A stretch of DNA of 63,859 nucleotides, from positions 1 to 63,859 of the forward strand of contig NZ_JAUCZC010000023.1 in NCBI RefSeq assembly GCF_030373265.1, written 5' to 3'. Positions within the stretch are counted from its first letter, which is position 1. Every line of letters begins with the position of its first letter. This DNA is from Blastomonas sp. (lineage in GTDB: Bacteria > Pseudomonadota > Alphaproteobacteria > Sphingomonadales > Sphingomonadaceae). Below the pieces are notes generated by a model. The model saw only the letters and a list, made by a program, of their open reading frames with translations. It was not told the origin of the DNA and did no database searches. A program made the position numbers and the translations under genes. Of this stretch, positions 1 to 63,859 are shown piece by piece.

Positions 1-48
1 GCCCATGGCTGCGTAACTTAAACCAAACAGCCTCCGGGAAACCCGGTG

Positions 49-71
49 CGGTTCAATCCGCCACTTTTTTT
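49..71 (+). terminator. possible intrinsic terminator of an upstream gene
   Basis: A short GC hairpin (GTGCGG paired with CCGCCAC, loop TTCAAT) is followed by a run of seven T at about 65-71. It could end a gene lying left of the window. No coding region is convincing in 1-293; apart from this hairpin I see nothing there. Confidence 0.35.
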
Positions 72-293
72 CAACGATCCCGTCGGAGACGGCAAGGAGC
101 TTGCCCGGCCATTATTGATCCTGAGCTCAGCGTAGAGGTTTCATTCATAAGGATGGAGCCGTCAAGGGATAAGCATACAACCCACATCCTTCGCCGCCTG
201 AATGCCAGCGTGATCGGCCACCTACCCAAATTGGCTCTATAACATCCGTACGCTTTGGCTTACCGTCGGGCTAACGCATTGATACGAGGTCAC

Positions 294-695
294 ATGTCGA
301 GAACACGTCTGATTTATCGTTCACAGCCCTTCGGCTTTGATTCCGCCATGCTAGCCAGCATTCTCTCTGCAGCGCGGCGCAACAATCCGCAATGGGAAAT
401 CACTGGCGCATTGATTTGTCGCCATGACGTTTATCTGCAACTGATCGAAGGGCCGTCAGCTTCGATCGAGGCATTGTACTCATGCATTTTGAACGATGAT
501 CGGCACATCGACATCCGCCTGCTGCTTAAAGAAGAAATGGACGAGCGGCTGTTTCCAGCCTGGTCCATGCTCGATGATCAAGCACCCTCGCTGTTCTGGT
601 CAGCTGATGACGTTGCCAAAGGCGCGTTGGAAGCTGCCAGCCCCCAAGACCTGCGCGCGCCTTTCATCCGTTTGAGCGAAGCGCATCCAGGCTGA
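294..695 (+). CDS. BLUF-domain blue-light sensor protein (short, stand-alone)
   Basis: This is a 133-aa protein made of one BLUF (sensor of blue light using FAD) domain plus a short C-terminal helix. The family's flavin-interacting residues are visible: Tyr8 in LIYRS, Asn30/31 in ARRNN before ITGAL, and Gln49 in YLQLIEG. Short BLUF proteins act in trans, relaying light through contact with a partner protein. I start at the ATG at 294 rather than the upstream TTG at 255, because GAGGT sits just before 294 and the family N-terminus begins there. A second BLUF gene follows 25 nt downstream, so the two are probably co-transcribed. The output partner is not identifiable here. Confidence 0.9.
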   Translation: MSRTRLIYRSQPFGFDSAMLASILSAARRNNPQWEITGALICRHDVYLQLIEGPSASIEALYSCILNDDRHIDIRLLLKEEMDERLFPAWSMLDDQAPSLFWSADDVAKGALEAASPQDLRAPFIRLSEAHPG

Positions 696-720
696 AGCTT
701 TCCGCTGCGCCTCCCCATTA

Positions 721-1212
721 ATGAAAAGTGAGTCTCCAATGTTCGATGAACCCAACTTTTCAGAAGACGATTATTTGGACTTAGCTGCGATCACGCTTGA
801 AACATTTGCGTATTGCAGCCGTGCAGCGGACAGTGTCGACGAGGCCGAGGTCAGGCGCATTGTTGAATTTTCTCAATCTCGCAATGTCGCCCGCGGTATC
901 ACCGGGGTGTTGGTTTTCGGCAGCGGGGTCTTCTTCCAGTGGATCGAAGGCCCACCTACCGAAGTGCAGGGCCTGATCTCCAATCTGCATAATGACGAGC
1001 GACATCATGATATTGTCACTCTCGATCGGAGTGTAGAAAAACGGGAGCGTATTTACCCGCATTGGGAGATGGAGCACGTCGAAGCCGATGACATCCGCTC
1101 GGTGCTGAAGGAAGCTCTCGAAAGCGCGAAGGATGATGGCAGCGTCGCAGCACTGACACGTATTCTTGAGCAACTCGCTTCGAGACCTTTGCCATCGCTC
1201 GGGCGCGCTTAA
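721..1212 (+). CDS. second BLUF-domain blue-light sensor protein
   Basis: This 163-aa protein has a BLUF domain at about residues 25-120, followed by a helical tail rich in Glu, Asp and Lys. The expected photocycle residues are present: Tyr31 (FAYCSRA), Asn55 (SRN before GITG) and Gln73 (FFQWIEG). It differs clearly from the preceding BLUF protein, so this is not a recent tandem duplication. Either ATG 721 or ATG 739 could be the start; AAGTGAG lies before 739, which would remove six residues. The absence of an attached catalytic domain suggests it signals by protein-protein contact. The link to the downstream sulfur genes appears to be position only. Confidence 0.88.
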   Translation: MKSESPMFDEPNFSEDDYLDLAAITLETFAYCSRAADSVDEAEVRRIVEFSQSRNVARGITGVLVFGSGVFFQWIEGPPTEVQGLISNLHNDERHHDIVTLDRSVEKRERIYPHWEMEHVEADDIRSVLKEALESAKDDGSVAALTRILEQLASRPLPSLGRA

Positions 1213-1631
1213 TCACCACGGTAATTAAACATTTCGGCCGATCCCGCTTGTGACTCTGCCACGGATCGGTAGTGGACGAGAGCCCAAGACGGATGCATGC
1301 GTCATTGGCATCACCGTAAATGTCGGTATCGCGAAAGGTGATCGCCGAGGCCCAGCCCACCCGCATCAGTTGAGACCGGATCAGCCCAGTAATGTGGAGC
1401 CAAGCGACTTCGACGCCGTGCAACCAGACCTCCGGCACTCCACCCAACCCAAGTCATGAGCAGGGCCGATTTGCGATCCCGAAAGCGGGATGGCGGCTTC
1501 GGGCGAAATCAGACGTGCAATTCGGCCTTCATGGACGACCGGGTCTGGGTCGGTACAAGCCCGACTGGGTCTACACCCTCCCGCCTATGGACCGTTCTTC
1601 GAATAGCCAACCCGGCCATAGGAGAATGATC
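1213..1631. other. intergenic region without a convincing gene
   Basis: About 420 nt separate the BLUF pair from the recombinase remnant. The open frames here lack family resemblance and ribosome binding sites. Positioned next to a truncated recombinase, this may be decayed mobile DNA, but nothing recognisable remains apart from the AGGAGA site at 1620-1625 that serves the next ORF. Confidence 0.4.
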
Positions 1632-1958
1632 ATGGAAATGACTGCATCTCAAATCGTTGCGACCAAACGTCAGGTCTGGAATGCCGGACGAACCGTCGGT
1701 GCGAAGCGTGCACTAAAGCCAAAGCAAATTTGGCAGATCCGGTTCTGCCTCAACCAGAACCGTCGCCTGCGAGATCGCGCACTGTTTGACCTCGCGATTG
1801 ATAGCAAGCTTCGCGGCTGCGACTTGGTGCGGATGAAAATTGGAGACATTGTCAGCGGAGGACAGATCCGGACGCGCGCAATCGTGATGCAACAGAAAAC
1901 AGGTCGGCCTGTTCAGTTCGAATTGCTTCCGGACGCAATCACGGCACGGGTGTGGTGA
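1632..1958 (+). pseudogene. truncated tyrosine recombinase (integrase) N-terminal part
   Basis: The 108-residue reading frame resembles the small phage-type integrases common in sphingomonads. It keeps the helical core-binding segment and the first part of the catalytic domain, with [10 protein letters not shown] holding the first catalytic Arg and [10 protein letters not shown] following. It then stops near 1940. The H-x-R, second His and Tyr box are missing, so it cannot be an active recombinase. A good ribosome binding site (AGGAGA, 6-nt spacing) still precedes the ATG. The break coincides with the start of serine acetyltransferase homology in another frame, so this is a DNA junction rather than simple decay. 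Confidence 0.75.
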
Positions 1959-2242
1959 TCGGCGAGACGGCGATACTGGGACGCAATGTCCGGCTCTATC
2001 AGGGCGTCACGCTGGGTGCGCGCAGCTTTGCGGCCGATGACGACGGGGTCATGATCCGCGACATCGCTCGCCACCCGATCGTTGAGGATGATGTGGTGAT
2101 CTATGCCGGAGCCACGATCCTCGGCCGGGTCACGATCGGAGCTGGATCCGAGATCGGCGGCAATGTCTGGCTGACGCATGATTTGCCACCCGGCAGCCGC
2201 GTCATCCAAGCGCGCGAGCAGAACACTATCTTGGGAACCTGA
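1940..2242 (+). pseudogene. cysE: serine O-acetyltransferase, C-terminal fragment
   Basis: Residues [20 protein letters not shown] and the hexapeptide repeats up to [13 protein letters not shown] match the left-handed beta-helix active-site end of serine acetyltransferase. That enzyme makes O-acetylserine for cysteine synthesis. Only about 100 of the usual 250-300 residues are present. The N-terminal helical domain and the start are gone, replaced by recombinase sequence at about 1925-1940. A GTG at 1952 could start a short product, but no ribosome binding site is visible. The stop at 2242 lies 6 nt from the converging dioxygenase stop. I treat it as a pseudogene; a functional stand-alone hexapeptide fragment is less likely. 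Confidence 0.75.
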
Positions 2243-2248
2243 AGCTGG

Positions 2249-3271
2249 TCAGGCGCGGTTCCGCAATCGCGCTTGAGCCAGTTCAGGAAACACCTTGCTC
2301 ACCTTGCCGATCAGATACTCGCCATAGGTGCCGATCGGTTCATGGATATCGAGGCCATCCCACCGCGTCTCGCGCGGAAACACTGACGGTGCCAGTTCGG
2401 GTAGCGGTTGCACCTCGGCCTGAAAGTCGGGGTCGAAGAAGAGCGGAAACGAATAGCGCGAGACGCCCGCCCGGTTGACGACGCGGTGCGGGGCGGAGCG
2501 AAATCGCCCTCTTGTCAGCCTTTCGAACATGTCACCAATATTTATGACCAGCGTGTCGGCCAACGGCGGCACCGCAATCCAGCCATCGCGGGTGCGGATT
2601 TCAAGGCCGCCCTTGTCGTCCTGCGCCAGCAGCGTCAGCAGCCCGTAATCGCTGTGCTCACCGACGCCGTAAGGCGCGGATTGAACCGTTTCGGGATCGG
2701 GTGCGGGATAATGGAACAGGCGGAACAGCAAGGTGGGCTGCGCGGTCAGACCCTTGGCGAAATGGTCTGCTTCCAAGCCCAGCGCCAGCGCACAGCCGCG
2801 CATGATCGCGTCAGCCGCGCGCACTGCTGCGGCCAGATAAGCGATAACTGCGTGGCGGAGTTCGGGCACTGAATCCGGCCAAAGATTGGCGCCGTGAAGC
2901 GGCAGGCCGGCACGTACCCTGGGATCCTCGAAGCCTAGCTCCTCACCGAGATACAGCCCCTCCTTGAGGTCCGGCAGTCCCGAGGTCAGTTCACCCTGAA
3001 CCGGAAACCAGCCCCGCCAGGCCGTGCCGCCCTTTGCCATGGCGATTTCGGCTTTGATCGCCTCAGGCAAGGCAAAGAAGGCTGCGCTTGCATCGCGCAG
3101 ATCAAGCAACAGCTTTAGGTCGATGCCGTGGCCCGTCGCATAGAAGAAGCCGAAATTGCTGCAGGCATGATCGATCTGTGCAGCCACCACGCGTTCCTGG
3201 TCAGGGTTGGTACGCTCGACCAGCGGCGCAATGTCGATAACGGGCAGCATGGCTGTCACGGCCTCGTTCAT
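2249..3271 (-). CDS. isopenicillin N synthase-like 2-oxoglutarate/Fe(II) dioxygenase
   Basis: This 340-aa protein has the DIOX_N domain (about residues 10-130; [11 protein letters not shown]) followed by a 2OG-Fe(II) oxygenase barrel. The iron facial triad is visible as H-S-D in [12 protein letters not shown] and the His in SAPHRVVN. The RYSFPLFF segment supplies the 2-oxoglutarate-binding Arg-x-Ser. Such enzymes hydroxylate or oxidatively cleave small molecules in the cytoplasm. The start ATG overlaps the SsuD stop (ATGA), so it is translationally coupled to a sulfonate monooxygenase. A role in oxidising a sulfur compound, or the product of the SsuD step, is inferred from context; the substrate cannot be read from sequence. 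Confidence 0.9.
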
Positions 3272-4431
3272 GACGGACCGGTCGCGAAGCGCGTCTTGCC
3301 GCTGGCCAGTGCGAATCCTCCGGTCTCACCAGCACGGCCCGGCGAGACCGCCGATGGCCTTGAGGTATCGTCACGGGCGATATCGAGCAGCGGAAATAAC
3401 AGCTCCGCCACGCGATAGGCTTCCTCCAGATGCGGATAGCCGGACAGGATGAAGGTCTCGATGCCGACATCGGCATATTCCGCGATCCGTTCGGCGAGGT
3501 TCTCAGCCGACCCCACCAGCGCGGTTCCAGCCCCGCCGCGGACCAAACCGACCCCGGCCCAGAGGTTGGGGGCAACCGTCAGCCTGTCTCGCCGCCCGCC
3601 GTGCAGTGCCTGCATCCGCTGCTGGCCAACAGATTCGCTCTGGCTCTGCGCGGCCTGCGCTCGCGCGATCGTCGCATCATCCAGCCTGCTGATCAGCCGG
3701 TCAGCCTCGGCCCATGCCGCCCCCTCTGTCTCGCGCACGATGATGTGCAGCCGGATGCCGAACCGAACCTCGCGGCCGTGCTTGGCGGCAGCGGCGCGCA
3801 CATTGGCAATCTTGGCAGCGACATCGGCCACGGGCTCGCCCCAGGTGAGATAGTGGTCGATATGCTTGCCGGTCAGCGCCACGGCTGGCTCTGATGATCC
3901 GCCGATATAGAGCGGCGGTCCGCCCGCCTGGACCGGTGCGAACAGCAGCTCGGAAGCTTCCGCAAACAGATGCTCGCCCTGATAATCGACGGCTTCGCCA
4001 GTCATCAGACGCCGCCATACGGCCACGAATTCTTCCGCCAGCGCATAGCGGTCTGCGTGCGCAAGATCGACGCCGTCCGCGCGAAACTCGCTGCGGTCGC
4101 CGCCTGCGACGATGTTCACAAGAAGCCGCCCGCCACTGATCCTGTCGAGCGTTGCGGCTTGGCGCGCGGCGAACAGCGGCGATGTGACACCCGGCCGCAC
4201 GGCGACCAAGAACTTGAGCCGCTGGGTCAGTGGCACCAATGCGCTTGCGACCACCCAACTGTCTTCGCAGGTCTGACCGGTTGGCAACAGCGCGCCTTCA
4301 AATCCCAGTCGGTCGACCGCTTGGGCCACCTGCGCCAGATAGGAGAATTCGGTGGGGCGGGATCCTTCTGCTGAACCAAGCCAACGCCCATCGCCATGGG
4401 TTGGGATGAACCAGAATGGGCGAATGCTCAT
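3268..4431 (-). CDS. ssuD: FMNH2-dependent alkanesulfonate monooxygenase
   Basis: SsuD uses reduced FMN and O2 to cleave alkanesulfonates to aldehyde plus sulfite. The 387-aa protein follows E. coli SsuD (381 aa, from memory) along its length: [10 protein letters not shown] at the N-terminus, TCEDSW with the conserved active-site Cys (Cys55 here), [23 protein letters not shown], and [19 protein letters not shown] near the phosphate site. I start at MSIRPFWF (4431); the longer frame adds unrelated residues. It sits between the PhnD-like protein (64 nt upstream) and the dioxygenase (4-nt overlap). No flavin reductase SsuE is seen in the window, so reduced flavin must come from elsewhere. Confidence 0.95.
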
Positions 4432-4495
4432 GCGGGTGCTCCAGTGGAATGAGGCATTGTCGCAGAGTACCTGCCGGAAGCCTGGACCAACAGCG

Positions 4496-5311
4496 TCATG
4501 CGACAGGTGCTGCAAAGTTGATCGGCCGGGATGCACGTTCGATCTCGATCGTCTCGTTATAGGCTTCCGGCAGGATGGGTTCTACGCCATCGAGAAACAG
4601 CGCTGCCCGCGCATCTGCAAGTTCAGGCGCTTCCATTGCCGCAAACAGGGCATGCTGCACGAGCGCGGCGATCGGCTGAGGTGTCGATATTGAAGTGACG
4701 AAGGGAAGCGCGGGGACGCTGCGGGAAATCGCGATGATCTTCAGTTGCGCAGCAAGGTCCGGATAAGCTCGCGCCAGTGCAGCAAAACTGACCGCGTCGA
4801 TGGAAGCGATGTCGCCTTGGCCGAGCGCCACGGACCACATGCTTGCGACATGGCCGCCGGTGAAAAGGATATCACCAAAAAATGGTCTGTAGGCGGCAAG
4901 GTCCGACACGGTATGGCGCAGCAGGTTCATCCCCGTGTTCGACTGCGCATCGTTGACCGCTGCCGTGGCCCTGCGAAACTCAGCCAAGCTGGCGCGTGGG
5001 TCACTCGACCTGGCTATGATCAAGCTGCGGTGCCGGGTGCCCTCACAATATGCGGCGTTGTAGCGCGGCACGGCAAGCAGTTGCAGACGATCCGAGTAAG
5101 ACCTCGCGAAAGGATAGCCGCAGCATTGTCCGAATAGCAAAGCGGGGTCCTGCCACTGCGCTTCGACACTGCGTTGCCGCTGCAATCGATCAGGTATGCC
5201 TTCGAGCCCTTCGGACTTCAGGCGGTATGCAATCCAGGCCCACAGCGCATCGTTGCCAGCCTGTTGCTGGGGATGGTCATACATGCCGAACATGGCGAAA
5301 TAGGCGCTCAT
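4496..5311 (-). CDS. PhnD/SsuA-type substrate-binding protein without signal peptide
   Basis: This 271-aa protein resembles the phosphonate-binding fold (PF12974 type). Features include FGMYDHPQQ near the N-terminus, a GQCCGYPF segment, [10 protein letters not shown] at the lobe hinge, [27 protein letters not shown], and a C-terminal helical lobe. Periplasmic members start with a signal peptide, but here the domain begins at residue 5 with no hydrophobic leader. No ABC permease or ATPase lies nearby. It may therefore be a cytoplasmic ligand-binding or chaperone protein, or a sensor, for the sulfonate handled by the coupled SsuD. Its start overlaps the desaturase stop (ATGA), tying it to the operon. 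Confidence 0.78.
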
Positions 5312-6216
5312 GATGCTTCGCCTCGATAATCGGGATGAACAAGGTCGTCATGCACGCGGAATGCAAAGCGCCGGATAACGCTCCAGTAGGAGCGGTAGAC
5401 CGGGCCGCGCACCGCTGATCCGCGTTCGCGCAGCAATCGCTCATTGAAGCCGGGCAAGCGGTACCAAGCAAGATCCGGCCGGGCATGATGTGCCGCATGG
5501 AGATTGTTGTTCAGGTACAGGAGGGCAAGCGGACCGCCGCGCTCCACCGTCGCCACGCGCGCAGCGGCATCCGCATCAGCGCGGTGCTCTGCAAAACTGC
5601 GCAGCAACGAGAGCGAGGTGCCGGGCAAGACGAAGCAGAGGATATACTGACCCAGCCCCAGGCCGCAGTGGTCAAGCCAGATCAGAATTGCCAACACGCC
5701 CCCGGCATGCGGCAACCAGTCACGCAGAACACCACCAGGTTGACGGTAAGCTCGGATCAGTTCGCTCCCCAGAAAGCGAAAGATCGACAGGAAAGGCCCG
5801 AGCAGCAGCCGACCGATCAGGCTCTGCTGCACTTTCTCGATAAACCAAACCAGCGTGCCGCTCTTGGCAAGATAGCGCGATTCCGGATCGTCGAACGGGT
5901 CGGTCGCGTTGCGGGTTGCATGGTGCGCGATATGGCTGTCTCGGTAGATGCTGTAGGGCAGCCACAGGCTGTACGGAGCCCAGCCCAGTAGGGTGTTGAT
6001 CGCTCGGCTTCGCGTCGGGTGGCCGTGGATCGTCTCGTGCTGGAGCGAATTGTGCCATGCGATGATCCAGCCGCCGGACAGGAACAGCAGCAAGGGTGGG
6101 ATCTTGTCATGCCACGCGGTGAGCGCAAACCAACTGGCATGGATGACAACGGCCAGCGCGACCGTCGGCGATTCAACGGTACGCCGAATTACAGGTGCGA
6201 CATTGCGTTTACGCAT
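5308..6216 (-). CDS. fatty acid desaturase-family membrane di-iron enzyme
   Basis: This 302-aa membrane protein (PF00487 type) shows three histidine boxes: HNSLQHETIH, HIAHHATRN and NNLHAAHHARP. Hydrophobic segments between them anchor the di-iron centre at the membrane. Relatives desaturate or hydroxylate acyl chains and related hydrophobic substrates. I choose MRKRNVAP (6216) as start; an in-frame GTG at 6324 would add 36 residues with no family look. A 34-codon ORF in another frame (6326 to 6222) ends 5 nt before this ATG, so coupling is possible. It is first in the operon with the PhnD-like protein, SsuD and the dioxygenase. Its substrate, perhaps a sulfolipid or long-chain sulfonate, is unknown. 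Confidence 0.85.
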   Translation of the reverse strand: MRKRNVAPVIRRTVESPTVALAVVIHASWFALTAWHDKIPPLLLFLSGGWIIAWHNSLQHETIHGHPTRSRAINTLLGWAPYSLWLPYSIYRDSHIAHHATRNATDPFDDPESRYLAKSGTLVWFIEKVQQSLIGRLLLGPFLSIFRFLGSELIRAYRQPGGVLRDWLPHAGGVLAILIWLDHCGLGLGQYILCFVLPGTSLSLLRSFAEHRADADAAARVATVERGGPLALLYLNNNLHAAHHARPDLAWYRLPGFNERLLRERGSAVRGPVYRSYWSVIRRFAFRVHDDLVHPDYRGEAS

Positions 6217-6221
6217 CACGC

Positions 6222-6326
6222 TCACGCCCAACTCTCGGCCACGTCCCGCGGCAGGGACGATGCACCGTGTGAAGGCGCTTGTTGAACTGCGCAGCATATC
6301 GATGACAGTCTGGTCGTAGAGCACAT
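6222..6326 (-). CDS. putative cysteine-containing leader ORF (34 codons)
   Basis: ATG at 6326 opens a 34-codon frame that begins MCSTTRLSSICCAV and ends with TGA 5 nt before the desaturase ATG. It carries three Cys codons, two of them adjacent. It lies downstream of a promoter-like element shared with the other sulfur operon. An AAGG 7 nt before the ATG is a weak ribosome binding site. The layout would suit a leader peptide whose translation reports Cys-tRNA supply and controls the coupled gene. It may be a chance frame overlapping the in-frame extension of the desaturase. I know of no homologue. Confidence 0.35.
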   Translation of the reverse strand: MCSTTRLSSICCAVQQAPSHGASSLPRDVAESWA

Positions 6327-6366
6327 AGAAAAGCCTTGTTATGCAACCTCTATAAAGTCTATGAAT

Positions 6367-6377
6367 TCAGTTGAGAA
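6367..6377 (-). promoter_or_regulatory. 11-bp element shared by two sulfur operons, within a promoter-like region
   Basis: The plus-strand sequence TCAGTTGAGAA occurs here and again at 22183-22193, in both cases upstream of a minus-strand sulfur operon. On the minus strand it directly follows TTGCTT (a poor -35), with TAGACT 16 nt further on as a possible -10. The same intergenic region also serves the divergent FAD/NAD(P)-binding gene. It is a candidate operator, for example for the nearby Rrf2 regulator. Confidence 0.4.
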
Positions 6378-6544
6378 AAGCAAGGGAGGAAATCAATTAT
6401 ACCAGCAAGCAATGTTCGCTCTCGGGCTTGCCGTCGGAAATCCTGCTGCAAAAGGCCGGGTTCGGACATGTTAGCTGAGGCAGTGCACAGCCTGCTAGAA
6501 AGGCGCGGGCAGCGAAGTTTTGCCCCGCGACAATATGAGAAACT

Positions 6545-7954
6545 ATGGAGCGCACGAACCTGATGCTTGTCATTCCTACCAGTCTGCCGGTCCTAGACCG
6601 GAATTCGACTGTCGCGATAATCGGTGGTGGATTTTCGGGGACCATGCAGGCGATCAATCTGCTGCGGCACGACGGACCTGCGGCTATCCTGATCGAACGG
6701 CGCGAGTCCCGATTGGGGCGGGGCGTCGCTTACAGCGCAGCCCATCCCGATCACCTGCTGAATGTCCGCGCCGGCAATATGAGTGCACTTCCGGACGATC
6801 CGACGCATTTCGTCAGATGGCTTGTTCGTGAGGGGCTGGGTGACGCGAGCACGTTCGTCCCGCGAACGACTTATGGACAATATCTCAGCGAGATGCTGGA
6901 CAATGCCGCGCAATCAGCAGGCAGTCGACTCAAGATTGTACCTGCCACAGCGGTTGTGATCCGGCAGGAAGCGGGCAGGCAGGTGATCACATTGGCCGAT
7001 GGTCGTTCTATCGAAGCCGATGCGTTGGTTCTTGCGATGGGGAATCTGCCGCCCCATGCTCCTCCCGGCTTTCACGAGTCTGCGCTCGGACCCGACGTCT
7101 ACGCGGATGATCCGTGGGCAGGCGACATATGCGAAGGTTTGACGAGCGACGACGCAGTCCTGCTGTTGGGATCCGGGCTCACCGCGATTGATGCTGCGCT
7201 ATTGCTCGATGCGAAAGGCTTTCGCGGGCGAATCATCGCCCTTTCGCGCCGAGGCCTGGTGCCCCATGCCCATTGGGACCAGCCACGCAGCCCAAGCGAG
7301 ATTGCCGAGCTGCCGCCCACCCAGGCAAGCGACCTCACGCGATTCGTGCGATCAAGGGCGCAGGAAAGGCCCTGGCGCGATGCCGTGGATGACCTGCGCC
7401 CGCTGACGCAGCGACTCTGGGCGGCGTGCGCGCCGATACAGCGCGAGCGTTTCCTGCGCCATCTGCGGCCATATTGGGATATCCACCGTCATCGGCTTGC
7501 ACCGCAAGTGGCGGCCAGAATTGCGCAGTTGCAGGCCGAAGGGCGGCTGGGATTCGTCGCGGGCAAGACTGTGTCGTGTGATCCGGGCGCCGGGTTTTTA
7601 AATGTGACCTTGCGACCTCGCGGGGAGAGCAACAGCGAAACTCTGAAAGTGCGGCGCGCGGTCAACTGCACCGGGCCGCAGGGTGACCTGCTGCGGACAC
7701 ATGATCCGTTGCTCGGCCAATTGCTGGCCAGCGGGACGATCAGGCCGGACCAACTGCGCCTGGGACTCGATATTGACGACCAGTCGCGGGTCATCGGACG
7801 AGATGGCAACGCAAATGATAGTGTCTTTGCCATCGGCCCTATGACCCGTGGGGGCCTTTGGGAAGTCGTGGCGGTTCCCGATATTCGCCACCAGACATGG
7901 ACATTGGCACGCCGGCTGGCCAATGCGCATTGGGTGGGGGGCGAAGGGCTTTAG
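6545..7954 (+). CDS. FAD/NAD(P)-binding oxidoreductase-like protein
   Basis: This 469-aa protein has an N-terminal dinucleotide fold (VAIIGGGFSGTMQAINLL at about residues 22-40), then RRESRLGRGVAYS and HLLNVRAGNMSALPDDP. This is the FAD-NAD(P)-binding family pattern (PF13454 type). A second dinucleotide motif, LLLGSGLTAIDAALLLD, lies near residue 210, and the C-terminal region (VNCTGPQGD, FAIGPMTRGGLWE) resembles the flavin-contacting end. Relatives are thought to be N- or S-directed flavin oxidoreductases, but few are characterised. It is divergent from the desaturase operon and is followed 106 nt later by the Rrf2 gene. It may supply electrons or oxidise an organosulfur intermediate; this is inference. 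ATG 6545 or ATG 6566-6569 are both possible starts. Confidence 0.8.
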   Translation: MERTNLMLVIPTSLPVLDRNSTVAIIGGGFSGTMQAINLLRHDGPAAILIERRESRLGRGVAYSAAHPDHLLNVRAGNMSALPDDPTHFVRWLVREGLGDASTFVPRTTYGQYLSEMLDNAAQSAGSRLKIVPATAVVIRQEAGRQVITLADGRSIEADALVLAMGNLPPHAPPGFHESALGPDVYADDPWAGDICEGLTSDDAVLLLGSGLTAIDAALLLDAKGFRGRIIALSRRGLVPHAHWDQPRSPSEIAELPPTQASDLTRFVRSRAQERPWRDAVDDLRPLTQRLWAACAPIQRERFLRHLRPYWDIHRHRLAPQVAARIAQLQAEGRLGFVAGKTVSCDPGAGFLNVTLRPRGESNSETLKVRRAVNCTGPQGDLLRTHDPLLGQLLASGTIRPDQLRLGLDIDDQSRVIGRDGNANDSVFAIGPMTRGGLWEVVAVPDIRHQTWTLARRLANAHWVGGEGL

Positions 7955-8060
7955 TAGGGCTCGAACCATCCCGTGAGTGAGCGCCGGCCTCGGAAATCGC
8001 GCGATGTGTCTGACCTCCAAAGGCATTGAAACGGGGCGATCAGGGGCGTAGCTATTTGCG

Positions 8061-8504
8061 ATGTTAAGCCAGAAAGTCCGCTACTCGATCCGTGCTCTAC
8101 AGCACCTTGCCGACCATTATGGCCAAGGCCTTGTGCAGCTTGACGAAATCGCCGCTGCCCAGAAGATACCTCCCAAGTTCCTGACCGTAATCCTTTCTGA
8201 AATGGCGCGGGCGGGACTCGTGCAGTCGCATCGCGGCAAGGATGGAGGCTATGCGCTGGGCCTGCCTCCGGTGGATATCCGTTATGGCGATATCGTCCGG
8301 CTGACGCGTGGTTCGCTGGCATTGGTGCCTTGCGCCAGCCGGTATGCCTATGAAAAGTGCAAGAATTGTCTGGAAGAGGACGAGTGCCGCTTGCGAGCAT
8401 TGATGCTCAAAGTGCGGGATGAAACTGCGCTGATCCTCGATCAAATCACCTTGGCGCATTCCATTCAGCCTGTCCCACCGTTCGGGCCTGCTATCGCACA
8501 TTGA
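8061..8504 (+). CDS. Rrf2-family transcriptional regulator with four-Cys cluster region
   Basis: This 147-aa protein starts with the Rrf2 winged-helix domain: MLSQKVRYSIRALQHLA, then IPPKFLTVILSEMARAGLVQSHRGKDGGY, whose GKDGGY is the wing. The C-terminal segment holds four cysteines in VPCASRYAYEKCKNCLEEDECRL, which could bind an iron-sulfur cluster as in IscR/NsrR relatives or act as thiol switches. Rrf2 proteins also include CymR, the cysteine-metabolism repressor of Firmicutes. Here it sits just upstream of a DUF2292 protein and a TonB receptor and downstream of the divergent promoter region. It is the best candidate for the sulfur-status regulator of this locus. The ligand is not known. 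Confidence 0.88.
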   Translation: MLSQKVRYSIRALQHLADHYGQGLVQLDEIAAAQKIPPKFLTVILSEMARAGLVQSHRGKDGGYALGLPPVDIRYGDIVRLTRGSLALVPCASRYAYEKCKNCLEEDECRLRALMLKVRDETALILDQITLAHSIQPVPPFGPAIAH

Positions 8505-8615
8505 GACGCTGACAAGCAAAACTATCTTGCCAACTCAAAAGGTAGAGATTAGCCCTGTGACTGCGGGCCATGCTGCATGCAGCCGGTCCGCACCAGTTTT
8601 TACAGGGGTTTCACG

Positions 8616-8783
8616 ATGCCACCTTCAAAGCTTACCGAGTCGCTTGCTGCTCCGCAGCGCGATGTTCCGATCGCTGCAATCGCTGACGCCATTTCAAAGC
8701 TTCGCTTCGGCGCGGTGGTTCTGACCGTCCACGATGGCAAGCTGGTCCAGATGGACGTGACCGAGCGCCAGCGCTTCAGCTGA
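8616..8783 (+). CDS. DUF2292 (YezD-like) small protein
   Basis: This 55-aa protein carries the DUF2292 core: IADAISKLRFGAVVLTVHDGKLVQMDVTERQRF. The single compact domain ends with the typical K-x-x-x-x-x-x-T-E-R-x-R-F motif. In Bacillus, YezD lies with sulfur-assimilation genes; its molecular function is unsettled. AGGGGT 7 nt before the ATG at 8616 fixes the start. It lies between the Rrf2 gene and the first TonB receptor. A second, divergent copy occurs at 13891-14088 in the same locus, supporting a real role in sulfonate or sulfate-ester use. Confidence 0.85.
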   Translation: MPPSKLTESLAAPQRDVPIAAIADAISKLRFGAVVLTVHDGKLVQMDVTERQRFS

Positions 8784-8920
8784 CCGACATTTTTACATTC
8801 CCTCGATTGCCGGGACCGGGACTACCGGACCGGCATTTTTCTGAGGTCATGCTTTGTGCAGCAGCCATACTGTGCCGACCGGACAGCCGGAAGCACTTCC
8901 ATTCTCGGGGGTCTTTCCAA

Positions 8921-11407
8921 ATGTCCATTTCCATTACCGCGCGCACGTCCGTTGCTGCGCTGGCCATCGCGCTTGCGTTTCAGGCTCCGGCATTCGCTGC
9001 TGACACCGACGGCGCCGCAGCCGAAGCCGAAGTGCAGACAGACGATATTGCCGAAGCTCAGCAACAGCCCGGCAACGTGATCATCGTCTCCGCCCGCCGC
9101 CGCGACGAATCCTCGCAGGACGTGCCGATTGCGCTCTCGGTGGTCGATGTGACCACGCTCGACAACACCGGCAGCTTCAACGTCAGCCGGTTGACGCAAT
9201 TGCAGCCGACATTGCAGTTCTACTCCTCCAACCCGCGCAATTCGGCGATCAACATCCGCGGGCTCGGCGCGCCGTTCGGCCTCACTAATGACGGCATCGA
9301 ACAGGGTGTCGGCATCTATATCGACGATGTCTTCGTCGGCCGGGTGGCGGTGGCGACGCTCGATTTCCTCGATATCGCGCAGGTCGAGACGCTGCGCGGG
9401 CCGCAGGGCACGCTCTACGGCAAGAATACGACTGCGGGCGCGATCAACATCACCTCGAAGGAACCGAGCTTCGATTTCGAGGGCCGCGCCGAGGTCACCG
9501 CAGGCAATCTCGAGTTCCGCCAGGCCAAGGCATCGGTGTCCGGGCCGCTGTCTGACACTGTCGCTGTGCGTTTCGGGGTTGCGACCACCGATCGGCGGGG
9601 CACGATCTTCAACGTCGCCACCGGCACCAACGTGAACGAATTGAACAATCTGGGGATTCGCGGCACGCTGCTGTGGAAGCCGAGCGATTCCCTCAAGGTG
9701 ACGCTGGCGGGCGACTACAACCGCCAGAACCCCGAATGCTGCGCGCAGATCTATGCGCGCTACGGCAGCACCCAGCGCCCGGCCAACCGCCAGTTCCCCG
9801 CGCTGTCGGCGGCGTTCGGCTATGCCCCGCCCAGCCTCGACGCGTTCGACCGGGTGACCGATGTCGATGCCGAACTCAGCGCCAAGAGCATCCTGGGCGG
9901 CGCATCGCTCAAGGTCGAATGGGATGTCGGGCCCGGCACGCTGACCTCGGTTTCCGCCTGGCGCTTCTGGGACTGGACCCCGTCGAACGACCGCGATTTC
10001 ACCGGCCTGCCGATCACGCTCAAGGTCAACAATCCCTCGCAGCAGGAGCAGTTCACGCAAGAGGTGCGCTATGCCGGATCGCTGGGCGACCGCATCGACT
10101 TCGTTGCAGGCGTGTTCGGCTTCTATCAGACCATCGACACCCAGGGCATCCAGGAGCAGGGGCCGGCCGCGAGCCGCTGGCTGCTCAACCCGACCAGCGC
10201 GCTCGCCAACAACCCGGCGGTGCTCAACGGGCTGGTTGCCAACAACGATATCGGGTTCAAGAACACCAGCGTGGCCGCCTTCGGTCAGCTCAGCTGGAAG
10301 GTCACCGATGCGTTCACCATCCAGCCGGGAATCCGCATCAACTACGACAAGAAGACCGGATCGTACAACTCGGTGGTGACCGGAACGGCCTCGAACGGCA
10401 CCCGCCAGCTGGTCACCTTTAACGGGCCGTTCGCCAACGATCCGTGGATCGTCGCGCAGCGAGGGGTGCTGGCCCCGCAATTCTTCGAGCCCGAATTCAG
10501 CGACTGGAACCTGTCGTACGACCTGACCCTGGCGTATCAGATCGCTCCAGACATTCGCAGCTATGCCACTTATGCTAAGACCTTCAAGACCGGTGGCATC
10601 AACCTGTCGGGGGTTCCGAACGACGCGGCGGGCAACCCGCTGCTCGCAGCCGGCGCTGTCGCTCCCGAGAAGGTCGATCATTTCGAGGTCGGATTGAAGA
10701 CGCAGTTCTGGGACCGCCGCGCGACGCTCAACCTTGCCGGTTTCTGGACCGAAATCGGAGACTATCAGGCGACGGTCAACAACGGCCAGCTGGGCGTGCT
10801 GCGCGGCTATCTCGCCAATGCGGGCAAGGTGCGGGTGCGCGGGATCGAGGCGGACTTCAGCGTGCGCCCCTCGGAGCGGTTCAACGCCTATGTCAGCGGC
10901 GCCTATACCGACCATGAGTATGTTCGCTTCGTCGATGCCCCATGCCCGCCCGAACTGGCTGGCGGCACGACGGTGGGTGCCGGGCAGACACCCGGAGCCC
11001 CTGGCGTTCCTGGCGCGCTGAGCCCGGCGAACTGCGATATCTCGGGCCAATGGCTGCCCGGCATTTCGAACTGGGCGTTCTCTTATGGTGCAGAGGCCAA
11101 TGCGCCCGCCTCGATCTTCGGGCTCGACGGCTTTGCCTATGTCGGGTTCGACGGCAACTACCGCTCCAAATTCTCGTCGAACCCCTCGCGCTCGATCTAC
11201 ACCGACATCCAAGGCTATGCGCTTACCAACTTCCGGCTGGGCTATCGCACCGATGACGGGCTCAACGTCTTCGCTTGGGTGCGCAACGCCTTTGACGTGA
11301 ACTATTTCGAGCAGCTCGCGGCCAACACCGGCGGCAACACCGGCCTGATAGCCGGACAACCCGGCGACCCGCGCACCTTCGGCCTGACCCTTGCCTCCAG
11401 TTTCTGA
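8921..11407 (+). CDS. TonB-dependent outer-membrane receptor (organosulfur locus, copy 1)
   Basis: This 828-aa protein has a signal peptide (ITARTSVAALAIALAF, then APAFA-A), then a plug domain with NVIIVSARRRDESSQDVPIALS. Further on come NPRNSAINIRGLG and VETLRGPQGTLYGKNTTAGAIN at about residues 70-185. A long beta-barrel follows, ending in a terminal Phe (LTLASSF) as needed for BAM assembly. The receptor would import a bulky or scarce substrate with TonB-ExbBD energy. The start at 8921 is chosen because the preceding 38 in-frame residues are not signal-like. The TauE/SafE permease gene follows 27 nt downstream. The substrate is probably a sulfonate or sulfate ester, from neighbours only. Confidence 0.93.
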   Translation: MSISITARTSVAALAIALAFQAPAFAADTDGAAAEAEVQTDDIAEAQQQPGNVIIVSARRRDESSQDVPIALSVVDVTTLDNTGSFNVSRLTQLQPTLQFYSSNPRNSAINIRGLGAPFGLTNDGIEQGVGIYIDDVFVGRVAVATLDFLDIAQVETLRGPQGTLYGKNTTAGAINITSKEPSFDFEGRAEVTAGNLEFRQAKASVSGPLSDTVAVRFGVATTDRRGTIFNVATGTNVNELNNLGIRGTLLWKPSDSLKVTLAGDYNRQNPECCAQIYARYGSTQRPANRQFPALSAAFGYAPPSLDAFDRVTDVDAELSAKSILGGASLKVEWDVGPGTLTSVSAWRFWDWTPSNDRDFTGLPITLKVNNPSQQEQFTQEVRYAGSLGDRIDFVAGVFGFYQTIDTQGIQEQGPAASRWLLNPTSALANNPAVLNGLVANNDIGFKNTSVAAFGQLSWKVTDAFTIQPGIRINYDKKTGSYNSVVTGTASNGTRQLVTFNGPFANDPWIVAQRGVLAPQFFEPEFSDWNLSYDLTLAYQIAPDIRSYATYAKTFKTGGINLSGVPNDAAGNPLLAAGAVAPEKVDHFEVGLKTQFWDRRATLNLAGFWTEIGDYQATVNNGQLGVLRGYLANAGKVRVRGIEADFSVRPSERFNAYVSGAYTDHEYVRFVDAPCPPELAGGTTVGAGQTPGAPGVPGALSPANCDISGQWLPGISNWAFSYGAEANAPASIFGLDGFAYVGFDGNYRSKFSSNPSRSIYTDIQGYALTNFRLGYRTDDGLNVFAWVRNAFDVNYFEQLAANTGGNTGLIAGQPGDPRTFGLTLASSF

Positions 11408-11434
11408 CCCCTCCAGCCAAGAAAGGGACCAGAC

Positions 11435-12205
11435 ATGCTGGACCTGAGTATCCTGAACCCCGCCGATATCTGGCCCTTCATCCTCGCGGGCTTTGCCGCG
11501 CAGATGGTGGATGGCGCGCTGGGGATGGCGTTCGGCGTCATCTCCAGTACGCTGCTCGTCTCGGTGCTCGGCGTGCCGCCCGCACAGGCTTCAGCGGGCG
11601 TCCATCTGGCCGAGGTGTTCACTACCGGGGCATCGGGGCTCAGCCATGCCTGGCACCGCAACATCGACTGGAAGCTGTTCAGCCGGCTGGTGCTTCCGGG
11701 GATCGGCGGTGGAGTTCTGGGCGCCTATGTTCTGTCCAATATCCATGCTGAGGTCGCCCGCCCGCTGGTGATGGCCTATCTTGCGGGCGTCGGCGTACTG
11801 CTATTGTATCGCGCGTGGAAATTCCCGCCGAACAAGTTCAAGGATCCGCGCATCGTCGCGCCGCTCGGCGCTGCAGGAGGCTTCCTTGATGCAGCAGGCG
11901 GCGGCGGCTGGGGACCGGTGGTCACCTCCAACCTGCTGATCCAGGGCAGCGAACCGCGCAAGGTGATCGGTACGGTGAGCGCGTCGGAATTCTTCCTGAC
12001 CGTCTCGATCTCGGTAACCTTCATTCTGACATTGGGGTTCGAGGCGTTTACCAATGCGACCATCGGCTTGCTGATTGGCGGTGTATTGGCTGCGCCATTC
12101 GGGGCGCTTTTGGCCAAGCGCGTTAAACCTCGCGCCTTGCTATTGCTGGTTGGCGTCGTGCTGACGGTGACCAGTGTGTTCAGTATCTACAAAGCCTTGG
12201 CATAA
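11435..12205 (+). CDS. TauE/SafE-family sulfite/sulfonate exporter-like permease
   Basis: This 256-aa polytopic membrane protein is of the TauE/SafE (PF01925) type. It contains two related halves, with GFAAQMVDGALGMAFGVISS near the start and GFLDAAGGGGWGPVVTSNLL near residue 150, plus about seven to eight hydrophobic segments. Family members export sulfite, sulfoacetate or related anions. It follows the TonB receptor by 27 nt on the same strand and ends at a strong bidirectional hairpin. Sulfite released by SsuD and the TauD enzymes is the likely cargo. A sulfonate importer role cannot be excluded, because direction is not fixed by sequence. Confidence 0.85.
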   Translation: MLDLSILNPADIWPFILAGFAAQMVDGALGMAFGVISSTLLVSVLGVPPAQASAGVHLAEVFTTGASGLSHAWHRNIDWKLFSRLVLPGIGGGVLGAYVLSNIHAEVARPLVMAYLAGVGVLLLYRAWKFPPNKFKDPRIVAPLGAAGGFLDAAGGGGWGPVVTSNLLIQGSEPRKVIGTVSASEFFLTVSISVTFILTLGFEAFTNATIGLLIGGVLAAPFGALLAKRVKPRALLLLVGVVLTVTSVFSIYKALA

Positions 12206-12222
12206 GACTATCTCGCCACGAT

Positions 12223-12258
12223 GACGGCGGAATGGATGAGCACACCCATTCCGCCGTC
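12223..12258. terminator. bidirectional terminator hairpin between convergent genes
   Basis: A perfect 13-bp stem (GACGGCGGAATGG with its complement, 10-nt loop) lies 17 nt after the TauE/SafE stop and 14 nt after the opposing hydrolase stop. On the plus strand it is followed by GATATTTT. It probably separates the two converging transcription units. Confidence 0.75.
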
Positions 12259-12272
12259 GATATTTTGCTGTC

Positions 12273-12926
12273 TTACAGAGTTACATCACGCGGCCAACCG
12301 GGACGGTGCGTGACAGGCGTAGACCTCTCGGATCTGTCGAACTGCGCTTCAACCCCATCGAGCAACCGCATCAGCAGCGACTTGCCCGCCGCCCAATCGC
12401 CGATATCGGACGCCGCATTGATGTGGCCAAGGCGCCCGGCATCGACATTATCGCTGCCCCAGAAGCTGGCGAGGCGATAGGCACGATCAGGGGAGATATA
12501 CGTATCGTCGCGGCTGCTCACCAGAATCGAGGGGAAGGGCAGGACGCCGCGAGCGGAGGGTGCGAACGCATTGAGCCGGGGGTCGCTCGGTGCGTTGTCG
12601 ACTTCGGGCGGTGCCACCAGCAGCGCACCGACGACAGGGCCATGCGACGTCGGCCGTTCGAGCGCGGCCCACCAGGCGACCGCGTGGCAGCCAAGGCTGT
12701 GAGCGACCAGGACGATCGGGCCCTGCGTCTGGCGGATCGCCAGGTTCAGGCGGTTGACCCAGGCATTGCGGTTGGGAAGCGACCAGTTGCCCATATCGAC
12801 ACGGTGGCAGTTCGGCCACTGGAGCTCCCAGTGTGTCTGCCAATGGGCAGGGCCGCTGTTGTCCAGTCCGGGCACGAGCAGGATCGTAGGCTCCTGCAGG
12901 TCACGAGTACGAAAGGCTGACATCAA
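12273..12926 (-). CDS. RBBP9/YdeN-family serine hydrolase
   Basis: This 217-aa alpha/beta hydrolase is of the RBBP9/YdeN type (PF06821). It shows the family signature GLDNSGPAHWQ near residue 20, the nucleophile in VAHSLGC (Ser about 79), an acid in SSRDDTY and the catalytic His in GHINAAS. Family members are small cytoplasmic serine hydrolases of mostly unknown substrate. It is the last gene of the minus-strand sulfur run, 240 nt after the amidotransferase. Start at ATG 12926 or 12923. That 240-nt gap (12927-13166) contains no gene I can support. Confidence 0.88.
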   Translation of the reverse strand: MMSAFRTRDLQEPTILLVPGLDNSGPAHWQTHWELQWPNCHRVDMGNWSLPNRNAWVNRLNLAIRQTQGPIVLVAHSLGCHAVAWWAALERPTSHGPVVGALLVAPPEVDNAPSDPRLNAFAPSARGVLPFPSILVSSRDDTYISPDRAYRLASFWGSDNVDAGRLGHINAASDIGDWAAGKSLLMRLLDGVEAQFDRSERSTPVTHRPGWPRDVTL

Positions 12927-13166
12927 ACATCTCCTTTGCGTTTTCTTTTACCGGCGCTTGGGCACCGGTGCGGCCAAGGCCAACATGGCATCAACCGACC
13001 ATCACAAGATATTCTCTATTCTTTTAATAGACAAGTGGTTTGTGGCCAGATGAGGGTCTGGTGCGCCATCCTGTTGGAAGGCGTCGGTTGAACGCGGCGT
13101 CAAGGCATGGGGACGCAGTCGGCGTCAGCACTGCTATCAAGGCCCGCACGAGTCGAGGCCTTCGGC

Positions 13167-13868
13167 TTAGTTGAGACCTCCAAGCCATTCCGCGATCATC
13201 GCCTGTCCTGCGGCGACGGCAGAGGGACCGAGCTGGTCGTAGTCGTGCGCCAGTCGCCGTTCGCAGATATTTTGCGCACTCAGGCACGGACCCGATTCGG
13301 CGATCCAGTGATGAACACGCGGATCGAGCCCCATCTCTGCGTGGAACTGCAGCGCCAGCAATTCGGGGCCGCGCCGGAACGCCTGGTGCGGATAGGTCGC
13401 GCTGCTCGCCAGCCATTCGGTGCGATGGGGCAGATCGAACGTATCGCCGTGCCACTGCAGGATGGGGGTGTCCTGCAGATGGGTCAGCGGGCTTTGCTGG
13501 CCCGATGGGGTCAACTCGATCTGCGTGAACCCGATCTCGTGGACGCCACCGGGATAGACACGCGCGTCCAGCGCGGCGGCAATCATTTGGGCGCCAAGAC
13601 ATATGCCAAGGGTCGGGCAATCCCTGGCCAATCGACCTGCCACCCGCTCGATCTCGTGGGCGATCCAGGGGTGCTCGTGGCGGTCATAAACCCCCATGGG
13701 GCCCCCCATGAGAACCACCAGATCGGGCGCATCGAAGTCGATATCGGCAAACCCAGGGTCGGTCACATCGACCCGGTCGATCGTATAGCCTGCGTGCTCG
13801 ATCGGCTCGCGAAAGCCGGCGATCCCCTCATAGGGAACATGCCGAACCAGAAGCGCGGTCTTGGTCAA
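13167..13868 (-). CDS. class I glutamine amidotransferase-like protein with disturbed start
   Basis: The protein resembles the GMP-synthase-type GATase1 family. It has the nucleophile elbow GICLGAQ (Cys), then ALQFHAEM giving His and Glu of the triad, and GGPMGVYD early on. It could hydrolyse glutamine, gamma-glutamyl or related amides. The start is unusual. GGAGG plus an ATG at 13894, overlapping the DUF2292 stop as ATGA, opens a frame of only nine codons. The family N-terminus (TKTALLVRH) is in another frame, reachable from TTG at 13868, 13877 or 13916. I give TTG 13868, which overlaps the mini-ORF stop as TTGA. A single-base indel is the alternative explanation. Confidence 0.75.
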   Translation of the reverse strand: MTKTALLVRHVPYEGIAGFREPIEHAGYTIDRVDVTDPGFADIDFDAPDLVVLMGGPMGVYDRHEHPWIAHEIERVAGRLARDCPTLGICLGAQMIAAALDARVYPGGVHEIGFTQIELTPSGQQSPLTHLQDTPILQWHGDTFDLPHRTEWLASSATYPHQAFRRGPELLALQFHAEMGLDPRVHHWIAESGPCLSAQNICERRLAHDYDQLGPSAVAAGQAMIAEWLGGLN

Positions 13869-13890
13869 AGTGTCCAAACCTGAAGCATGA

Positions 13891-14088
13891 TCATGGTTGC
13901 TGCTCCTCCGATTCAAACCGCTCGCGGCGGGTCACTTCGAGCAGCACAACTTTGCCTGCTCGCAGATTAATCGTCACAGAACCGTAATCCACGCTGAGCA
14001 GTGCATCGGCAATGGTCGGCAGGCTTTGCTGGATGAAAGCCCGCCTTTCCTCCTGAACGGCGCTGCCATCTTCAGAAGTCTTCGTCAT
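13891..14088 (-). CDS. DUF2292 (YezD-like) small protein, second copy
   Basis: This 65-aa protein has the DUF2292 core IADALLSVDYGSVTINLRAGKVVLLEVTRRERFE. It is only moderately similar to the copy at 8616-8783, so the two are old paralogues or separately acquired. AGGAGG lies 10 nt before the ATG at 14088. It follows the arylsulfatase gene by 46 nt and overlaps the next start codon (ATGA at 13894), so it is within a co-transcribed unit. Function is unknown; family members recur beside sulfur-assimilation genes. Confidence 0.82.
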   Translation of the reverse strand: MTKTSEDGSAVQEERRAFIQQSLPTIADALLSVDYGSVTINLRAGKVVLLEVTRRERFESEEQQP

Positions 14089-14134
14089 CTGCCCTGAACC
14101 TCCTGGATCAGATCACGCCTGCCTGAATTGGGGC

Positions 14135-15769
14135 TCATGGCCGGTACAGCGTCTGGTCGGGGAGGATGACACCGACATCATTCGCATAACGATCCCATTC
14201 ACCGACAAGCGATGCGTGGATGGCGCGCTGGCGGCTGGCCTGGTCGCCTGTTTCGCCCGGGTCCGCTGCGATATTGAACAGCCGCCAGCGCCCGTCACCG
14301 GTATCCACCAGCTTCCAGTCGCCTCTGCGCACCGCGCGAGAGCCGAACAGCTCGGTGCCGATGGCGACGTCAGCCGGCCAGACACGGTCGGAGCGGCTGC
14401 GCAACCAATCGCTCCAACTGCGACCCCGCACAGGCTGGATGCGATCAGGGTTGGCTCCTTCGGCGGGATGCGCAACGCCGGCCAAGTCCAGAAACGTAGG
14501 GACGACGTCCATCACGCTGAGATATTCGCGGGCTACTCCGCCCTGTTTCGCAAGGCCAGGATAGCGCAGGATGGCGGTCGCGCGCGTCCCGCCTTCGGTT
14601 GCATAAGCTTTGTACAGCCAGGACGGGGCCGTCGCTGCCTGCGCCCAGCCGGGACCATAAGCGACGTAGGACGCTGCCGTGCCGCGGCTTTTGAGACTGT
14701 TGTCCGCATTGGCCAGCCGCTGCTTCACCGATGGCAGCTCGCTTCTGGCGAAGTCGACACCTTCAGCTCCATTGTCCGCCATGAACAGGATGACGGTGTT
14801 GTCGAGTTCGCCGATGCTGCGCAGATGGTCGATCACCAGGCCGATGTTGCGGTCCATCCGGTCCACCATGGCAGCGTAGATTTCCATATCGCGCGCTGTG
14901 ATTGCCCTGTCGGCGGCGCTCAGCGAAGACCAGCGCGGGGTGCGGCTGTCGGCCTTGTGCACTGGTGTCTTGGGGTCGAGCAGACCCAGCGCGATCTGCC
15001 GCTTGATCCGCTGTTTGCGCAACGCCTCATAGCCCGCGTCATAGCGGCCCTTGTATTTCTCGATATCGGCGCGCGGGGCCTGCAACGGCCAGTGCGGTGC
15101 GGTGAAGGCGAGATAGGCAAAGAACGGCGCCTCGCTGCTCTGGCCACCGATCTGTGCGACCAGGGCTTGCGCGAAATAGTCGGAGGAATAGAAATCGTCC
15201 GGCAGTTTGGTCACCACCTCGCCATTGCGGGTGTAGGTCGTGGGGCCCTTTCGGTCGGATGCGCCGAGCCCGAAATGGTTGTGGCCGCCCTGCAGCAGGG
15301 CAAAGCTCGACTGGAACCCGCGCGCGAATGGATCCTGCTCTGCCGTTAAGCCGAGGTGCCATTTGCCCGAAAACACAGTGCGATAGCCGCTGCTGGCGAG
15401 GATTTCCGCGAGCGTTGCCACATCGCGGCGCAGATAGCCTTCATGGCCCGGCTTGCCCTTCTGGTTGGGGGCGACCAACTCGGCCATCGTTCCCAATCCG
15501 GCGCGGTGGTTGTCAGTGCCCGATAGTAACATCGAACGGGTAGGAGAGCAGGTTGGCGCGACGTGGAAACCCGTCAGTCGCAGCCCCTGATAGGCCAAGG
15601 CGTCGAGTTGGGGCGTGGCGATCTCGCCGCCGAATGCACCGATGTCCGAAAAGCCCAGATCATCGGCGACGATGATCAGGAAGTTGGGACGTTCGGGAGT
15701 CTTCGCCGCCGCCGGTGCGGTCATGCTGCTGACGGCCAGAACAAGAGCGAATGCGCGCATCAGGGACAT
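14135..15769 (-). CDS. periplasmic arylsulfatase (Cys-type, FGly-dependent)
   Basis: This 544-aa sulfatase hydrolyses sulfate esters to release sulfate. It has a signal peptide (MRAFALVLAVSSM, then APAAA-K), so it acts outside the cytoplasm. The metal-binding start is ADDLGFSDIG. CSPTRSMLLSG holds the Cys that is oxidised to formylglycine, GKWHLG provides catalytic Lys/His, and MADNGAEG gives the second metal-binding Asp-Asn pair. Start is the ATG at 15769 with AAGG upstream; a longer frame runs meaninglessly over the TauD gene. No formylglycine-generating enzyme is in the window. An intrinsic terminator just upstream (15797-15842) means it may be partly decoupled from the TauD genes. Confidence 0.94.
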   Translation of the reverse strand: MSLMRAFALVLAVSSMTAPAAAKTPERPNFLIIVADDLGFSDIGAFGGEIATPQLDALAYQGLRLTGFHVAPTCSPTRSMLLSGTDNHRAGLGTMAELVAPNQKGKPGHEGYLRRDVATLAEILASSGYRTVFSGKWHLGLTAEQDPFARGFQSSFALLQGGHNHFGLGASDRKGPTTYTRNGEVVTKLPDDFYSSDYFAQALVAQIGGQSSEAPFFAYLAFTAPHWPLQAPRADIEKYKGRYDAGYEALRKQRIKRQIALGLLDPKTPVHKADSRTPRWSSLSAADRAITARDMEIYAAMVDRMDRNIGLVIDHLRSIGELDNTVILFMADNGAEGVDFARSELPSVKQRLANADNSLKSRGTAASYVAYGPGWAQAATAPSWLYKAYATEGGTRATAILRYPGLAKQGGVAREYLSVMDVVPTFLDLAGVAHPAEGANPDRIQPVRGRSWSDWLRSRSDRVWPADVAIGTELFGSRAVRRGDWKLVDTGDGRWRLFNIAADPGETGDQASRQRAIHASLVGEWDRYANDVGVILPDQTLYRP

Positions 15770-15796
15770 GGACAAACCTTCGTGGGTATCGCGTGA

Positions 15797-15842
15797 CAAA
15801 AAAGCGGCGACCCGTGCCGAAAGGGGGAAAGCACGGGTCGCC
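15797..15842 (-). terminator. intrinsic terminator between TauD-type gene and arylsulfatase
   Basis: On the minus strand, a perfect 12-bp stem (GGCGACCCGTGC with its complement, loop about 13 nt) is followed by GCTTTTTT. It lies 17 nt after the dioxygenase stop. It would lower transcription into the sulfatase gene, or act as a regulated internal terminator of the run. Confidence 0.8.
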
Positions 15843-15858
15843 AGGGTGGGAGAGAGGG

Positions 15859-16800
15859 TTATTCGGCCGGTTCGAGCTGTGCTGCGCGCTCCTTCTTCAC
15901 CGTGCGGCTCTGGCGGCCGTCGATGCCGACCGGGATGCTGCCGGCGATGGTCGCACGGCGCAGCGTGCGGCGTTGCAGGCCGAAATCGGCGATGGCGCGG
16001 TGCTGGGTGGCGCGGTTGTCCCAGATCGCCACATCGCCCGCACGCCAGCGCCAGCGCACAGTGTTTTCCGGTTTGGTGATGTGATCCTGGAGGATGTTGA
16101 ACAGCCGCTGCGAGTCCGCGCTGTTCAGCCCGACGAACTGCTTGACGAAATGGCCGAGCAGCAGGCTGCGCTCGCCGCTGACCGGGTGGACGCGCACCAC
16201 CGGATGCTCGGTCTCGTAAACGGTCGAGGCGAAGACCTTGCTGTATTCCTCGGATCGTTTGGCATCCTTGCTGCCCAGCACGGCGGCATAGTCGTACTTG
16301 TTCGAATGCACCGCCCACAGGCCATCGACCAGCGTCTTCAGCGCTTCGGGCAGCTCTTCATAGGCGGTGACGCCGTTGGCCCAGAGCGTGTCACCGCCCG
16401 CCTGCGGAATGGTGATGGCGCGCAGGATCGAGGCTTCGGGATAGGCATCGACGAACGTCACGTCGGTGTGCCAGCTGGAGGCTGCGTAACCCTCTTTCGT
16501 GTCGAGATCGAGCAGGTAGTGCGATCCTTCGGCGACAGGCACAGTGGGGTGTGCCACCGGATCGCCCAGGCGCGCGGCAAAAGCTTCGTGCCGGGCATTG
16601 TCGAGTCCGTCCTGATCGCGGAAGAACAGCACCTTGTGGCGGACCAAAGCGGTCTTGATCGCAGCGATGCTGTCCTCATCAAGCTCGCCCGAAAGCGCGA
16701 CGCCGCGCACCTCTGCACCGATGCGTCCGGCGACGGGGACGATGTCCAGCGGGCTTTGCGGGTCGGCGGCATTGATGAAGCTGTTGATGGGATTGGTCAT
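15859..16800 (-). CDS. TauD/TfdA-family 2-oxoglutarate dioxygenase (copy 1)
   Basis: This 313-aa enzyme of the TauD/TfdA family couples 2-oxoglutarate decarboxylation to hydroxylation next to a sulfonate or sulfate ester, releasing sulfite or sulfate. Visible features are IGAEVRGVALSGELDED, LFFRDQ, the iron motif SSWHTDVTF (His-x-Asp), GGDTLWANGVTAYEEL, the distal iron His in TQHRAIADF and the 2OG-binding RRATIAG arginine. The start MTNPIN at 16800 has AGGAG 8 nt upstream. It follows the second TauD-type gene by 43 nt. The two copies diverge enough to suggest different substrates, for example a sulfonate and an alkyl sulfate (AtsK-like). Which is which cannot be told from sequence. Confidence 0.93.
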   Translation of the reverse strand: MTNPINSFINAADPQSPLDIVPVAGRIGAEVRGVALSGELDEDSIAAIKTALVRHKVLFFRDQDGLDNARHEAFAARLGDPVAHPTVPVAEGSHYLLDLDTKEGYAASSWHTDVTFVDAYPEASILRAITIPQAGGDTLWANGVTAYEELPEALKTLVDGLWAVHSNKYDYAAVLGSKDAKRSEEYSKVFASTVYETEHPVVRVHPVSGERSLLLGHFVKQFVGLNSADSQRLFNILQDHITKPENTVRWRWRAGDVAIWDNRATQHRAIADFGLQRRTLRRATIAGSIPVGIDGRQSRTVKKERAAQLEPAE

Positions 16801-16843
16801 GGTTTTTCTCCTGGTTCGAATGAGGGGTCGGGGGGCCTGTCGG

Positions 16844-17722
16844 TCAGGTTGCTTGGGAGCCGGGACCGTAAGGACGGTCGCCAACGATCGTCACACGTTC
16901 CATGTGGCGCGGCTCATCATAGTCGGGGACGGCGTAGTGCTGGGTCGCCTGGTTGTCCCAGAAGGCGATCGACCCCGGCCTCCAGCTCCAGCGGACCTGG
17001 AATTCGGGACGTTTGATCTGGTCGAACAATCGTGAGAGCAGGGCCGTGCTGGCCTGCGGGCTCAGACCCACGATGTGCCGCGTGAACACCGAGTTGACAT
17101 AGAGCGCCTTCTCGCCGGTCTCCGGGTGAATGCGGACCACCGGATGTTCGACCGGAGGAAACTCGTTGCGCAGTGCCTCGCGCTTCTCCTCGCTGTCGAG
17201 GAACTTGAGGAAGATGCTGGGATCGTGCAGCGCGGTCAGGCCGTCGATCTGTTCGCGGATCGCCTCGGGCAACTGCGCATAGGCATCGACAGCGTTGGCG
17301 AACACCGTGTCTCCGCCCAGCGATGGCGATTCAATCGCGCGCAGCACCGCGCCTGCCGAAGGATTGGGGCGGAAGGTGGTGTCGGTGTGCCAGTTGCTGT
17401 CGGTCGTTCCCTTGTACCGCTCGCGCAACTGGTTCGACACCAGAGGCAGGATTTCAGGGAAGTCGGGGTGCGAGAAGACCGGGTGCACCTCAAGCGAACC
17501 GAAGTTCGCAGCAAAGGCGATATGCTGTTCAGGCGTCAGATGCTGGTCGCGGAAGAACAGCACCCGGTATCGGAGCAGCGCCGTTTTCAGCCCGATGCGA
17601 TAGGCTCCGGACAGCGGCTGCCGCAGGTCGATACCGGTCACCAGCGCACCGAGGCTGGGTTGCAGCGGTTCGAGGCTGACGGTGCCGGGTGATTTGCCAA
17701 AATCAAAGGACTGGTAGGTCAT
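16844..17722 (-). CDS. TauD/TfdA-family 2-oxoglutarate dioxygenase (copy 2)
   Basis: This 292-aa TauD/TfdA enzyme has LGALVTGIDLRQPL, LFFRDQHLTPEQ, SNWHTDTTF with the His-x-Asp iron ligands, and GGDTVFANAVDAY. It also has HIVGLSPQAS, the distal His in TQHYAVPDY and the Arg in MERVTIVGDRPYG. The length fits taurine dioxygenase (about 283 aa). The start ATG at 17722 is followed by a family-typical N-terminus. It lies between the GPH symporter (18 nt upstream) and TauD copy 1, so all three are probably co-transcribed. This supports cytoplasmic desulfonation of what the symporter brings in. Confidence 0.93.
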   Translation of the reverse strand: MTYQSFDFGKSPGTVSLEPLQPSLGALVTGIDLRQPLSGAYRIGLKTALLRYRVLFFRDQHLTPEQHIAFAANFGSLEVHPVFSHPDFPEILPLVSNQLRERYKGTTDSNWHTDTTFRPNPSAGAVLRAIESPSLGGDTVFANAVDAYAQLPEAIREQIDGLTALHDPSIFLKFLDSEEKREALRNEFPPVEHPVVRIHPETGEKALYVNSVFTRHIVGLSPQASTALLSRLFDQIKRPEFQVRWSWRPGSIAFWDNQATQHYAVPDYDEPRHMERVTIVGDRPYGPGSQAT

Positions 17723-17740
17723 GGGGGGCTCCTCTCTTCG

Positions 17741-19138
17741 TTATTCAGCGGGGACTAGTGCGGCTTCGCGCGCGTCGAGTTCGCGGCGGATTTCGGCATG
17801 GCGGCTCTCGTCGAGCGGGAAGCCTGCGATCAGCCAGGCGGACAGGGCGTGGGCGAGTGCCGGGCCGAGGGCAAAGACCAGCAGCAGGCCGGTCAGCGCT
17901 TCAGGCGTGTTGACCGCCTTGGGATCGAAACCGAGCCAGGCAACCAGCGGCAATGCGATGCCGATGGCGACCGCGGTGGCGGATTTGCCTGCCAGGCTGA
18001 ACACTGAGTAATAAAGCCCGGCGCGGTCGTTGCCGGTATCGAGGCGGTGCTTGTCGGCAACATCGGCGACGATGGCGCGCAGCATCAGATTGCCTGAGCC
18101 CTGTGCCAGACCCTGCGCCAACGTCAGGCCGAGCAGGAGAGCCATATTGTCGGGTGTCACCAGCAACAGGCCCAGGTTGATCACCACCTGCACCAGTTCG
18201 CCAGCCACTGCCGTGCGGTGCTTGCCAAGGCGGTAGCCGATCTTGAGCCAGATCGGCCCTGCCAGCACGCCGAACACGAACTGGAACAGGAAGAGTCCCG
18301 CCGCCCATTCGGGCCGACCCATATAGAAGGTGACGAAAAAGACGATCAGCGCGGAGCGGATATGCTGGCCCAGCGTGACGGCGAAATCCGACGCAAGCAC
18401 CCGGAGCAAAAGCCGGTCGCCGACAAGCGAGCGGAAGAGGCTTCCAAACGGCTGGCGCGGTGCGGCGACGACAGGTGGCGGGGTTTCGCGGAAAGACGTC
18501 AGCGTCAGAAACAGTGCAGGCAAGATCGTGACAGCAACCAGCCCGCCCATGAGCGCCAGTTTGAGCTTGCCGTCGCCGGGGCGGTACTGATCGGCAATTG
18601 TGGGCAGGATCAAGGTGATCAGAAGAGCAGCTGCGGTAACCACGGTCTGGAATGTCGCGACACGCGTGCGCTCATGATACCGGCCAGAAATTTCGCCCGA
18701 CCAGGCGAGGAACGGGATCTGTACCGCTGTCCAGCCCAGGTAAAAGAAGAACAGCACGATCGCGAGATATGCGGGCGTCACGGACAGAGGCGGGAAGAAC
18801 AGGAAGTAGGCCGACGAGGCAAACAACAGACCGCCCGCTGCAATCCACGGCTTGCGCCGTCCAAAGCGCGAGCGGGTGCGGTCGCTGAGCACCCCCATGA
18901 ACGGATCGAGGATCGCATCCCACAGCCGACCGACCAGAAAGATGAGGCCAATGGTGGTCAGCGGCAGACCGTGGTCCTGCGCATAGACCGGGGGCAGATA
19001 GACCCCGAGCGGGAGCCCGGCTGCTGCGACCGGCACCGCGATTGCGGAGAAGCGCGTCAGTCGCCAGCTGGACAGGCGTTGCTCGTCTTGCACCGGCTTT
19101 GACGCTGCAGCGTGCGGGAAGGGGAAGATCGTTGCCAT
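17741..19138 (-). CDS. GPH-family (MelB/YihO-like) cation symporter
   Basis: This 465-aa MFS-fold transporter of the glycoside-pentoside-hexuronide:cation symporter group has about twelve membrane segments. The diagnostic loop DAILDPFMGVLSDRTRSRFGRRKPW is at about residues 60-85. GPH members carry sugars; YihO, linked to sulfoquinovose import in E. coli, belongs here, so a sulfonated substrate is credible. Start MATIFPFP at 19138; the longer frame adds 25 unlike residues. It lies 10 nt after the TonB receptor stop and 18 nt before TauD copy 2. With no ABC transporter in the locus, it is the most likely inner-membrane step of the pathway. Confidence 0.85.
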   Translation of the reverse strand: MATIFPFPHAAASKPVQDEQRLSSWRLTRFSAIAVPVAAAGLPLGVYLPPVYAQDHGLPLTTIGLIFLVGRLWDAILDPFMGVLSDRTRSRFGRRKPWIAAGGLLFASSAYFLFFPPLSVTPAYLAIVLFFFYLGWTAVQIPFLAWSGEISGRYHERTRVATFQTVVTAAALLITLILPTIADQYRPGDGKLKLALMGGLVAVTILPALFLTLTSFRETPPPVVAAPRQPFGSLFRSLVGDRLLLRVLASDFAVTLGQHIRSALIVFFVTFYMGRPEWAAGLFLFQFVFGVLAGPIWLKIGYRLGKHRTAVAGELVQVVINLGLLLVTPDNMALLLGLTLAQGLAQGSGNLMLRAIVADVADKHRLDTGNDRAGLYYSVFSLAGKSATAVAIGIALPLVAWLGFDPKAVNTPEALTGLLLVFALGPALAHALSAWLIAGFPLDESRHAEIRRELDAREAALVPAE

Positions 19139-19148
19139 GGCGTTTCCC

Positions 19149-21563
19149 TCAGATCTTGGTGCGCAAGGTTGCGCCGATGGTTCTTGGTTCACCGATGATC
19201 GCCGTGATCGCACCGGTGTTGGCGGGGCTCAGCGTCTGGAAATATTCGGTGTCGGTGAGGTTGCGTGCCCAGATCGACAGGTCGATCGCGCCGTCATCCA
19301 GCCGCACGCCGATGCGCGCGTTCAGCACGCCATAGCCCTCGACCTCGCCATAGCGGGACAGGCTGACAGTGGTGTTGAACGAAGACCGGTGCGAGAAATC
19401 CGCGTGGCCATAGAGTTCAAGCGTGCGGCCATCGCGCTCGAGCAACGGCTGCGATGCATCGAGGCCCAAGGTGTAGGTGAACTTCGGCACGCCCGGAATC
19501 TGCTCGCCTGTGAGGTCCTGAATACCGCCGAGGTTGAGGTTTTCAGGCGCCTGCGGGGCGTTGCGGTAGTTGAGGAAGGTCGCATCGACATACGATCCCG
19601 AAGCGGTGAAGCTCAGCCACTCAGTGGGCGCTATGACCAGATCGGCCTCGACCCCGCGCGAGCGCACCTTGGGGATGTTGGCGATATACTGTCGGACGTT
19701 GACCGTACCTGGCGTGATCTCGGTGATCGCAGTCTGGTAATCGGTGGTCTCGGTCCAGAAGCCGGCGAGGTTGAAGGTGACGCGCCGGTCCCACAGCTGG
19801 CTCTTGAAGCCGAGTTCGAAGTTGTCGACCTTCTCTGGCCGAACGTCGGGGTCGATGCCGGCGGGCAGGTTGGTGAGGTTGAGACCGCCCGACTTGTTGC
19901 CGCGCGAGTAGGTGCCGTAGGCCAGCAATTCCGGCGTTGGCTTCCACGAGAGGCTGAGCAGGCCCGACAGGCTGTTGTCGGTAAAGCTTGTTTCGAAGCT
20001 GGTGACGGGGTTGAACTGGTTGCGGATCGCCAGTGCTGCAGCCGCCTGCCCCGCGGGAAGAGTGGCCAGGTTGACGCCCGCCACATGGAACTGGCTGAAC
20101 GCGCCCGATTTCTTCTCGTTGGTGAAACGCAGACCGCCGGTCAGTGCCAGCGTGTCGGTGATGTTCCAGTCGGCCTGGCCGAAAAAGGCGAGGCTCTTGG
20201 TCTCGGGCGTCGAGATCGAGTTGGCCTCGAACCCATTGAGCGCGGCGTTGCCGACGGCAGCGGGCACGGTTGGCAGGTTCCAGTTGGCGGCGTTGGCGCC
20301 ATAAGCCGTAGCCCCGAAGCCGCGCACGATCTGCCAGAAATAATAGGCACCGACGACGTAATCGATGGTCTGCTTTCCGGTCGAAGCGAGCCGCACCTCC
20401 TGACTGAACTGCCGCTGCCGGTTTGCCTGTTGCGCCTTGGTGACGATCGGCAGCGCGGTCGCGTCGCCATCATTGGCCGGGTTCCAGTCCCACCATCGAT
20501 AGGCGGTGATCGACGTCAGCGCGGCATTACCCAGGTCCCAGTCGATCTGGCCCGACGCGCCATAGCTGTCCATATTCGACTGGTACGGGGAGTTGGAATC
20601 GCCAATGCGTGCGAATGGATCGACCGGCAGCGGGGTGTATCCGGCGCGCGCGGCGCGCTGCAGGAAGTTGTTCGGGATGGCCGCGCCGTTGTCGTAGTTC
20701 GAGAAGATCCCCGCGAAGACGTTGAGCACGAAATCCTGTTTCTGGCGGGAGAAGTCACCAATCAGCTTGATGTCGAGATTGCTCGCCGGACGGATCAGCA
20801 ACTGGCCGCGCGCCGAAAAATTGTCGTAGTTCTGGGCGTCGGCGCGCTGGGTGACGTTGTAGAGAAAGCCGTCGCGGTGCGTGTCGGCCAGGGTCAGGCG
20901 GAAGGCGACGACATCACCGATCAGCGGGCCCGAAAGCGATCCGCGAACCTGGTGATAGCCAAAATCACCCAGCGTGGCCTCGCCCTGGAACTCGGGCTCG
21001 AACACCGGCGCGCGGGTAGTGATGTTGATCGCGCCTGCGGTCGTGTTCTTGCCGAACAGCGTACCCTGCGGGCCGCGAAGCACCTCGATCTGCTGGAGAT
21101 CGACCAGATCGAACTGCGACTGGCCGACGCGGCCATAATAGACGTTGTCGATGTACACCCCGACGCCGTTCTCCAGCCCGTCATTGGTCAGCGCGACATT
21201 GGAACCGAGCCCGCGGATGTTCACGTTGGTGTTGCGCGGGTTGAAGCTGAACACCTGAAGGCTGGGGACCAGCTGCTGGATCTGGCCGAGCGTGAAATTA
21301 CCGGTCGCCTCCAGCTGGGTGTTATCCACCACGCTGAGCGCAATCGGCACGTCCTGCGCACTTTCCTCGCGCCGCCGCGCCGTGACGACGATGGCAGCAG
21401 AAGCAGCCTCGGCCTCTTCGGCAACGGTCTCTCCGGTGACGGACTGGTCTTCGGCTGCGTGAGCGGGGTGAGCACTCAACAATGCGATTGCGGCCGACCC
21501 CAGCAGGGCAGCGAACCGTCGCTTGCGGACAAGCCGGGCTTTAAGTTCGGATGTATAGGTCAT
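19149..21563 (-). CDS. TonB-dependent outer-membrane receptor (organosulfur locus, copy 2)
   Basis: This 804-aa receptor has a long signal peptide (RRFAALLGSAAIALLSA, then HPAHA-A). Its plug contains IVVTARRREESAQDVPIALS, NPRNTNVNIRGLGSN and VLRGPQGTLFGKNTTAGAIN. The C-terminal barrel ends in ATLRTKI rather than an aromatic residue, which is slightly unusual. The plug is strikingly like that of the receptor at 8921-11407, including the asparagine-rich NPRN-NIRGLG stretch, so the two are paralogues. The start overlaps the stop of a 72-aa ORF (ATGA). The permease and dioxygenase genes follow closely, which points to a sulfonate or sulfate-ester substrate. Confidence 0.93.
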   Translation of the reverse strand: MTYTSELKARLVRKRRFAALLGSAAIALLSAHPAHAAEDQSVTGETVAEEAEAASAAIVVTARRREESAQDVPIALSVVDNTQLEATGNFTLGQIQQLVPSLQVFSFNPRNTNVNIRGLGSNVALTNDGLENGVGVYIDNVYYGRVGQSQFDLVDLQQIEVLRGPQGTLFGKNTTAGAINITTRAPVFEPEFQGEATLGDFGYHQVRGSLSGPLIGDVVAFRLTLADTHRDGFLYNVTQRADAQNYDNFSARGQLLIRPASNLDIKLIGDFSRQKQDFVLNVFAGIFSNYDNGAAIPNNFLQRAARAGYTPLPVDPFARIGDSNSPYQSNMDSYGASGQIDWDLGNAALTSITAYRWWDWNPANDGDATALPIVTKAQQANRQRQFSQEVRLASTGKQTIDYVVGAYYFWQIVRGFGATAYGANAANWNLPTVPAAVGNAALNGFEANSISTPETKSLAFFGQADWNITDTLALTGGLRFTNEKKSGAFSQFHVAGVNLATLPAGQAAAALAIRNQFNPVTSFETSFTDNSLSGLLSLSWKPTPELLAYGTYSRGNKSGGLNLTNLPAGIDPDVRPEKVDNFELGFKSQLWDRRVTFNLAGFWTETTDYQTAITEITPGTVNVRQYIANIPKVRSRGVEADLVIAPTEWLSFTASGSYVDATFLNYRNAPQAPENLNLGGIQDLTGEQIPGVPKFTYTLGLDASQPLLERDGRTLELYGHADFSHRSSFNTTVSLSRYGEVEGYGVLNARIGVRLDDGAIDLSIWARNLTDTEYFQTLSPANTGAITAIIGEPRTIGATLRTKI

Positions 21564-21778
21564 GCCGCGCGTCTCCGGCTCGCGGAGACAGAGGGGGCCG
21601 AAACCCCGCCATCATAGGCATCATCGGCGCACGGGTCTGGGAACTTGAGGATCACCGGAGCGCGTGGAGCGGTTGCAACCGGGTCCGGGAAAGGACCGTA
21701 AAGGGCAGCGAGGCTCTGCTGGATCGAAACGGGATATTGCGCCAGGTCGGCGGTCGTGAAGGCTGATTGTACAGGCAT
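21560..21778 (-). CDS. 72-aa hypothetical protein coupled to the TonB receptor
   Basis: A 72-codon frame begins MPVQSAFTTADLAQYPVSIQ and continues with proline-rich segments (GPFPDPVATAPRAPVILKFP). It has no signal peptide, membrane segment or recognised domain. Its TGA overlaps the receptor ATG as ATGA, and this is the main evidence that it is translated. The ribosome binding site is weak (GGGGAAG about 14 nt upstream). It may be a leader or coupling ORF rather than a functional protein. I do not recognise any homologue. Confidence 0.5.
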   Translation of the reverse strand: MPVQSAFTTADLAQYPVSIQQSLAALYGPFPDPVATAPRAPVILKFPDPCADDAYDGGVSAPSVSASRRRAA

Positions 21779-21977
21779 GAGGCACCGTTCGCTTCCCCGA
21801 CGCCAGACGGGGAAACGCCATCAAATAGGTTCTGAATGTGGGCGCGCCGGGCTTCAGACAGACGTGAAGGGACAGACCGCGCCATCGGGTTGCCGAAGGC
21901 CGGGGTTGCTGTGCCGGTGTCGTGATGTCTTGTGGCTGCGGCATGCGCATGGACGCGCTGAAAAGCGGTTCAGGGTG

Positions 21978-22004
21978 TCAGGTCTTACACATGATCGTTC
22001 GCAT
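21978..22004 (-). CDS. putative eight-residue leader peptide ORF with a Cys codon
   Basis: An ATG at 22004 preceded by GGGGAG (6-nt spacing) opens the frame MRTIMCKT and stops. It lies within a roughly 400-nt untranslated leader upstream of the 72-aa ORF and TonB receptor. The GGGG of its ribosome binding site can pair with CCCC 10 nt away. The short Cys-containing frame, good ribosome binding site and location suggest a regulatory leader peptide. Chance cannot be excluded for so short a frame. Confidence 0.4.
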   Translation of the reverse strand: MRTIMCKT

Positions 22005-22140
22005 CGTTTTCTCCCCAAAGAGACGTGGGGGGAACACGGTGCCTGGCGCTGTCGCCTTCAGCATCGCGCGCTTTAGCCTTTGGTAACGCGGAGCAAGCTG
22101 CTTCCCATTCAAATGCCGCGGGCCTCATTTGGGCCTTAGT

Positions 22141-22167
22141 GCGGATGGGGGCAGAACCCCGATCCGC
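22141..22167 (-). promoter_or_regulatory. GC-rich hairpin in the long leader of the TonB/GPH/TauD operon
   Basis: GCGGATGGGG pairs with CCCCGATCCGC around the loop GCAGAA, forming a 10-bp stem with one bulge. It lies just downstream of the probable promoter on the minus strand, so it would sit at the 5' end of the transcript. It could stabilise RNA, attenuate transcription or bind a regulator. No T tract follows, so it is not a standard terminator. Confidence 0.45.
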
Positions 22168-22176
22168 AGTTACCTA

Positions 22177-22203
22177 ACTATATCAGTTGAGAATGGCAGT
22201 CAA
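22177..22203 (-). promoter_or_regulatory. probable promoter with shared 11-bp element, sulfur operon 2
   Basis: Minus-strand reading gives TTGACT (22203-22198) and TATAGT (22182-22177) with a 15-nt spacer. The spacer contains the complement of TCAGTTGAGAA, the same 11-mer found before the desaturase/SsuD operon at 6367-6377. AACT and AGTT around it form a partial dyad (AACTATATCAGTT). An operator placed in the spacer would suit a repressor. Between 21779 and 22284 I see no other gene. Confidence 0.5.
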
Positions 22204-22284
22204 CCCCATCGATAGGCTTGGCTACTCAAAAAAATCTGTCACTCCCTGATAGCTCGGCTTTGCTCGGTCTTTGCTGACCAGCGT

Positions 22285-23034
22285 TCAACCGGCGATCATC
22301 TTAGCGCCCGCCGCGAGCAGCAGCAGCGCCAGCACGCCCCGCATCCATAGATCCGGTAACAGGCGACTGCCGACAAACGCACCGATCACGCCGCCTGCCG
22401 CGACTGCGACAATCCAGTACGACATAGCGGGAGGAACCTGGCTCCAGGTCGCATAGCTGCCAAGCAATGCTGCACCCGAGTTCATCAGATTATAGACTGC
22501 GGTGGTGGCCGCCATCTGCCGGACTGTGCCCCAGCGCATGGCGAGGATCACGGGCGCAAGAAATACGCCGCCGCCTGTCCCGGTGGTGCCCGACACAAAG
22601 CCGATAACTGCGCCGGTGGCGAGTGCTGGCCAGAAAGGCGCTTTGATGGCGTCGGTATCCTGAGGCAGTTTGCGCTGGACGGCGCTGCGCACCATCAAGC
22701 CTGCGGCAACGATCAGCAGACCACCCACCAGCGGCAGATAAACATCGCCGGGCAGCTGCGTTGCGCCGCCGATCAGCGAAAACGGAATGCCCAGGACGGC
22801 AAACGGATAGATGTCGCGCCAGGAAAGCCGACCCACCCGCCAGAATTGATATGTGCCGATTCCCGCAACCAGCAGGTTGAGCATCAGCGCGGCACTCTTC
22901 ATCGCGATCGGGTCTATTCCCGCCAGCCCGAACACCGCGATGTAGCCTGTCGCCCCGGCCTGACCGACCGAGGCATAGATCAACGCAACCACGAACAAAC
23001 CAACCGTGACCCAGATGTTCTTCAGCGATTCCAT
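22285..23034 (-). CDS. TauE/SafE-family permease, second copy
   Basis: This 249-aa polytopic membrane protein has IYASVGQAGATGYIAVFGLAG near the start and GFVSGTTGTGGGVFLAPVIL near residue 150, the two half-repeats of TauE/SafE permeases. It shows little similarity to the copy at 11435-12205 beyond the fold. AAAGGGA before the ATG at 23034 supports the start; 28 in-frame upstream residues are discarded. It lies 55 nt after the chrA stop, in the same direction. Export of sulfite or another oxyanion is likely, and import is possible. Confidence 0.85.
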   Translation of the reverse strand: MESLKNIWVTVGLFVVALIYASVGQAGATGYIAVFGLAGIDPIAMKSAALMLNLLVAGIGTYQFWRVGRLSWRDIYPFAVLGIPFSLIGGATQLPGDVYLPLVGGLLIVAAGLMVRSAVQRKLPQDTDAIKAPFWPALATGAVIGFVSGTTGTGGGVFLAPVILAMRWGTVRQMAATTAVYNLMNSGAALLGSYATWSQVPPAMSYWIVAVAAGGVIGAFVGSRLLPDLWMRGVLALLLLAAGAKMIAG

Positions 23035-23089
23035 TCGTGTCCCTTTATAGCCCGCCGCACGGCATGGCTTATGCCCACCCTGTGTGGTG

Positions 23090-24421
23090 CTACAAGCTTC
23101 CCAGCGCGAGCCCCGCAACAGCCAGAACGGCGAGCATGCGGAAGATGCTCCATTTCAGTGCGAACAGGATTACGGCTGCCGCCATCGTCAGCACAGCTGC
23201 GCGCCAATCCAGGCTGGTGAGATCGGGCCACTGAATGCGCAATGGCCCAAATTCGGTACTGCCCACCCGCGCGAACAACACGTGCAAGGCAAACCAGACC
23301 GAGAGGTTGGCGATCACGCCGACCACCGCTGCGGTCAGCGCTGCGAGGCCCCCCTTAAGGCGAGTGGCCTGCTGCAGCCGCTCGATCCAGGGGGCGAAGG
23401 TGAAGATCCACAGGAAGCACGGCGCGAACGTCACCCAGGTGGTGAGTGCCGCGCCGATGATCCCCGCCACGATCGGCGAGAATGGCTCGGGCGCGCGGAA
23501 CGCGGCGAGGAACCCGACATGCTGGGTGACGAGGATCAGCGGCCCCGGCGTGGTCTCGGCAAGTCCCAGCCCGTCGGCCATCTCGCCCGGCTGCAGCCAG
23601 CCAAACGTCTGTACCGCCTCCTGCGCCATATAGGCGAGCACCGCATAGGCACCGCCGAAGGTGACGATCGCGAGCTGCGAGAAGAACAGCCCTATATCCC
23701 AGAGCACATGGTCTTGCCCCAGCGTCGCCAGCACGAGCGCCAGTGGCAAAGCCCAGATCGCGCCCCATAGTAGGATCGTGCGCCCCATTGAGACGAACGT
23801 TGGACGCGGAGCAAGTGCCTCGCCCGTGGAAGGCTTCAGCGCCAGCCAGTCCGGGCGATACGCCGCGATGATCATGCCCAGGGCGCCCGCGCCCAGCACG
23901 ACCAGCGGGAAGGGCAGGTTGAACAGGAACAGCCCCAGGAACGCCGCCAATGCCAACGCCTGTTTGAACCGGGTGTTGAGCGCGCGCGCGCCGATCCGGA
24001 TCAGCGCCTGCACCACGATGGCAAGCACGGCTGCCTTGATGCCCAAGAACAGCGCGGCGAACCAGTCGAGATTGGCCGCGAGCGTATACAGCGCGGACAG
24101 CATGAGCATCAGCAATGCACCAGGGATCACGAACAGCAACCCCGCCGCCAGCCCGCCCTTCAACCCGTGAAGCCGCCATCCAATCCACGTCGCCAGCTGC
24201 TGTGCTTCGGGGCCGGGCAGCAGGTGGCAGAAGTTCAGCGCGTGCAGATATTGCTCTTCGTCGACCCAGCGGTGCTTCTCGACAACCTCGCTGTGCATCA
24301 GCGCGATCTGCCCAGCAGGGCCGCCAAAGCTGAGGCACCCGATGCGCGTAAACACGCGCAGTAGGTCGAAAAACTCGGGGGTCGATGCGGCCGGGTTTGG
24401 AATGGTCTGTGTCGTCGCCAA
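23090..24421 (-). CDS. chrA: chromate/oxyanion transporter of the CHR family, two-domain
   Basis: ChrA-type proteins export chromate, and some may handle sulfate-like oxyanions. The 443-aa protein has two homologous halves: FTRIGCLSFGGPAGQIALMH near residue 20 and AIVTFGGAYAVLAYMAQEAV near residue 240, followed by GLAETTPGPLILVTQHVGF. It has about ten to twelve hydrophobic stretches. I prefer the TTG at 24421 as start, because GGAGG lies 9 nt upstream. The ATG at 24448 would place that site inside the coding region. Its neighbour is a TauE/SafE permease, so an oxyanion-export pair serving the sulfur genes is plausible. Confidence 0.88.
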   Translation of the reverse strand: MATTQTIPNPAASTPEFFDLLRVFTRIGCLSFGGPAGQIALMHSEVVEKHRWVDEEQYLHALNFCHLLPGPEAQQLATWIGWRLHGLKGGLAAGLLFVIPGALLMLMLSALYTLAANLDWFAALFLGIKAAVLAIVVQALIRIGARALNTRFKQALALAAFLGLFLFNLPFPLVVLGAGALGMIIAAYRPDWLALKPSTGEALAPRPTFVSMGRTILLWGAIWALPLALVLATLGQDHVLWDIGLFFSQLAIVTFGGAYAVLAYMAQEAVQTFGWLQPGEMADGLGLAETTPGPLILVTQHVGFLAAFRAPEPFSPIVAGIIGAALTTWVTFAPCFLWIFTFAPWIERLQQATRLKGGLAALTAAVVGVIANLSVWFALHVLFARVGSTEFGPLRIQWPDLTSLDWRAAVLTMAAAVILFALKWSIFRMLAVLAVAGLALGSL

Positions 24422-24646
24422 GTTACAATTCCTCCACCACTGCTCCATCGTTGCAGAAGCAGTTCAGAGGCAACGCTTGGGCACGGAATGCCTGACCGGG
24501 GGGTTGCGATGACCCCGATGGGTTTGGGATGCCGCGATTTGCGTGCGAGGACAACAGCTTTTGTTCGACAGCATGGCTGCCCGATACAGAAAGGCGGAAG
24601 CGGCAGAGCATTCGCCTGTCAGCCGCGCAATCATGCAGGAACCGCA

Positions 24647-24845
24647 ATGAACCCGATCTGCCGAGACATGTCCACCACGATCTTCGAGGCGATGTCGATG
24701 CGCGCGCGAGAGACGGGGGCGATCAACCTGGGCCAAGGCTTCCCCGATGGCCCCAGCAACGATGCGGTCAACAACGCGGCGTGTGACGCGCTGCAGAACC
24801 GGTCCAACCAGTACCCGCCGATGGTCGGGTTGCCTGAACCGGGCC
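24647..24845 (+). pseudogene. PLP aminotransferase, N-terminal fragment (YbdL/methionine aminotransferase-like)
   Basis: The frame from ATG 24647 contains MSTTIFEAMSMRARETGAIN, LGQGFPDGPSNDAVNNAAC and NQYPPMVGLPE. This is the start of a class I aminotransferase of the methionine aminotransferase/cysteine-conjugate lyase type. Homology ends near 24845 after about 66 residues out of roughly 390; the PLP-binding Lys and the rest are absent. The continuing open frame is unlike the family. The fragment lies directly before a lipid-kinase-like gene, suggesting a deletion or insertion junction. Confidence 0.7.
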
Positions 24846-24960
24846 AGCTTAGTCACCACCGTCTCGTCGGAAGTTCTGGTGGCACATTTGGCCAGCCTGG
24901 CAACTCAGCGGTATGCCGGGCGTAGCCGATGGACGTATTCAACACTTTATCGGAGCCTCG

Positions 24961-25833
24961 ATGCGCGCGCTTCTTGTTCATAACTCCAATGCCGGCACCC
25001 ACCCGATTTCCCGAAACAAGATTATCTCTGTCCTGGGGGGCGCCGGGATCGAGACGGTCTACTGCGCCCATGGGGATGATGATCTAACCAAAGCCATGAA
25101 GGCATCGGTCGATTTGGTCATAGCGGCAGGTGGTGACGGCACTGTCGCTGATGTTGTGTCGGCACGCGAGGACGTCAGCTTACCAATCGCCATTCTGCCT
25201 CTGGGCGGATCCAACAACATTGCCCACGCCTTAGGCATCGATGGCCAGTGGCATGATCTTCCCCGCCGCTGGTCGATCGATCGCTGGACCCGTCTCGACC
25301 GCTGTGAAGCTGATGGACCTTGGGGATGCAAGACGTTCCTCGAATCCCTCGGATCCGGGGTGCTGACCGATTCTTTCAAGGAATCCGAAGAAGAGCCCGC
25401 CAGCCCTGCGGAAAAGCGGGCCAACGGCCGGGCCTCATTTCAGGCAGCGCTGGCAGAGGCCCGGCCGTTCCATTGTGCCGTCGCTACCGACGAATGGACG
25501 TGGGAGGGCGACTGTCTGATGGTCGAGGCGATGAACATCGGGCTTGCTGGCTCCCGGCTGGCTTTCGCGCACGGCGCGGTCCCTGACGATGGGCTTCTCG
25601 ACGTCGTCATCATTACGCCCGAGCAACGCGATGATCTGCTGCGCTGGATGAAGCGACCTGACGACTGGCCTTGCCCGGTCCCGCCCCACAAGGCCGCTTC
25701 TGTGCGGATCACGGTACACGATCGGCCTTTCCGGCTCGATGACCGCTCACCCAATGAGGACCTCACCGGCACAGTCGACGTGCGCGTCCGCCGGACCTGG
25801 GTCAGGATACTTGATCCCAAGGAGCATGCATGA
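24961..25833 (+). CDS. diacylglycerol/sphingosine kinase-like catalytic-domain protein
   Basis: This 290-aa protein of the DAGK catalytic family (PF00781) opens with RALLVHNSNAG. It has AAGGDGTVADVV (the GGDGT nucleotide-binding motif, near residue 58) and LPLGGSNNIAHALG. A C-terminal beta-domain includes DDGLLDVVIITPEQ and ends in RVRRTWVRI. Members phosphorylate lipids such as diacylglycerol or sphingoid bases. Start MRALLV at 24961; a 16-residue upstream extension looks non-coding. Its TGA overlaps the next ATG, coupling it to an inositol-phosphatase-family enzyme. A lipid head-group or phosphoinositide-type pathway is an inference. Confidence 0.85.
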   Translation: MRALLVHNSNAGTHPISRNKIISVLGGAGIETVYCAHGDDDLTKAMKASVDLVIAAGGDGTVADVVSAREDVSLPIAILPLGGSNNIAHALGIDGQWHDLPRRWSIDRWTRLDRCEADGPWGCKTFLESLGSGVLTDSFKESEEEPASPAEKRANGRASFQAALAEARPFHCAVATDEWTWEGDCLMVEAMNIGLAGSRLAFAHGAVPDDGLLDVVIITPEQRDDLLRWMKRPDDWPCPVPPHKAASVRITVHDRPFRLDDRSPNEDLTGTVDVRVRRTWVRILDPKEHA

Positions 25834-26672
25834 CAGACGATCGCTTTGAGCTGCCTGATGCAGCGTTGCTCGCGGAAATCGAAGACATCGCGGTTGAGCT
25901 CGCTCAGCTTGGCGGTGCCGAAATCCGCGCCGCTCTCGGCGGCATGCTGCGGATCAAGTACAAGGGTGACCAAGACGACGCGGCGCACCTCAAGGACCCG
26001 GTGTCGGATATCGATGACCGGGTCGAGACGATGATCCGTGCGCGACTGGGCGAATGCTTTCCAGCGCACGACATCATCGGTGAGGAAATCGATCACCGCC
26101 CCAGCCTTGGGCACGAATTCCTCTGGGCGGTCGATCCCATCGACGGGACAGCCAACTTCATCAACGGCTTCCCGCTGTTCGCGTCTTCCGTTGGGGTGCT
26201 GTATCGCGATCGGCCGGTAGCAGGTGCTGTCTGGTGCAGCACCAGCCATACGCTGGAATCGGGTGTATATCATGCGATGGCCGGTGGCATTCTTCGCTTC
26301 AACGGCGCTCCGGTGGCCACTGACGCCAATCCCGCGATCCGCAGGCGGCTGGGCGGTGAACCTCATGCCAGCCGGACGGCCAGCCATGGCTGGGATGGAC
26401 GCAAGACCGGTTCTGCCGCAATCGAATGTGCTTTCGTTGCCGCCGGAATACTGGAAATGGCTTGGTTCGAACGCCCCAATATATGGGATGTTGCAGGGGG
26501 CTTGGCACTGGTGGACGTAGCTGGAGGCGAGGTTCTGGAGCATCGACCGGAAGGCTGGCAACCTTTTTCCAGCTTTGGCGACGGTGAGGCAGATCCCGGG
26601 CGATGGACCGCCCCGATCGCACTTGGCCATGCTTCAACACTGGCCCGGTTTGCGGGGCAGTCGCCTCTCTGA
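25830..26672 (+). CDS. inositol monophosphatase-family phosphatase
   Basis: This 280-aa enzyme of the IMPase superfamily shows the metal-site motifs DPVSDIDDRVE, IGEEI, WAVDPIDGTANFINGFPLF (the WAVDPIDGT signature) and the distal IWDVAGGLALV. Members dephosphorylate inositol phosphates, fructose bisphosphate or PAP. PAP (3'-phosphoadenosine 5'-phosphate) phosphatase CysQ is a sulfur-linked member, but nothing here specifically indicates that activity. It overlaps the lipid-kinase-like gene by 4 nt. About 300 nt with no recognisable gene follow to the integrase stop. Confidence 0.88.
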   Translation: MTDDRFELPDAALLAEIEDIAVELAQLGGAEIRAALGGMLRIKYKGDQDDAAHLKDPVSDIDDRVETMIRARLGECFPAHDIIGEEIDHRPSLGHEFLWAVDPIDGTANFINGFPLFASSVGVLYRDRPVAGAVWCSTSHTLESGVYHAMAGGILRFNGAPVATDANPAIRRRLGGEPHASRTASHGWDGRKTGSAAIECAFVAAGILEMAWFERPNIWDVAGGLALVDVAGGEVLEHRPEGWQPFSSFGDGEADPGRWTAPIALGHASTLARFAGQSPL

Positions 26673-26971
26673 TTCTACAGGATCAGAAGTCTCTGGCTGG
26701 GTTCGTTCCGCTTAGATGCATCCCGCCAGCGTGAAACAGATGTAACCCTGACGGCTCTTTGGACCGTGCGCGATCGATAGATCTGGTGCTCAAGCGATGG
26801 CAGGGCGTTTCATATCGCTGTCATCACGTCACCGGCGATCCATCATGCGATGCTATCACCCTTCGGGCTGCGGTCCGGTGACCGTCTGCGACGACACCGG
26901 GACGCATTGATGTAGACCCAAGTTGATCAAGCCGGCCCAGTTGCTGCCAACCCCTTGTGAACCTGTTACCT
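26673..26971. other. non-coding gap between the phosphatase gene and the integrase stop
   Basis: About 300 nt with no family-like reading frame on either strand and no clear terminator. It might hold decayed island DNA. I did not recognise an attachment-site copy of the tRNA-Glu 3' end here. Confidence 0.4.
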
Positions 26972-28192
26972 TCAGGCGGAGCCAAAACAGCCCTTCAGTA
27001 CCTTCGCCCCACCCAGAAGAAAATCGAGATGATCGGACCAGTGCTGCATCATGCGAACCCGCTCATCCCAATATTCACCACGTGTGTAGGCTCTGCGCAC
27101 GGCGTTGGTGTCGCAGTGGGCGAGCTGGCGCTCGATTGCATCGGGATGCCATAGTCCCATCTCGTTTAGCAGCGTAGCAGCCATTGCCCTGAAGCCATGC
27201 CCAGTCATCTTGTCTTGAGCATAGCCCATGCGCCGAAGGGCGGCGTTGATCGTGTTCTCCGATATCGGCTTCTTTGGCGAAGAGCGCGAAGGAAATACAA
27301 ACGGGCTGCAGCCTCTGTCGCGTTCAATAGCTCGAAGGATCGCGATTGCCTGGTTGGAGAGCGGGACGCTGTGAGGCCGTCGCATCTTGGTTTTCTGGGG
27401 CGGAATGGTCCATACTGTCGTGCTGAAGTCAAACTCCGGCCACTCAGCAAATCGAAGCTCGCCGGGTCTCACAAAAACGTGAGGGAGAAATCGGAGGGCG
27501 TTCTTAACGTTCGTGCTTCCCTCAAAGGCCTCAATTGCCCACAACAGATTGCCCGCTTCTACTGATGTGGTGACGGCTGCGCGATGCACAGGCTTCGGGA
27601 CTATCAATGCGCCGCGAAGATCGGCTGCGATATCGCGATCAACACGTGCAGTGGCGATGCCATACCGAAAGATTTGGGAACATGTGCTCCGCAGACGCTT
27701 GGCCGTCTCGTAGCGCCCCTTTTCTTCCATCTTGCGCAGCATCGTCAGAAGCTCGTGCGGAGTGATCGAGGCGATGGGGCGGGCGCCGATCGCCGCGTTT
27801 ATGAAATCCAGCAGCCAGTGAAGTTTTTTCATCGTAGCCGGCGAGCGGCCTTCCTTCTCGGCTTTCGAAAGCCACTCACTTGCCACCACTTTGAACGTGT
27901 TCAAGGAGGCGGCTTCTGCGGAGGTGCGGTCGATCTTCGCGCGCTCTGCAGGATCCTCGCCAGTGGCGAGGAGCTTACGCGCCGCATCGCGCTGTGCACG
28001 CGCTTCAGCAAGGCCAGTGTCGGGGAACACACCGAACGACAATGTTCTTTGTTTGCCCAGGTGGCGATAATTCATCCGCCAGCATTTGCCGCCTTTCGGG
28101 GTCACGAGCAGATAAAGCCCGTCGGTATCGCTGAGCTTATATTGCTTGTCCCGAATCTCAGCAGCTTTGATCGCAAAGACCGATAACGCCAT
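26972..28192 (-). CDS. P4-type tyrosine recombinase/integrase
   Basis: This 406-aa integrase has the DUF4102 arm-binding N-terminus (LSDTDGLYLLVTPKGGKCWR, then RTLSFGVFPDTGLAEARAQR), a core-binding helix bundle and a complete catalytic domain. Catalytic residues are Arg in FVRPGELR, His-x-x-Arg in GHGFRAMA, His in QLAHCDTN and Tyr in RRAYTRGEYW. It is thus probably active. Start MALSVFA at 28192 has GGAGTG 7 nt upstream. It lies 164 nt from the 3' end of tRNA-Glu in the same orientation, the standard layout for an island inserted at a tRNA gene. The DNA to its left would be the island. Confidence 0.93.
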   Translation of the reverse strand: MALSVFAIKAAEIRDKQYKLSDTDGLYLLVTPKGGKCWRMNYRHLGKQRTLSFGVFPDTGLAEARAQRDAARKLLATGEDPAERAKIDRTSAEAASLNTFKVVASEWLSKAEKEGRSPATMKKLHWLLDFINAAIGARPIASITPHELLTMLRKMEEKGRYETAKRLRSTCSQIFRYGIATARVDRDIAADLRGALIVPKPVHRAAVTTSVEAGNLLWAIEAFEGSTNVKNALRFLPHVFVRPGELRFAEWPEFDFSTTVWTIPPQKTKMRRPHSVPLSNQAIAILRAIERDRGCSPFVFPSRSSPKKPISENTINAALRRMGYAQDKMTGHGFRAMAATLLNEMGLWHPDAIERQLAHCDTNAVRRAYTRGEYWDERVRMMQHWSDHLDFLLGGAKVLKGCFGSA

Positions 28193-28222
28193 GATGGTCA
28201 CTCCATCCAAGCGACCAGTCCG

Positions 28223-28255
28223 ATACCATCAAAAATACCATCAGATTGTTGGTAT
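28223..28255. repeat. ATACCATC direct and inverted repeats upstream of the integrase
   Basis: ATACCATC occurs at 28223 and 28235, followed by TGGTAT at 28250, the inverted form. Twelve-nt phasing and the position between integrase start and tRNA suggest integrase arm sites or autoregulator/excisionase binding sites near the attachment site. Confidence 0.5.
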
Positions 28256-28355
28256 GCAGTGATATCTCGCCAGTCCAACTGGCATCATTATATCAGGAAA
28301 AACCGCGGAAAACAGCCATTTTTGGCACATTGCGGGATGCTGTGAGAAAGCATCC

Positions 28356-28430
28356 TGGTGACCCCTACGGGAATCGAACCCGTGTTTCAGCCGTGAAAGG
28401 GCCGCGTCCTAACCGCTAGACGAAGGGGCC
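28356..28430 (-). tRNA. tRNA-Glu (UUC anticodon), with encoded CCA
   Basis: The minus strand gives a 75-nt cloverleaf. The acceptor GGCCCCT pairs with AGGGGTC. The anticodon arm contains CCCTTTCACGG with TTC as the anticodon. The T arm is CGGGTTCGATTCCCG, and the 3' CCA is encoded at 28358-28356. It is intact, so an element integrated at its 3' end restored the gene. The integrase gene starts 164 nt beyond its 3' end. Confidence 0.96.
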
Positions 28431-28505
28431 ATCTTCGCGGGAAGCGACCCATTAGGGATTCGCGGCTGGGCAGTCAAGCGCCGGTTTTGGGTTTTGTGCG
28501 CTTTT

Positions 28506-30290
28506 TCACGATTGGACCGGCGCGAGGTCATCGACGTGCATTTCTGCGGCGTGATTGCCGTTCCAGTTGTCGATCTTGACACGCCCGGCGAGCCAGAAGC
28601 GGCGGTCGCGCGGGGCACCGAGCAGGGCTTGCCCGAGCGGGGTGTCGACGCTGCGAAAGGCCATCGCCTTGAATGACGCTCCGTCATCGCCCGCAACGAT
28701 CGCGCGGACGTGGGTGGTGCCGACGACATCGCAGCGCACGATGCGGACCGGCCCGGTGGCGAGCCGCGGCGCGGGCCAGCCCATGCCATAGGGACCGGCG
28801 GTTTCCATCCGCTCGATAAGGTCGGGCGTCAGTCCGCGCGGGGCAACCAGCGCGTCGACCAACAGCCGCGATGCGCCCGAGGCTGCCGCCACCTTGGCCG
28901 CAAGCTGGTCCTCCAGAAATTCGCTGAACGCCTCTAGGCGGTCGGCGTTGATCGTCAACCCCGCCGCCATGGCGTGGCCGCCGCCTGCGACCAGCAACCC
29001 GGCATCCTTGGCAGCGATGATTGCCGCACCCAGATCGACGCCCGGGATCGACCGGCCCGAGCCCTTGCCAATGCCATGCTCGTCAAGCGCGATCACCAGC
29101 GAGGGTTTGTTGGTCCGCTCCTTGATCCGGCCCGCAACGATGCCGATGACGCCGGCGTGCCAGCCATGGCCCGCGAGCATCGCTACCGCGCGGTTGTGCT
29201 GGCCTGCGAGCAGCGTTTCGGCCTCCTCCTGCACCATCGCCTCAATCGCGCGGCGTTCCTCGTTGAGACGCGAGAGCTGGGCGGCGATGTCCGCAGCCTC
29301 GGCCTCGTCCAGCGTGGTCAGCAGCCGGACGCCCAGATCCGCGGCGCCGACTCGCCCGCCTGCATTGATGCGCGGGCCAAGCGCGAAGCCCAGGTCGGAG
29401 CACACGGGGGCGCGGGTCAGCCGGCTGACGTCGATCAGTGCGGCCATGCCGATATTGCGTCGCCGTACCATGATCCTGAGGCCCTGCGCGACAAATGCCC
29501 GGTTCAGCCCCTTGAGCTGGGCCACATCGGCGACCGTGCCCAGGGCGACGAGATCGAGCAGGTCCATCAGCGCAGGTTCGCTGCGGCTGGTGAAAAAGCC
29601 TCGGGCGCGCAAGGTGCGGACCAGAGCCGCGCCAAGCAGAAACGCAACGCCAACCGCAGCGAGATGCCCGTGCGAGGCTGCTTCGTCCTCCTCGTCGAGC
29701 CGGTTGGGGTTGACCAGGGCAAAGGCGCGCGGCAGCTCTGCAGCGCATTTGTGGTGATCGACCACCACGACATCGACGCCGACGTCATGCGCCATCTGCA
29801 GCGCCTCATAAGCCATCGCGCCGCAGTCCACCGTGACGATCAACGTAGAGCCGTTCGCGGCCAGGCTGGTCAGCGCCGCGCCCGAGGGGCCATAGCCTTC
29901 CATCAACCGGTCGGGGATGTACGCGCCGGCATCCAGTCCCAGATCGCGGAGCAGCCGGATCAACAGCGCAGCGCTGGTTGCCCCATCGACGTCGTAGTCA
30001 CCGTAGATGGTGACCTTTTCACGCGCGATCACCGCCTGGGCGAGCCGATCGGCGGCGCTGTCCATGTCGCGGAAAATGGACGGGTCCGGCATGAAGCCGC
30101 GGATGGTGGGCGCGCGGTGGCGATCAAGATCGTCGCGCGCGACGCCGCGGCTCAACAGCAGCAGCGCGACCAGATCGTCGGGCTCAAGATCGGCCTGACG
30201 GCGATCGCCATCTGCGCCGCGCCAGTGCCAGGGCTGGCCGGTCAGCGACTGGGTGATGCCGAGAACGGGTTCGGGGTGAAGGGTGGCCAT
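28506..30290 (-). CDS. recJ: single-stranded-DNA-specific exonuclease RecJ
   Basis: RecJ degrades single-stranded DNA 5' to 3' in recombination and mismatch repair. The 594-aa protein has the DHH phosphoesterase domain: IYGDYDVDGATSAALL near residue 95, VDCGAMAYE and VVVDHHK giving the DHH triad. LGFALGPRINAGGR and the DHHA1 domain LLVAGGGHAMAAGLTI follow, then an OB-like C-terminal domain. The start MATLHPEP at 30290 is chosen; the longer open frame upstream overlaps the divergent flavodoxin-like gene. It marks the beginning of core chromosome beyond the tRNA. Confidence 0.95.
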   Translation of the reverse strand: MATLHPEPVLGITQSLTGQPWHWRGADGDRRQADLEPDDLVALLLLSRGVARDDLDRHRAPTIRGFMPDPSIFRDMDSAADRLAQAVIAREKVTIYGDYDVDGATSAALLIRLLRDLGLDAGAYIPDRLMEGYGPSGAALTSLAANGSTLIVTVDCGAMAYEALQMAHDVGVDVVVVDHHKCAAELPRAFALVNPNRLDEEDEAASHGHLAAVGVAFLLGAALVRTLRARGFFTSRSEPALMDLLDLVALGTVADVAQLKGLNRAFVAQGLRIMVRRRNIGMAALIDVSRLTRAPVCSDLGFALGPRINAGGRVGAADLGVRLLTTLDEAEAADIAAQLSRLNEERRAIEAMVQEEAETLLAGQHNRAVAMLAGHGWHAGVIGIVAGRIKERTNKPSLVIALDEHGIGKGSGRSIPGVDLGAAIIAAKDAGLLVAGGGHAMAAGLTINADRLEAFSEFLEDQLAAKVAAASGASRLLVDALVAPRGLTPDLIERMETAGPYGMGWPAPRLATGPVRIVRCDVVGTTHVRAIVAGDDGASFKAMAFRSVDTPLGQALLGAPRDRRFWLAGRVKIDNWNGNHAAEMHVDDLAPVQS

Positions 30291-30476
30291 GCGGCAAGGT
30301 TCCTGCGTGTTGTCGTGTCTCGTCTTCCGGCGGAGGCCAGGGAGGCTGCAGCGCAATCTGGTTCCTGGGCTCCGGCGTTCGCCAGAGAACGGATTTGCAT
30401 CGATCTGTGCTCTAAACTGCGCGGCGGTCTTTGGCGAGGGGTCGCAAACGCGACCGGGGGCCGCTAGACCAGGACG

Positions 30477-30971
30477 ATGACCGACACCCCTACCTTGCTG
30501 ATCATATGGCACAGCCGTACCGGCACCGCGCAGGCCATGGCACAGGCGGCGGCGGATGCGGCTGTGGGCGAATGTGCGGTGCGGCTGATGGCGGCCGATG
30601 ATGCCCAGCCTGCCGACATGCTCGCAGCCAGTGGCTATCTGTTCGTCTGTCCGGAAAATCTTGCCAGCATGACCGGCGCGATGAAGGAGTTCTTCGACCG
30701 CTGTTACTACCCGGTGCTGGGGCGGATCGAGGGGCGACCGTTTGCGCTGATGATCGCGGCAGGGTCGGACGGAGAGGGGGCGGTGCGCCAGATCGAGCGG
30801 ATCGCGACCGGGTGGCGGTTGAAGCGAATCGCCGAAAGCCTGATCGTCTGCACCCATGCCCAAACCCCGGAGGAGATCGCCGCGCCCAAGGTGCTGGATG
30901 ATGCAGCCCTGGCGCCGTGCCGCGAACTCGGGACGATGTTCGGCGCGGGGCTGGCCATGGGGATATTCTGA
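30477..30971 (+). CDS. flavodoxin-family (NAD(P)H:quinone reductase-like) flavoprotein
   Basis: This 164-aa single-domain flavoprotein has LLIIWHSRTGTAQAMA at the N-terminus (phosphate-binding loop of flavodoxin folds), GYLFVCPENLASMTGAMKEF and FALMIAAGSDGEGAVRQIE. It probably binds FMN and transfers electrons or reduces quinones. It is divergent from recJ (186 nt between starts, no other gene seen there). A repeat-bearing region follows. Exact partner unknown. Confidence 0.78.
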   Translation: MTDTPTLLIIWHSRTGTAQAMAQAAADAAVGECAVRLMAADDAQPADMLAASGYLFVCPENLASMTGAMKEFFDRCYYPVLGRIEGRPFALMIAAGSDGEGAVRQIERIATGWRLKRIAESLIVCTHAQTPEEIAAPKVLDDAALAPCRELGTMFGAGLAMGIF

Positions 30972-31023
30972 CCGTAAGTGTTTGCAAGTGAACCGGGAAT
31001 GTGGGTATTTCCGTCCTTCCAAA

Positions 31024-31138
31024 TCCTCCCCTGCAGGGGGAGGTGGCTCGTCACAGGCGAGACGGAGGGGTGTCAACATCGACGATAGGGCATTACCCCT
31101 CCACCACTGCGTGGTCCCTCTCCCCTTGCAGGGGAGAA
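31024..31138. repeat. GC-rich palindromic intergenic repeat (family A)
   Basis: The outer arms are CTCCCCTGCAGGGGGAG and CTCTCCCCTTGCAGGGGAG, each itself palindromic, flanking GGCTCGT...GCGAGACGGAGGGGT. The same architecture occurs at 62502-62640. This is a dispersed repeat of the kind common between sphingomonad genes; the transcribed form would be a multi-branched hairpin. Confidence 0.75.
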
Positions 31139-31163
31139 CTGGGCTTCAACATAGGAGTGTCGC

Positions 31164-33098
31164 ATGCTGTTTCGTTCGTCTCTGTTCGCCTTCGCAGCCA
31201 TTGTCGCCATGCCGGCATCTGCCCAGCAGGCGCAGGTGGAAACCCGGCAAGTCGGCAGCGCGCGGCTGGAGAACGTCCCCGAAATCCCACAGGACATCCG
31301 CGACGCGGTGCAGCGCTATCAGAACTATCGCGAGGCGCGGTTTCAGGACTGGCTGCCCGATGGATCGATGCTGATCACCACGCGGTTCGGATCGACGATG
31401 CAGGTGCACCATGTCCCGGCTCCCGGCGCGGCGCGGCGGCAGCTGACATATTATGGCGAACCGGTGGGTGGCGCAAAAGCAGTGCCCGGCCAGAGCCGCT
31501 TCCTCTTGACCCGTGACACCGGGGGCGATGAGTGGTTCCAGCTGTTTGTGCGCGATCTTGATGGCATTGGCCAACCGCTGACCGAGCCGGTGACCCGCAA
31601 CCAGTCGCCGGTGTTCGCCAAGGATGGGAGCCTGCTGGTGTGGTCGCGTGCCACCAAGGGCTCGGCCGATTATGCGATCATGGCGGCGGACCCCGCAGAC
31701 GCCGAAAGCCGCCGTATGGTGTGGCAGGGCACCGGCGCGGTCGGCCCGCAGGATATCAGCGCGGACAAGCTGACCGTGTTGCTGGGCAAGGGCATATCCA
31801 ACCGCGAAAACCAGCTGATGCTGCTCGACATGGCGAGCGGCAAGGTCACCCCGCTCGAGTTCTCGGTCAAGGCCAAGGCGCGCTTCGAGGACCCGCGCTT
31901 CGTCGATGGCGACAAGGCGATCCTGGCGATCACCAACGCGGGCGGCGATTTCCGGCGGCTGGTCAAGATCGACATTGGCACGGGCAAGATGACGCAGCTG
32001 TCCGACAGGCTGAACTGGGATGTCGAAGCCTATGACCTGTCGCCCGACGGCAGGACGCTGGCCTACACCATCAACGAGGATGGCTTCTCGCGCGTATTGG
32101 TGTCGTCGCTGACGACGCCGCAGGCGATATCTTCGCCTGAATTGCCGCGTGGCGTCGTCACCGCGCTGGAATTCTCGCCCGATGGCGGAAAGCTAGCCAT
32201 CGGCCTCACCAACGCGACCACCGCGGGCGATGTCTGGGACGTTGACCTGGGCACAGGTGCGGTGACCCGCTGGACACAATCTGAGGCTGGCGAGTTGGAC
32301 CCGGCCAGGCTGGTCGAGCCCGAACTGGTGCGCTTCAAGAGCTTTGACGGGCTTTCGGTCCCCGCCTTTGTCTATCGGCCAAAGAACGCTGCCTCCGATG
32401 CGAAGCTGCCGGTGATCATCGATATCCATGGCGGACCCGAGGCGCAGACCCGGCCATCGTGGAACCCCGGCGCGCAGTATTTCGCCGATGTGCTGGGTGC
32501 CATCGTGATCCTGCCCAACGTGCGCGGATCGGACGGCTATGGCACGCGCTACCTCAACCTCGACAACGGTCCTTTGCGCGAGGACAGCGTCAAGGATATC
32601 GGCGCGCTGATCGACTGGGCGGGCCGGCAACCGGGCATGGATGCGGATCGCATCGCGGTCTATGGCCAGTCCTATGGCGGCTATATGTCGCTTGCCAGCA
32701 TGACGTTCTATTCCGACAGGCTTGTCGGCGGAGTCGAGCGCTACGGCATCAGCGACTTCATCAGCTTCATGGAGAACACCGAGGCGTATCGCCGCGACAA
32801 CCGCCGTGCCGAATATGGCGACGAGCGCGACCCTAAGATGCGCGCAGTTTTCGAGCGGATCGCGCCGCTCAAGAATGTGGGCAAGATCACCAAGCCGATG
32901 CTGGTGATGCAGGGCGCGAACGATCCGCGCGTGCCGCAGTCCGAATCGGATCAGGTGGTCGCAGCGTTGCGCGGCAACGGAGTGGAAACCTGGTACGTGC
33001 TGTATGCCGACGAAGGCCATGGCTTCATGAAAAAGGCGAACAACGATCTTCGCCGCGAGGTTGAGACGATGTTCCTGAAGAAGCTGTTTGCGCAATGA
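31164..33098 (+). CDS. secreted S9-family prolyl oligopeptidase-like serine peptidase
   Basis: This 644-aa protein has a signal peptide (LFRSSLFAFAAIVAM, then PASA-Q), a beta-propeller domain of repeated blades (residues about 60-370; YDLSPDGRTLAYTI, LEFSPDGGKLAIGL) and a C-terminal alpha/beta hydrolase domain. Triad residues are Ser in YGQSYGGYMSL, Asp in GANDPRVP and His in DEGHGF. It should cleave peptides or peptide-like substrates in the periplasm. Its TGA overlaps the next ATG (ATGA), coupling it to a histone-deacetylase-family enzyme. Confidence 0.92.
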   Translation: MLFRSSLFAFAAIVAMPASAQQAQVETRQVGSARLENVPEIPQDIRDAVQRYQNYREARFQDWLPDGSMLITTRFGSTMQVHHVPAPGAARRQLTYYGEPVGGAKAVPGQSRFLLTRDTGGDEWFQLFVRDLDGIGQPLTEPVTRNQSPVFAKDGSLLVWSRATKGSADYAIMAADPADAESRRMVWQGTGAVGPQDISADKLTVLLGKGISNRENQLMLLDMASGKVTPLEFSVKAKARFEDPRFVDGDKAILAITNAGGDFRRLVKIDIGTGKMTQLSDRLNWDVEAYDLSPDGRTLAYTINEDGFSRVLVSSLTTPQAISSPELPRGVVTALEFSPDGGKLAIGLTNATTAGDVWDVDLGTGAVTRWTQSEAGELDPARLVEPELVRFKSFDGLSVPAFVYRPKNAASDAKLPVIIDIHGGPEAQTRPSWNPGAQYFADVLGAIVILPNVRGSDGYGTRYLNLDNGPLREDSVKDIGALIDWAGRQPGMDADRIAVYGQSYGGYMSLASMTFYSDRLVGGVERYGISDFISFMENTEAYRRDNRRAEYGDERDPKMRAVFERIAPLKNVGKITKPMLVMQGANDPRVPQSESDQVVAALRGNGVETWYVLYADEGHGFMKKANNDLRREVETMFLKKLFAQ

Positions 33099-34102
33099 GG
33101 GTATTCTTCGACCCGCGCCAGCACGACCATGCGCCGGCGGTAGAGCTGCACAACGGTGCCTATGTGCCGCATGCAGAGCATCGCGGGCGGATGGAGAATG
33201 TGCTGGCGACGCTGACGCAGGTCGAGGCGCCGCGCGACTGCGGGGTTGAGCCGATCCGCCGGGTGCATGGCGACGATTACCTCGCGTTCCTGCAGACCGC
33301 GCACCAGCGCTGGGTCGAGGCAGGGCGTGATGGCGATGCGCATGGCTATGCCTGGCCGATCGTTGGCAGGCGTCCGCTCAAGCTCGACCGGATCGATGCC
33401 GATCTTGGCCAGTTCAGCTTCGATGCTGCCAGCCCGATTGCGGCGGGGACATGGACCAGCGCTTATTGGGGTGCGCAATCCGCGCTGGCGGCGACCGAGG
33501 CGGTGCTGGCGGGAGATCGGGCAGCCTTTGCCCTGTGTCGTCCACCAGGGCATCATTGCGGCGCGGACTATCTGGGCGGCTATTGCTTTCTCAACAATGT
33601 CGCGATCGCGGCTGAAGCGGCGCTGGCAGCCGGCAAGCAGCGCATCGTGATCCTCGATATCGATTACCACCACGGCAACGGTACGCAGGACATCTTCTAC
33701 GAACGCGGCGATGTGCTGTTCGTCTCGCTTCATGCCGATCCTGTGACCGACTATCCCTTCTTCTGGGGCCACGCCGACGAGCGCGGGGCAGGCGCGGGCG
33801 AGGGGGCTACGCTCAACCTGCCGCTGCCGCGCGGCACCGACCTTGTGGGATATCGCGCCGCGCTGGAGACTGGCCTCGCGGCGATCCGCGACTTCGGTGC
33901 GGATTTCCTGGGCGTATCGTTCGGAGCGGACACCTTTGCGGGCGACCCGATCTCGCAATTCGCGCTGCAGACGGCGGACTATACGCCGATCGCGGCATCG
34001 ATTGCGGCCCTCGACCTGCCGACGGTGATCGTCATGGAAGGCGGCTATGCGGTCGATGCGCTGGGCGCAAATGTCGCGGCGTTCCTGGCCGGGTTTGACT
34101 GA
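33095..34102 (+). CDS. histone deacetylase-superfamily deacylase (acetylpolyamine hydrolase-like)
   Basis: This 335-aa arginase-fold zinc hydrolase shows the tandem His in RPPGHHCG, the zinc ligands in ILDIDYHHGNGTQ (Asp-x-His) and SFGADTFAGDP (Asp), and the transition-state-stabilising Tyr in MEGGYAV. Bacterial members deacetylate polyamines or other acetyl amines. It is cytoplasmic, with no signal peptide. It overlaps the peptidase gene by 4 nt and converges on the dihydroorotase-like gene with 11 nt between stops. Confidence 0.9.
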   Translation: MRVFFDPRQHDHAPAVELHNGAYVPHAEHRGRMENVLATLTQVEAPRDCGVEPIRRVHGDDYLAFLQTAHQRWVEAGRDGDAHGYAWPIVGRRPLKLDRIDADLGQFSFDAASPIAAGTWTSAYWGAQSALAATEAVLAGDRAAFALCRPPGHHCGADYLGGYCFLNNVAIAAEAALAAGKQRIVILDIDYHHGNGTQDIFYERGDVLFVSLHADPVTDYPFFWGHADERGAGAGEGATLNLPLPRGTDLVGYRAALETGLAAIRDFGADFLGVSFGADTFAGDPISQFALQTADYTPIAASIAALDLPTVIVMEGGYAVDALGANVAAFLAGFD

Positions 34103-34113
34103 GCAGGAGCGGC

Positions 34114-35367
34114 TCAGCCCTTCATCTGATCGACCAGCCGCCCGCCCTTGAACAACGCGACGCAGCGGCCCTGCACCGGAAGCCGGTCGAACGGGGTGTT
34201 GCCCGCGCTGGCGGCCATCCGGGACGAATCCACCTGCCAGGGGCGGTCGGGATCGACCAGCATGACATCGGCCTCGAACCCGGTGCGCAACGCGCCGGCC
34301 TCGACACCCAGGATGCGCGCAGGGTTGGCGGCGATCAGGTCGAACAGCCGTTCGGTGGAGATCACGCTGTCGCGGACCAGTCCCAGCGATAGCGGCAGCA
34401 GGGTTTCGGCGCCCGCCATTCCAGGCTGCGAATCCGCAAACGGCAGACGCTTGTCCTCGGGACCGCGTGGATCATGCCCCGAGGCGATGACATCGATGGT
34501 GCCATCGCCCACCGCGGCAATCGCGGCCTGGCGGTCGTCCTCGCAGCGCAGCGGCGGCGACAGGCGGGCGAAGGTGCGAAAGCCCCCCAACGCGACGTCG
34601 GAGAGGAACAGGTGCGCGGGTGTAATCCCGGCGGTGATGGGCAGTCCTTCGGCCTTGGCAGCGCGGATCAGCGCCAGACCCGCGCGCGTGGTCACCTGGC
34701 GGAAATGGACGCGTGCGCCGGTCATCCGCACCAGCGCCAGGTCGCGCGCGATCGCGATGCTCTCCGCCTCTGCCGGCGCCTGTGGCAGGCCGAGCCGGGT
34801 TGCCATCTCGCCAGCGGTGGCGACGGCGTTGCCCGACAGGCCATGGTCCTGGCTGTGGACGATCAGCGGCAGACCCAGCATCGCGCAATATTGCATCAGC
34901 CGGTGCATCACGCCGGTGTCGATGATCCAGCGACGACCGGTGGCGACCGCGCGTGCGCCGGCCTCCTTCATCAACCCGATCTCGGCCATCTCGCTGCCCG
35001 CCAGATCGCGGGTGGCGGCCGCCAGCGGGTGGACCCAGAAATCGGGCTTGCCCGAATAGGCGGCGAAGCGGACGCGGGCAGGGTGGTCCAGCGGCGGGTT
35101 CTGGTCGGGCATCAAAGCCGCGCGGCTGATGCCGCCAAAATGGAAGGCGGGGGGATCGATCGCAAAGACGCCAAGGTCCACCAGACCCGGCGCGATCAGC
35201 GCGCCTCTGGCGTCATGGACGACATCGTCCGCGCCGGGCGTCACATCGCCGATGCCCGCGATCCGGTCGCCGATGATGCGCAGCGCGCCGGGCACCGGAT
35301 CGGCATGACCCGGCAGCACCAGGCAGCCGTTGGTGATGGTCAGCGGGCGGGCGGGAAGCTTGCTCAT
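34114..35367 (-). CDS. dihydroorotase-like protein, probably non-catalytic (PyrC'/PyrX type)
   Basis: The 417-aa protein has the amidohydrolase fold of type I dihydroorotases ([45 protein letters not shown]). However, metal ligands are missing. The H-x-H after the first beta-strand is replaced by DLGVFA, and the usual TDHAPH is SGHDPR. In several bacteria such inactive dihydroorotases form a structural complex with PyrB. The start at 35367 overlaps the pyrB stop (ATGA), as expected for subunits made in equal amounts. A true dihydroorotase should be encoded elsewhere. Confidence 0.85.
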
Positions 35368-36368
35368 GTCCAGCCCTCCACGCCGCGGCGTCTGCGGGTC
35401 AGCACGTCGAGGCACGCCATGCGCATCGCGACCCCCATCTCGACCTGATCGGTGATCGCAGAGCGTTCGATGTTGTCGGCGATATGGCTGTCGATCTCTA
35501 TTCCCCGGTTCATCGGGCCCGGGTGCATCACCAGCGCATCGGGCTGGGCCAGCGCGAGCTTCGCATCGGTCAGGCCGTAAAGGTGGCGGAATTCGCGCGG
35601 GGAGGGGATAAACTGCCCCTGCATCCGCTCGTTCTGCAGCCTCAGCATCATTACCACGTCTGCACCGTCGAGCGCCTCGGCAAAATCACGGCAGGGGGTT
35701 CCGCCCATGGTTTCGACCGCCGGCGGCATCAGCGCGGGCGGCCCGGCCACACGCACTTCGGCGCCCAGCGTCGACAGGCAGATCATGTTCGATCGCGCCA
35801 CCCGGCTGTGCAATATGTCGCCGCAGATCGCGACGCGAAGCCCTGCGATCTTGCCCTTGCGGCGGCGGATGGTGAGCGCATCGAGCAGCGCCTGGGTCGG
35901 GTGTTCATGAGTGCCATCACCGGCATTGAGCACCGGGCAACCGACCTTGTCGGCGATCAGCTGCACCGCGCCCGAGCTGCCATGACGGATGACGATGGCA
36001 TCGGCGCGCATCGCGTTCAGCGTCACAGCGGTGTCGATCAGCGTCTCGCCCTTCTTCACGCTCGACTGCGCGGCGTGCATGTTGACGACATCGGCGCCGA
36101 GGCGCTTGCCGGCGATCTCGAACGAGAGCAGCGTCCGGGTCGAGTTCTCGAAGAAGGCATTGATCAGCGTGAGGCCCGCCAGCCGACCGTCATGCTTGCT
36201 TGGACGCCGGTTCATATCGACCCACTGCTCGGCCTCGTCGAGCAGGAACTCGATCTCCCAGGGCTGCAGACCGGCAATGCCCAGCAGATGCCGGTGCGGA
36301 AACGCCATGCTACCGGGCGGATAATCGCTGGCGGGACGGCGGACGGAGAGGTTTTCTGGCGATGTCAT
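35364..36368 (-). CDS. pyrB: aspartate carbamoyltransferase catalytic subunit
   Basis: PyrB condenses carbamoyl phosphate with aspartate in pyrimidine synthesis. The 334-aa protein contains [13 protein letters not shown] (carbamoyl-phosphate binding), [24 protein letters not shown] and [10 protein letters not shown] (aspartate domain). The N-terminal segment [19 protein letters not shown] precedes HRHLLGI. I start at ATG 36368; the upstream in-frame extension is not family-like. It is co-translated with the degenerate dihydroorotase that follows. Confidence 0.96.
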
Positions 36369-36508
36369 TAAAGCCAAGCGTCTAGGAGCGAATCGCGATT
36401 GGCTCAAGCGTCGTTTTGATTGCGTACCGGATCGGTTTGCAGGGTGGACACACGTTGCCGCAACCGCAATGATGCGCACTAACAAGACTGTAAGCGGGAG
36501 GATTCTGG

Positions 36509-37426
36509 ATGGAGCTGGTAACCGAAGGCTTGCGCTTTCCCGAAGGCCCGGTGGCGATGCCCAATGGCAGCGTGGTGCTGGTTGAAATCGAGCGCGGCTG
36601 TGTCACCCGGGTGCTTCCCGATGGATCGCAACAGGTCATAGCAGAACTGGGCGGCGGTCCCAATGGCGCCGCGCTCGGCCCGGACGGCAAGCTGTATGTC
36701 TGCAACAATGGCGGTTTTCACTATATCGAGCGCGCCGGTTTGCTGGTGCCGCATGGTCAGGCGCACGATTACTCCGGCGGGAGGATCGAGCGGGTCGATC
36801 TGGACACAGGCGCGGTGGAGACCCTCTACAAGGATGGCGATTTCGGGTGCACTTTGCGCGGCCCCAACGATATCGTGTTCGATGACGCGGGCGGCTTCTG
36901 GTTCACCGATCACGGCAAGACCCGCGAGCGCGAGCGCGACGTCACCGGCGTGTTCTATGCCAAGGCCGATGGTTCGCTGCTGAAAGAAGCCATCTTCCCG
37001 ATGGAAAACCCAAACGGCATCGGGCTCTCTCCCGATGGCAAAACGCTGTATGTCGCCGAGACCTATACCTGCAAGCTGTGGGCCTATGATGTCGCCGCGC
37101 CCGGCGAGATCGCGTTCAACCAGGGGCTGCTCGGGCCGAGCGGGACATTTCTGTACAGCCCAGGTGGTTACACCTTCTTCGATTCGCTTGGCGTCGACGG
37201 GGCTGGCAACGTCTGCGTCGCCACGATTGGCCAGAGCGGGATTTCGGTGGTGGCGCCGACAGGCGACCTTGTCGAATTCGTGGCCACCGATGATCCGTTC
37301 ACGACCAACATCTGCTTTGGCGGGCCCGACCTAAAGACCGCGTGGATCACGCTGTCGGGCACCGGGCGGCTGGTCAAGATGGACTGGCCCCGCGGCGGCG
37401 CGAAGTTGAACTATCTCAATGTCTGA
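36509..37426 (+). CDS. SMP-30/gluconolactonase-family protein
   Basis: This 305-aa six-bladed beta-propeller of the SMP-30/LRE family (PF08450) has [12 protein letters not shown] (metal-ligand Glu), [38 protein letters not shown] and [16 protein letters not shown]. Members hydrolyse sugar or other lactones with a divalent metal ion. No signal peptide is present. AGCGGGAGG precedes the ATG. It is a single gene flanked downstream by a palindromic repeat. Confidence 0.88.
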
Positions 37427-37440
37427 TAGCGCTGCAACAC

Positions 37441-37524
37441 CCGTCATTCCCGCGAATGCGGGAATCCCGCTACTGCGCTGACCGCCCCGCATAAGCGGGA
37501 CCCCCGCCTTCGCGGGGGTGACGG
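37441..37524. repeat. palindromic intergenic repeat (family B)
   Basis: Outer arms CCGTCATTCCCGCGAA (37441-37456) and TTCGCGGGGGTGACGG (37509-37524) are complementary apart from two positions. They enclose two smaller GC palindromes (CCCGCGAATGCGGG and CCCGCATAAGCGGG). CCGTCA...TGACGG ends are typical of dispersed repeats found in many proteobacteria. Confidence 0.8.
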
Positions 37525-37557
37525 CCTTATAGATATCTGGAACGAGGAACCAAGACC

Positions 37558-38661
37558 GTGACCAACCAACGCTGGGCCATCGACATCGACCGCGACCATA
37601 TCGCCAAGGCGCAAATCGTCGACGCGCCCGAGGCCGACCTTCCCGATGGCGCGGTCGAGGTCACGCTCGACCTGTATGCCATGACCGCGAACAACGTGAC
37701 CTATGCCGTGTTTGGCAAGCCGCTCGGCCTGTTCGGCAACGATCAGGGCTATTGGGATTTCTTCGCCGAGCGCGATGCGCCGGGCCGCCTTCCGGTCTGG
37801 GGATTTGCAACCGTCAGCCGCAGCGCGCACGAAGGCGTAGCGGCCGGAACGCAGCTTTACGGCTATTTCCCGATGGCGAGCCATGCCGTGCTGCTGCCGG
37901 GCAAGGTCAGCGCACACGGCTTTACTGACATGACACCAAGGCGAACCACGCTGCCGGTGATCTACAACCAGTATCAGCGGATCGATGCTCTGGGCGACTA
38001 CCGCACGCAGGATCATGATTACTGGCCGGTGTTCCGTCCGTTGTTTCTCACGGGCTGGCTGATCGCTGATCAGCTCGAGGATGAAGGGGATTATGGCGCC
38101 GAACAGGTGCTGGTCGCCAGCGCCTCGAGCAAGACCGCAATCGGTTTGGCGCATGCGCTCGGCCAGCGTTCGGCGCGGCCGCGGATCGTCGGTCTGACCA
38201 GCCAGGGCAATGCCGCTTATGTCGCATCGCTTGGCTTGTATGACCAGGTCGTGACCTATGACGCCATTGCGGCGATGGACGCCAGCATCGCAAGCGCGAT
38301 GGTCGACATGGCGGGCAACCCCGAGGTGGCGGCCAGCGTCCACAACCATTTCGGCGATGCGCTGAAGGCATCGATCGTGGTCGGCAAATCACACTGGGAT
38401 TCTACCGATAGCGGCGCCGCGATGGCGGGCCCGGCACGGCAGATGTTCTTCGCGCCGGGTCGCAGCGACAAGCGGATCGGCGAATGGGGACCTGACGTCT
38501 TCCGTCAGAAGCTGGAAGCTGCCTGGCGGGGCTTCGTCGATCTTGCGCCAAAGCTGCTGGGTATCGAGAAACGCGAGGGCGCTGAGGCCGCGCTGGACGC
38601 CTATCGCCAGACGGTCGAAGGCAAGGCCGATGCGAAGACGGGGCTGGTCATCATTCCATGA
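37558..38661 (+). CDS. DUF2855-family protein, quinone-oxidoreductase-like
   Basis: This 367-aa protein matches the DUF2855 pattern: LDLYAMTANNVTYAVFGKPL near residue 40, WGFATVSRS, YGYFPMASH and a Rossmann-like middle with VLVASASSKTAIGLAHAL. The fold resembles medium-chain dehydrogenases without a zinc site; substrate unknown. It starts with GTG at 37558, preceded by GAGGA. Its TGA overlaps the next ATG, beginning a chain of coupled genes up to 40234. Confidence 0.82.
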   Translation: MTNQRWAIDIDRDHIAKAQIVDAPEADLPDGAVEVTLDLYAMTANNVTYAVFGKPLGLFGNDQGYWDFFAERDAPGRLPVWGFATVSRSAHEGVAAGTQLYGYFPMASHAVLLPGKVSAHGFTDMTPRRTTLPVIYNQYQRIDALGDYRTQDHDYWPVFRPLFLTGWLIADQLEDEGDYGAEQVLVASASSKTAIGLAHALGQRSARPRIVGLTSQGNAAYVASLGLYDQVVTYDAIAAMDASIASAMVDMAGNPEVAASVHNHFGDALKASIVVGKSHWDSTDSGAAMAGPARQMFFAPGRSDKRIGEWGPDVFRQKLEAAWRGFVDLAPKLLGIEKREGAEAALDAYRQTVEGKADAKTGLVIIP

Positions 38662-39317
38662 GCTTTTCAGCGGTGATTTTCGATTTCGGCGGGGTGATCA
38701 CCTCATCGCCGTTCGAGGCGTTCAACCGGCTCGAGGCCGAGCGAGGGCTTCCGCGCGACTGCATCCGGCAGATCAACGCCGCCGACCCCGATGATAACGC
38801 CTGGGCGCGGTTTGAGCGGGCCGAAATCGATGCGGCTGCGTTTGACGAGGCTTTCGCTGCTGAGGCGCACGCGCTGGGGCTGGAGATCCGCGGGGCCGAT
38901 GTCATTTCGTGTCTGGCAGGCGACGTTCGCCCGCGCATGGTTGCCGCGTTCAATGCACTCAAGGCAAGCGGCTACACGCTCGGCTGTATCACCAACAATG
39001 TCCGTGCCGGCAAAGGGTCGGCGATGGTGTTCGACGATAGCCGTGCTGCTGAAATCTCCACGATCTTGGCGCGCTTCGATCATGTCATCGAAAGCAGCCA
39101 AGCGGGTGTCCGCAAGCCTGACCCGCGCATTTATGCGATGATGTGCGAGGCGCTCGATGTGGCGCCGCAAGCCTGCATCTATCTTGACGATCTCGGGGTG
39201 AACTGCAAGCCAGCCGCCGCAATGGGCATGGCTGCAATCAAGGTGACCGGCGAGGCACAGGCGCTGGCCGATCTGCGTGCGCTGCTCGACCTGCCCGATG
39301 ATTGGCCTGCAGCATGA
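38658..39317 (+). CDS. HAD-superfamily hydrolase (subfamily IA)
   Basis: This 219-aa HAD hydrolase has VIFDFGGVI (motif I; the first Asp is the nucleophile, but the second Asp of the usual D-x-D is Gly, as in epoxide-hydrolase N-terminal-like members). It also has LGCITNNV (motif II), a Lys in GVRKPDPRIY (motif III) and LDDLGVNCKPA (motif IV). Phosphatase or dehalogenase activity is possible. Because of the D-x-G motif, phosphatase activity may be weak. It overlaps genes on both sides by 4 nt. Confidence 0.88.
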   Translation: MSFSAVIFDFGGVITSSPFEAFNRLEAERGLPRDCIRQINAADPDDNAWARFERAEIDAAAFDEAFAAEAHALGLEIRGADVISCLAGDVRPRMVAAFNALKASGYTLGCITNNVRAGKGSAMVFDDSRAAEISTILARFDHVIESSQAGVRKPDPRIYAMMCEALDVAPQACIYLDDLGVNCKPAAAMGMAAIKVTGEAQALADLRALLDLPDDWPAA

Positions 39318-40234
39318 AAATTTTGTGCGCAGCATTGCTGGCGGCGGCATCCGTGTCCGCGTTCGCCGAGACGGGCACCGTGGTGGCCGTGGGAGGCGCG
39401 CTCGCGGATGACAATGCTGCGGTGTTTCGGGCGCTGATCGATGCCATGCCCGACGATGCGCTGGATATTGTCGTGATCCCCGCCGCCTCGGGCTCACCGG
39501 GAGGATCGGCGACGCGCTTTGCCGATGCGCTCGCGCGGCACGGCGTCGATCGCCGCCGCGTTGGTCTGGTGCATGTGGCTGTAATCGACGATCCAGAGAC
39601 CCCCGACGCCGATGAATCGCGCTGGTCGGGTGGTGCGAGCGATCCCGACGAAATCGCGAAAATCGATCGCGCCGGGCTGATCTGGTTTGCCGGCGGCGAT
39701 CAGGCCCGGATCTTGGCTGCGCTGGTCATGCCCGATGGCAAGGACACGCCGATGCTCGCTGCGATCCGCCAACGGCTGATGCAGGGCGCGGTGATCGGCG
39801 GGACCAGCGCGGGCGCAGCGGTGCTGGGCGAGCACATGATCGGTTGCGGCAGTCCCGATGTCGCGTTGACCGCGCCGGTTTCGCGGCGTCTTGCCGACTG
39901 TGCCGCCACCGGTGAGGACGCCGAGGGCGCGCCGCTGGTGCTGGCGAAGGGTCTCGGTTTCCTGACGAATATCGTTTTTGATCAGCATTTCAGCCAGCGT
40001 GGACGCCTGACCCGGCTGGTGCGCGCTGTCGCCTGTATCGATGCCGACGCCGTCACCGGTGTTGGCGTCGACGAGGACACCGGGTTCGTCTTCAGCCTGG
40101 CAAACGACATGGGCCACGCGGTTGGGAGGGGCACGATCACGCTGGTCGATCCTTCCGATGGTCGCAAGGCCTGCGATGGTGCGGTGATGGACAATGTCCG
40201 CCTTGCGCGCGTACCTGCCAAAGCAGTGGACTGA
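39314..40234 (+). CDS. cyanophycinase-like S51-family peptidase, exported
   Basis: This 306-aa protein has a signal peptide (KILCAALLAAASVSAFA-E) and a cyanophycinase/peptidase E-like domain. Visible are GTVVAVGGALADDN, LIWFAGGDQARILAAL, the nucleophile in IGGTSAGAAVLGEHM (Ser) and NIVFDQHFSQRGRLTRLV (the conserved D-x-H-F). The family cleaves beta-aspartyl or other dipeptides. I start at ATG 39314, which overlaps the HAD gene stop. A location outside the cytoplasm fits degradation of exogenous polymer or peptides. Confidence 0.86.
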   Translation: MKILCAALLAAASVSAFAETGTVVAVGGALADDNAAVFRALIDAMPDDALDIVVIPAASGSPGGSATRFADALARHGVDRRRVGLVHVAVIDDPETPDADESRWSGGASDPDEIAKIDRAGLIWFAGGDQARILAALVMPDGKDTPMLAAIRQRLMQGAVIGGTSAGAAVLGEHMIGCGSPDVALTAPVSRRLADCAATGEDAEGAPLVLAKGLGFLTNIVFDQHFSQRGRLTRLVRAVACIDADAVTGVGVDEDTGFVFSLANDMGHAVGRGTITLVDPSDGRKACDGAVMDNVRLARVPAKAVD

Positions 40235-40240
40235 GCGCCC

Positions 40241-41203
40241 ATGGACAATTTCACGCACGGCCTGGCCGGATGGGCGCTGGCGCAGGCCGGGCTCAAGCGG
40301 ATGACCGGTCTGGCGGTCCCGACGCTGATCATCGCGGCCAATCTGCCCGATATCGATGCGGTGCTGAGCGTATTGGGGACGCAATCGCTGGCGTTGCGAC
40401 GCGGGTGGTCGCATGGCCCGATCGCGCTGCTGATCCTGCCGCTGCTGCTGACCGGGGCAATGATCGGCTTCGAACGCTGGCAGGTGCGACGGCGCAAGCG
40501 GCCAAAGGGACGGCTACCGGTGCGCCCGCTGCCGTTGCTGATGCTCGCCTATATCGGCACGCTGTCGCACCCGGCGCTCGACTACATGAACAATTACGGC
40601 ATCCGGCTGCTTGAGCCGTTCTCGCCGCGCTGGTTCTATGGGGACACCCTGTTCATCATCGATGCGGTGCTGTGGACGATCCTGCCTTTGGGCATATGGG
40701 CGTCGCGTCGCAGGGAAGCGGTGGGCAAGCCCGGCTGGGAGCGCCCCGCGCAGGCTGTGCTGGTAGCGGCGCTGCTGTACATCGGTGGAAACTATGCCCT
40801 CTCGGCCAAGGCCGAGCAGGACACCGCGATCGCAGTGCGGGAGCAGCGCGGGATTGCGCCCGATCTGGTGATCGCAAATCCTGTGCCGGTGCTGTTCTGG
40901 CAGCGCGAAATGCTCTGGCGCGGCGATGCGATGATTGGCAGGGGCGATTACAGGGCCTTTGGTACGCCGGCGCTTACGCTACAGCGGGGCGCTGCCGCCA
41001 CCAACATGGCGAGTCCCTGGGTGGCGCGCGCAGCGGCGCAAAACTCTGATGCGCAGGCCTTTCTGTTCTGGGCGCGAATCCCATATGCCCATTTGACCGA
41101 CATAGCTGGGGGCAAGAGAGTGACTTTGCGGGACGCGCGTTTTGACAGTTCGCCCATTGCCGACCGGTTTTCCGTCGTCGTCGATGTCAAGGATCGGCCG
41201 TGA
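40241..41203 (+). CDS. YdjM/DUF457-family membrane-bound metal-dependent hydrolase
   Basis: This 320-aa membrane protein of the PF04307 type contains MDNFTHGLAGWALAQAGL, ANLPDIDAV, RGWSHGPIALL and GTLSHPALDYMNNYG, which supply His and Asp ligands. Hydrophobic segments follow at about residues 90, 140 and 180. E. coli YdjM is SOS-induced; the activity is not well defined. It overlaps the photolyase start by 4 nt (GTGA), so these two are coupled. Confidence 0.84.
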   Translation: MDNFTHGLAGWALAQAGLKRMTGLAVPTLIIAANLPDIDAVLSVLGTQSLALRRGWSHGPIALLILPLLLTGAMIGFERWQVRRRKRPKGRLPVRPLPLLMLAYIGTLSHPALDYMNNYGIRLLEPFSPRWFYGDTLFIIDAVLWTILPLGIWASRRREAVGKPGWERPAQAVLVAALLYIGGNYALSAKAEQDTAIAVREQRGIAPDLVIANPVPVLFWQREMLWRGDAMIGRGDYRAFGTPALTLQRGAAATNMASPWVARAAAQNSDAQAFLFWARIPYAHLTDIAGGKRVTLRDARFDSSPIADRFSVVVDVKDRP

Positions 41204-42594
41204 CCCGGCCCGCCATCGTCTGGTTGCGCCGCGACCTCAGGCTCGCCGATCAGGCGGCGTTCGTTGCGGCCGCCGCGTGTGGGCCGGTGATCCCGGTCTA
41301 TGTCCTCGACGACGAAACGCCCAAGCACCGCATGATGGGCGGAGCATCGCGCTGGTGGCTGCACCACAGCCTGAGCGCGCTTGATGCGGACCTGCGCAAG
41401 CGGGGCTCGAGGCTGGTGCTGCGCCGCGGTGTTGCCGCCGATGTGCTTGCCGACCTTGCCCGCGAGACTGATGCGGCGGCGGTGCATTGTCTGCGGCATT
41501 ACGAACCGTGGTGGCGCAATGCAGAACGCGCGCTCAAGGCGGCACTGCCGGATGGCTGCGCGCTTGAATGTCACCCTGGGAACTATCTGATGCCGCCCGG
41601 CTCGGTGACGACCGGCGCCGGGCAGCCGTACAAGATATACACCCCGTTCTGGCGTGCGCTGGCGCAGCACATGCCGCCGCCCAAGCCGGTGCCCGCACCC
41701 GATGCGCTGGATGGACCCAAGGCATGGCCGAAGAGCGACACGCTCGTCGATTGGAAGCTGCTCCCGACCAAGCCCGATTGGGCGACCGGTTTTGGCGAAG
41801 AGTGGACGCCTGGCGAGGCAGGCGCTGCCGACCGGGTCGAGGCCTTTCTCGACAAGGCAAAGCACTATGAGGACCGGCGCAACCTGCCGTCGATCGAAGG
41901 CACGTCGCGCCTGTCGCCGCATCTGCACTTCGGCGAGATTTCGCCCGCCACGGTCTGGCATGCGACGATGCAGGCCGGCGGATCGGTGGAAGTGTTCCTA
42001 AAGGAGCTGGTCTGGCGCGATTACGCGCAGAACGTGATCGCGCAATATCCCGATTACGGCAAGGCGAACGCTCGTGATGCCTTCGATGCGTTTCCATGGC
42101 GCGATCCTGCGGATTCCGAGGTTAAAGCCGACGTCGAAGCCTGGCAGCAGGGGCGCACCGGCTATCCGCTGGTCGATGCCGGGATGCGCCAGCTCTGGGC
42201 GACCGGGTGGATGCACAACCGCGTGCGGATGGTTGCCGCCTCGTTCCTGATCAAGCACCTGCTGGTCGATTGGAGGGTAGGGGAGGCGTGGTTCTGGGAT
42301 ACGCTGGTCGATGCGGATTACGGATCGAACGCCACGAACTGGCAGTGGACATCGGGCTCGGGCGTGGACTCGAACATGTTCGTGCGCATCATGGCGCCGC
42401 TGACCCAGTCGGACAAATTCGATGCGGCGGGCTATATCCGGCAATGGGTGCCCGAATTGGCGGATCTGTCCGACAAGGATATCCATGATCCCGAAGCTGC
42501 GGGCAAGTTCGTCAAGGGCTATCCCAAGAAGCGCATCGCGCATAAACAGGCACGCGAGCGCGCGCTCGCGGCGCACGCAAAGATAAAAACATGA
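41200..42594 (+). CDS. phrB: deoxyribodipyrimidine photolyase
   Basis: This light-driven enzyme repairs pyrimidine dimers. The 464-aa protein has the N-terminal antenna domain (IVWLRRDLRLADQAAF, PVYVLDDE) and the FAD-binding helical domain: TSRLSPHLHFGEISPATVW, FLKELVWRDYAQNV, then GYPLVDAGMRQLWATGWMHN. It also contains NRVRMVAASFLIKHLLVDWR, DYGSNATNWQWTSGSG and FVRIMAPLTQ. It starts with GTG at 41200, overlapping the preceding stop. The FAD environment (N-W-Q-W near the C-terminus) is typical of class I CPD photolyases. Confidence 0.95.
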   Translation: MTRPAIVWLRRDLRLADQAAFVAAAACGPVIPVYVLDDETPKHRMMGGASRWWLHHSLSALDADLRKRGSRLVLRRGVAADVLADLARETDAAAVHCLRHYEPWWRNAERALKAALPDGCALECHPGNYLMPPGSVTTGAGQPYKIYTPFWRALAQHMPPPKPVPAPDALDGPKAWPKSDTLVDWKLLPTKPDWATGFGEEWTPGEAGAADRVEAFLDKAKHYEDRRNLPSIEGTSRLSPHLHFGEISPATVWHATMQAGGSVEVFLKELVWRDYAQNVIAQYPDYGKANARDAFDAFPWRDPADSEVKADVEAWQQGRTGYPLVDAGMRQLWATGWMHNRVRMVAASFLIKHLLVDWRVGEAWFWDTLVDADYGSNATNWQWTSGSGVDSNMFVRIMAPLTQSDKFDAAGYIRQWVPELADLSDKDIHDPEAAGKFVKGYPKKRIAHKQARERALAAHAKIKT

Positions 42595-42608
42595 CAGGAG
42601 ACAGGGCA

Positions 42609-43796
42609 ATGCGGGTTTGGACAAGTTTTGCAGCGGCGTGTGCGCTGGCGATCGGCGCGGGCGGTGTTGCGGGGGCGAAGGAAGCGAGCCCCACGATCAA
42701 GCCTATCCAGCAGATGAGCGCGGCCGAGATGGAGCGGGTGCGCACCGCAGGCGCACAGATCCTGTTCTGGTCGGACGCGCAGCGCTCAGCCAACTTCCGC
42801 GCCATGGAAGCGCAGTTCCCCGGGACTACCGCCAAGGCCGGCACGCCCCGCGCTCTGGCCAAAGGCGCTGACCTGCCCGTCAGCGATGCCGAGATCGAGG
42901 CGTTCATGGCAGCGCAGAACGTCGCCGGGCTGATGGTGATCCAGGACGGCAAGGTCCGGCTCGAACGCTATGGGTTGGGGCTGGGCGCAGAAGATCGCTG
43001 GACCAGCTTCTCTGTGGCCAAATCGTTCACCTCGACGCTGGTCGGCGCCGCGGTCAAGGACGGGCTGATCGCCTCGATCGACGATCCGGTGACGAAGTAC
43101 GTGCCCGAGCTCAAGGGTAGCGGCTATGACGGCGTTTCGGTCAAGCAGATCCTGACGATGACCTCGGGGGTCAAATGGAACGAGGATTACACCGACCCCA
43201 ACAGCGATGTTGTCAAGATGCTCTCGGTTGCGGTCGGCCCCGGCGAGGACCCCAACAGCGCGTACATGAAAACGCTTCCGCGCGAAGCCGAGCCGGGCAG
43301 CAAATGGGTCTACAAGACCGGCGAAACCAACCTGATCGGCGTCATCGTGCAGCGCGCCACCGGCAAGACGCTGACCGAATATGCCGAAGAGAAGATCGTC
43401 AAGCCCGCAGGGTTCGAAGGCGACCTGTTCTGGATGGTCGATTCGGCTGGACAGAATGTCGGCGGCTGCTGCCTGTCGATCCGGCTGGCCGATTATGCCC
43501 GAATGGGGCTTTTCGCGATGGAAGGCGGCGCGGGGCAGGTGCCCGAAGGCTGGTTTGCCGACGCGGGCAAGGAGCAGGCCCCCATCGGCCTGCCGGGCTT
43601 CGGCTATGGCTATCAATGGTGGACCTATCCCGGCGGCGCCTGGGGCGGGCAGGGCATTTTTGGCCAGGCGATTTTGATCGTGCCTGAGAAGAAGATGGTG
43701 ATCGCGGTGGTGAGCAACTGGCCCAAGGCCAGCGGCGCGGACCTGCGCGTTCCGCAGCTGCAGTTCTTCCAGAAGCTCGCGTTGGCGGCAGACTGA
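42609..43796 (+). CDS. secreted serine hydrolase of the beta-lactamase/class C (PBP-like) family
   Basis: This 395-aa protein has a signal peptide (RVWTSFAAACALAIGAG, then GVAGA-K) and a class C beta-lactamase-type domain. SFSVAKSFTSTLVG gives the Ser-x-x-Lys pair, YKTGETNLIGVIV corresponds to the Tyr region, and GYGYQWWTYPGGAWGGQGIFGQ lies near the C-terminus. Esterase or peptidase activity is likelier than antibiotic hydrolysis. I choose ATG 42609 (AGGAG 9 nt upstream) over ATG 42591, which overlaps the photolyase stop. Confidence 0.88.
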   Translation: MRVWTSFAAACALAIGAGGVAGAKEASPTIKPIQQMSAAEMERVRTAGAQILFWSDAQRSANFRAMEAQFPGTTAKAGTPRALAKGADLPVSDAEIEAFMAAQNVAGLMVIQDGKVRLERYGLGLGAEDRWTSFSVAKSFTSTLVGAAVKDGLIASIDDPVTKYVPELKGSGYDGVSVKQILTMTSGVKWNEDYTDPNSDVVKMLSVAVGPGEDPNSAYMKTLPREAEPGSKWVYKTGETNLIGVIVQRATGKTLTEYAEEKIVKPAGFEGDLFWMVDSAGQNVGGCCLSIRLADYARMGLFAMEGGAGQVPEGWFADAGKEQAPIGLPGFGYGYQWWTYPGGAWGGQGIFGQAILIVPEKKMVIAVVSNWPKASGADLRVPQLQFFQKLALAAD

Positions 43797-43803
43797 CGCG
43801 GAC

Positions 43804-44325
43804 ATGAGCGACGACAGCCGCCTGCACAGCGAAATCACTGCCGCCGGCATCGTCTTCGATCAGGTCGAGCACGCAGCCGTCTTTACCGTGCTCGAAAGCA
43901 GCGCTGTGGAGCGGCGCGTGCCCGGCGCGCACACCAAGAACCTGTTTCTCAAGGACACCGGCGGCCAGTTCTATCTGGTGACGGTGCTGGCGGAAAAGCA
44001 AGTCGATCTTGGCGCGTTGCGCCACATCGTGGGCGCAGGCAGGTTCAGCTTCGGCAGTGCCGACGAGATGGTAGAGCTGCTTGGCATCACCCCCGGCTCG
44101 GTGACCCCGCTCGCGGCGTTCAACGACTCGAACGGGCGCGTGCAACTGGTGCTCGACGAAGTGCTTGCCGCTCAGCCCAGGGTCAATGTGCATCCCTTGC
44201 GCAACACCGCCACCCTGGGGCTGTCGGGGCTGGATCTGGTTCGGCTGCTGGTGCGCTGGCGGCATGCGCCGCTCATCGTGCCCGTGCCGAACAAGGCGCC
44301 CGCACCCGAGCAATCCCAAAATTGA
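43804..44325 (+). CDS. prolyl-tRNA editing (ProXp/YbaK-type) deacylase
   Basis: This 173-aa single-domain protein of the YbaK/ProX family hydrolyses mischarged Ala- or Cys-tRNA(Pro). It has FDQVEHAAVFTVLESSA, GAHTKNLFLKD with the key Lys, YLVTVLAEKQVDLGALRH, LGITPGSVTPLAAFND and NVHPLRNTATLGLSG. The GSVTP motif and length match the PrdX/ProXp-ala subgroup. It lies 7 nt after the serine hydrolase gene. Confidence 0.9.
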   Translation: MSDDSRLHSEITAAGIVFDQVEHAAVFTVLESSAVERRVPGAHTKNLFLKDTGGQFYLVTVLAEKQVDLGALRHIVGAGRFSFGSADEMVELLGITPGSVTPLAAFNDSNGRVQLVLDEVLAAQPRVNVHPLRNTATLGLSGLDLVRLLVRWRHAPLIVPVPNKAPAPEQSQN

Positions 44326-44364
44326 GGGTGGGCGGGTGCCCGTGCTTGCTGTAGTCCTCTTCCA

Positions 44365-45375
44365 ATGACTTTGGTAACCGCACGCCCTTTGATCGACAGT
44401 TTTGCCCGCACGATCAGTTACGTGCGCCTCTCCGTGACCGACCGGTGCGACCTGCGCTGTACGTATTGCATGCCCGAGCGCATGCAGTTTCTGCCCAAGG
44501 CGGACGTTTTGAGCCTCGAAGAGCTCGCCCGGTTGGGGCAGGCGTTCATCGCCCGCGGCGTGCGCAAGATCCGGCTGACCGGGGGCGAGCCGCTGGTCCG
44601 CCGCGACCTGATGACGCTGATCGCGACGTTGGGCCGCGAGCTTGGCCAGGGCCTCGACGAGTTGACATTGACCACCAACGGGACGCAGCTCAAGCAGCAT
44701 GCCGGTGCGCTGGTCGATGCCGGCGTGCGCCGGATCAACGTGTCGCTCGATACGCTGCAGCCCGATCTGTTCGCGCAGCTCACCCGGCGCGATGCGTTGG
44801 CGCAGGTGCTGGCAGGCCTCGATGCTGCCGACCGCGCGGGCCTCAAGATCAAGCTCAACACCGTTGCGCTGAAGGGCCTGAACGAGGAAGAACTGCCATC
44901 GCTGATCGGCTGGGCGCATGGCCGCGGGTTTGATGTCACCATGATCGAGGTGATGCCGCTGGGTGAAGTGGAAGAAGACCGGTTCGACCATTATCTGCCG
45001 CTGACGGCTGTGCGTGACCGGCTGGAGCGGGATTGGACATTGAACCCCAGTCCGCACGATAGCGGCGGTCCGGCGCGCTATGTCGATGTCGCGGAAACCG
45101 GAGGGCGGCTGGGCTTCATTACCCCGCTCACCAACAACTTCTGCGCCAACTGCAACCGCGTGCGGGTGACGGCGACAGGGCAGATATTCATGTGCCTCGG
45201 CCAGAACGACCAGGTCGATCTGCGCGCAGCGATGCGCGGCCCCGACAGCGATGCTGCGCTCGATGCGGCGCTCGACCGAGCGATCGCCAGGAAGCCTGAG
45301 CGCCATGACTTTCAGATCGATGCGCCCGGCGCCGCACCGGCACTGGCGCGGCATATGTCGATGACCGGCGGCTGA
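44365..45375 (+). CDS. moaA: GTP 3',8-cyclase (molybdenum cofactor synthesis)
   Basis: MoaA is the radical-SAM enzyme that begins molybdopterin synthesis from GTP. The 336-aa protein has the N-terminal cluster motif [30 protein letters not shown] and the C-terminal second-cluster Cys residues in [16 protein letters not shown] plus FMCLGQ. It ends with the conserved Gly-Gly. The moaD and moaE genes follow within 10 nt and 2 nt, forming a moaADE operon. Confidence 0.97.
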
Positions 45376-45384
45376 GCGCGGACG

Positions 45385-45633
45385 ATGGCACAGTTGCTGT
45401 TCTTTGGCCGTTTGGGCGATCTGGCGGGCGGCGCCGAGCGCACTCTCGGCCTGAGCGAACCGCACGCGATCAGCGATCTGATCGGCATCATTGGCGCCAG
45501 CGATGACCTGCTGGGCAGCGCTCTGGCCGAACCGCGCGTCCGCTATGCCATCAACGGGGCGATCGTCGATGGCGACGCGCTGGTCGAGGACGAGGACGAG
45601 CTGGCGTTCCTGCCCCCTGTCAGCGGAGGCTGA
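45385..45633 (+). CDS. moaD: molybdopterin synthase small subunit (sulfur carrier)
   Basis: This 82-aa ubiquitin-fold protein ends in PPVSGG; the terminal Gly-Gly is thiocarboxylated to carry sulfur to precursor Z. FFGRLGDLAGG at the start and DEDELAFLPPVSGG at the end are typical. It lies between moaA and moaE. The start codon follows CGCGGACG without a strong ribosome binding site, suggesting coupling to moaA. Confidence 0.94.
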   Translation: MAQLLFFGRLGDLAGGAERTLGLSEPHAISDLIGIIGASDDLLGSALAEPRVRYAINGAIVDGDALVEDEDELAFLPPVSGG

Positions 45634-45634
45634 A

Positions 45635-46096
45635 ATGCGGACCGATATCCGCATTGTATCGCTGCCGTTTGACCCTGAGTCCGAGTTGGCCACATTCCGG
45701 TCGTCGCTGCAAAATGCCGGCGGGCTGGTGAGCTTTACCGGACTGGTGCGGCCGTCGAGCCAGGGCGGCGAGGTCAGTATCCTTAGTCTGCAGCATTACC
45801 CCGGCATGACCGAGCGCGGGATTGCCGAGGCCGTGGCCGGTGCAGCGAGCCGCTGGCCGCTCGAGGCGGCGCTTGTGATCCATCGGGTCGGCGAGATGAC
45901 GCCGCACGAACCGATCGTCCTGGTTGCCACCGCGAGTGTGCATCGCCGCGCCGCGTTCGAGGCCGCCGACTTCCTGATGGACTTCCTCAAGAGCCGCGCC
46001 CTGTTCTGGAAAAGCGAGACCGGCGCGGAAGGTCGGCAGTGGATCGAGCCCCGCGACGAGGATTACGCCGACGCCGCGCGCTGGGACGAAGGCTAG
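45635..46096 (+). CDS. moaE: molybdopterin synthase large subunit
   Basis: MoaE joins with MoaD to insert two sulfurs into precursor Z. The 153-aa protein contains GGLVSFTGLVRPSSQGG, LQHYPGMTERGI, VIHRVGEMTPHEPIVLVAT and RALFWKSETG, including the catalytic Lys. I start at ATG 45635, with CGGAGG just upstream inside moaD, rather than the much longer frame. It follows moaD by one base. Confidence 0.95.
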   Translation: MRTDIRIVSLPFDPESELATFRSSLQNAGGLVSFTGLVRPSSQGGEVSILSLQHYPGMTERGIAEAVAGAASRWPLEAALVIHRVGEMTPHEPIVLVATASVHRRAAFEAADFLMDFLKSRALFWKSETGAEGRQWIEPRDEDYADAARWDEG

Positions 46097-46109
46097 CCGG
46101 CTTTCGGGG

Positions 46110-48161
46110 TCAGCCGAACACCCGCCGTCCGTGCGTCACCCGGTCGGCCATCGCCATGGTGGTAAGCTGGGCATTGACGCGGATGCAGCTCGGCATCACG
46201 CTGGCATCGGTGACCAGCACATTGGCGTTTCCGTGTACCCGCTGATCCAGATCGACCACGCCCTTGGTCGGGTCGGCGTTGATCGCATTGCCGCCATGCG
46301 GGTGGCTAGAGGACAGCACGACATCGTCGGGCTCCTCGATATGCTCCCAGTAGAAGCTGTCGATCTCGGCATCGCTCATCCCCGCGTGCAGCGTTTCGCC
46401 GTGGAGCAGGGCAGGATACACCTCCAGCGCGCCGCCCGCGAAATGCACCTTGGTCAGTGTCGATAGCGCCCTGCGCAACACCGCAAGGTCGGTCGGCTTG
46501 AGCTCGAAGCCCAGTTTGCCCTTTTTGATCTCGCCCAGCCGGTCGGCGGGGAACAATGCGCCTGCCGATGCCAGGCGGTTATAGTTGAGCATCCGCCGGA
46601 AATGCTCGTCAAACCAGCCGGGCACCAGCGACGCCATGCTCATCGGTGGCTGGAAATGGCTCTCGATCAGGAAATCGCCCCGGTCGATGAAGGTCGCCAT
46701 CTGGTCCTCGTCCCACGCCAGCACCGGATCGGGCATCAGCGCGGGGACGGGGCAGGCGATGTTGAGCGAAATGCCTTTGCCGGTGCCCTCGATCCCGCTC
46801 GCAGACAGGATGTTGCTCGACGCGATCGTGCCCGCAGCCACCACTACGCCTTTGGTGACGCGGACCGTCTTGGCGCGGCCATCGGGCAGCACCACCTGCA
46901 CCGACGATGCCACACGCCTGCCGTCGGCTCCGCGCGCGCCCCAGCCGATGTGCGACACTTCGGCATGGGCCAGGATGCGGGCCTTGCGGGGTGCGCTCAT
47001 CGTTGCGTGGCGCAGGAAGCTCTCGGGCATCGCGCGCTTGCGGCCGTAAGGGCAGCCGGTGTTGCAGTAGCCGCACGAGACGCAATGGTTGGGCTCGGTC
47101 TTCTGGCCCCAATTCTTGCGGAACCAGCCCGAGATCGCGCGCTGGTCCATCGGGTCGCTCGAGTTCGCGCGATAGGCGTCCCAGCCGGTCAGCAGCCGGG
47201 TGCCGTTGTTGCGCCCCAGCCTGCGGTCGATCTCGTGCACGCCCAGCCGCGTCTCGACGCGGCAATAGCTCGCCTCCAGCACGTCGGCGTCGACTCCTGC
47301 GCCGAGCGCTCGCCAGGTGGCCAGCACGTCATTGGCGTCGGGATGGGTTTCGCCCTCGCGCTCGAGCCGCAGACAGATGCCGTTGTTGACCACGGTGGAG
47401 CCGCCGACGGTGCGGCCCTGAAAGATGATGATGTCGCGGTTGCGTGTGGTCTGGATCGCCCCGTCCTTGAACAGGCTGGACGACATATGAGCCTCGTTGG
47501 GCGTCATCCGGCTGCTCGGCAGATAGGGTCCGGCTTCGACCACCAGCACCTCGTAGCCCTGATCGGCAAGGTTGGAGGCGGCCACCGCACCCCCTGCGCC
47601 CGAACCGATCACCACCACCTCGACGCTGTCGGGGATCGCATCCTCGCCGACGAACACGGTATGCGGCAGATCGAAGCCGATGTGCTCTTCGATCTGTGGA
47701 TCATCGGGTGTTCCGGCGCGGGCGCGATGGCGCGGCAGCGTGAACCCCATGGATGCGAACACCGGGTTGTTACGGTTCGCATCCTCGGAGGCGGCATCGC
47801 TGGCGTTTTCATCGTCGCTATCGAGCCAGTGGCCGTAATAGCCGGCGTAGACGATGCCCCGGATTCGCGCCATGTCCTGGAACAGGTCGATCCGGCTGTT
47901 CTTCAGCCGCCGCTCGACCCGCCAGATGCGGAAAGACCGCGGCGCGAAGTGCCAGATCGGCCCACCCAGCACCACCCATGTTGCGATCACCGATAGCGCA
48001 GTGTCGCGCGGGGTGTTGCCCTCGATATTGGCGAACAGGCGCTGCAGATTGTCGACCACCTGCTGCGGGGTGACCGCCATCTGCGCCGGTTCGACGAACA
48101 GGGTTTCGGCCAGTCTGCGCCAGATTGCCGCTTCGAACGGATTGAACGGTTTTCTGAGCAT
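46110..48161 (-). CDS. GMC-family oxidoreductase with Cys-rich motif
   Basis: This 683-aa flavoenzyme has an N-terminal helical region (about residues 1-170), then the FAD-binding VVVIGSGAGGAVAASNLADQ and IFQGRTVGGSTVVNNGICLR. The Cys motif CVSCGYCNTGCPYGRKRAM occurs in long-chain alcohol or sterol oxidase-like members. The C-terminal SSSHPHGGNAI and VTDASVMPSC segments hold the active-site His and Asn region. It may oxidise alcohols or sterol-like substrates. The long N-terminal extension is typical of the LCAO-like subgroup. It is transcribed alone; convergent with moaE. Confidence 0.9.
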   Translation of the reverse strand: MLRKPFNPFEAAIWRRLAETLFVEPAQMAVTPQQVVDNLQRLFANIEGNTPRDTALSVIATWVVLGGPIWHFAPRSFRIWRVERRLKNSRIDLFQDMARIRGIVYAGYYGHWLDSDDENASDAASEDANRNNPVFASMGFTLPRHRARAGTPDDPQIEEHIGFDLPHTVFVGEDAIPDSVEVVVIGSGAGGAVAASNLADQGYEVLVVEAGPYLPSSRMTPNEAHMSSSLFKDGAIQTTRNRDIIIFQGRTVGGSTVVNNGICLRLEREGETHPDANDVLATWRALGAGVDADVLEASYCRVETRLGVHEIDRRLGRNNGTRLLTGWDAYRANSSDPMDQRAISGWFRKNWGQKTEPNHCVSCGYCNTGCPYGRKRAMPESFLRHATMSAPRKARILAHAEVSHIGWGARGADGRRVASSVQVVLPDGRAKTVRVTKGVVVAAGTIASSNILSASGIEGTGKGISLNIACPVPALMPDPVLAWDEDQMATFIDRGDFLIESHFQPPMSMASLVPGWFDEHFRRMLNYNRLASAGALFPADRLGEIKKGKLGFELKPTDLAVLRRALSTLTKVHFAGGALEVYPALLHGETLHAGMSDAEIDSFYWEHIEEPDDVVLSSSHPHGGNAINADPTKGVVDLDQRVHGNANVLVTDASVMPSCIRVNAQLTTMAMADRVTHGRRVFG

Positions 48162-48237
48162 GCTGCGAATCCCCCCTGGACGGAGGATAAACTATCAGCG
48201 TGGATGACGATTGTAAGTTTCAGTCGATTATAGCGTG

Positions 48238-48966
48238 TTAATTCATCACGCACACATCGGTCGACAAATTGCCGTCGGTTACCGTGATGCGGTTGAACGA
48301 TGGACGCCAAGACCGCACGCGCTCCGACAGGGTACCGGCGCCGATCAGCCTTACCGAGCCAAAGGCGGTGGTCACGTCCTTGTCGAATGGGTCATGGACA
48401 TGGCCGGACAACACGGCGTGCGCGCCGGCCGCGGAGATCGCCTCCAAGGCTGCTCGTCCGCCGGTCGTCCGGCCGCTCGACTGGGTGGCAGCCTCGATCA
48501 GCGGATGATGGGTGAGGACGATCCGGCACTTCTCTGGCGGGGCTGTCTCCAGCGACTGCACCGCATCATGTAGCGCACGCCTGCCGACCTTGCCCTTCGA
48601 CCAGTTCAGTCGCCACTGCGCGCGGGCCGTCGTCGGCAGCGATACCAGATGCACGCCGTCCAGGCTCACCCCGTCGTGCAACTGCTCCTGCAGCCGCATT
48701 ACCCGGCCATAAGGCCGCCAGATCCGCCGGACCGGGTTGAAATAGGGAAGGTCATGATTGCCCGGCTCGATCAACACCGGAACGCCCAGGCCAGCAAGCC
48801 AGGTCTGGGCCGCAGCGAACTCGCGAGACCGCGCGCGCATGGTCAGGTCGCCGGTGATCACCACCGCTCTTGGCGCCTCTTGCGCGACCCGGTCCACAAA
48901 CCAGTCGAGGGCTGCGCTGTCCTCCGCGCCGAAGTGCAGATCGCTAGCGTGGAAAAGCAATGTCAT
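48238..48966 (-). CDS. calcineurin-like metallophosphoesterase
   Basis: This 242-aa phosphoesterase has the motif series LFHASDLHFG, AVVITGDLTMRARS, IEPGNHDLPYF, IVLTHHPLI and LSGHVHDPF, giving the full dinuclear metal site. It resembles the DNA-repair or UDP-pyrophosphatase-like group; substrate uncertain. Start ATG 48966 overlaps the stop of the lipid-kinase-like gene (ATGA). The much longer open frame over that gene is a shadow. Confidence 0.92.
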   Translation of the reverse strand: MTLLFHASDLHFGAEDSAALDWFVDRVAQEAPRAVVITGDLTMRARSREFAAAQTWLAGLGVPVLIEPGNHDLPYFNPVRRIWRPYGRVMRLQEQLHDGVSLDGVHLVSLPTTARAQWRLNWSKGKVGRRALHDAVQSLETAPPEKCRIVLTHHPLIEAATQSSGRTTGGRAALEAISAAGAHAVLSGHVHDPFDKDVTTAFGSVRLIGAGTLSERVRSWRPSFNRITVTDGNLSTDVCVMN

Positions 48967-49799
48967 GGAATGTCGGGCGCCCGGGTGTCGACGAAATTGT
49001 GCGGCGCGCGGCCCAGGCGCAGCGTGTCGCCCGGAGCGCATTCGGCGGGTTCGCCATCGATAAGCAGGCCGATGGTCTCGGCGTCGCTGGTGAGCGTTGC
49101 TTGCTCGGTCTCGCCCAGATCGACACGGGGGCCGTCGCGGAAATCCCGGTTCAGCCAGGCGCCGGCATGGGCAATGACGTCGCCGATGCTGGAGGCGGTG
49201 AAGCCGCACAGCGCCAACGCCTGATCGCGCGGCGCCGCAAAAATGGCAGGGTAGGTCCCTTCGATCCCCTGCACCGCGACCTGGGGCCCGCTCAGGCTTT
49301 CGGTGATCGCAGCCGGTATCGCGCTGAACACCAGATCGGTCACGTCCGCATGGCGCGCATCCTCGCGCACCTTGGCCCAACTGGTCGTGGGGCCGGCGAT
49401 GACGCCGACATAAGCGACATGGCTGCCAATCTCGACCGTATTGAGCTTGCGTGTACGCCGCTGCTCGCAGGCCTTTGCGATGATGTCGTCGCAGGCTTGA
49501 TCGCCGTGCAGCGCGTGGGCCAGCAGGTTCATGGTCCCGCCCGGCAGGATCAGCACCGCGCCGTCCCATCCTGCCGCTTCCTTGAGCGCGCTGTTGGTGG
49601 TGCCGTCGCCGGCATAGATCGCCAGAATATCCACGCCTTCGCCCTGCAGCCTGGCCGGCGTCGGCAAGGGCTCGTCGGGGCAGCGTACGATGCAGTCGAC
49701 CGGCGCTCCCGCCTCGGCGAACCGGGTTACAATATCGGCGATGGCGTCAGCATCAAAGCTGCCGCTTGCCTCGTTCACGATGAGCCATGTGCGTGTCAT
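48963..49799 (-). CDS. diacylglycerol kinase-family protein
   Basis: This 278-aa protein has the DAGK catalytic domain: WLIVNEASGSFDADAI, LAIYAGDGTTNSALKEA (the AGDGT motif), LPGGTMNLLAHALHG and a C-terminal domain with LLIDGEPAEC. It is unlike the DAGK protein at 24961, so the two are not recent copies. It is coupled by 4-nt overlap to a metallophosphoesterase. A kinase/phosphatase pair acting on lipids or sugar lipids is an inference. Confidence 0.88.
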   Translation of the reverse strand: MTRTWLIVNEASGSFDADAIADIVTRFAEAGAPVDCIVRCPDEPLPTPARLQGEGVDILAIYAGDGTTNSALKEAAGWDGAVLILPGGTMNLLAHALHGDQACDDIIAKACEQRRTRKLNTVEIGSHVAYVGVIAGPTTSWAKVREDARHADVTDLVFSAIPAAITESLSGPQVAVQGIEGTYPAIFAAPRDQALALCGFTASSIGDVIAHAGAWLNRDFRDGPRVDLGETEQATLTSDAETIGLLIDGEPAECAPGDTLRLGRAPHNFVDTRAPDIP

Positions 49800-49834
49800 G
49801 CGCGCTCAACGCACCAACCGGGCGATGGTGCCAC

Positions 49835-49868
49835 AAAAAAGGGCCGCGCTTCGGGTGAAGCGCGGCCC
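49835..49868 (-). terminator. intrinsic terminator of the large TonB-receptor gene
   Basis: On the minus strand the stem GGGCCGCGCTTC with its exact complement (loop ACCC) is followed by TTTTTT. It lies 25 nt after the receptor stop. It is one of the clearest terminators in the window. Confidence 0.9.
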
Positions 49869-49892
49869 GGTTATGTCAGCGATGTTCGGCGA

Positions 49893-52800
49893 TCAGAACC
49901 GCGCGGTCGCCCCGACGAAGAACAGCCGTCCGATGCCGCTCACCGGATAGGCCGAGCTCGACAGGTAGGGTTCCTTGTTCGAGATGTTGTTGACCCCGCC
50001 GCTGATCGCGAGATGCTCGTTGATGTCGTAGCGAACGGACAGGTTATGAAGCCAGTATTCGGGCGCAAATCCGGCAGGGCCGAATTCCTGCTCGATGCGT
50101 TCGATCTGGATCACCGATGCCGCCGCCTGCTTGCCGATATACTGCAGCGAGTAGTTCAGCGTAAAGCCGTCGACATTGTAGGTGACCGATCCGACACCCG
50201 CCCACTCGGGGACCCCCAGTTCGCGCAGGCCAGGATTGACCAGGCTGGTATCGACCGGGTCGAAGAAGCGGTTGAGCTTTTCGGTCCAGTTCGCGGCGAC
50301 ATTGAGTCCGATGTTGGCGCCGTTGATCTGGAACTGATAGTTGATCGAGGCATCGATGCCCGAGGTTTCGATCCGGCCGAAGTTCAGCTGGGTCTGACGC
50401 AGGAAGTTGAAGCCGAAGGCGGTGGGACCCGTCGGACCGTTGCGGTCGAACAGGGCGCAGAACTGGTTCGGGAAGGTGGACAGGTCATAGCAGGTGTTGA
50501 CGATGTCCTGCGCCGTCACCGCTGCGATGGCATCCTCGATCTCGATCGAGTAATAATCGGCGGAGATGGACAGCCCCGGCAGGAAGCGCGGCTGCAATAC
50601 GCCACCCACCGTCCAGGTGGTTGCGGTTTCTTCGGTGAGATTGGGGTTGCCGCCGCTGGTGCCCGAGAAGCGCGCGGTGAGCGGATCCTCATAACCCACC
50701 GGGATGCCCGCTGCACGGCAGTTGCTCAGACGGTTCTGCGCGTTGGGGTCGTTGGATGCCAGCAGCGCATCGATGGCCGACTGGTTGCAGGGATCTGCCG
50801 GACGGAAGGTTGCACCCTGCGCCGGATCGAACAGTTCTGCGATGTTCGGCGCACGGATGGCGCGCGAATACGTGCCGCGGAACCGAATATCGGGGATCGG
50901 CGCCCAGATGCCGTTGACGTTCCAGGTGAACGCTCCGCCGACGGTGGAATAGTCTGCGTAACGTCCTGCCGCGCCCACGGTGAGCTCGTGGAAGAAGGGC
51001 GTATCCTTGAGGACCGGTATCGAAATCTCGCCGAATACTTCCTTGACGTCGAACGAGCCACCGGCGTTGAACTGACGCGTTGCAGCATCAAACAGCAGCG
51101 ACTGGTTGTCCGAGATATCGCCGATAAAGGTGCCGGCAGGGCCTGCTGGCGATCCCTCGGGCAGCACGCCCAGCAGCAGGTCGTTGAAACGGCTGCGCGA
51201 CTTTTCCTTGCGGTACTCGGCGCCGATCGCGAACTGGATCGCACCACCGGGCATGTTGAAGAACCCGCCGGTGTCCCCCGTCAGCAGGCCGGTGATCACG
51301 GTCTGCTCCAGCCGGAAGCGGTTGGTCGTGGGCGTGGTGATGAAGGCTACGCCTTCGGGTGTCACCGAATTGGTGCCGTTGAACAGCGACACCGGACGGC
51401 ACTGGCCATCGCCGGGACGGAAGGTGAAGAAGCCCGGAGCGATCACGGGGAAGATCTCGCTGCCCGGATGCGGCGTGTTGCTGATGTCGGAACGGCAGAT
51501 CGGCTGGCCGTTCGGACCGCGCACCACGTCGATTGCAGCGAACAGCCGGTCGTACTGCACCGAGTTGCTCTGCGTGACGGAGCTGTCTGTGCGGCCGTAG
51601 TTGCCGACCAGTTCGTATTTCAGGTTGGGGGTGATGTCGCCCATCACGCCGCCCACCAGACGATAGGTTTCGCGCTTGGCCCGCTGGATGTTCGGACCCA
51701 GATCGAGGAAGTCGCGGCTGATCCGCAATCCGCCCGCGTCGTTGGCATCGGCCTGCAGCACCGCCGGGATGAAGGGGTTGTCGGGGAAGATCAGCAGGCT
51801 GTCGTAGAAGGTGTTGTAGTTGTTGCGCGAAATCGTAGTGTTGCGCGCGTACTTCGCGTCAACGAAGACCTCGGCTGCCGGCGAAAATTCGTAGCGGGCA
51901 CGGAAGTTGCCGTAGATGCGTTCGCTGCCCGGGATCAGCGAGCTCTGGTTGGTGCGTTCAACGGCGCCGTCACCACCGAACTGGTTGGAGGCGGTGGAGA
52001 TGATGCCATCTTCAAAGATCTTCACGCCGCCGCCGGGGGTGGAGACATAGCATCCACCGCCGCCAAAGCCGGTGAGGCCGATATAGCTTTCGGTGCAATC
52101 GTTGACGCCGTTGTTGTTGATGTCGGCGTCGAAGAATCCGAAGTCGTTGCGGAAGATCAGGCCCTGGCCCGAGCTGATGGCGAACTTGGGATCGCGGCCG
52201 ATGACGAAAAGGGGCGCATTGGCGGCACGGTCGATCAGCGCCTGTTCGGCCGCCGTCGGAGCGCGACCGGGGAAGAAGGTGTTGAACTGCGCCTGAGTGG
52301 GAATGGCAAAGCCGAACGGCAGGCGGCCCGAAGCTGGCGAGAAGCGCGTGGCAAAATTGGGCATCGTGGAGGCCACGATGTCACCACGCTGGAAGCGCCG
52401 GTCGGGATTGGCGTAAGTGGTGCTGTTGTTGCCGCGTCCGTTGTCGCGGGTAAAGTCGCGCTGGCCGAACAGGACTTCCAGATCCTTGGTGTAGCCTGCG
52501 GAGAAGGTCACGTTGCCGCGTCCTTCGGCGAAATTCTTGCCGATCGTTCCTTCGATCCGGTAGGTGCCGCCTGCGCCCGCATCGGCTATGCTGGCGCCCC
52601 CGTCTAGAATGAGGCCCTCGAAGTCCTTCTTCAGGACATAGTTGACCACGCCGGTGACGGCGTCAGCGCCATACACAGCCGAGGCGCCGCCCGTAAGCAC
52701 TTCGACCCGCTCGATCAAACCGTTGGGAATGGTCGACACATCGACCGCCTGCTGCCCGGCGACACCGGACACGTGGCGCCATCCGTCCACCAGCACCAGC

Positions 52801-53186
52801 GTACGGTTCGAACCAAGCTGACGCAGGTTCAGGGCTGCAATACCGATCGTGCTTCCAGCAGGGCCACGCTCGATGGAATCGGCAACCGTGCTAGAAGAAA
52901 TCAGCGCCGGGATCTGGCGCAAGGTGGCCGTCGCGTCGGAGTTCCCTGCAGCCGCCAGAGCTTCTGCGGTGACTGTGCTGATCGGCAACGGTGCTGTGGC
53001 ATTCGCGTCGCGAGACAGCCGGCTGCCGGTGACGATAATCGTACCTTCGGCAGGCTCAGCGGTTGTATCAACCTGTTCCTGTGCGTCTTGCGCATAGGCT
53101 CCGGCGCTGAAAAGCCCGCTGACAGCCAGTGCTGTCGCCATCGCTGAAATCGAGACGATTGGCGACTTTGTATTGGAAAAAGACAT
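49893..53186 (-). CDS. large TonB-dependent outer-membrane receptor
   Basis: This 1097-aa receptor starts with MSFSNTKSPIVSISAMATAL and a signal peptide ending AGAYA-Q. A linker and plug follow, with GTIIVTGSRLSRDANATAPLP, LNLRQLGSNRTLVLVDGWRH, RVEVLTGGASAVYGADAVTG and VVNYVLKKDFEG. A long barrel ends in LFFVGATARF with terminal Phe. This is the SusC-like/CirA-long subtype common in sphingomonads. I take ATG 53186 as start and discard 13 upstream residues. It is transcribed alone and ends at a strong terminator. No ligand can be inferred. Confidence 0.93.
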   Translation of the reverse strand: MSFSNTKSPIVSISAMATALAVSGLFSAGAYAQDAQEQVDTTAEPAEGTIIVTGSRLSRDANATAPLPISTVTAEALAAAGNSDATATLRQIPALISSSTVADSIERGPAGSTIGIAALNLRQLGSNRTLVLVDGWRHVSGVAGQQAVDVSTIPNGLIERVEVLTGGASAVYGADAVTGVVNYVLKKDFEGLILDGGASIADAGAGGTYRIEGTIGKNFAEGRGNVTFSAGYTKDLEVLFGQRDFTRDNGRGNNSTTYANPDRRFQRGDIVASTMPNFATRFSPASGRLPFGFAIPTQAQFNTFFPGRAPTAAEQALIDRAANAPLFVIGRDPKFAISSGQGLIFRNDFGFFDADINNNGVNDCTESYIGLTGFGGGGCYVSTPGGGVKIFEDGIISTASNQFGGDGAVERTNQSSLIPGSERIYGNFRARYEFSPAAEVFVDAKYARNTTISRNNYNTFYDSLLIFPDNPFIPAVLQADANDAGGLRISRDFLDLGPNIQRAKRETYRLVGGVMGDITPNLKYELVGNYGRTDSSVTQSNSVQYDRLFAAIDVVRGPNGQPICRSDISNTPHPGSEIFPVIAPGFFTFRPGDGQCRPVSLFNGTNSVTPEGVAFITTPTTNRFRLEQTVITGLLTGDTGGFFNMPGGAIQFAIGAEYRKEKSRSRFNDLLLGVLPEGSPAGPAGTFIGDISDNQSLLFDAATRQFNAGGSFDVKEVFGEISIPVLKDTPFFHELTVGAAGRYADYSTVGGAFTWNVNGIWAPIPDIRFRGTYSRAIRAPNIAELFDPAQGATFRPADPCNQSAIDALLASNDPNAQNRLSNCRAAGIPVGYEDPLTARFSGTSGGNPNLTEETATTWTVGGVLQPRFLPGLSISADYYSIEIEDAIAAVTAQDIVNTCYDLSTFPNQFCALFDRNGPTGPTAFGFNFLRQTQLNFGRIETSGIDASINYQFQINGANIGLNVAANWTEKLNRFFDPVDTSLVNPGLRELGVPEWAGVGSVTYNVDGFTLNYSLQYIGKQAAASVIQIERIEQEFGPAGFAPEYWLHNLSVRYDINEHLAISGGVNNISNKEPYLSSSAYPVSGIGRLFFVGATARF

Positions 53187-53255
53187 AAATAACCCCCAAC
53201 CAGGATTGCATAAAAGCCTATCCACCGAACCATATCGATGGATGATGTGCAGTCA

Positions 53256-53270
53256 GTCGCTTTAAGCGAC
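53256..53270. promoter_or_regulatory. inverted repeat upstream of the large TonB receptor
   Basis: GTCGCTTTAAGCGAC has perfect 7-bp arms around one central base, 70 nt before the receptor ATG (minus strand). It could be an operator. No known consensus is recognised. Confidence 0.35.
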
Positions 53271-53398
53271 CGATCCTGTTCCCCTGCCAGGCCCCCGCGT
53301 CTGTTGTGTGCGCGATGGTTTGCCTGTCGATTGCACGATGTTATTCGGCATCGACATCAAGATGCAATATTGGCTTCATCTCGTGTTCATCTTTCTTG

Positions 53399-53415
53399 GA
53401 CATTGTGACAATGTC
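53399..53415. promoter_or_regulatory. inverted repeat upstream of lepA
   Basis: GACATTGTGACAATGTC has perfect 7-bp arms around TGA, 67 nt before the lepA start. Such a dyad in a 295-nt intergenic region without genes (53187-53481) is a candidate operator or small hairpin in the lepA leader. Confidence 0.4.
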
Positions 53416-53481
53416 GCCACAGACCGTCGATGCGCGTATTCCCTGCTGACAGTCGCCCGCACCCCTGCTAATCGCGCGGAC

Positions 53482-55287
53482 ATGACCGAACTCAAGCACA
53501 TCCGAAATTTCTCCATCATCGCGCATATCGACCATGGCAAATCGACCCTGGCCGATCGCCTGATCCAGCAGACCGGCGGGCTTACCGAGCGCGAAATGTC
53601 CGCGCAGGTGCTGGACAACATGGACATCGAAAAAGAGCGCGGGATCACCATCAAGGCGCAGACTGTCCGGCTCAACTACACCGCCAAGGACGGGCAGCTG
53701 TATGAGCTGAACCTGATGGACACCCCGGGCCATGTCGACTTCGCCTATGAAGTCTCGCGCTCGCTCGCCGCGTGCGAGGGTGCGCTGCTGGTCGTCGATG
53801 CGGCGCAGGGCGTCGAAGCGCAGACGCTGGCCAACGTCTATCAGTCGATCGAGCACGACCACGAGATCGTGCCCGTCATCAACAAGATCGATCTGCCTGC
53901 TGCCGAACCCGAGAAGGTCCGCAAGGAGATCGAGGACATCATCGGCATCGATGCGTCCGAAGCGGTGCTTGCCAGCGCCAAGTCGGGTATCGGTATCTCC
54001 GATATCCTCGAGCAGATCGTGCTCAAGATTCCTGCCCCCAAGGGCGACCGCGACGCGCCGCTCGAGGCGATGCTGGTCGACAGCTGGTACGACCCGTATC
54101 TGGGCGTCGTCATCCTGGTCCGCGTCGTCAACGGTGTGATGAAAAAGGGCCAGAACATCAAGTTCATGGCCGGCGGCACCGAGCATCTGGTCGACCGCGT
54201 CGGCTGCATGCGGCCCAAGATCGAGGCGCTGCCCGAGCTGGCGGCGGGCGAGATCGGCTTCATCACCGCGCAGATCAAGGACATCAGCCAGACTCGCGTC
54301 GGCGACACCATCACCACGGTCAAGAACCCCGCCGCCAAGCCGCTGCCGGGCTTCAAGGAAGTGCAGCCGGTGGTGTTCTGCGGGCTGTTCCCGGTCGATG
54401 CCAACGACTTCGACAAATTGCGCGACTCCATCTCCAAGCTGCGTCTCAACGATGCCTCGTTCAGCTTCGAGATGGAGAGCAGCGCGGCATTGGGCTTCGG
54501 CTTCCGCTGCGGTTTCCTCGGGCTGCTGCACCTCGAGATCATCCAAGAGCGGCTGACCCGCGAGTACGATCTCGACCTGATCACCACCGCGCCCTCCGTG
54601 GTCTACAAGATCCAGCTGACCTACGGTGGCGGCGAGATCGAACTGCACAATCCCGCAGACATGCCCGACCCCACCAAGATCGACGAGATCCAGGAGCCGT
54701 GGATCGAGGCGGTGATCTATTGCCCCGATGAATATCTCGGCAGCATCCTCAAGCTGTGCCAGGACCGGCGCGGCATCCAGAAGAATCTGACCTATGTCGG
54801 CGGCCGCGCGCAGGTGACCTATGAACTCCCGCTCAACGAGGTGGTGTTCGATTTCTACGACCGGCTCAAGTCGATCAGCCGCGGCTATGCCTCGTTCGAC
54901 TACCACCAGATCGGCTATCGCGAGGGCGACCTCGTCAAGATGTCGATCATGGTCAACGCCGAGCCGGTCGATGCGCTGAGCATGATCGTCCACCGCGGCA
55001 CCGCCGAATCGCGCGGCCGCGGCATGTGCGAACGGCTGAAGGACCTGATCCCGCGCCACCTGTTCAAGATCCCGATCCAGGCGGCGATCGGCGGCAAGGT
55101 CATCGCGCGCGAGACCATCGCCGCGATGCGCAAGGACGTCACCGCCAAATGCTATGGCGGCGACATCAGCCGCAAGAAGAAGCTGCTCGACAAGCAGAAG
55201 GAAGGCAAGAAGCGGATGCGCGAATATGGCTCGGTCAGCATCCCGCAGGAGGCCTTCATCGCCGCGCTCAGGATGGGCGAGGAGTAA
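53482..55287 (+). CDS. lepA: elongation factor 4 (translational GTPase LepA)
   Basis: LepA is a ribosome-associated GTPase that back-translocates or assists ribosome maturation. The 601-aa protein has the G-domain [42 protein letters not shown] and [11 protein letters not shown], then domain II and the LepA-specific C-terminal domain. The [11 protein letters not shown] and [18 protein letters not shown] segments are diagnostic. I start at [15 protein letters not shown] (53482). Its stop directly abuts the opposing amt stop, with no base between. Confidence 0.97.
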
Positions 55288-56634
55288 TCAGCCGACAGGG
55301 CCGGGTGCGGGCGCAGCAGCGTCCGGCTCGGGCTGGGGTGAAGGCTGGACGATGACACCGGCCTCGCCGAGTTCCTCGGCTTTGGAGATGCGCATGGGGA
55401 TGGCCATCGCCACGCCATAGCCGACGATGAGCGTTCCGAGAATCGACCACATCGCCACCGCGCCCAGCCCGATGAGCTGGGCCAGCAACTGGCCGCCCAA
55501 GCCGCCGCCGTCGGGGTAACCGACACCGCCAAAGCTTGCGCCCATGAACACCGCGACGAGCAGCGCGCCCACCAGACCGCCGACACCGTGCAGCGCAAAC
55601 ACTTGGTTGCTGTCGTCGATCGCCAGCGTCTGGGTCACGACCTGCAGCGCAAAATAACAGGCCGGAGCGGCGATCAAACCGATCAAAATGGCAGCCCCGG
55701 GCGAAACCAGCCCGGCGGCTGGTGCGATGGCTGCAATGCCGGCGCTCAGCCCGCAGATCAGCCCCATCGCGGTGACGTGGCCGGTGCGCAGCTTTTCGAT
55801 CAGGAGCCAAACCAGAGCACTGACGCACGCAGCGACATGCGCGTTGATGATCGCGCTGCCGGCGCTGTCGGTGGCGGCCAGCGCCCACCCGCCTGCGAGG
55901 GCAAAATTACCGACCAACAGCATCGTGCCTCCGGCGAGGACGAGATGGGGGTTGTGCGACCCGACGTTTGCGCCGGTCCAACCCGTCCGCCTGCCGATCA
56001 TGACTGCGGCGACCAATGCGGAAATGCCCGCGCAGAAATGCAGCGCAATGCCACCTGCAAAATCGAGCACGCCGAAGCCGAACAGCCAGCCACCGCCCCA
56101 GATCCAGTGCGCGACCGGTGCGTAGACGATCAGACTCCAAAGGCCGCCAAAGGCCAGCGCCCAGCCGAAGCGCGCGCGCCCGGCCCATGCGCCTGCGACC
56201 AGAATGGCGGCCAGCATGGCGCCTGCGATCTGGAAAAAGACGAACGCGCTTTCGGGGATTGCAGTGCCGAAGCGGACATCGCCCAAAGCGATGAGCATCC
56301 AGGCGTTGCCGCCGCCGATCACACCGCCGCCGGAATCACCGAAAGCCAATGTGTAACCCACGATCACCCACAGCAGCGAGACCAGTGCGGCGATCGAAGC
56401 GCCCTGAAGGAACACCGGTTGCGCCGCACGCGCATCACCCCGCCCAACCTGCATCAGCAACACGCCCGGCAATGCCAGCAGCATCACCAGCGCCGCCGAG
56501 ATCAGCACGAGCGCGGTGTCGCCCGCATTGACAGGATCAATGGCGGCAAGATCGATCGCCCCAGGGGTCGCCCATGCGGGCGTGGCTAGGAGAGCGACTG
56601 AAACTGCTGCGGAGCGCGCCAGCGTTGCGATCAT
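55288..56634 (-). CDS. amt: ammonium transporter
   Basis: This 448-aa channel-type ammonium transporter has a signal peptide (AAVSVALLATPAWA-T) and about eleven membrane segments. The twin-His pore residues are in DFAGGIALHFCAGISALV and LHGVGGLVGALLVAVF. FFQIAGAMLAAILVAGA and AHWIWGGGWL contribute to the external site. The C-terminal tail is proline- and glutamate-rich. No glnK gene is adjacent. The stop converges with lepA with zero intergenic bases. Confidence 0.93.
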   Translation of the reverse strand: MIATLARSAAVSVALLATPAWATPGAIDLAAIDPVNAGDTALVLISAALVMLLALPGVLLMQVGRGDARAAQPVFLQGASIAALVSLLWVIVGYTLAFGDSGGGVIGGGNAWMLIALGDVRFGTAIPESAFVFFQIAGAMLAAILVAGAWAGRARFGWALAFGGLWSLIVYAPVAHWIWGGGWLFGFGVLDFAGGIALHFCAGISALVAAVMIGRRTGWTGANVGSHNPHLVLAGGTMLLVGNFALAGGWALAATDSAGSAIINAHVAACVSALVWLLIEKLRTGHVTAMGLICGLSAGIAAIAPAAGLVSPGAAILIGLIAAPACYFALQVVTQTLAIDDSNQVFALHGVGGLVGALLVAVFMGASFGGVGYPDGGGLGGQLLAQLIGLGAVAMWSILGTLIVGYGVAMAIPMRISKAEELGEAGVIVQPSPQPEPDAAAPAPGPVG

Positions 56635-56759
56635 GCGATGGACTTCCCGATTCCCTTTGCCGCCCTGGAGACCGGCTTCACAGGCGCCGGAATGTGGAGC
56701 AGTTTGGCAAACAATCGATTAACGCTGTCGCGCACGGCGACGGGCAGAGCAAGCGCGGC

Positions 56760-57788
56760 TTACATCCAGCCTTCGAGCACCTGGTCGGGTGGGCGATGGC
56801 CGTCGAACCAGAAGCGGATGTTGGCGATGACTTTTTCGCCTGCCACTTCGCGCCCTTCGAATGTAGCGCTGCCGACATGCGGCAGCAGCACGACATTGCG
56901 TAGCGCGAGCAGGCGCGAATCCACCCGAGGTTCGTGGGTATAGACGTCGAGACCGGCACCCGCGATCGCGCCGGATTCGAGCGCGCCGATCAGCGCTGTC
57001 TCATCGACGATTTCTCCGCGCGCGGTGTTGATCAGATACGCGCTGGGCTTCATCAGGCCTATCCGCCGCGCGTCGATCAGTCCGCGCGTCTCGGGACTGC
57101 GCGGGCAGTGCAGGGTTATGATGTCCGACTGGCTGACCAGCGCATCGAGGTCCGGCTCGAAGCTTGCGCCGAGCATCTGCTCGAGGCTGTCGGGCAGACG
57201 GCGGCGGTTGTGATAGCGCACATCCATGCCGAAACCGCGCGCACGGTGCGCCACGGCCTGACCGATCCGCCCCATTCCGACGATGCCGAGTTGCTTGCCG
57301 CCAATGCGGTGGCCGAGCATGCCCGACGGGCTCCAGCCTTCCCATTGTCCCGAGCGGACAAGCTTCTCGCCCTCTGCAAGGCGGCGAGGAACCGACAGGA
57401 TCAGCGCCATCGTCATGTCGGCGGTATCGTCGGTGAACACCCCGGGGGTGTTGGTGATGATGATGCCGCGGGCGCGGGCGGCCTTGAGGTCGATATGATC
57501 GACGCCGGCGCCGAAATTGGCCAGCAGTTTGAGCCGGTCGCCCGCGCCGGCAATCAAGTCGGCATCCAGAGCATCGGTGACGGTCGGTACCAGCGCATCG
57601 CAATCGGCCATCGCTGCTGCCAGTTCATCGCGGCTGAAGGGGTGATCGTCCACATTCAGGACAACATCGAACAGCTCGGACATGCGCGTCTCGACCGAGG
57701 GAGCGAGCTTCCGAGTGACGATAACACGCGGGCGCGCACCGGGTTCATGCTGCGGGGCGGATGACGGCGAGGGCATGTTGGCAGGCAT
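56760..57788 (-). CDS. D-2-hydroxyacid dehydrogenase (glyoxylate/hydroxypyruvate reductase-like)
   Basis: This 342-aa NAD(P)-dependent enzyme has NFGAGVDHIDLKAARARG, the Rossmann motif LGIVGMGRIGQAVAHRARG, NTARGEIVDETALIGAL (catalytic Arg), DVYTHEPRVDSRL (Glu) and LLPHVGSATFEGR (His). It reduces glyoxylate or hydroxypyruvate, or oxidises a 2-hydroxy acid. The start may be ATG 57788 or ATG 57776, as the first 20 residues are not conserved. It is a single gene; 57789-57931 contains no other feature. Confidence 0.92.
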   Translation of the reverse strand: MPANMPSPSSAPQHEPGARPRVIVTRKLAPSVETRMSELFDVVLNVDDHPFSRDELAAAMADCDALVPTVTDALDADLIAGAGDRLKLLANFGAGVDHIDLKAARARGIIITNTPGVFTDDTADMTMALILSVPRRLAEGEKLVRSGQWEGWSPSGMLGHRIGGKQLGIVGMGRIGQAVAHRARGFGMDVRYHNRRRLPDSLEQMLGASFEPDLDALVSQSDIITLHCPRSPETRGLIDARRIGLMKPSAYLINTARGEIVDETALIGALESGAIAGAGLDVYTHEPRVDSRLLALRNVVLLPHVGSATFEGREVAGEKVIANIRFWFDGHRPPDQVLEGWM

Positions 57789-57931
57789 GAATTTGCTATG
57801 CCGCAACCCCGGCAAAGGTCAAGCAGCAGCACTTGCTAGCGGGGCGTTTTTTCCGGTAAGCGGACTGGGGCGCGCAGATTTGGTCAGATATGTGTCCGAC
57901 CGACAATCAGGGACAGGGGCGGGCTGGGAAC

Positions 57932-58426
57932 ATGGGAATGCAGGGATCTTGGTTTAGACAGCTTGTCCTCGGCGGAATTTTGGCCGGGGCGACGCTGTCT
58001 GTCCCACATGCGGCCAGTGCGCAAACTGAGGTCAAGACACCGTATTGGGCTTCGATCCAGCGAGACAAGGCGTTCGCGCGGGCGGGGCCGATGGCCAGTT
58101 ATCAGATCGAATGGGTGTTTCGGCGCAAGAACCTCCCGGTCAAGGTCGTCAAGCGGTACGGGGTCTGGCGGCAGATCCAGGATCCCGATGGCTGGACCGG
58201 GTGGATGCACTCCAACATGCTCAGCCGCAAGCGCACCGCCGTCGTGCGGAGCGATGTGTCCGCCATCCGCGCCGGACCGCAGGACAGTGCCAAGCTGTTG
58301 TGGCGGGCGGAGCCGGGAGTGGTCGGCGAGCTTGGCGATTGCGAGCAGGGCTGGTGCGAGATCCAGATCGAGCGGCGTGGTGGATGGGTGCGGCAGGACC
58401 AGATCTGGGGCGCGGGCGAACCGTGA
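57932..58426 (+). CDS. exported SH3-domain protein
   Basis: This 164-aa protein has a signal peptide (WFRQLVLGGILAGATLS, then AASA-Q) and two bacterial SH3-like repeats. PYWASIQRDKAFARAGPM and WRQIQDPDGWTGWMHSNML form the first, and AVVRSDVSAIRAGP and GWCEIQIERRGGWVRQDQIWG the second. Such envelope proteins bind cell wall or protein ligands. It converges with the RcnB-like gene, the two being separated by a hairpin. Confidence 0.85.
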   Translation: MGMQGSWFRQLVLGGILAGATLSVPHAASAQTEVKTPYWASIQRDKAFARAGPMASYQIEWVFRRKNLPVKVVKRYGVWRQIQDPDGWTGWMHSNMLSRKRTAVVRSDVSAIRAGPQDSAKLLWRAEPGVVGELGDCEQGWCEIQIERRGGWVRQDQIWGAGEP

Positions 58427-58437
58427 ACCGGAAACGA

Positions 58438-58469
58438 ACCCGCCCACCGCTGGGCAAGCGATGGGCGGG
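58438..58469. terminator. bidirectional hairpin between convergent genes
   Basis: CCCGCCCACCGCT and AGCGATGGGCGGG form a 13-bp stem with one mismatch and a small loop. It lies between the SH3 protein stop and the RcnB-like stop. No T tract follows, so Rho-independent action is only probable. Confidence 0.6.
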
Positions 58470-58492
58470 CCGTCATTCTACCGGGAAAGGAC

Positions 58493-59032
58493 TTACCAGT
58501 AGAAATTGGGGATGACGCGGATAACCGTGCCATTGCGCTGATTCACCAGCAGCATGTCGTTGTAGTGGCGCACCCAGACCTGCCGCGCGCCGGGATTGGG
58601 CAGGCGATAGTTGCGATAATTGTTCACGACATAACGCTGACCGAAATAGCTTGGCTGGATACGCACGCCGGGGCGGAACTGCTGATAGCGGAAGTTTGCA
58701 TTGAAGGCCTGGCCACGGAATGCCTGACGGTTGGTACCGCGGTACTGGCGATAGTCACGCAGGTCCTGGCGATAATCCTGGCGGGCTTCCTGAACATCGC
58801 GGCGCTGCTCGCGCACGTCGCGGCGCTCTTCGCGAACATCGCGCCGATCACCAAAACGCCGCGCATCCTGAAGCTGCTGGCGTTCGCGCTGCAACTGGCG
58901 CTGCTCGCGGGTCAGATCACGTTCGGAGCGATTCACCTCGCCACGCGACTGGGCGAAGGCGGGGACGGCGGCGACAGGCAGCGTCGTCGCCAGCATCAAT
59001 GTGCCGATCAGGGCCTTGGAAAACATCTTCAT
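58493..59032 (-). CDS. exported RcnB-family protein
   Basis: This 179-aa protein has a signal peptide (LIGTLMLATTLPVAAVPAFA-Q) and an Arg/Gln/Glu-rich coiled-coil region at about residues 35-95 with repeated DVREERRDVREQRRDV segments. The RcnB-type C-terminal domain (RYVVNNYRNYRLPNPGAR, then WVRHYNDMLLVNQRNGTVIRV) is typical. RcnB in E. coli is a periplasmic protein linked to nickel/cobalt balance. The role here is uncertain; an envelope-structural function is possible. Start ATG 59032 or ATG 59026. Confidence 0.85.
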   Translation of the reverse strand: MKMFSKALIGTLMLATTLPVAAVPAFAQSRGEVNRSERDLTREQRQLQRERQQLQDARRFGDRRDVREERRDVREQRRDVQEARQDYRQDLRDYRQYRGTNRQAFRGQAFNANFRYQQFRPGVRIQPSYFGQRYVVNNYRNYRLPNPGARQVWVRHYNDMLLVNQRNGTVIRVIPNFYW

Positions 59033-59199
59033 GGTCGTAACTCCTGTCTTAGCCGGAGTGGAAGAACCGCTCTGGACATGTTCAGGTTTACGCCCGTCTA
59101 TATGAACGGGTTGCGAATGTGCCGCTCATTTTCAAGAAATGTTGTCGCAAGGTGTAACGGGGCGCGCGGTCCGCTTTTGGATGATCCAACCAACCCAAG

Positions 59200-59281
59200 T
59201 CCGCTCAGCCTGAGCCTGTCGAAGGCCCCGCACCCACGCAGGCCTAATAGCGGGGGCTTCGACAAGCTCAGGCTGAGCGGA
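59200..59281. repeat. large palindromic intergenic repeat (family C)
   Basis: Arms of 32 nt (59200-59231 and 59250-59281) are complementary except for about two positions, around an 18-nt loop. They contain TCCGCTCAGCCTGAGC and CTTCGACAAGCTCAGGCTGA, a motif widely dispersed in proteobacterial genomes. It lies between the RcnB-like gene promoter side and the M28 peptidase stop. Confidence 0.85.
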
Positions 59282-59321
59282 TGTGGTCGGGTGTGGCCCG
59301 CGCCGGTATTCCGTGCTGTCC

Positions 59322-60707
59322 CTACTTCGCCTTGGGCAACAAATCCCCAGGATCGTTCGCGACGATCCCCAGCACCGTTGCCCAGGCCGCGACGTTCTGG
59401 CGCAGCATCTGCGGGTCGATCTTGTCGAGCGTGTCGTCGGGGGTGTGGTGCAGGTCGAAATAGTCGGTGCCGTCCTGCTGCAGGTCGATCGCGTTGACTC
59501 CGAGCGCGACGATCGGGCCATGATCGGGGCCACCGCTGGCAACGCCCCGGCCGCGGCCGATGCCCATCGGGGCAAGCGCGTCGACGATCTTCGTCTGCAT
59601 CGCAGCGGCGCTCTCAGGCAGTCGGAAATCGACCTGCCAGATCCGCCCCGCGCCGAAATCCGACTCCATCGCCAGCGCATGGCCGGTCGCGCCGTGCTTC
59701 TCCGCATAAGCCTTGCCGCCGAAGATGCCGACTTCCTCGGCGCCCCACCACACCACGCGAATCGTGCGCTTCGGCTGGCCGGCGTCCATCACCAGCTTGG
59801 CCGCGGCCGCGCTGATCGCTACGCCCGCGCCATCGTCGATCGCGCCGGTTCCCAGATCCCAGCTGTCGAGATGCCCGCCGATCAGGATCATGCCCGCCGC
59901 AGGATCGCTGCCGGGCACTTCGGCGATGACATTGCCCGACTGGGTGGTGCCGATCTGGCGCGGGGTCAGCACCAGCTTCATCTTGACCGGCTTGCCGTCG
60001 CGTGTGGCGCGGCGGATCATGCGCTCAAGGTTTTCCGCATCGGGGATCGACAGTGCGGCGGCGGGAATCGGGCTGATCCCCTCGGCGAAATTGGTGCCGC
60101 CGGTGTGCGGGTTGCGGTGATAGTCGGTGCCGACCGAGCGGATGACGATCGCCGCTGCGCCCTTGGTGGCGGCGATGTTGGGTCCGCGCCTGCGAACGTC
60201 GCCGAACTGGCCATAGCTCGCGCCGCTCTGGGTGCGGGTCATCTTGTGGCTGACGAAGGCGATCTTGCCCTTGAGGCTGCCTGCGGGCGCGGCATCGAGA
60301 TCGGCCATGGTGCGGAAATAGACGATCTCCGCCTCAAGCCCGCGCGGGCCGGTGCTCGCCGAGTTGCCCAGCGCGCTGATGTGCATGGCGCCGGTGTACG
60401 GCGCGGTGACCTCGGCGGTCTCGATGCCGCGGACCCAGGTCTTCATGTCGAACGGTTCGACCCGCACATTGGCAAAGCCCATCGCCTTGAGCCGGGCCAC
60501 TGCCCAATCGCGCGCCGCCGCCTCGCGATCGGTGCCGGCAAGCCGCGGGCCGATCTCGGTGGTCAGGTCTTCAACGATTCCGTACGCGGTATCATCTGCC
60601 AGTGCCTTTTGCTGGAGCGCGGCGGGATCATGGACCATGCCGTTCTGGGCAAGCAGCGGAAAGGGCAGGGCGAGTGCGGCAACAGCCAGCAGGATGCGTG
60701 TTCTCAT
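59322..60707 (-). CDS. exported M28-family zinc metallopeptidase
   Basis: This 461-aa peptidase resembles glutamate carboxypeptidase Q-type aminopeptidases. A signal peptide (RILLAVAALALPFPLLA-Q) precedes a PA-type insert. The co-catalytic zinc ligands are in GGHLDSWD (His), GAIDDGAGV (Asp), WGAEEVG (Glu-Glu), AMESDFG (Asp) and DLHHTPDD (His). It should release amino acids from peptides in the periplasm. It is divergent from ettA (112 nt between starts, no gene). Confidence 0.93.
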   Translation of the reverse strand: MRTRILLAVAALALPFPLLAQNGMVHDPAALQQKALADDTAYGIVEDLTTEIGPRLAGTDREAAARDWAVARLKAMGFANVRVEPFDMKTWVRGIETAEVTAPYTGAMHISALGNSASTGPRGLEAEIVYFRTMADLDAAPAGSLKGKIAFVSHKMTRTQSGASYGQFGDVRRRGPNIAATKGAAAIVIRSVGTDYHRNPHTGGTNFAEGISPIPAAALSIPDAENLERMIRRATRDGKPVKMKLVLTPRQIGTTQSGNVIAEVPGSDPAAGMILIGGHLDSWDLGTGAIDDGAGVAISAAAAKLVMDAGQPKRTIRVVWWGAEEVGIFGGKAYAEKHGATGHALAMESDFGAGRIWQVDFRLPESAAAMQTKIVDALAPMGIGRGRGVASGGPDHGPIVALGVNAIDLQQDGTDYFDLHHTPDDTLDKIDPQMLRQNVAAWATVLGIVANDPGDLLPKAK

Positions 60708-60819
60708 GGCGCAAACGCTTAACCGGCTGATCAGGCTTTGCCAATGCCATCTTGCCCGCTGCCCCCGCCATCGCTAGGGAGCGGGGCAACTCCCCAATCT
60801 CGCACAAGGCGCTTTTCGC

Positions 60820-62499
<1,680 letters not shown>

Positions 62500-62501
62500 C
62501 A

Positions 62502-62640
62502 CTCTCCCCTCCCGCATGCGGGAGGGGTGGCTGAGCCGAAGGCGAAGACGGGGTGGGCCTGCGGGACAACCAATTGTGCTCCCAGCCCACCCCGGTTCAG
62601 CAAGCTGAACCTGCCCCTCCCGCAAGCGGGAGGGGAGAGA
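62502..62640. repeat. GC-rich palindromic intergenic repeat (family A, second copy)
   Basis: The two outer hairpins CTCCCGCATGCGGGAG and CTCCCGCAAGCGGGAG flank GGCTGAGCCGAAGGCGAAGACGGGGTGGG and its complement. The layout matches the repeat at 31024-31138. It lies between convergent ettA and the nitronate monooxygenase gene and may serve as a bidirectional terminator. Confidence 0.8.
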
Positions 62641-62644
62641 TTTG

Positions 62645-63622
62645 TTACCCCGCCAGCATGCCTTCCAGCCGCCCGCGGATGATCGTTTCCGCTTCGCTCA
62701 TGATCCGGTCGATCAGTTCCTTGCAGGTCGGGATATCGTGGATCAGCCCGGCGACCATGCCGCAGCTCCACGCGCCCGCATCCATGTCGCCTTCCATCAT
62801 GATTCGCGGATAAACACCCGCGACCTGCTCGATGATGTCGGTGAACTGCAGGTCCTTGCCTTTCTCGCGTTCGATCAGCAGCAGTTCCTCGACCGCGGCG
62901 TTGGTCATGACGCGTTCGGTATTGCGCAGCGGGCGCATCACCAACCGGGTGTCCAGCTCGGAGGCCGCGACGATCGCCTGCTTGACGTTCTCGTGCACCG
63001 GCGCTTCCTTTGTGGCGATGAAGCGGGTGCCCATGTTGATCCCGTCGGCCCCCATCGCCAGTGAGGCGACCAAGGAACGCGCATCCGCCTGGCCACCTGA
63101 AGCGACAAACGGAATGGCGAGCTCATCGGCGGCACGGGGGAGCAGGATCATGTTGGGGACATCATCCTCGCCGGGATGGCCTCCGCATTCAAAGCCATCG
63201 ACCGACACCGCATCGCAGCCGATCGCCTGCGCCTTGAGCGCGTGGCGGACGCTGGTGCATTTGTGGATGACCTTGATGCCCGCTTCGTTGAGGTACGGCA
63301 GCACCGATTGCGGGTTGTTGCCCGCGGTCTCGACGGCCTTGACCCCGTTCTCGATGATCACGCGGACATAGCCGGGATAATCGGGCGCGGTCAGCACGGG
63401 CAGGAAGGTCAGGTTCACCCCGAACGGCTTGTCGGTCAGCGCCTTGCACTTCTTGATTTCGGCATCGAGGTCTTCGGGCGTCTTCTGCGTCAGGCCGGTG
63501 ATGATTCCGAGGCCGCCCGCGTTCGAGACCGCCGCAGCGAGCTCGGCGAAACCGACATAATGCATGCCGCCCTGGATGATCGGGTGCTGGATACCGAAAA
63601 GCTCTGTGATCCGGGTTTTCAT
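62645..63622 (-). CDS. nitronate monooxygenase (2-nitropropane dioxygenase family)
   Basis: This 325-aa FMN-dependent TIM barrel protein has PIIQGGMHYVGFAELAAAVS, GGLGIITGLTQKTPEDL, IHKCTSVRHALKAQAIG, SVDGFECGGHPGEDD and FVASGGQADARSLVASLAMG. GINMGTRFIATKEAPVH completes the phosphate-binding site. Family members oxidise nitronates or other activated carbanions; some act on enoyl or thioester compounds. The His of GGHPG is the catalytic base. It precedes a thioesterase gene in the same orientation (40 nt apart). Confidence 0.9.
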   Translation of the reverse strand: MKTRITELFGIQHPIIQGGMHYVGFAELAAAVSNAGGLGIITGLTQKTPEDLDAEIKKCKALTDKPFGVNLTFLPVLTAPDYPGYVRVIIENGVKAVETAGNNPQSVLPYLNEAGIKVIHKCTSVRHALKAQAIGCDAVSVDGFECGGHPGEDDVPNMILLPRAADELAIPFVASGGQADARSLVASLAMGADGINMGTRFIATKEAPVHENVKQAIVAASELDTRLVMRPLRNTERVMTNAAVEELLLIEREKGKDLQFTDIIEQVAGVYPRIMMEGDMDAGAWSCGMVAGLIHDIPTCKELIDRIMSEAETIIRGRLEGMLAG

Positions 63623-63662
63623 GAACTGCTCTCCTGATTGTCTTTTCTGATTGGCTGAGGGC

Positions 63663-63859
63663 TCAGACGAATAGCGCGACGCTCTGCATCGCGGCCATCA
63701 CCGGCTCGAGCCTGCTGTTCCAGACGGTCATATACTGGCTGGAGGCACCGTGATGCGCGTGGTGGGTGACCGATTCGAGCAGCCACCAGCCGTTATCCGT
63801 TTCGGGCGCATCGGTCAGCATGTTGACCTGCCAGTTCATCGAACTGATCGGTCCGGCGA
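63663..63859 (-). CDS. acyl-CoA thioesterase-like protein, C-terminal part (cut by window end)
   Basis: The minus strand from the window edge encodes about 65 residues: SSMNWQVNMLTDAPETD, GWWLLESVTHHAHHGASSQY, VWNSRLEPVMAAMQSVALFV. This resembles the C-terminal hot-dog half of TesB-like (4HBT_3) thioesterases. The stop is at 63663-63665. It lies upstream of the nitronate monooxygenase in the same direction, so the two may form an operon. The start is outside the window. Confidence 0.65.
   Translation of the reverse strand, partial: AGPISSMNWQVNMLTDAPETDNGWWLLESVTHHAHHGASSQYMTVWNSRLEPVMAAMQSVALFV

Follow-up and report, generated by a model that had tools for sequence, protein, structure and literature searches.

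Gene content of the locus

The window analysed here, i.e. the whole stretch of 63,859 nucleotides, covers positions 1-63,859 (forward strand) of Blastomonas sp. contig NZ_JAUCZC010000023.1 (GCF_030373265.1). Between positions 2249 and 24421 it carries the genes listed in an earlier sequence-only reading, namely SsuD, two TauD-family proteins, a sulfatase, two DUF2292 proteins, two TauE permeases, ChrA and two TonB receptors, together with one MFS_2/GPH-like carrier and one PhnD-type binding protein, the only one present, whose N-terminus, judged by eye, has no signal peptide. The protein-coding features are:

2249..6324, minus strand: separate group of a desaturase, a PhnD-type binding protein, SsuD and a 2OG dioxygenase (profile matches; SsuD reaches 566 bits against TIGR03565, curated cut-off 518)
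8061..8504, plus strand: Rrf2-family regulator (PF02082)
8577..8783, plus strand: DUF2292 protein (PF10055, 51 bits)
8921..11407, plus strand: TonB-dependent receptor TBDR1 (39% identical to TBDR2)
11435..12205, plus strand: TauE/SafE permease (PF01925)
12273..12926, minus strand: serine hydrolase (PF06821)
13167..13916, minus strand: class-I glutamine amidotransferase (PF00117)
13891..14088, minus strand: DUF2292 protein (PF10055, 25 bits; cut-off 22)
14135..15763, minus strand: AtsA-type arylsulfatase, Cys-type (1hdh match and CSPTR; start codon chosen by us)
15859..16884, minus strand: TauD1, AtsK-type alkylsulfatase (1oij match)
16844..17722, minus strand: TauD2, TauD-family dioxygenase (3pvj, 1gqw and AtsK matches)
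17741..19138, minus strand: GPH-like MFS_2 carrier (PF13347; start codon chosen by us)
19149..21563, minus strand: TonB-dependent receptor TBDR2, the operon's first long gene (PF00593, PF07715)
22285..24448, minus strand: TauE/SafE permease and ChrA (PF01925, PF02417)
26972..28210, minus strand: P4-type tyrosine integrase (PF13356, PF22022, PF00589)

The reported absence of ABC genes from 2249-24421 was borne out: no ABC permease or ABC ATPase was found there, PF00005 matches in the window lying only at 60889-62250, and PF00528 had no match anywhere in the window. The gene list is a composite of several groups and not one unit, consisting of a conserved operon (21563-13167), the rare SsuD group (2249-6324), an Rrf2-DUF2292-TonB-TauE group (8061-12205) and a TauE-ChrA group (22285-24448). 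The Rrf2 regulator has an 84% identical paralogue on another host contig (C19), where a SulP gene and mod genes lie nearby.

Enzymes and carrier of the conserved operon

The operon is read on the minus strand in the order TBDR2, GPH-like carrier, TauD2, AtsK-type TauD1, AtsA-type arylsulfatase, DUF2292 and amidotransferase, and in relatives TBDR2 also stands upstream of the GPH-like gene. The GPH-like protein, the only inner-membrane carrier within the operon, passes the Pfam MFS_2 profile (PF13347, 246 bits; cut-off 27). Its score against TIGR00792 (GPH:cation symporter), 185 bits, lies below the curated cut-off of 231, a point against the import role proposed below.

TauD1, previously taken as a TauD, is nearest in sequence to the alkylsulfatase AtsK and not to taurine dioxygenase, scoring 420 bits against P. 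putida AtsK (1oij) versus 201 against E. coli TauD (1gqw). The taurine-binding residues of TauD are Tyr73, Asp94 and Asn95, with roles named in the consulted part of PMC3675115; in the alignment, TauD1 keeps the HxD iron motif (WHTD), with Val at the place of Tyr73 and, by eye, Ala near Asp94. No signal peptide was recognized by eye in this putative AtsK, which would therefore need its substrate in the cytoplasm. TauD2 scores 242 bits against taurine dioxygenase 3pvj, 233 against E. coli-type TauD 1gqw and 167 against AtsK, and a TauD2-best match was found at 14 of 80 named loci. The arylsulfatase scores 569 bits against P. aeruginosa AtsA (1hdh), contains CSPTR, which fits the Cys/Ser-x-Pro-x-Arg motif, and has a signal-like N-terminus. 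Since enzymes of the AtsK and AtsA types have sulfate esters as substrates, the gene content points to these more than to sulfonates, which find no support as the main substrate. The DUF2292 protein of the operon (13891..14088) is presumably OscA-like. PMC2996968, in the part consulted, describes OscA as a small protein with ties to chromate and to sulfate starvation.

A GPH-like carrier alternating with an ABC importer

Among 199 genomes of the host's family, 18 contain AtsK at an identity of at least 70%. Reading of the surrounding stretch showed a GPH-like gene in the operon in 15 of these, SsuA-SsuC-SsuB instead in three, and both in none, the three ABC-type operons keeping the order TBDR2-(TauD2)-AtsK-sulfatase. 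The place taken by an ABC importer in sister operons is filled here by the TonB receptor and GPH-like carrier, as had been proposed. At AtsK loci outside the family, a GPH-like gene was present in 0 of 16 and an Ssu/Tau-type permease in 11 of 16. The co-occurrence across sphingomonads that had been anticipated holds for the carrier operon (17/199 family genomes), and fails for SsuD, which exceeds the TIGR03565 cut-off in one genome of the 199, the host's own. Sphingopyxis indica DS15 and Sphingobium boeckii are two laboratory sphingomonads that carry the operon.

A search with the GPH-like protein as sole query, which could not bring up ABC-type operons, gave 80 named loci. A TonB receptor lies up to 3 kb upstream of the carrier on its strand in 74 of them, a TauD/AtsK gene up to 2.5 kb downstream in 74, a sulfatase match is present in 52 and an SsuC/TauC permease in one. 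Locus L090 has the carrier next to an SsuABC set and lacks both a TonB receptor and AtsK. The TBDR2 tree nests the ABC type inside the GPH type, which takes at least two changes; in the AtsK tree the three ABC loci form one group (99/100), in conflict with the TBDR2 tree.

Because GPH-like and SsuABC genes alternate in the operon, the carrier likely does the job of the ABC importer there. The idea that the operon excludes ABC permeases across the whole genome was tested and rejected: strong SsuC/TauC permeases (>165 bits, our own threshold) occur in 2/17 genomes that have the operon and in 18/182 that lack it, so they are not less frequent alongside it. The earlier claim that ABC uptake is replaced is therefore borne out at the level of the operon but not at that of the genome. 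For the host itself, the draft genome (95.8% complete) is in line with that claim, showing no Ssu/Tau/Cys-type ABC importer except one beside urea carboxylase; its five PF00528 permeases were read as belonging to osmoprotectant, Pst, Mod and urea-carboxylase systems. SulP genes are present.

A leader RNA related to SAM-II

Two further features precede TBDR2:

22029..22122, minus strand: leader RNA related to the SAM-II aptamer (R1 101 bits; SAM_alpha 13.3 bits)
21978..22004, minus strand: leader ORF of eight codons (MRTIMCKT), with a Shine-Dalgarno-like GGGGAG at about 22016

The RNA came to light through k-mers upstream of TBDR2. A palindromic operator at this place was also considered and dropped, the dyads being weak and present in at most 7 of 63 sequences, and no intrinsic terminator or sigma-70 promoter was found at 21500-22400. 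From the 5' arm of P1 at 22122, the leader runs through a conserved core and an extra hairpin to the 3' strand of P2, ending at about 22030. It is the only copy accepted in the host genome; a second candidate (contig C12, R1 20 bits) was discarded, as it sits in a gene read as mfd. In 39 of the 45 copies aligned, an ORF of 5-11 codons, with its start chosen by script, occupies the place of the leader ORF. Taken singly, copies do not outdo shuffled sequences in folding (z 0.14 for that of the window).

The leader lies upstream of the operon in all 20 such family genomes (17/17 GPH-type and 3/3 ABC-type), a new observation; no paper on such an operon, leader or TonB-plus-symporter route in sphingomonads was found among open-licence full texts. 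At E<=1, R1 had no match at 11 non-sphingomonad and nine other named loci of the operon. Homologues of the amidotransferase follow a leader RNA of their own at three loci (L216, L219, L221), and a homologue of the serine hydrolase (12273..12926) lies 3' of one at locus L220.

SAM_alpha (RF00521) aligns to the window leader on the same strand and in register, without reaching its gathering score of 36; Rfam scans did not list SAM-II RF00521 at the window copy, nor, at E<=10, at 14 loci with family copies. A brand-new RNA class was suspected as Rfam gave nothing, and was given up once kin matched SAM_alpha: R1 finds locus L251, where Rfam calls SAM_alpha at the same place (36.8 bits), while the other eight class loci give SAM_alpha below gathering in four (E 0.00028 to 1) and none in four. 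Leader kin lie near metZ, metN, metX and metY, and some of the related SAM-II elements precede met genes. Connected through intermediates such as L251 and the conserved core, the leader appears homologous to SAM-II. Its ligand may by now be a sulfur metabolite other than S-adenosylmethionine.

Proposed function and alternatives

The evidence is comparative throughout, comprising gene content and order, family matches, the GPH/ABC alternation, and the leader RNA and its kin, and from it we infer substrate, transport direction, ion coupling, RNA ligand and RNA sense. In soil, sulfur commonly occurs as sulfate esters. The operon 21563-13167 is probably a sulfate-ester scavenging system like Pseudomonas ats/sft, with a GPH-like carrier for the ABC importer and a SAM-II-related leader. 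In this system TBDR2 would use TonB energy to bring alkyl and aryl sulfates, perhaps also some sulfonates, through the outer membrane; in the periplasm, the arylsulfatase, once secreted, would free sulfate from aryl esters for uptake by SulP carriers; and the GPH-like carrier, powered by an ion gradient, would pass alkyl sulfates intact through the inner membrane for oxidative cleavage by cytoplasmic AtsK (and TauD2). The carrier could instead move another compound or export a product. By analogy with SAM-II, the leader would turn the operon off when S-adenosylmethionine is plentiful and on under sulfur starvation. Tentatively, and with somewhat more doubt than confidence, we suggest that in sphingomonads a divergent relative of the SAM-II RNA, carrying an additional hairpin and a leader ORF of eight codons with a start that this RNA is able to hide, became the switch for a regulon of TonB-receptor operons that scavenge sulfur, the swap of carrier and ABC importer in the sulfate-ester operon giving a TonB-plus-symporter organosulfur route.

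It is unlikely that the whole locus, SsuD included, is one integrated system for sulfonate uptake through TonB receptors and the GPH-like carrier. The genes are close together and fitting in content, TauD2 scores higher against TauD than against AtsK, SsuD-like genes (53-54% identity) adjoin the operon at two Phenylobacterium loci (L087, L095), and some sphingomonad TonB receptors are tied to sulfonates by clustering and gene context in the consulted part of PMC7142613. Against this, SsuD, found in one family genome versus 17 for the carrier operon, is a rare, separate part of the locus, and its supposed membership of the same system is not supported; AtsK and AtsA types indicate sulfate esters; and TauD2 differs, by eye, at the residues aligned to Tyr73, Asp94 and Asn95.

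Similarly improbable is a carrier for a non-ester cargo, e.g. a sugar or alcohol freed by the sulfatase, with sulfur entering as sulfate via SulP. GPH carriers are best known for sugars, the arylsulfatase looks secreted, and the host has SulP genes; however, a cytoplasmic AtsK stands with the carrier at most loci, an SsuABC-type set takes the carrier's place in three genomes, the solved relatives MelB and MFSD2A, a lysolipid carrier, are equally near, and the sugar-binding Asp of MelB, which we take to be Asp124, is Gln in the carrier. The residue comparison makes sugar transport less likely, and with it the link to sulfosugar carriers suggested before.

The locus sits on a larger inserted segment ending at the integrase and an adjoining tRNA-Glu (26972-28430; tRNA at 28356-28430), window positions 1-28184 have no match within 14.5-15 kb left of the tRNA in 5/5 relatives examined, and SsuD looks foreign in the host, but a chance patchwork of sulfur genes on a mobile island with no joint function is very hard to credit when the order TBDR2, carrier, TauD/AtsK is conserved in dozens of other genomes.

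Comparison with known systems

In the part of PMC3596284 consulted, the sulfate-ester cluster of Pseudomonas sp. UW4 is atsACBR-sftR-atsK-sftP, and the inner-membrane importer for sulfate esters is of the ABC type. The sphingomonad operon likewise unites a TonB receptor, AtsK and an arylsulfatase in one cluster, but has a GPH-like carrier in place of the ABC importer AtsRBC, an arylsulfatase with a signal-like N-terminus, no LysR gene and a SAM-II-related leader. If a symporter does the importer's job, the coupling to energy is of a different kind, and synteny offers a way to find the gene in many sphingomonads. By sequence the carrier is an MFS_2 relative, like the MelB/GPH symporters and MFSD2A, and it keeps two charged residues of MelB, presumably Asp59 and Lys377; unlike MelB, it has Gln for the sugar-binding Asp, has sulfatases as partner genes and falls under the TIGR00792 cut-off.

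The sphingomonad receptors of PMC7142613 were also proposed for organosulfur uptake, on the grounds of gene context or of clustering with receptors that respond to sulfanilic acid; in the parts consulted they come without a named carrier, AtsK or operon. According to the consulted part of PMC4239095, SAM-II (SAM_alpha, RF00521) was confined to Rhizobiales and Rhodobacterales, where it was found on met genes. In our alignment the leader shares with it the P1 arms, U-rich loop, GCUUGC and GCUAAAG core and pseudoknot strands, and differs in the extra hairpin before the P2 3' strand, in its window score below the Rfam cut-off and in preceding uptake operons in sphingomonads. It would extend the SAM-II family from methionine genes to the import of external sulfur, and to an order for which a 7-genome survey reported none, and it points to further candidate operons.

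Core operon and host genome

All the genes named in the sequence-only reading were found in the window by profile and sequence searches, and the relatives matched in searches (the named loci) are sphingomonads. The host draft genome (3.66 Mb in 58 contigs, 95.8% complete) includes the window as contig C23. Three features are discussed below:

21563-13167, minus strand: core operon, predicted from gene arrangement, in the order TBDR2 (TonB receptor), GPH-like carrier, TauD2, TauD1, arylsulfatase, DUF2292, amidotransferase
22029-22122, minus strand: leader RNA, upstream of TBDR2
2249-6324, minus strand: separate group of desaturase, PhnD-type binding protein, SsuD and 2OG dioxygenase

The intergenic gaps in the core operon are, in gene order, 10, 18, -41, 95, 46 and -26 bases, and depend on the start codons that we picked for the carrier (19138) and the sulfatase (15763). 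A serine hydrolase gene lies 240 bases beyond the amidotransferase end. Each of the two TonB receptor genes has a full-length open frame on its opposite strand, of 845 codons (8822-11359, minus strand) and 826 codons (19137-21617, plus strand), for which GC-rich codon use is the probable cause. Between the leader RNA and TBDR2 lies a 72-codon ORF (21560-21778, minus strand) with a YPxSLQQ-like stretch common to small ORFs in 7 of 84 relative loci (E≤0.01); at locus L242, a small ORF in the same position has a similar stretch and matches one further locus.

The host draft genome contains five PF00528 permeases. Judging by the surrounding genes, we assign two of them to phosphate (Pst) and one each to osmoprotectant, molybdate (Mod) and urea-carboxylase-linked systems; the urea-carboxylase-linked one is the sole SsuC/TauC-type match in the host at E≤1e-15. 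SulP sulfate carriers are encoded on contigs C13, C46 and C19. The Rrf2 regulator of the window has an 84% paralogue at L002 (162-605), on a contig with mod genes and a SulP gene.

Enzymes and predicted substrate

TauD1 scores 420 bits against P. putida AtsK versus 201 bits against E. coli TauD, and has Val at the position of the taurine-binding Tyr73 of TauD and Ala near Asp94 (the latter aligned by eye). TauD2 is closer to TauD, yet differs at the residues aligned to these two positions. The arylsulfatase matches P. aeruginosa AtsA, and has a CSPTR motif and a signal-like N-terminal sequence. The roles of Tyr73 and Asp94 follow passages of PMC3675115, according to which AtsK and the related enzyme Rv3406 favor medium-chain alkyl sulfates, and Rv3406 does not act on taurine. 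Taken with these preferences, the core-enzyme matches suggest sulfate esters as the likely substrate.

Conservation around the carrier

The carrier protein, searched against 199 family genomes, found matches in 27 (E≤1e-60), including 17 at ≥55% identity. A TBDR2-type sequence adjoins the carrier in all 17, and a TauD1-type sequence in 16, the copy in G196 being cut by a contig end. Receptor and carrier match in fragments only in G101. In G144 (locus L135, Sphingobium sp. SYK-6), about 147 bases of TBDR2 match and the carrier match lacks a start; the operon there looks damaged, with matches to the leader RNA, TauD2, AtsK and sulfatase still present.

When named genomes were scanned with an alignment of the carrier, 97 relatives were found, and the best 80 were kept, some at loci that stop at contig ends. 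Among these best 80 of 97, a TonB receptor lies ≤3 kb upstream on the same strand in 74, a TauD/AtsK homolog ≤2.5 kb downstream on the same strand in 74, and a sulfatase match is present in 52. An SsuC/TauC permease occurs in one of them (L090) and CysUWA-type genes in one more (L102); ATPase-only matches (SsuB in L124 and L125, CysA in four loci including L102) were not scored as importers.

Carrier or ABC importer

In the converse test, with AtsK rather than the carrier as query, matches at E≤1e-90 were found in 21 of the 199 family genomes, 18 of them at ≥70% identity. In fifteen of these 18 the operon includes the carrier, and the sequence surveyed (20 kb, or 7.2 kb for G193; the window itself for the host) has no match to TauA/B/C or SsuA. 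The other three (G061, G189 and G088) contain TBDR2, AtsK and sulfatase followed by SsuA-SsuC-SsuB homologs, in the same order and without the carrier. Such a split has a chance of 1 in 816 if the genomes are independent, a guide only, as they are related. Three weaker AtsK loci (49-60% identity) contain neither carrier nor SsuABC-type genes, and the carrier occurs without an AtsK match at E≤1e-90 in two genomes, G196 (contig end) and G101. Across 398 phylum genomes, AtsK was matched at E≤1e-100 in 18, including 16 outside the family. Near AtsK (within roughly 10 kb), none of these 16 loci has the carrier, while 11 have an Ssu/Tau-type permease and six a TBDR2-like receptor of 36-38%.

The proposal that the TonB receptor and carrier replace ABC uptake thus holds at the operon level (15 with carrier, three with SsuABC, no overlap), but does not extend genome-wide: an SsuC/TauC-type permease above 165 bits, a threshold of our own choice, occurs in 2 of the 17 operon-bearing genomes versus 18 of the 182 that lack it. 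Comparison gives good support to a swap between carrier and ABC importer. In trees from 35 loci (32 AtsK and 24 TBDR2 rows, short or weak rows excluded), the ABC types are nested within the GPH types in two places for TBDR2, and cluster together for AtsK, in disagreement with the TBDR2 tree; swapping did take place, and we are unsure of the number of swaps and their direction. The operon appears to be a new variant of sulfate-ester scavenging system, with a substrate and regulation that we infer.

SsuD group and insertion at tRNA-Glu

SsuD had been expected to belong to the co-occurring sphingomonad set, and falls outside it: a match over TIGR03565 at E≤1e-120 occurs in 1 of 199 family genomes, the host itself, versus 17 for the carrier (≥55%). 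SsuD matches 880 plasmid records, 35 of them at 60-80% identity; ten listed matches, from Variovorax, Pantoea, Mesorhizobium and Klebsiella, have 60-64% identity. A Sphingomonas hankookensis plasmid carries the desaturase and binding protein as a pair with no SsuD, and the pair is also found near the operon in L120. At the same end of the window are two neighboring BLUF blue-light sensor proteins (255-1212) and a 96-codon hexapeptide-repeat fragment (1952-2242, PF00132), which resembles the end of serine acetyltransferase.

A P4-type integrase adjoins tRNA-Glu in the window. The tRNA-RecJ side is kept in 9/9 genus genomes, host included, while window 1-28184 has no match in the 14.5-15 kb left of the tRNA in any of the five relatives (of eight) that were compared there; G157 matches from 28184 onward, and G001 over a short piece from 28285. 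The integrase and the missing left-side match place the window's sulfur genes on an insertion. Contig C17 has a copy of the 3' end of tRNA-Glu (80810-80856, L237), flanked by sequence resembling the window's integrase side, which suggests a second or tandem element.

Leader RNA

A conserved segment lies upstream of TBDR2: among 62 loci where the TBDR2 start could be placed, 48 have the GCTAAAGC core or its reverse complement ≤600 bases upstream. An alignment of 45 leader copies (91 columns) has a mean identity of 87%, and six pairs changed on both sides versus 1.0 expected, above all 500 shuffles and with slid controls of 1-4, a count that kinship can produce. Folded singly, five copies showed no clear advantage over shuffled sequences (z 0.14, -0.68, -1.60, -0.70, 1.32). 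The strand at columns 78-92 can form two alternative pairings, one in the hairpin and the other with the Shine-Dalgarno and start region of a short ORF, which has 5-11 codons in 39/45 copies; the register of this second pairing ranks first among 21 offsets (69% of cells versus 53% for the next).

Model R1, built for the leader, gives one accepted copy in the host and 41 copies in 30/199 family genomes, with a copy at the operon in 17/17 GPH-type and 3/3 ABC-type genomes. At E≤1, R1 has no match in 11 non-sphingomonad operon loci (L082, L087, L088, L090, L095, L101, L102, L118, L119, L122, L130) or in nine further operon loci, mostly Sphingomonas. Of 21 leader copies away from the operon, 20 were fetched, and downstream genes were assigned except in L211, L214 and L224.

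Genes after leader copies away from the operon
L206, L209, L210: TonB receptor
L207, L215: TonB receptor, behind two unknown ORFs
L217: receptor-sulfatase set, behind a hexapeptide-transferase gene
L212: operon of NMT1-type proteins, TonB receptor, two SsuC-type permeases, SsuD-like monooxygenases
L216, L219, L221: homologs of the window amidotransferase
L220: homolog of the window serine hydrolase
L208: methyltransferase
L225: beta-eliminating lyase
L223: hydrolase
L222: prolyl-tRNA-synthetase-like ORF
L213, L218: NMT1_2/permease genes, about 4 kb past the leader

The NMT1-type proteins of L212 are presumably DszB-like, and its leader operon is perhaps for aromatic sulfur compounds.

Kinship with SAM-II

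A class-wide R1 search matched 66 of 385 genomes, host included; all the others are outside the family and score lower (29-56 bits). Rfam SAM_alpha was matched in five of nine loci outside the family, L251 over the gathering threshold (36.8 vs 36) and the other four weakly, and sphingomonad leader copies include the P1 5' arm. Twenty class matches were fetched, and one real-looking downstream ORF was scanned in each of 10 of these loci, giving MetZ (2), MetN-like (3, all below the model's cut-off), MetX (1), MetY (2), CysG (1) and a LysR regulator (1). Because of the SAM_alpha matches in its kin, the P1 arm and the downstream met genes, we take the leader to be a putative SAM-II relative. By analogy, high S-adenosylmethionine would stabilize the aptamer and stop expression, and expression would be permitted when S-adenosylmethionine is low, such as under sulfur starvation. 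The short leader ORF lies about 415 bases ahead of TBDR2, and our guess is that it might relay the signal, e.g. through exposure of the transcript to Rho. In passages of PMC4239095, which covers seven Sphingomonadales genomes, SAM-II is found only in Rhizobiales and Rhodobacterales, whereas the apparently related leader described here occurs in sphingomonads.
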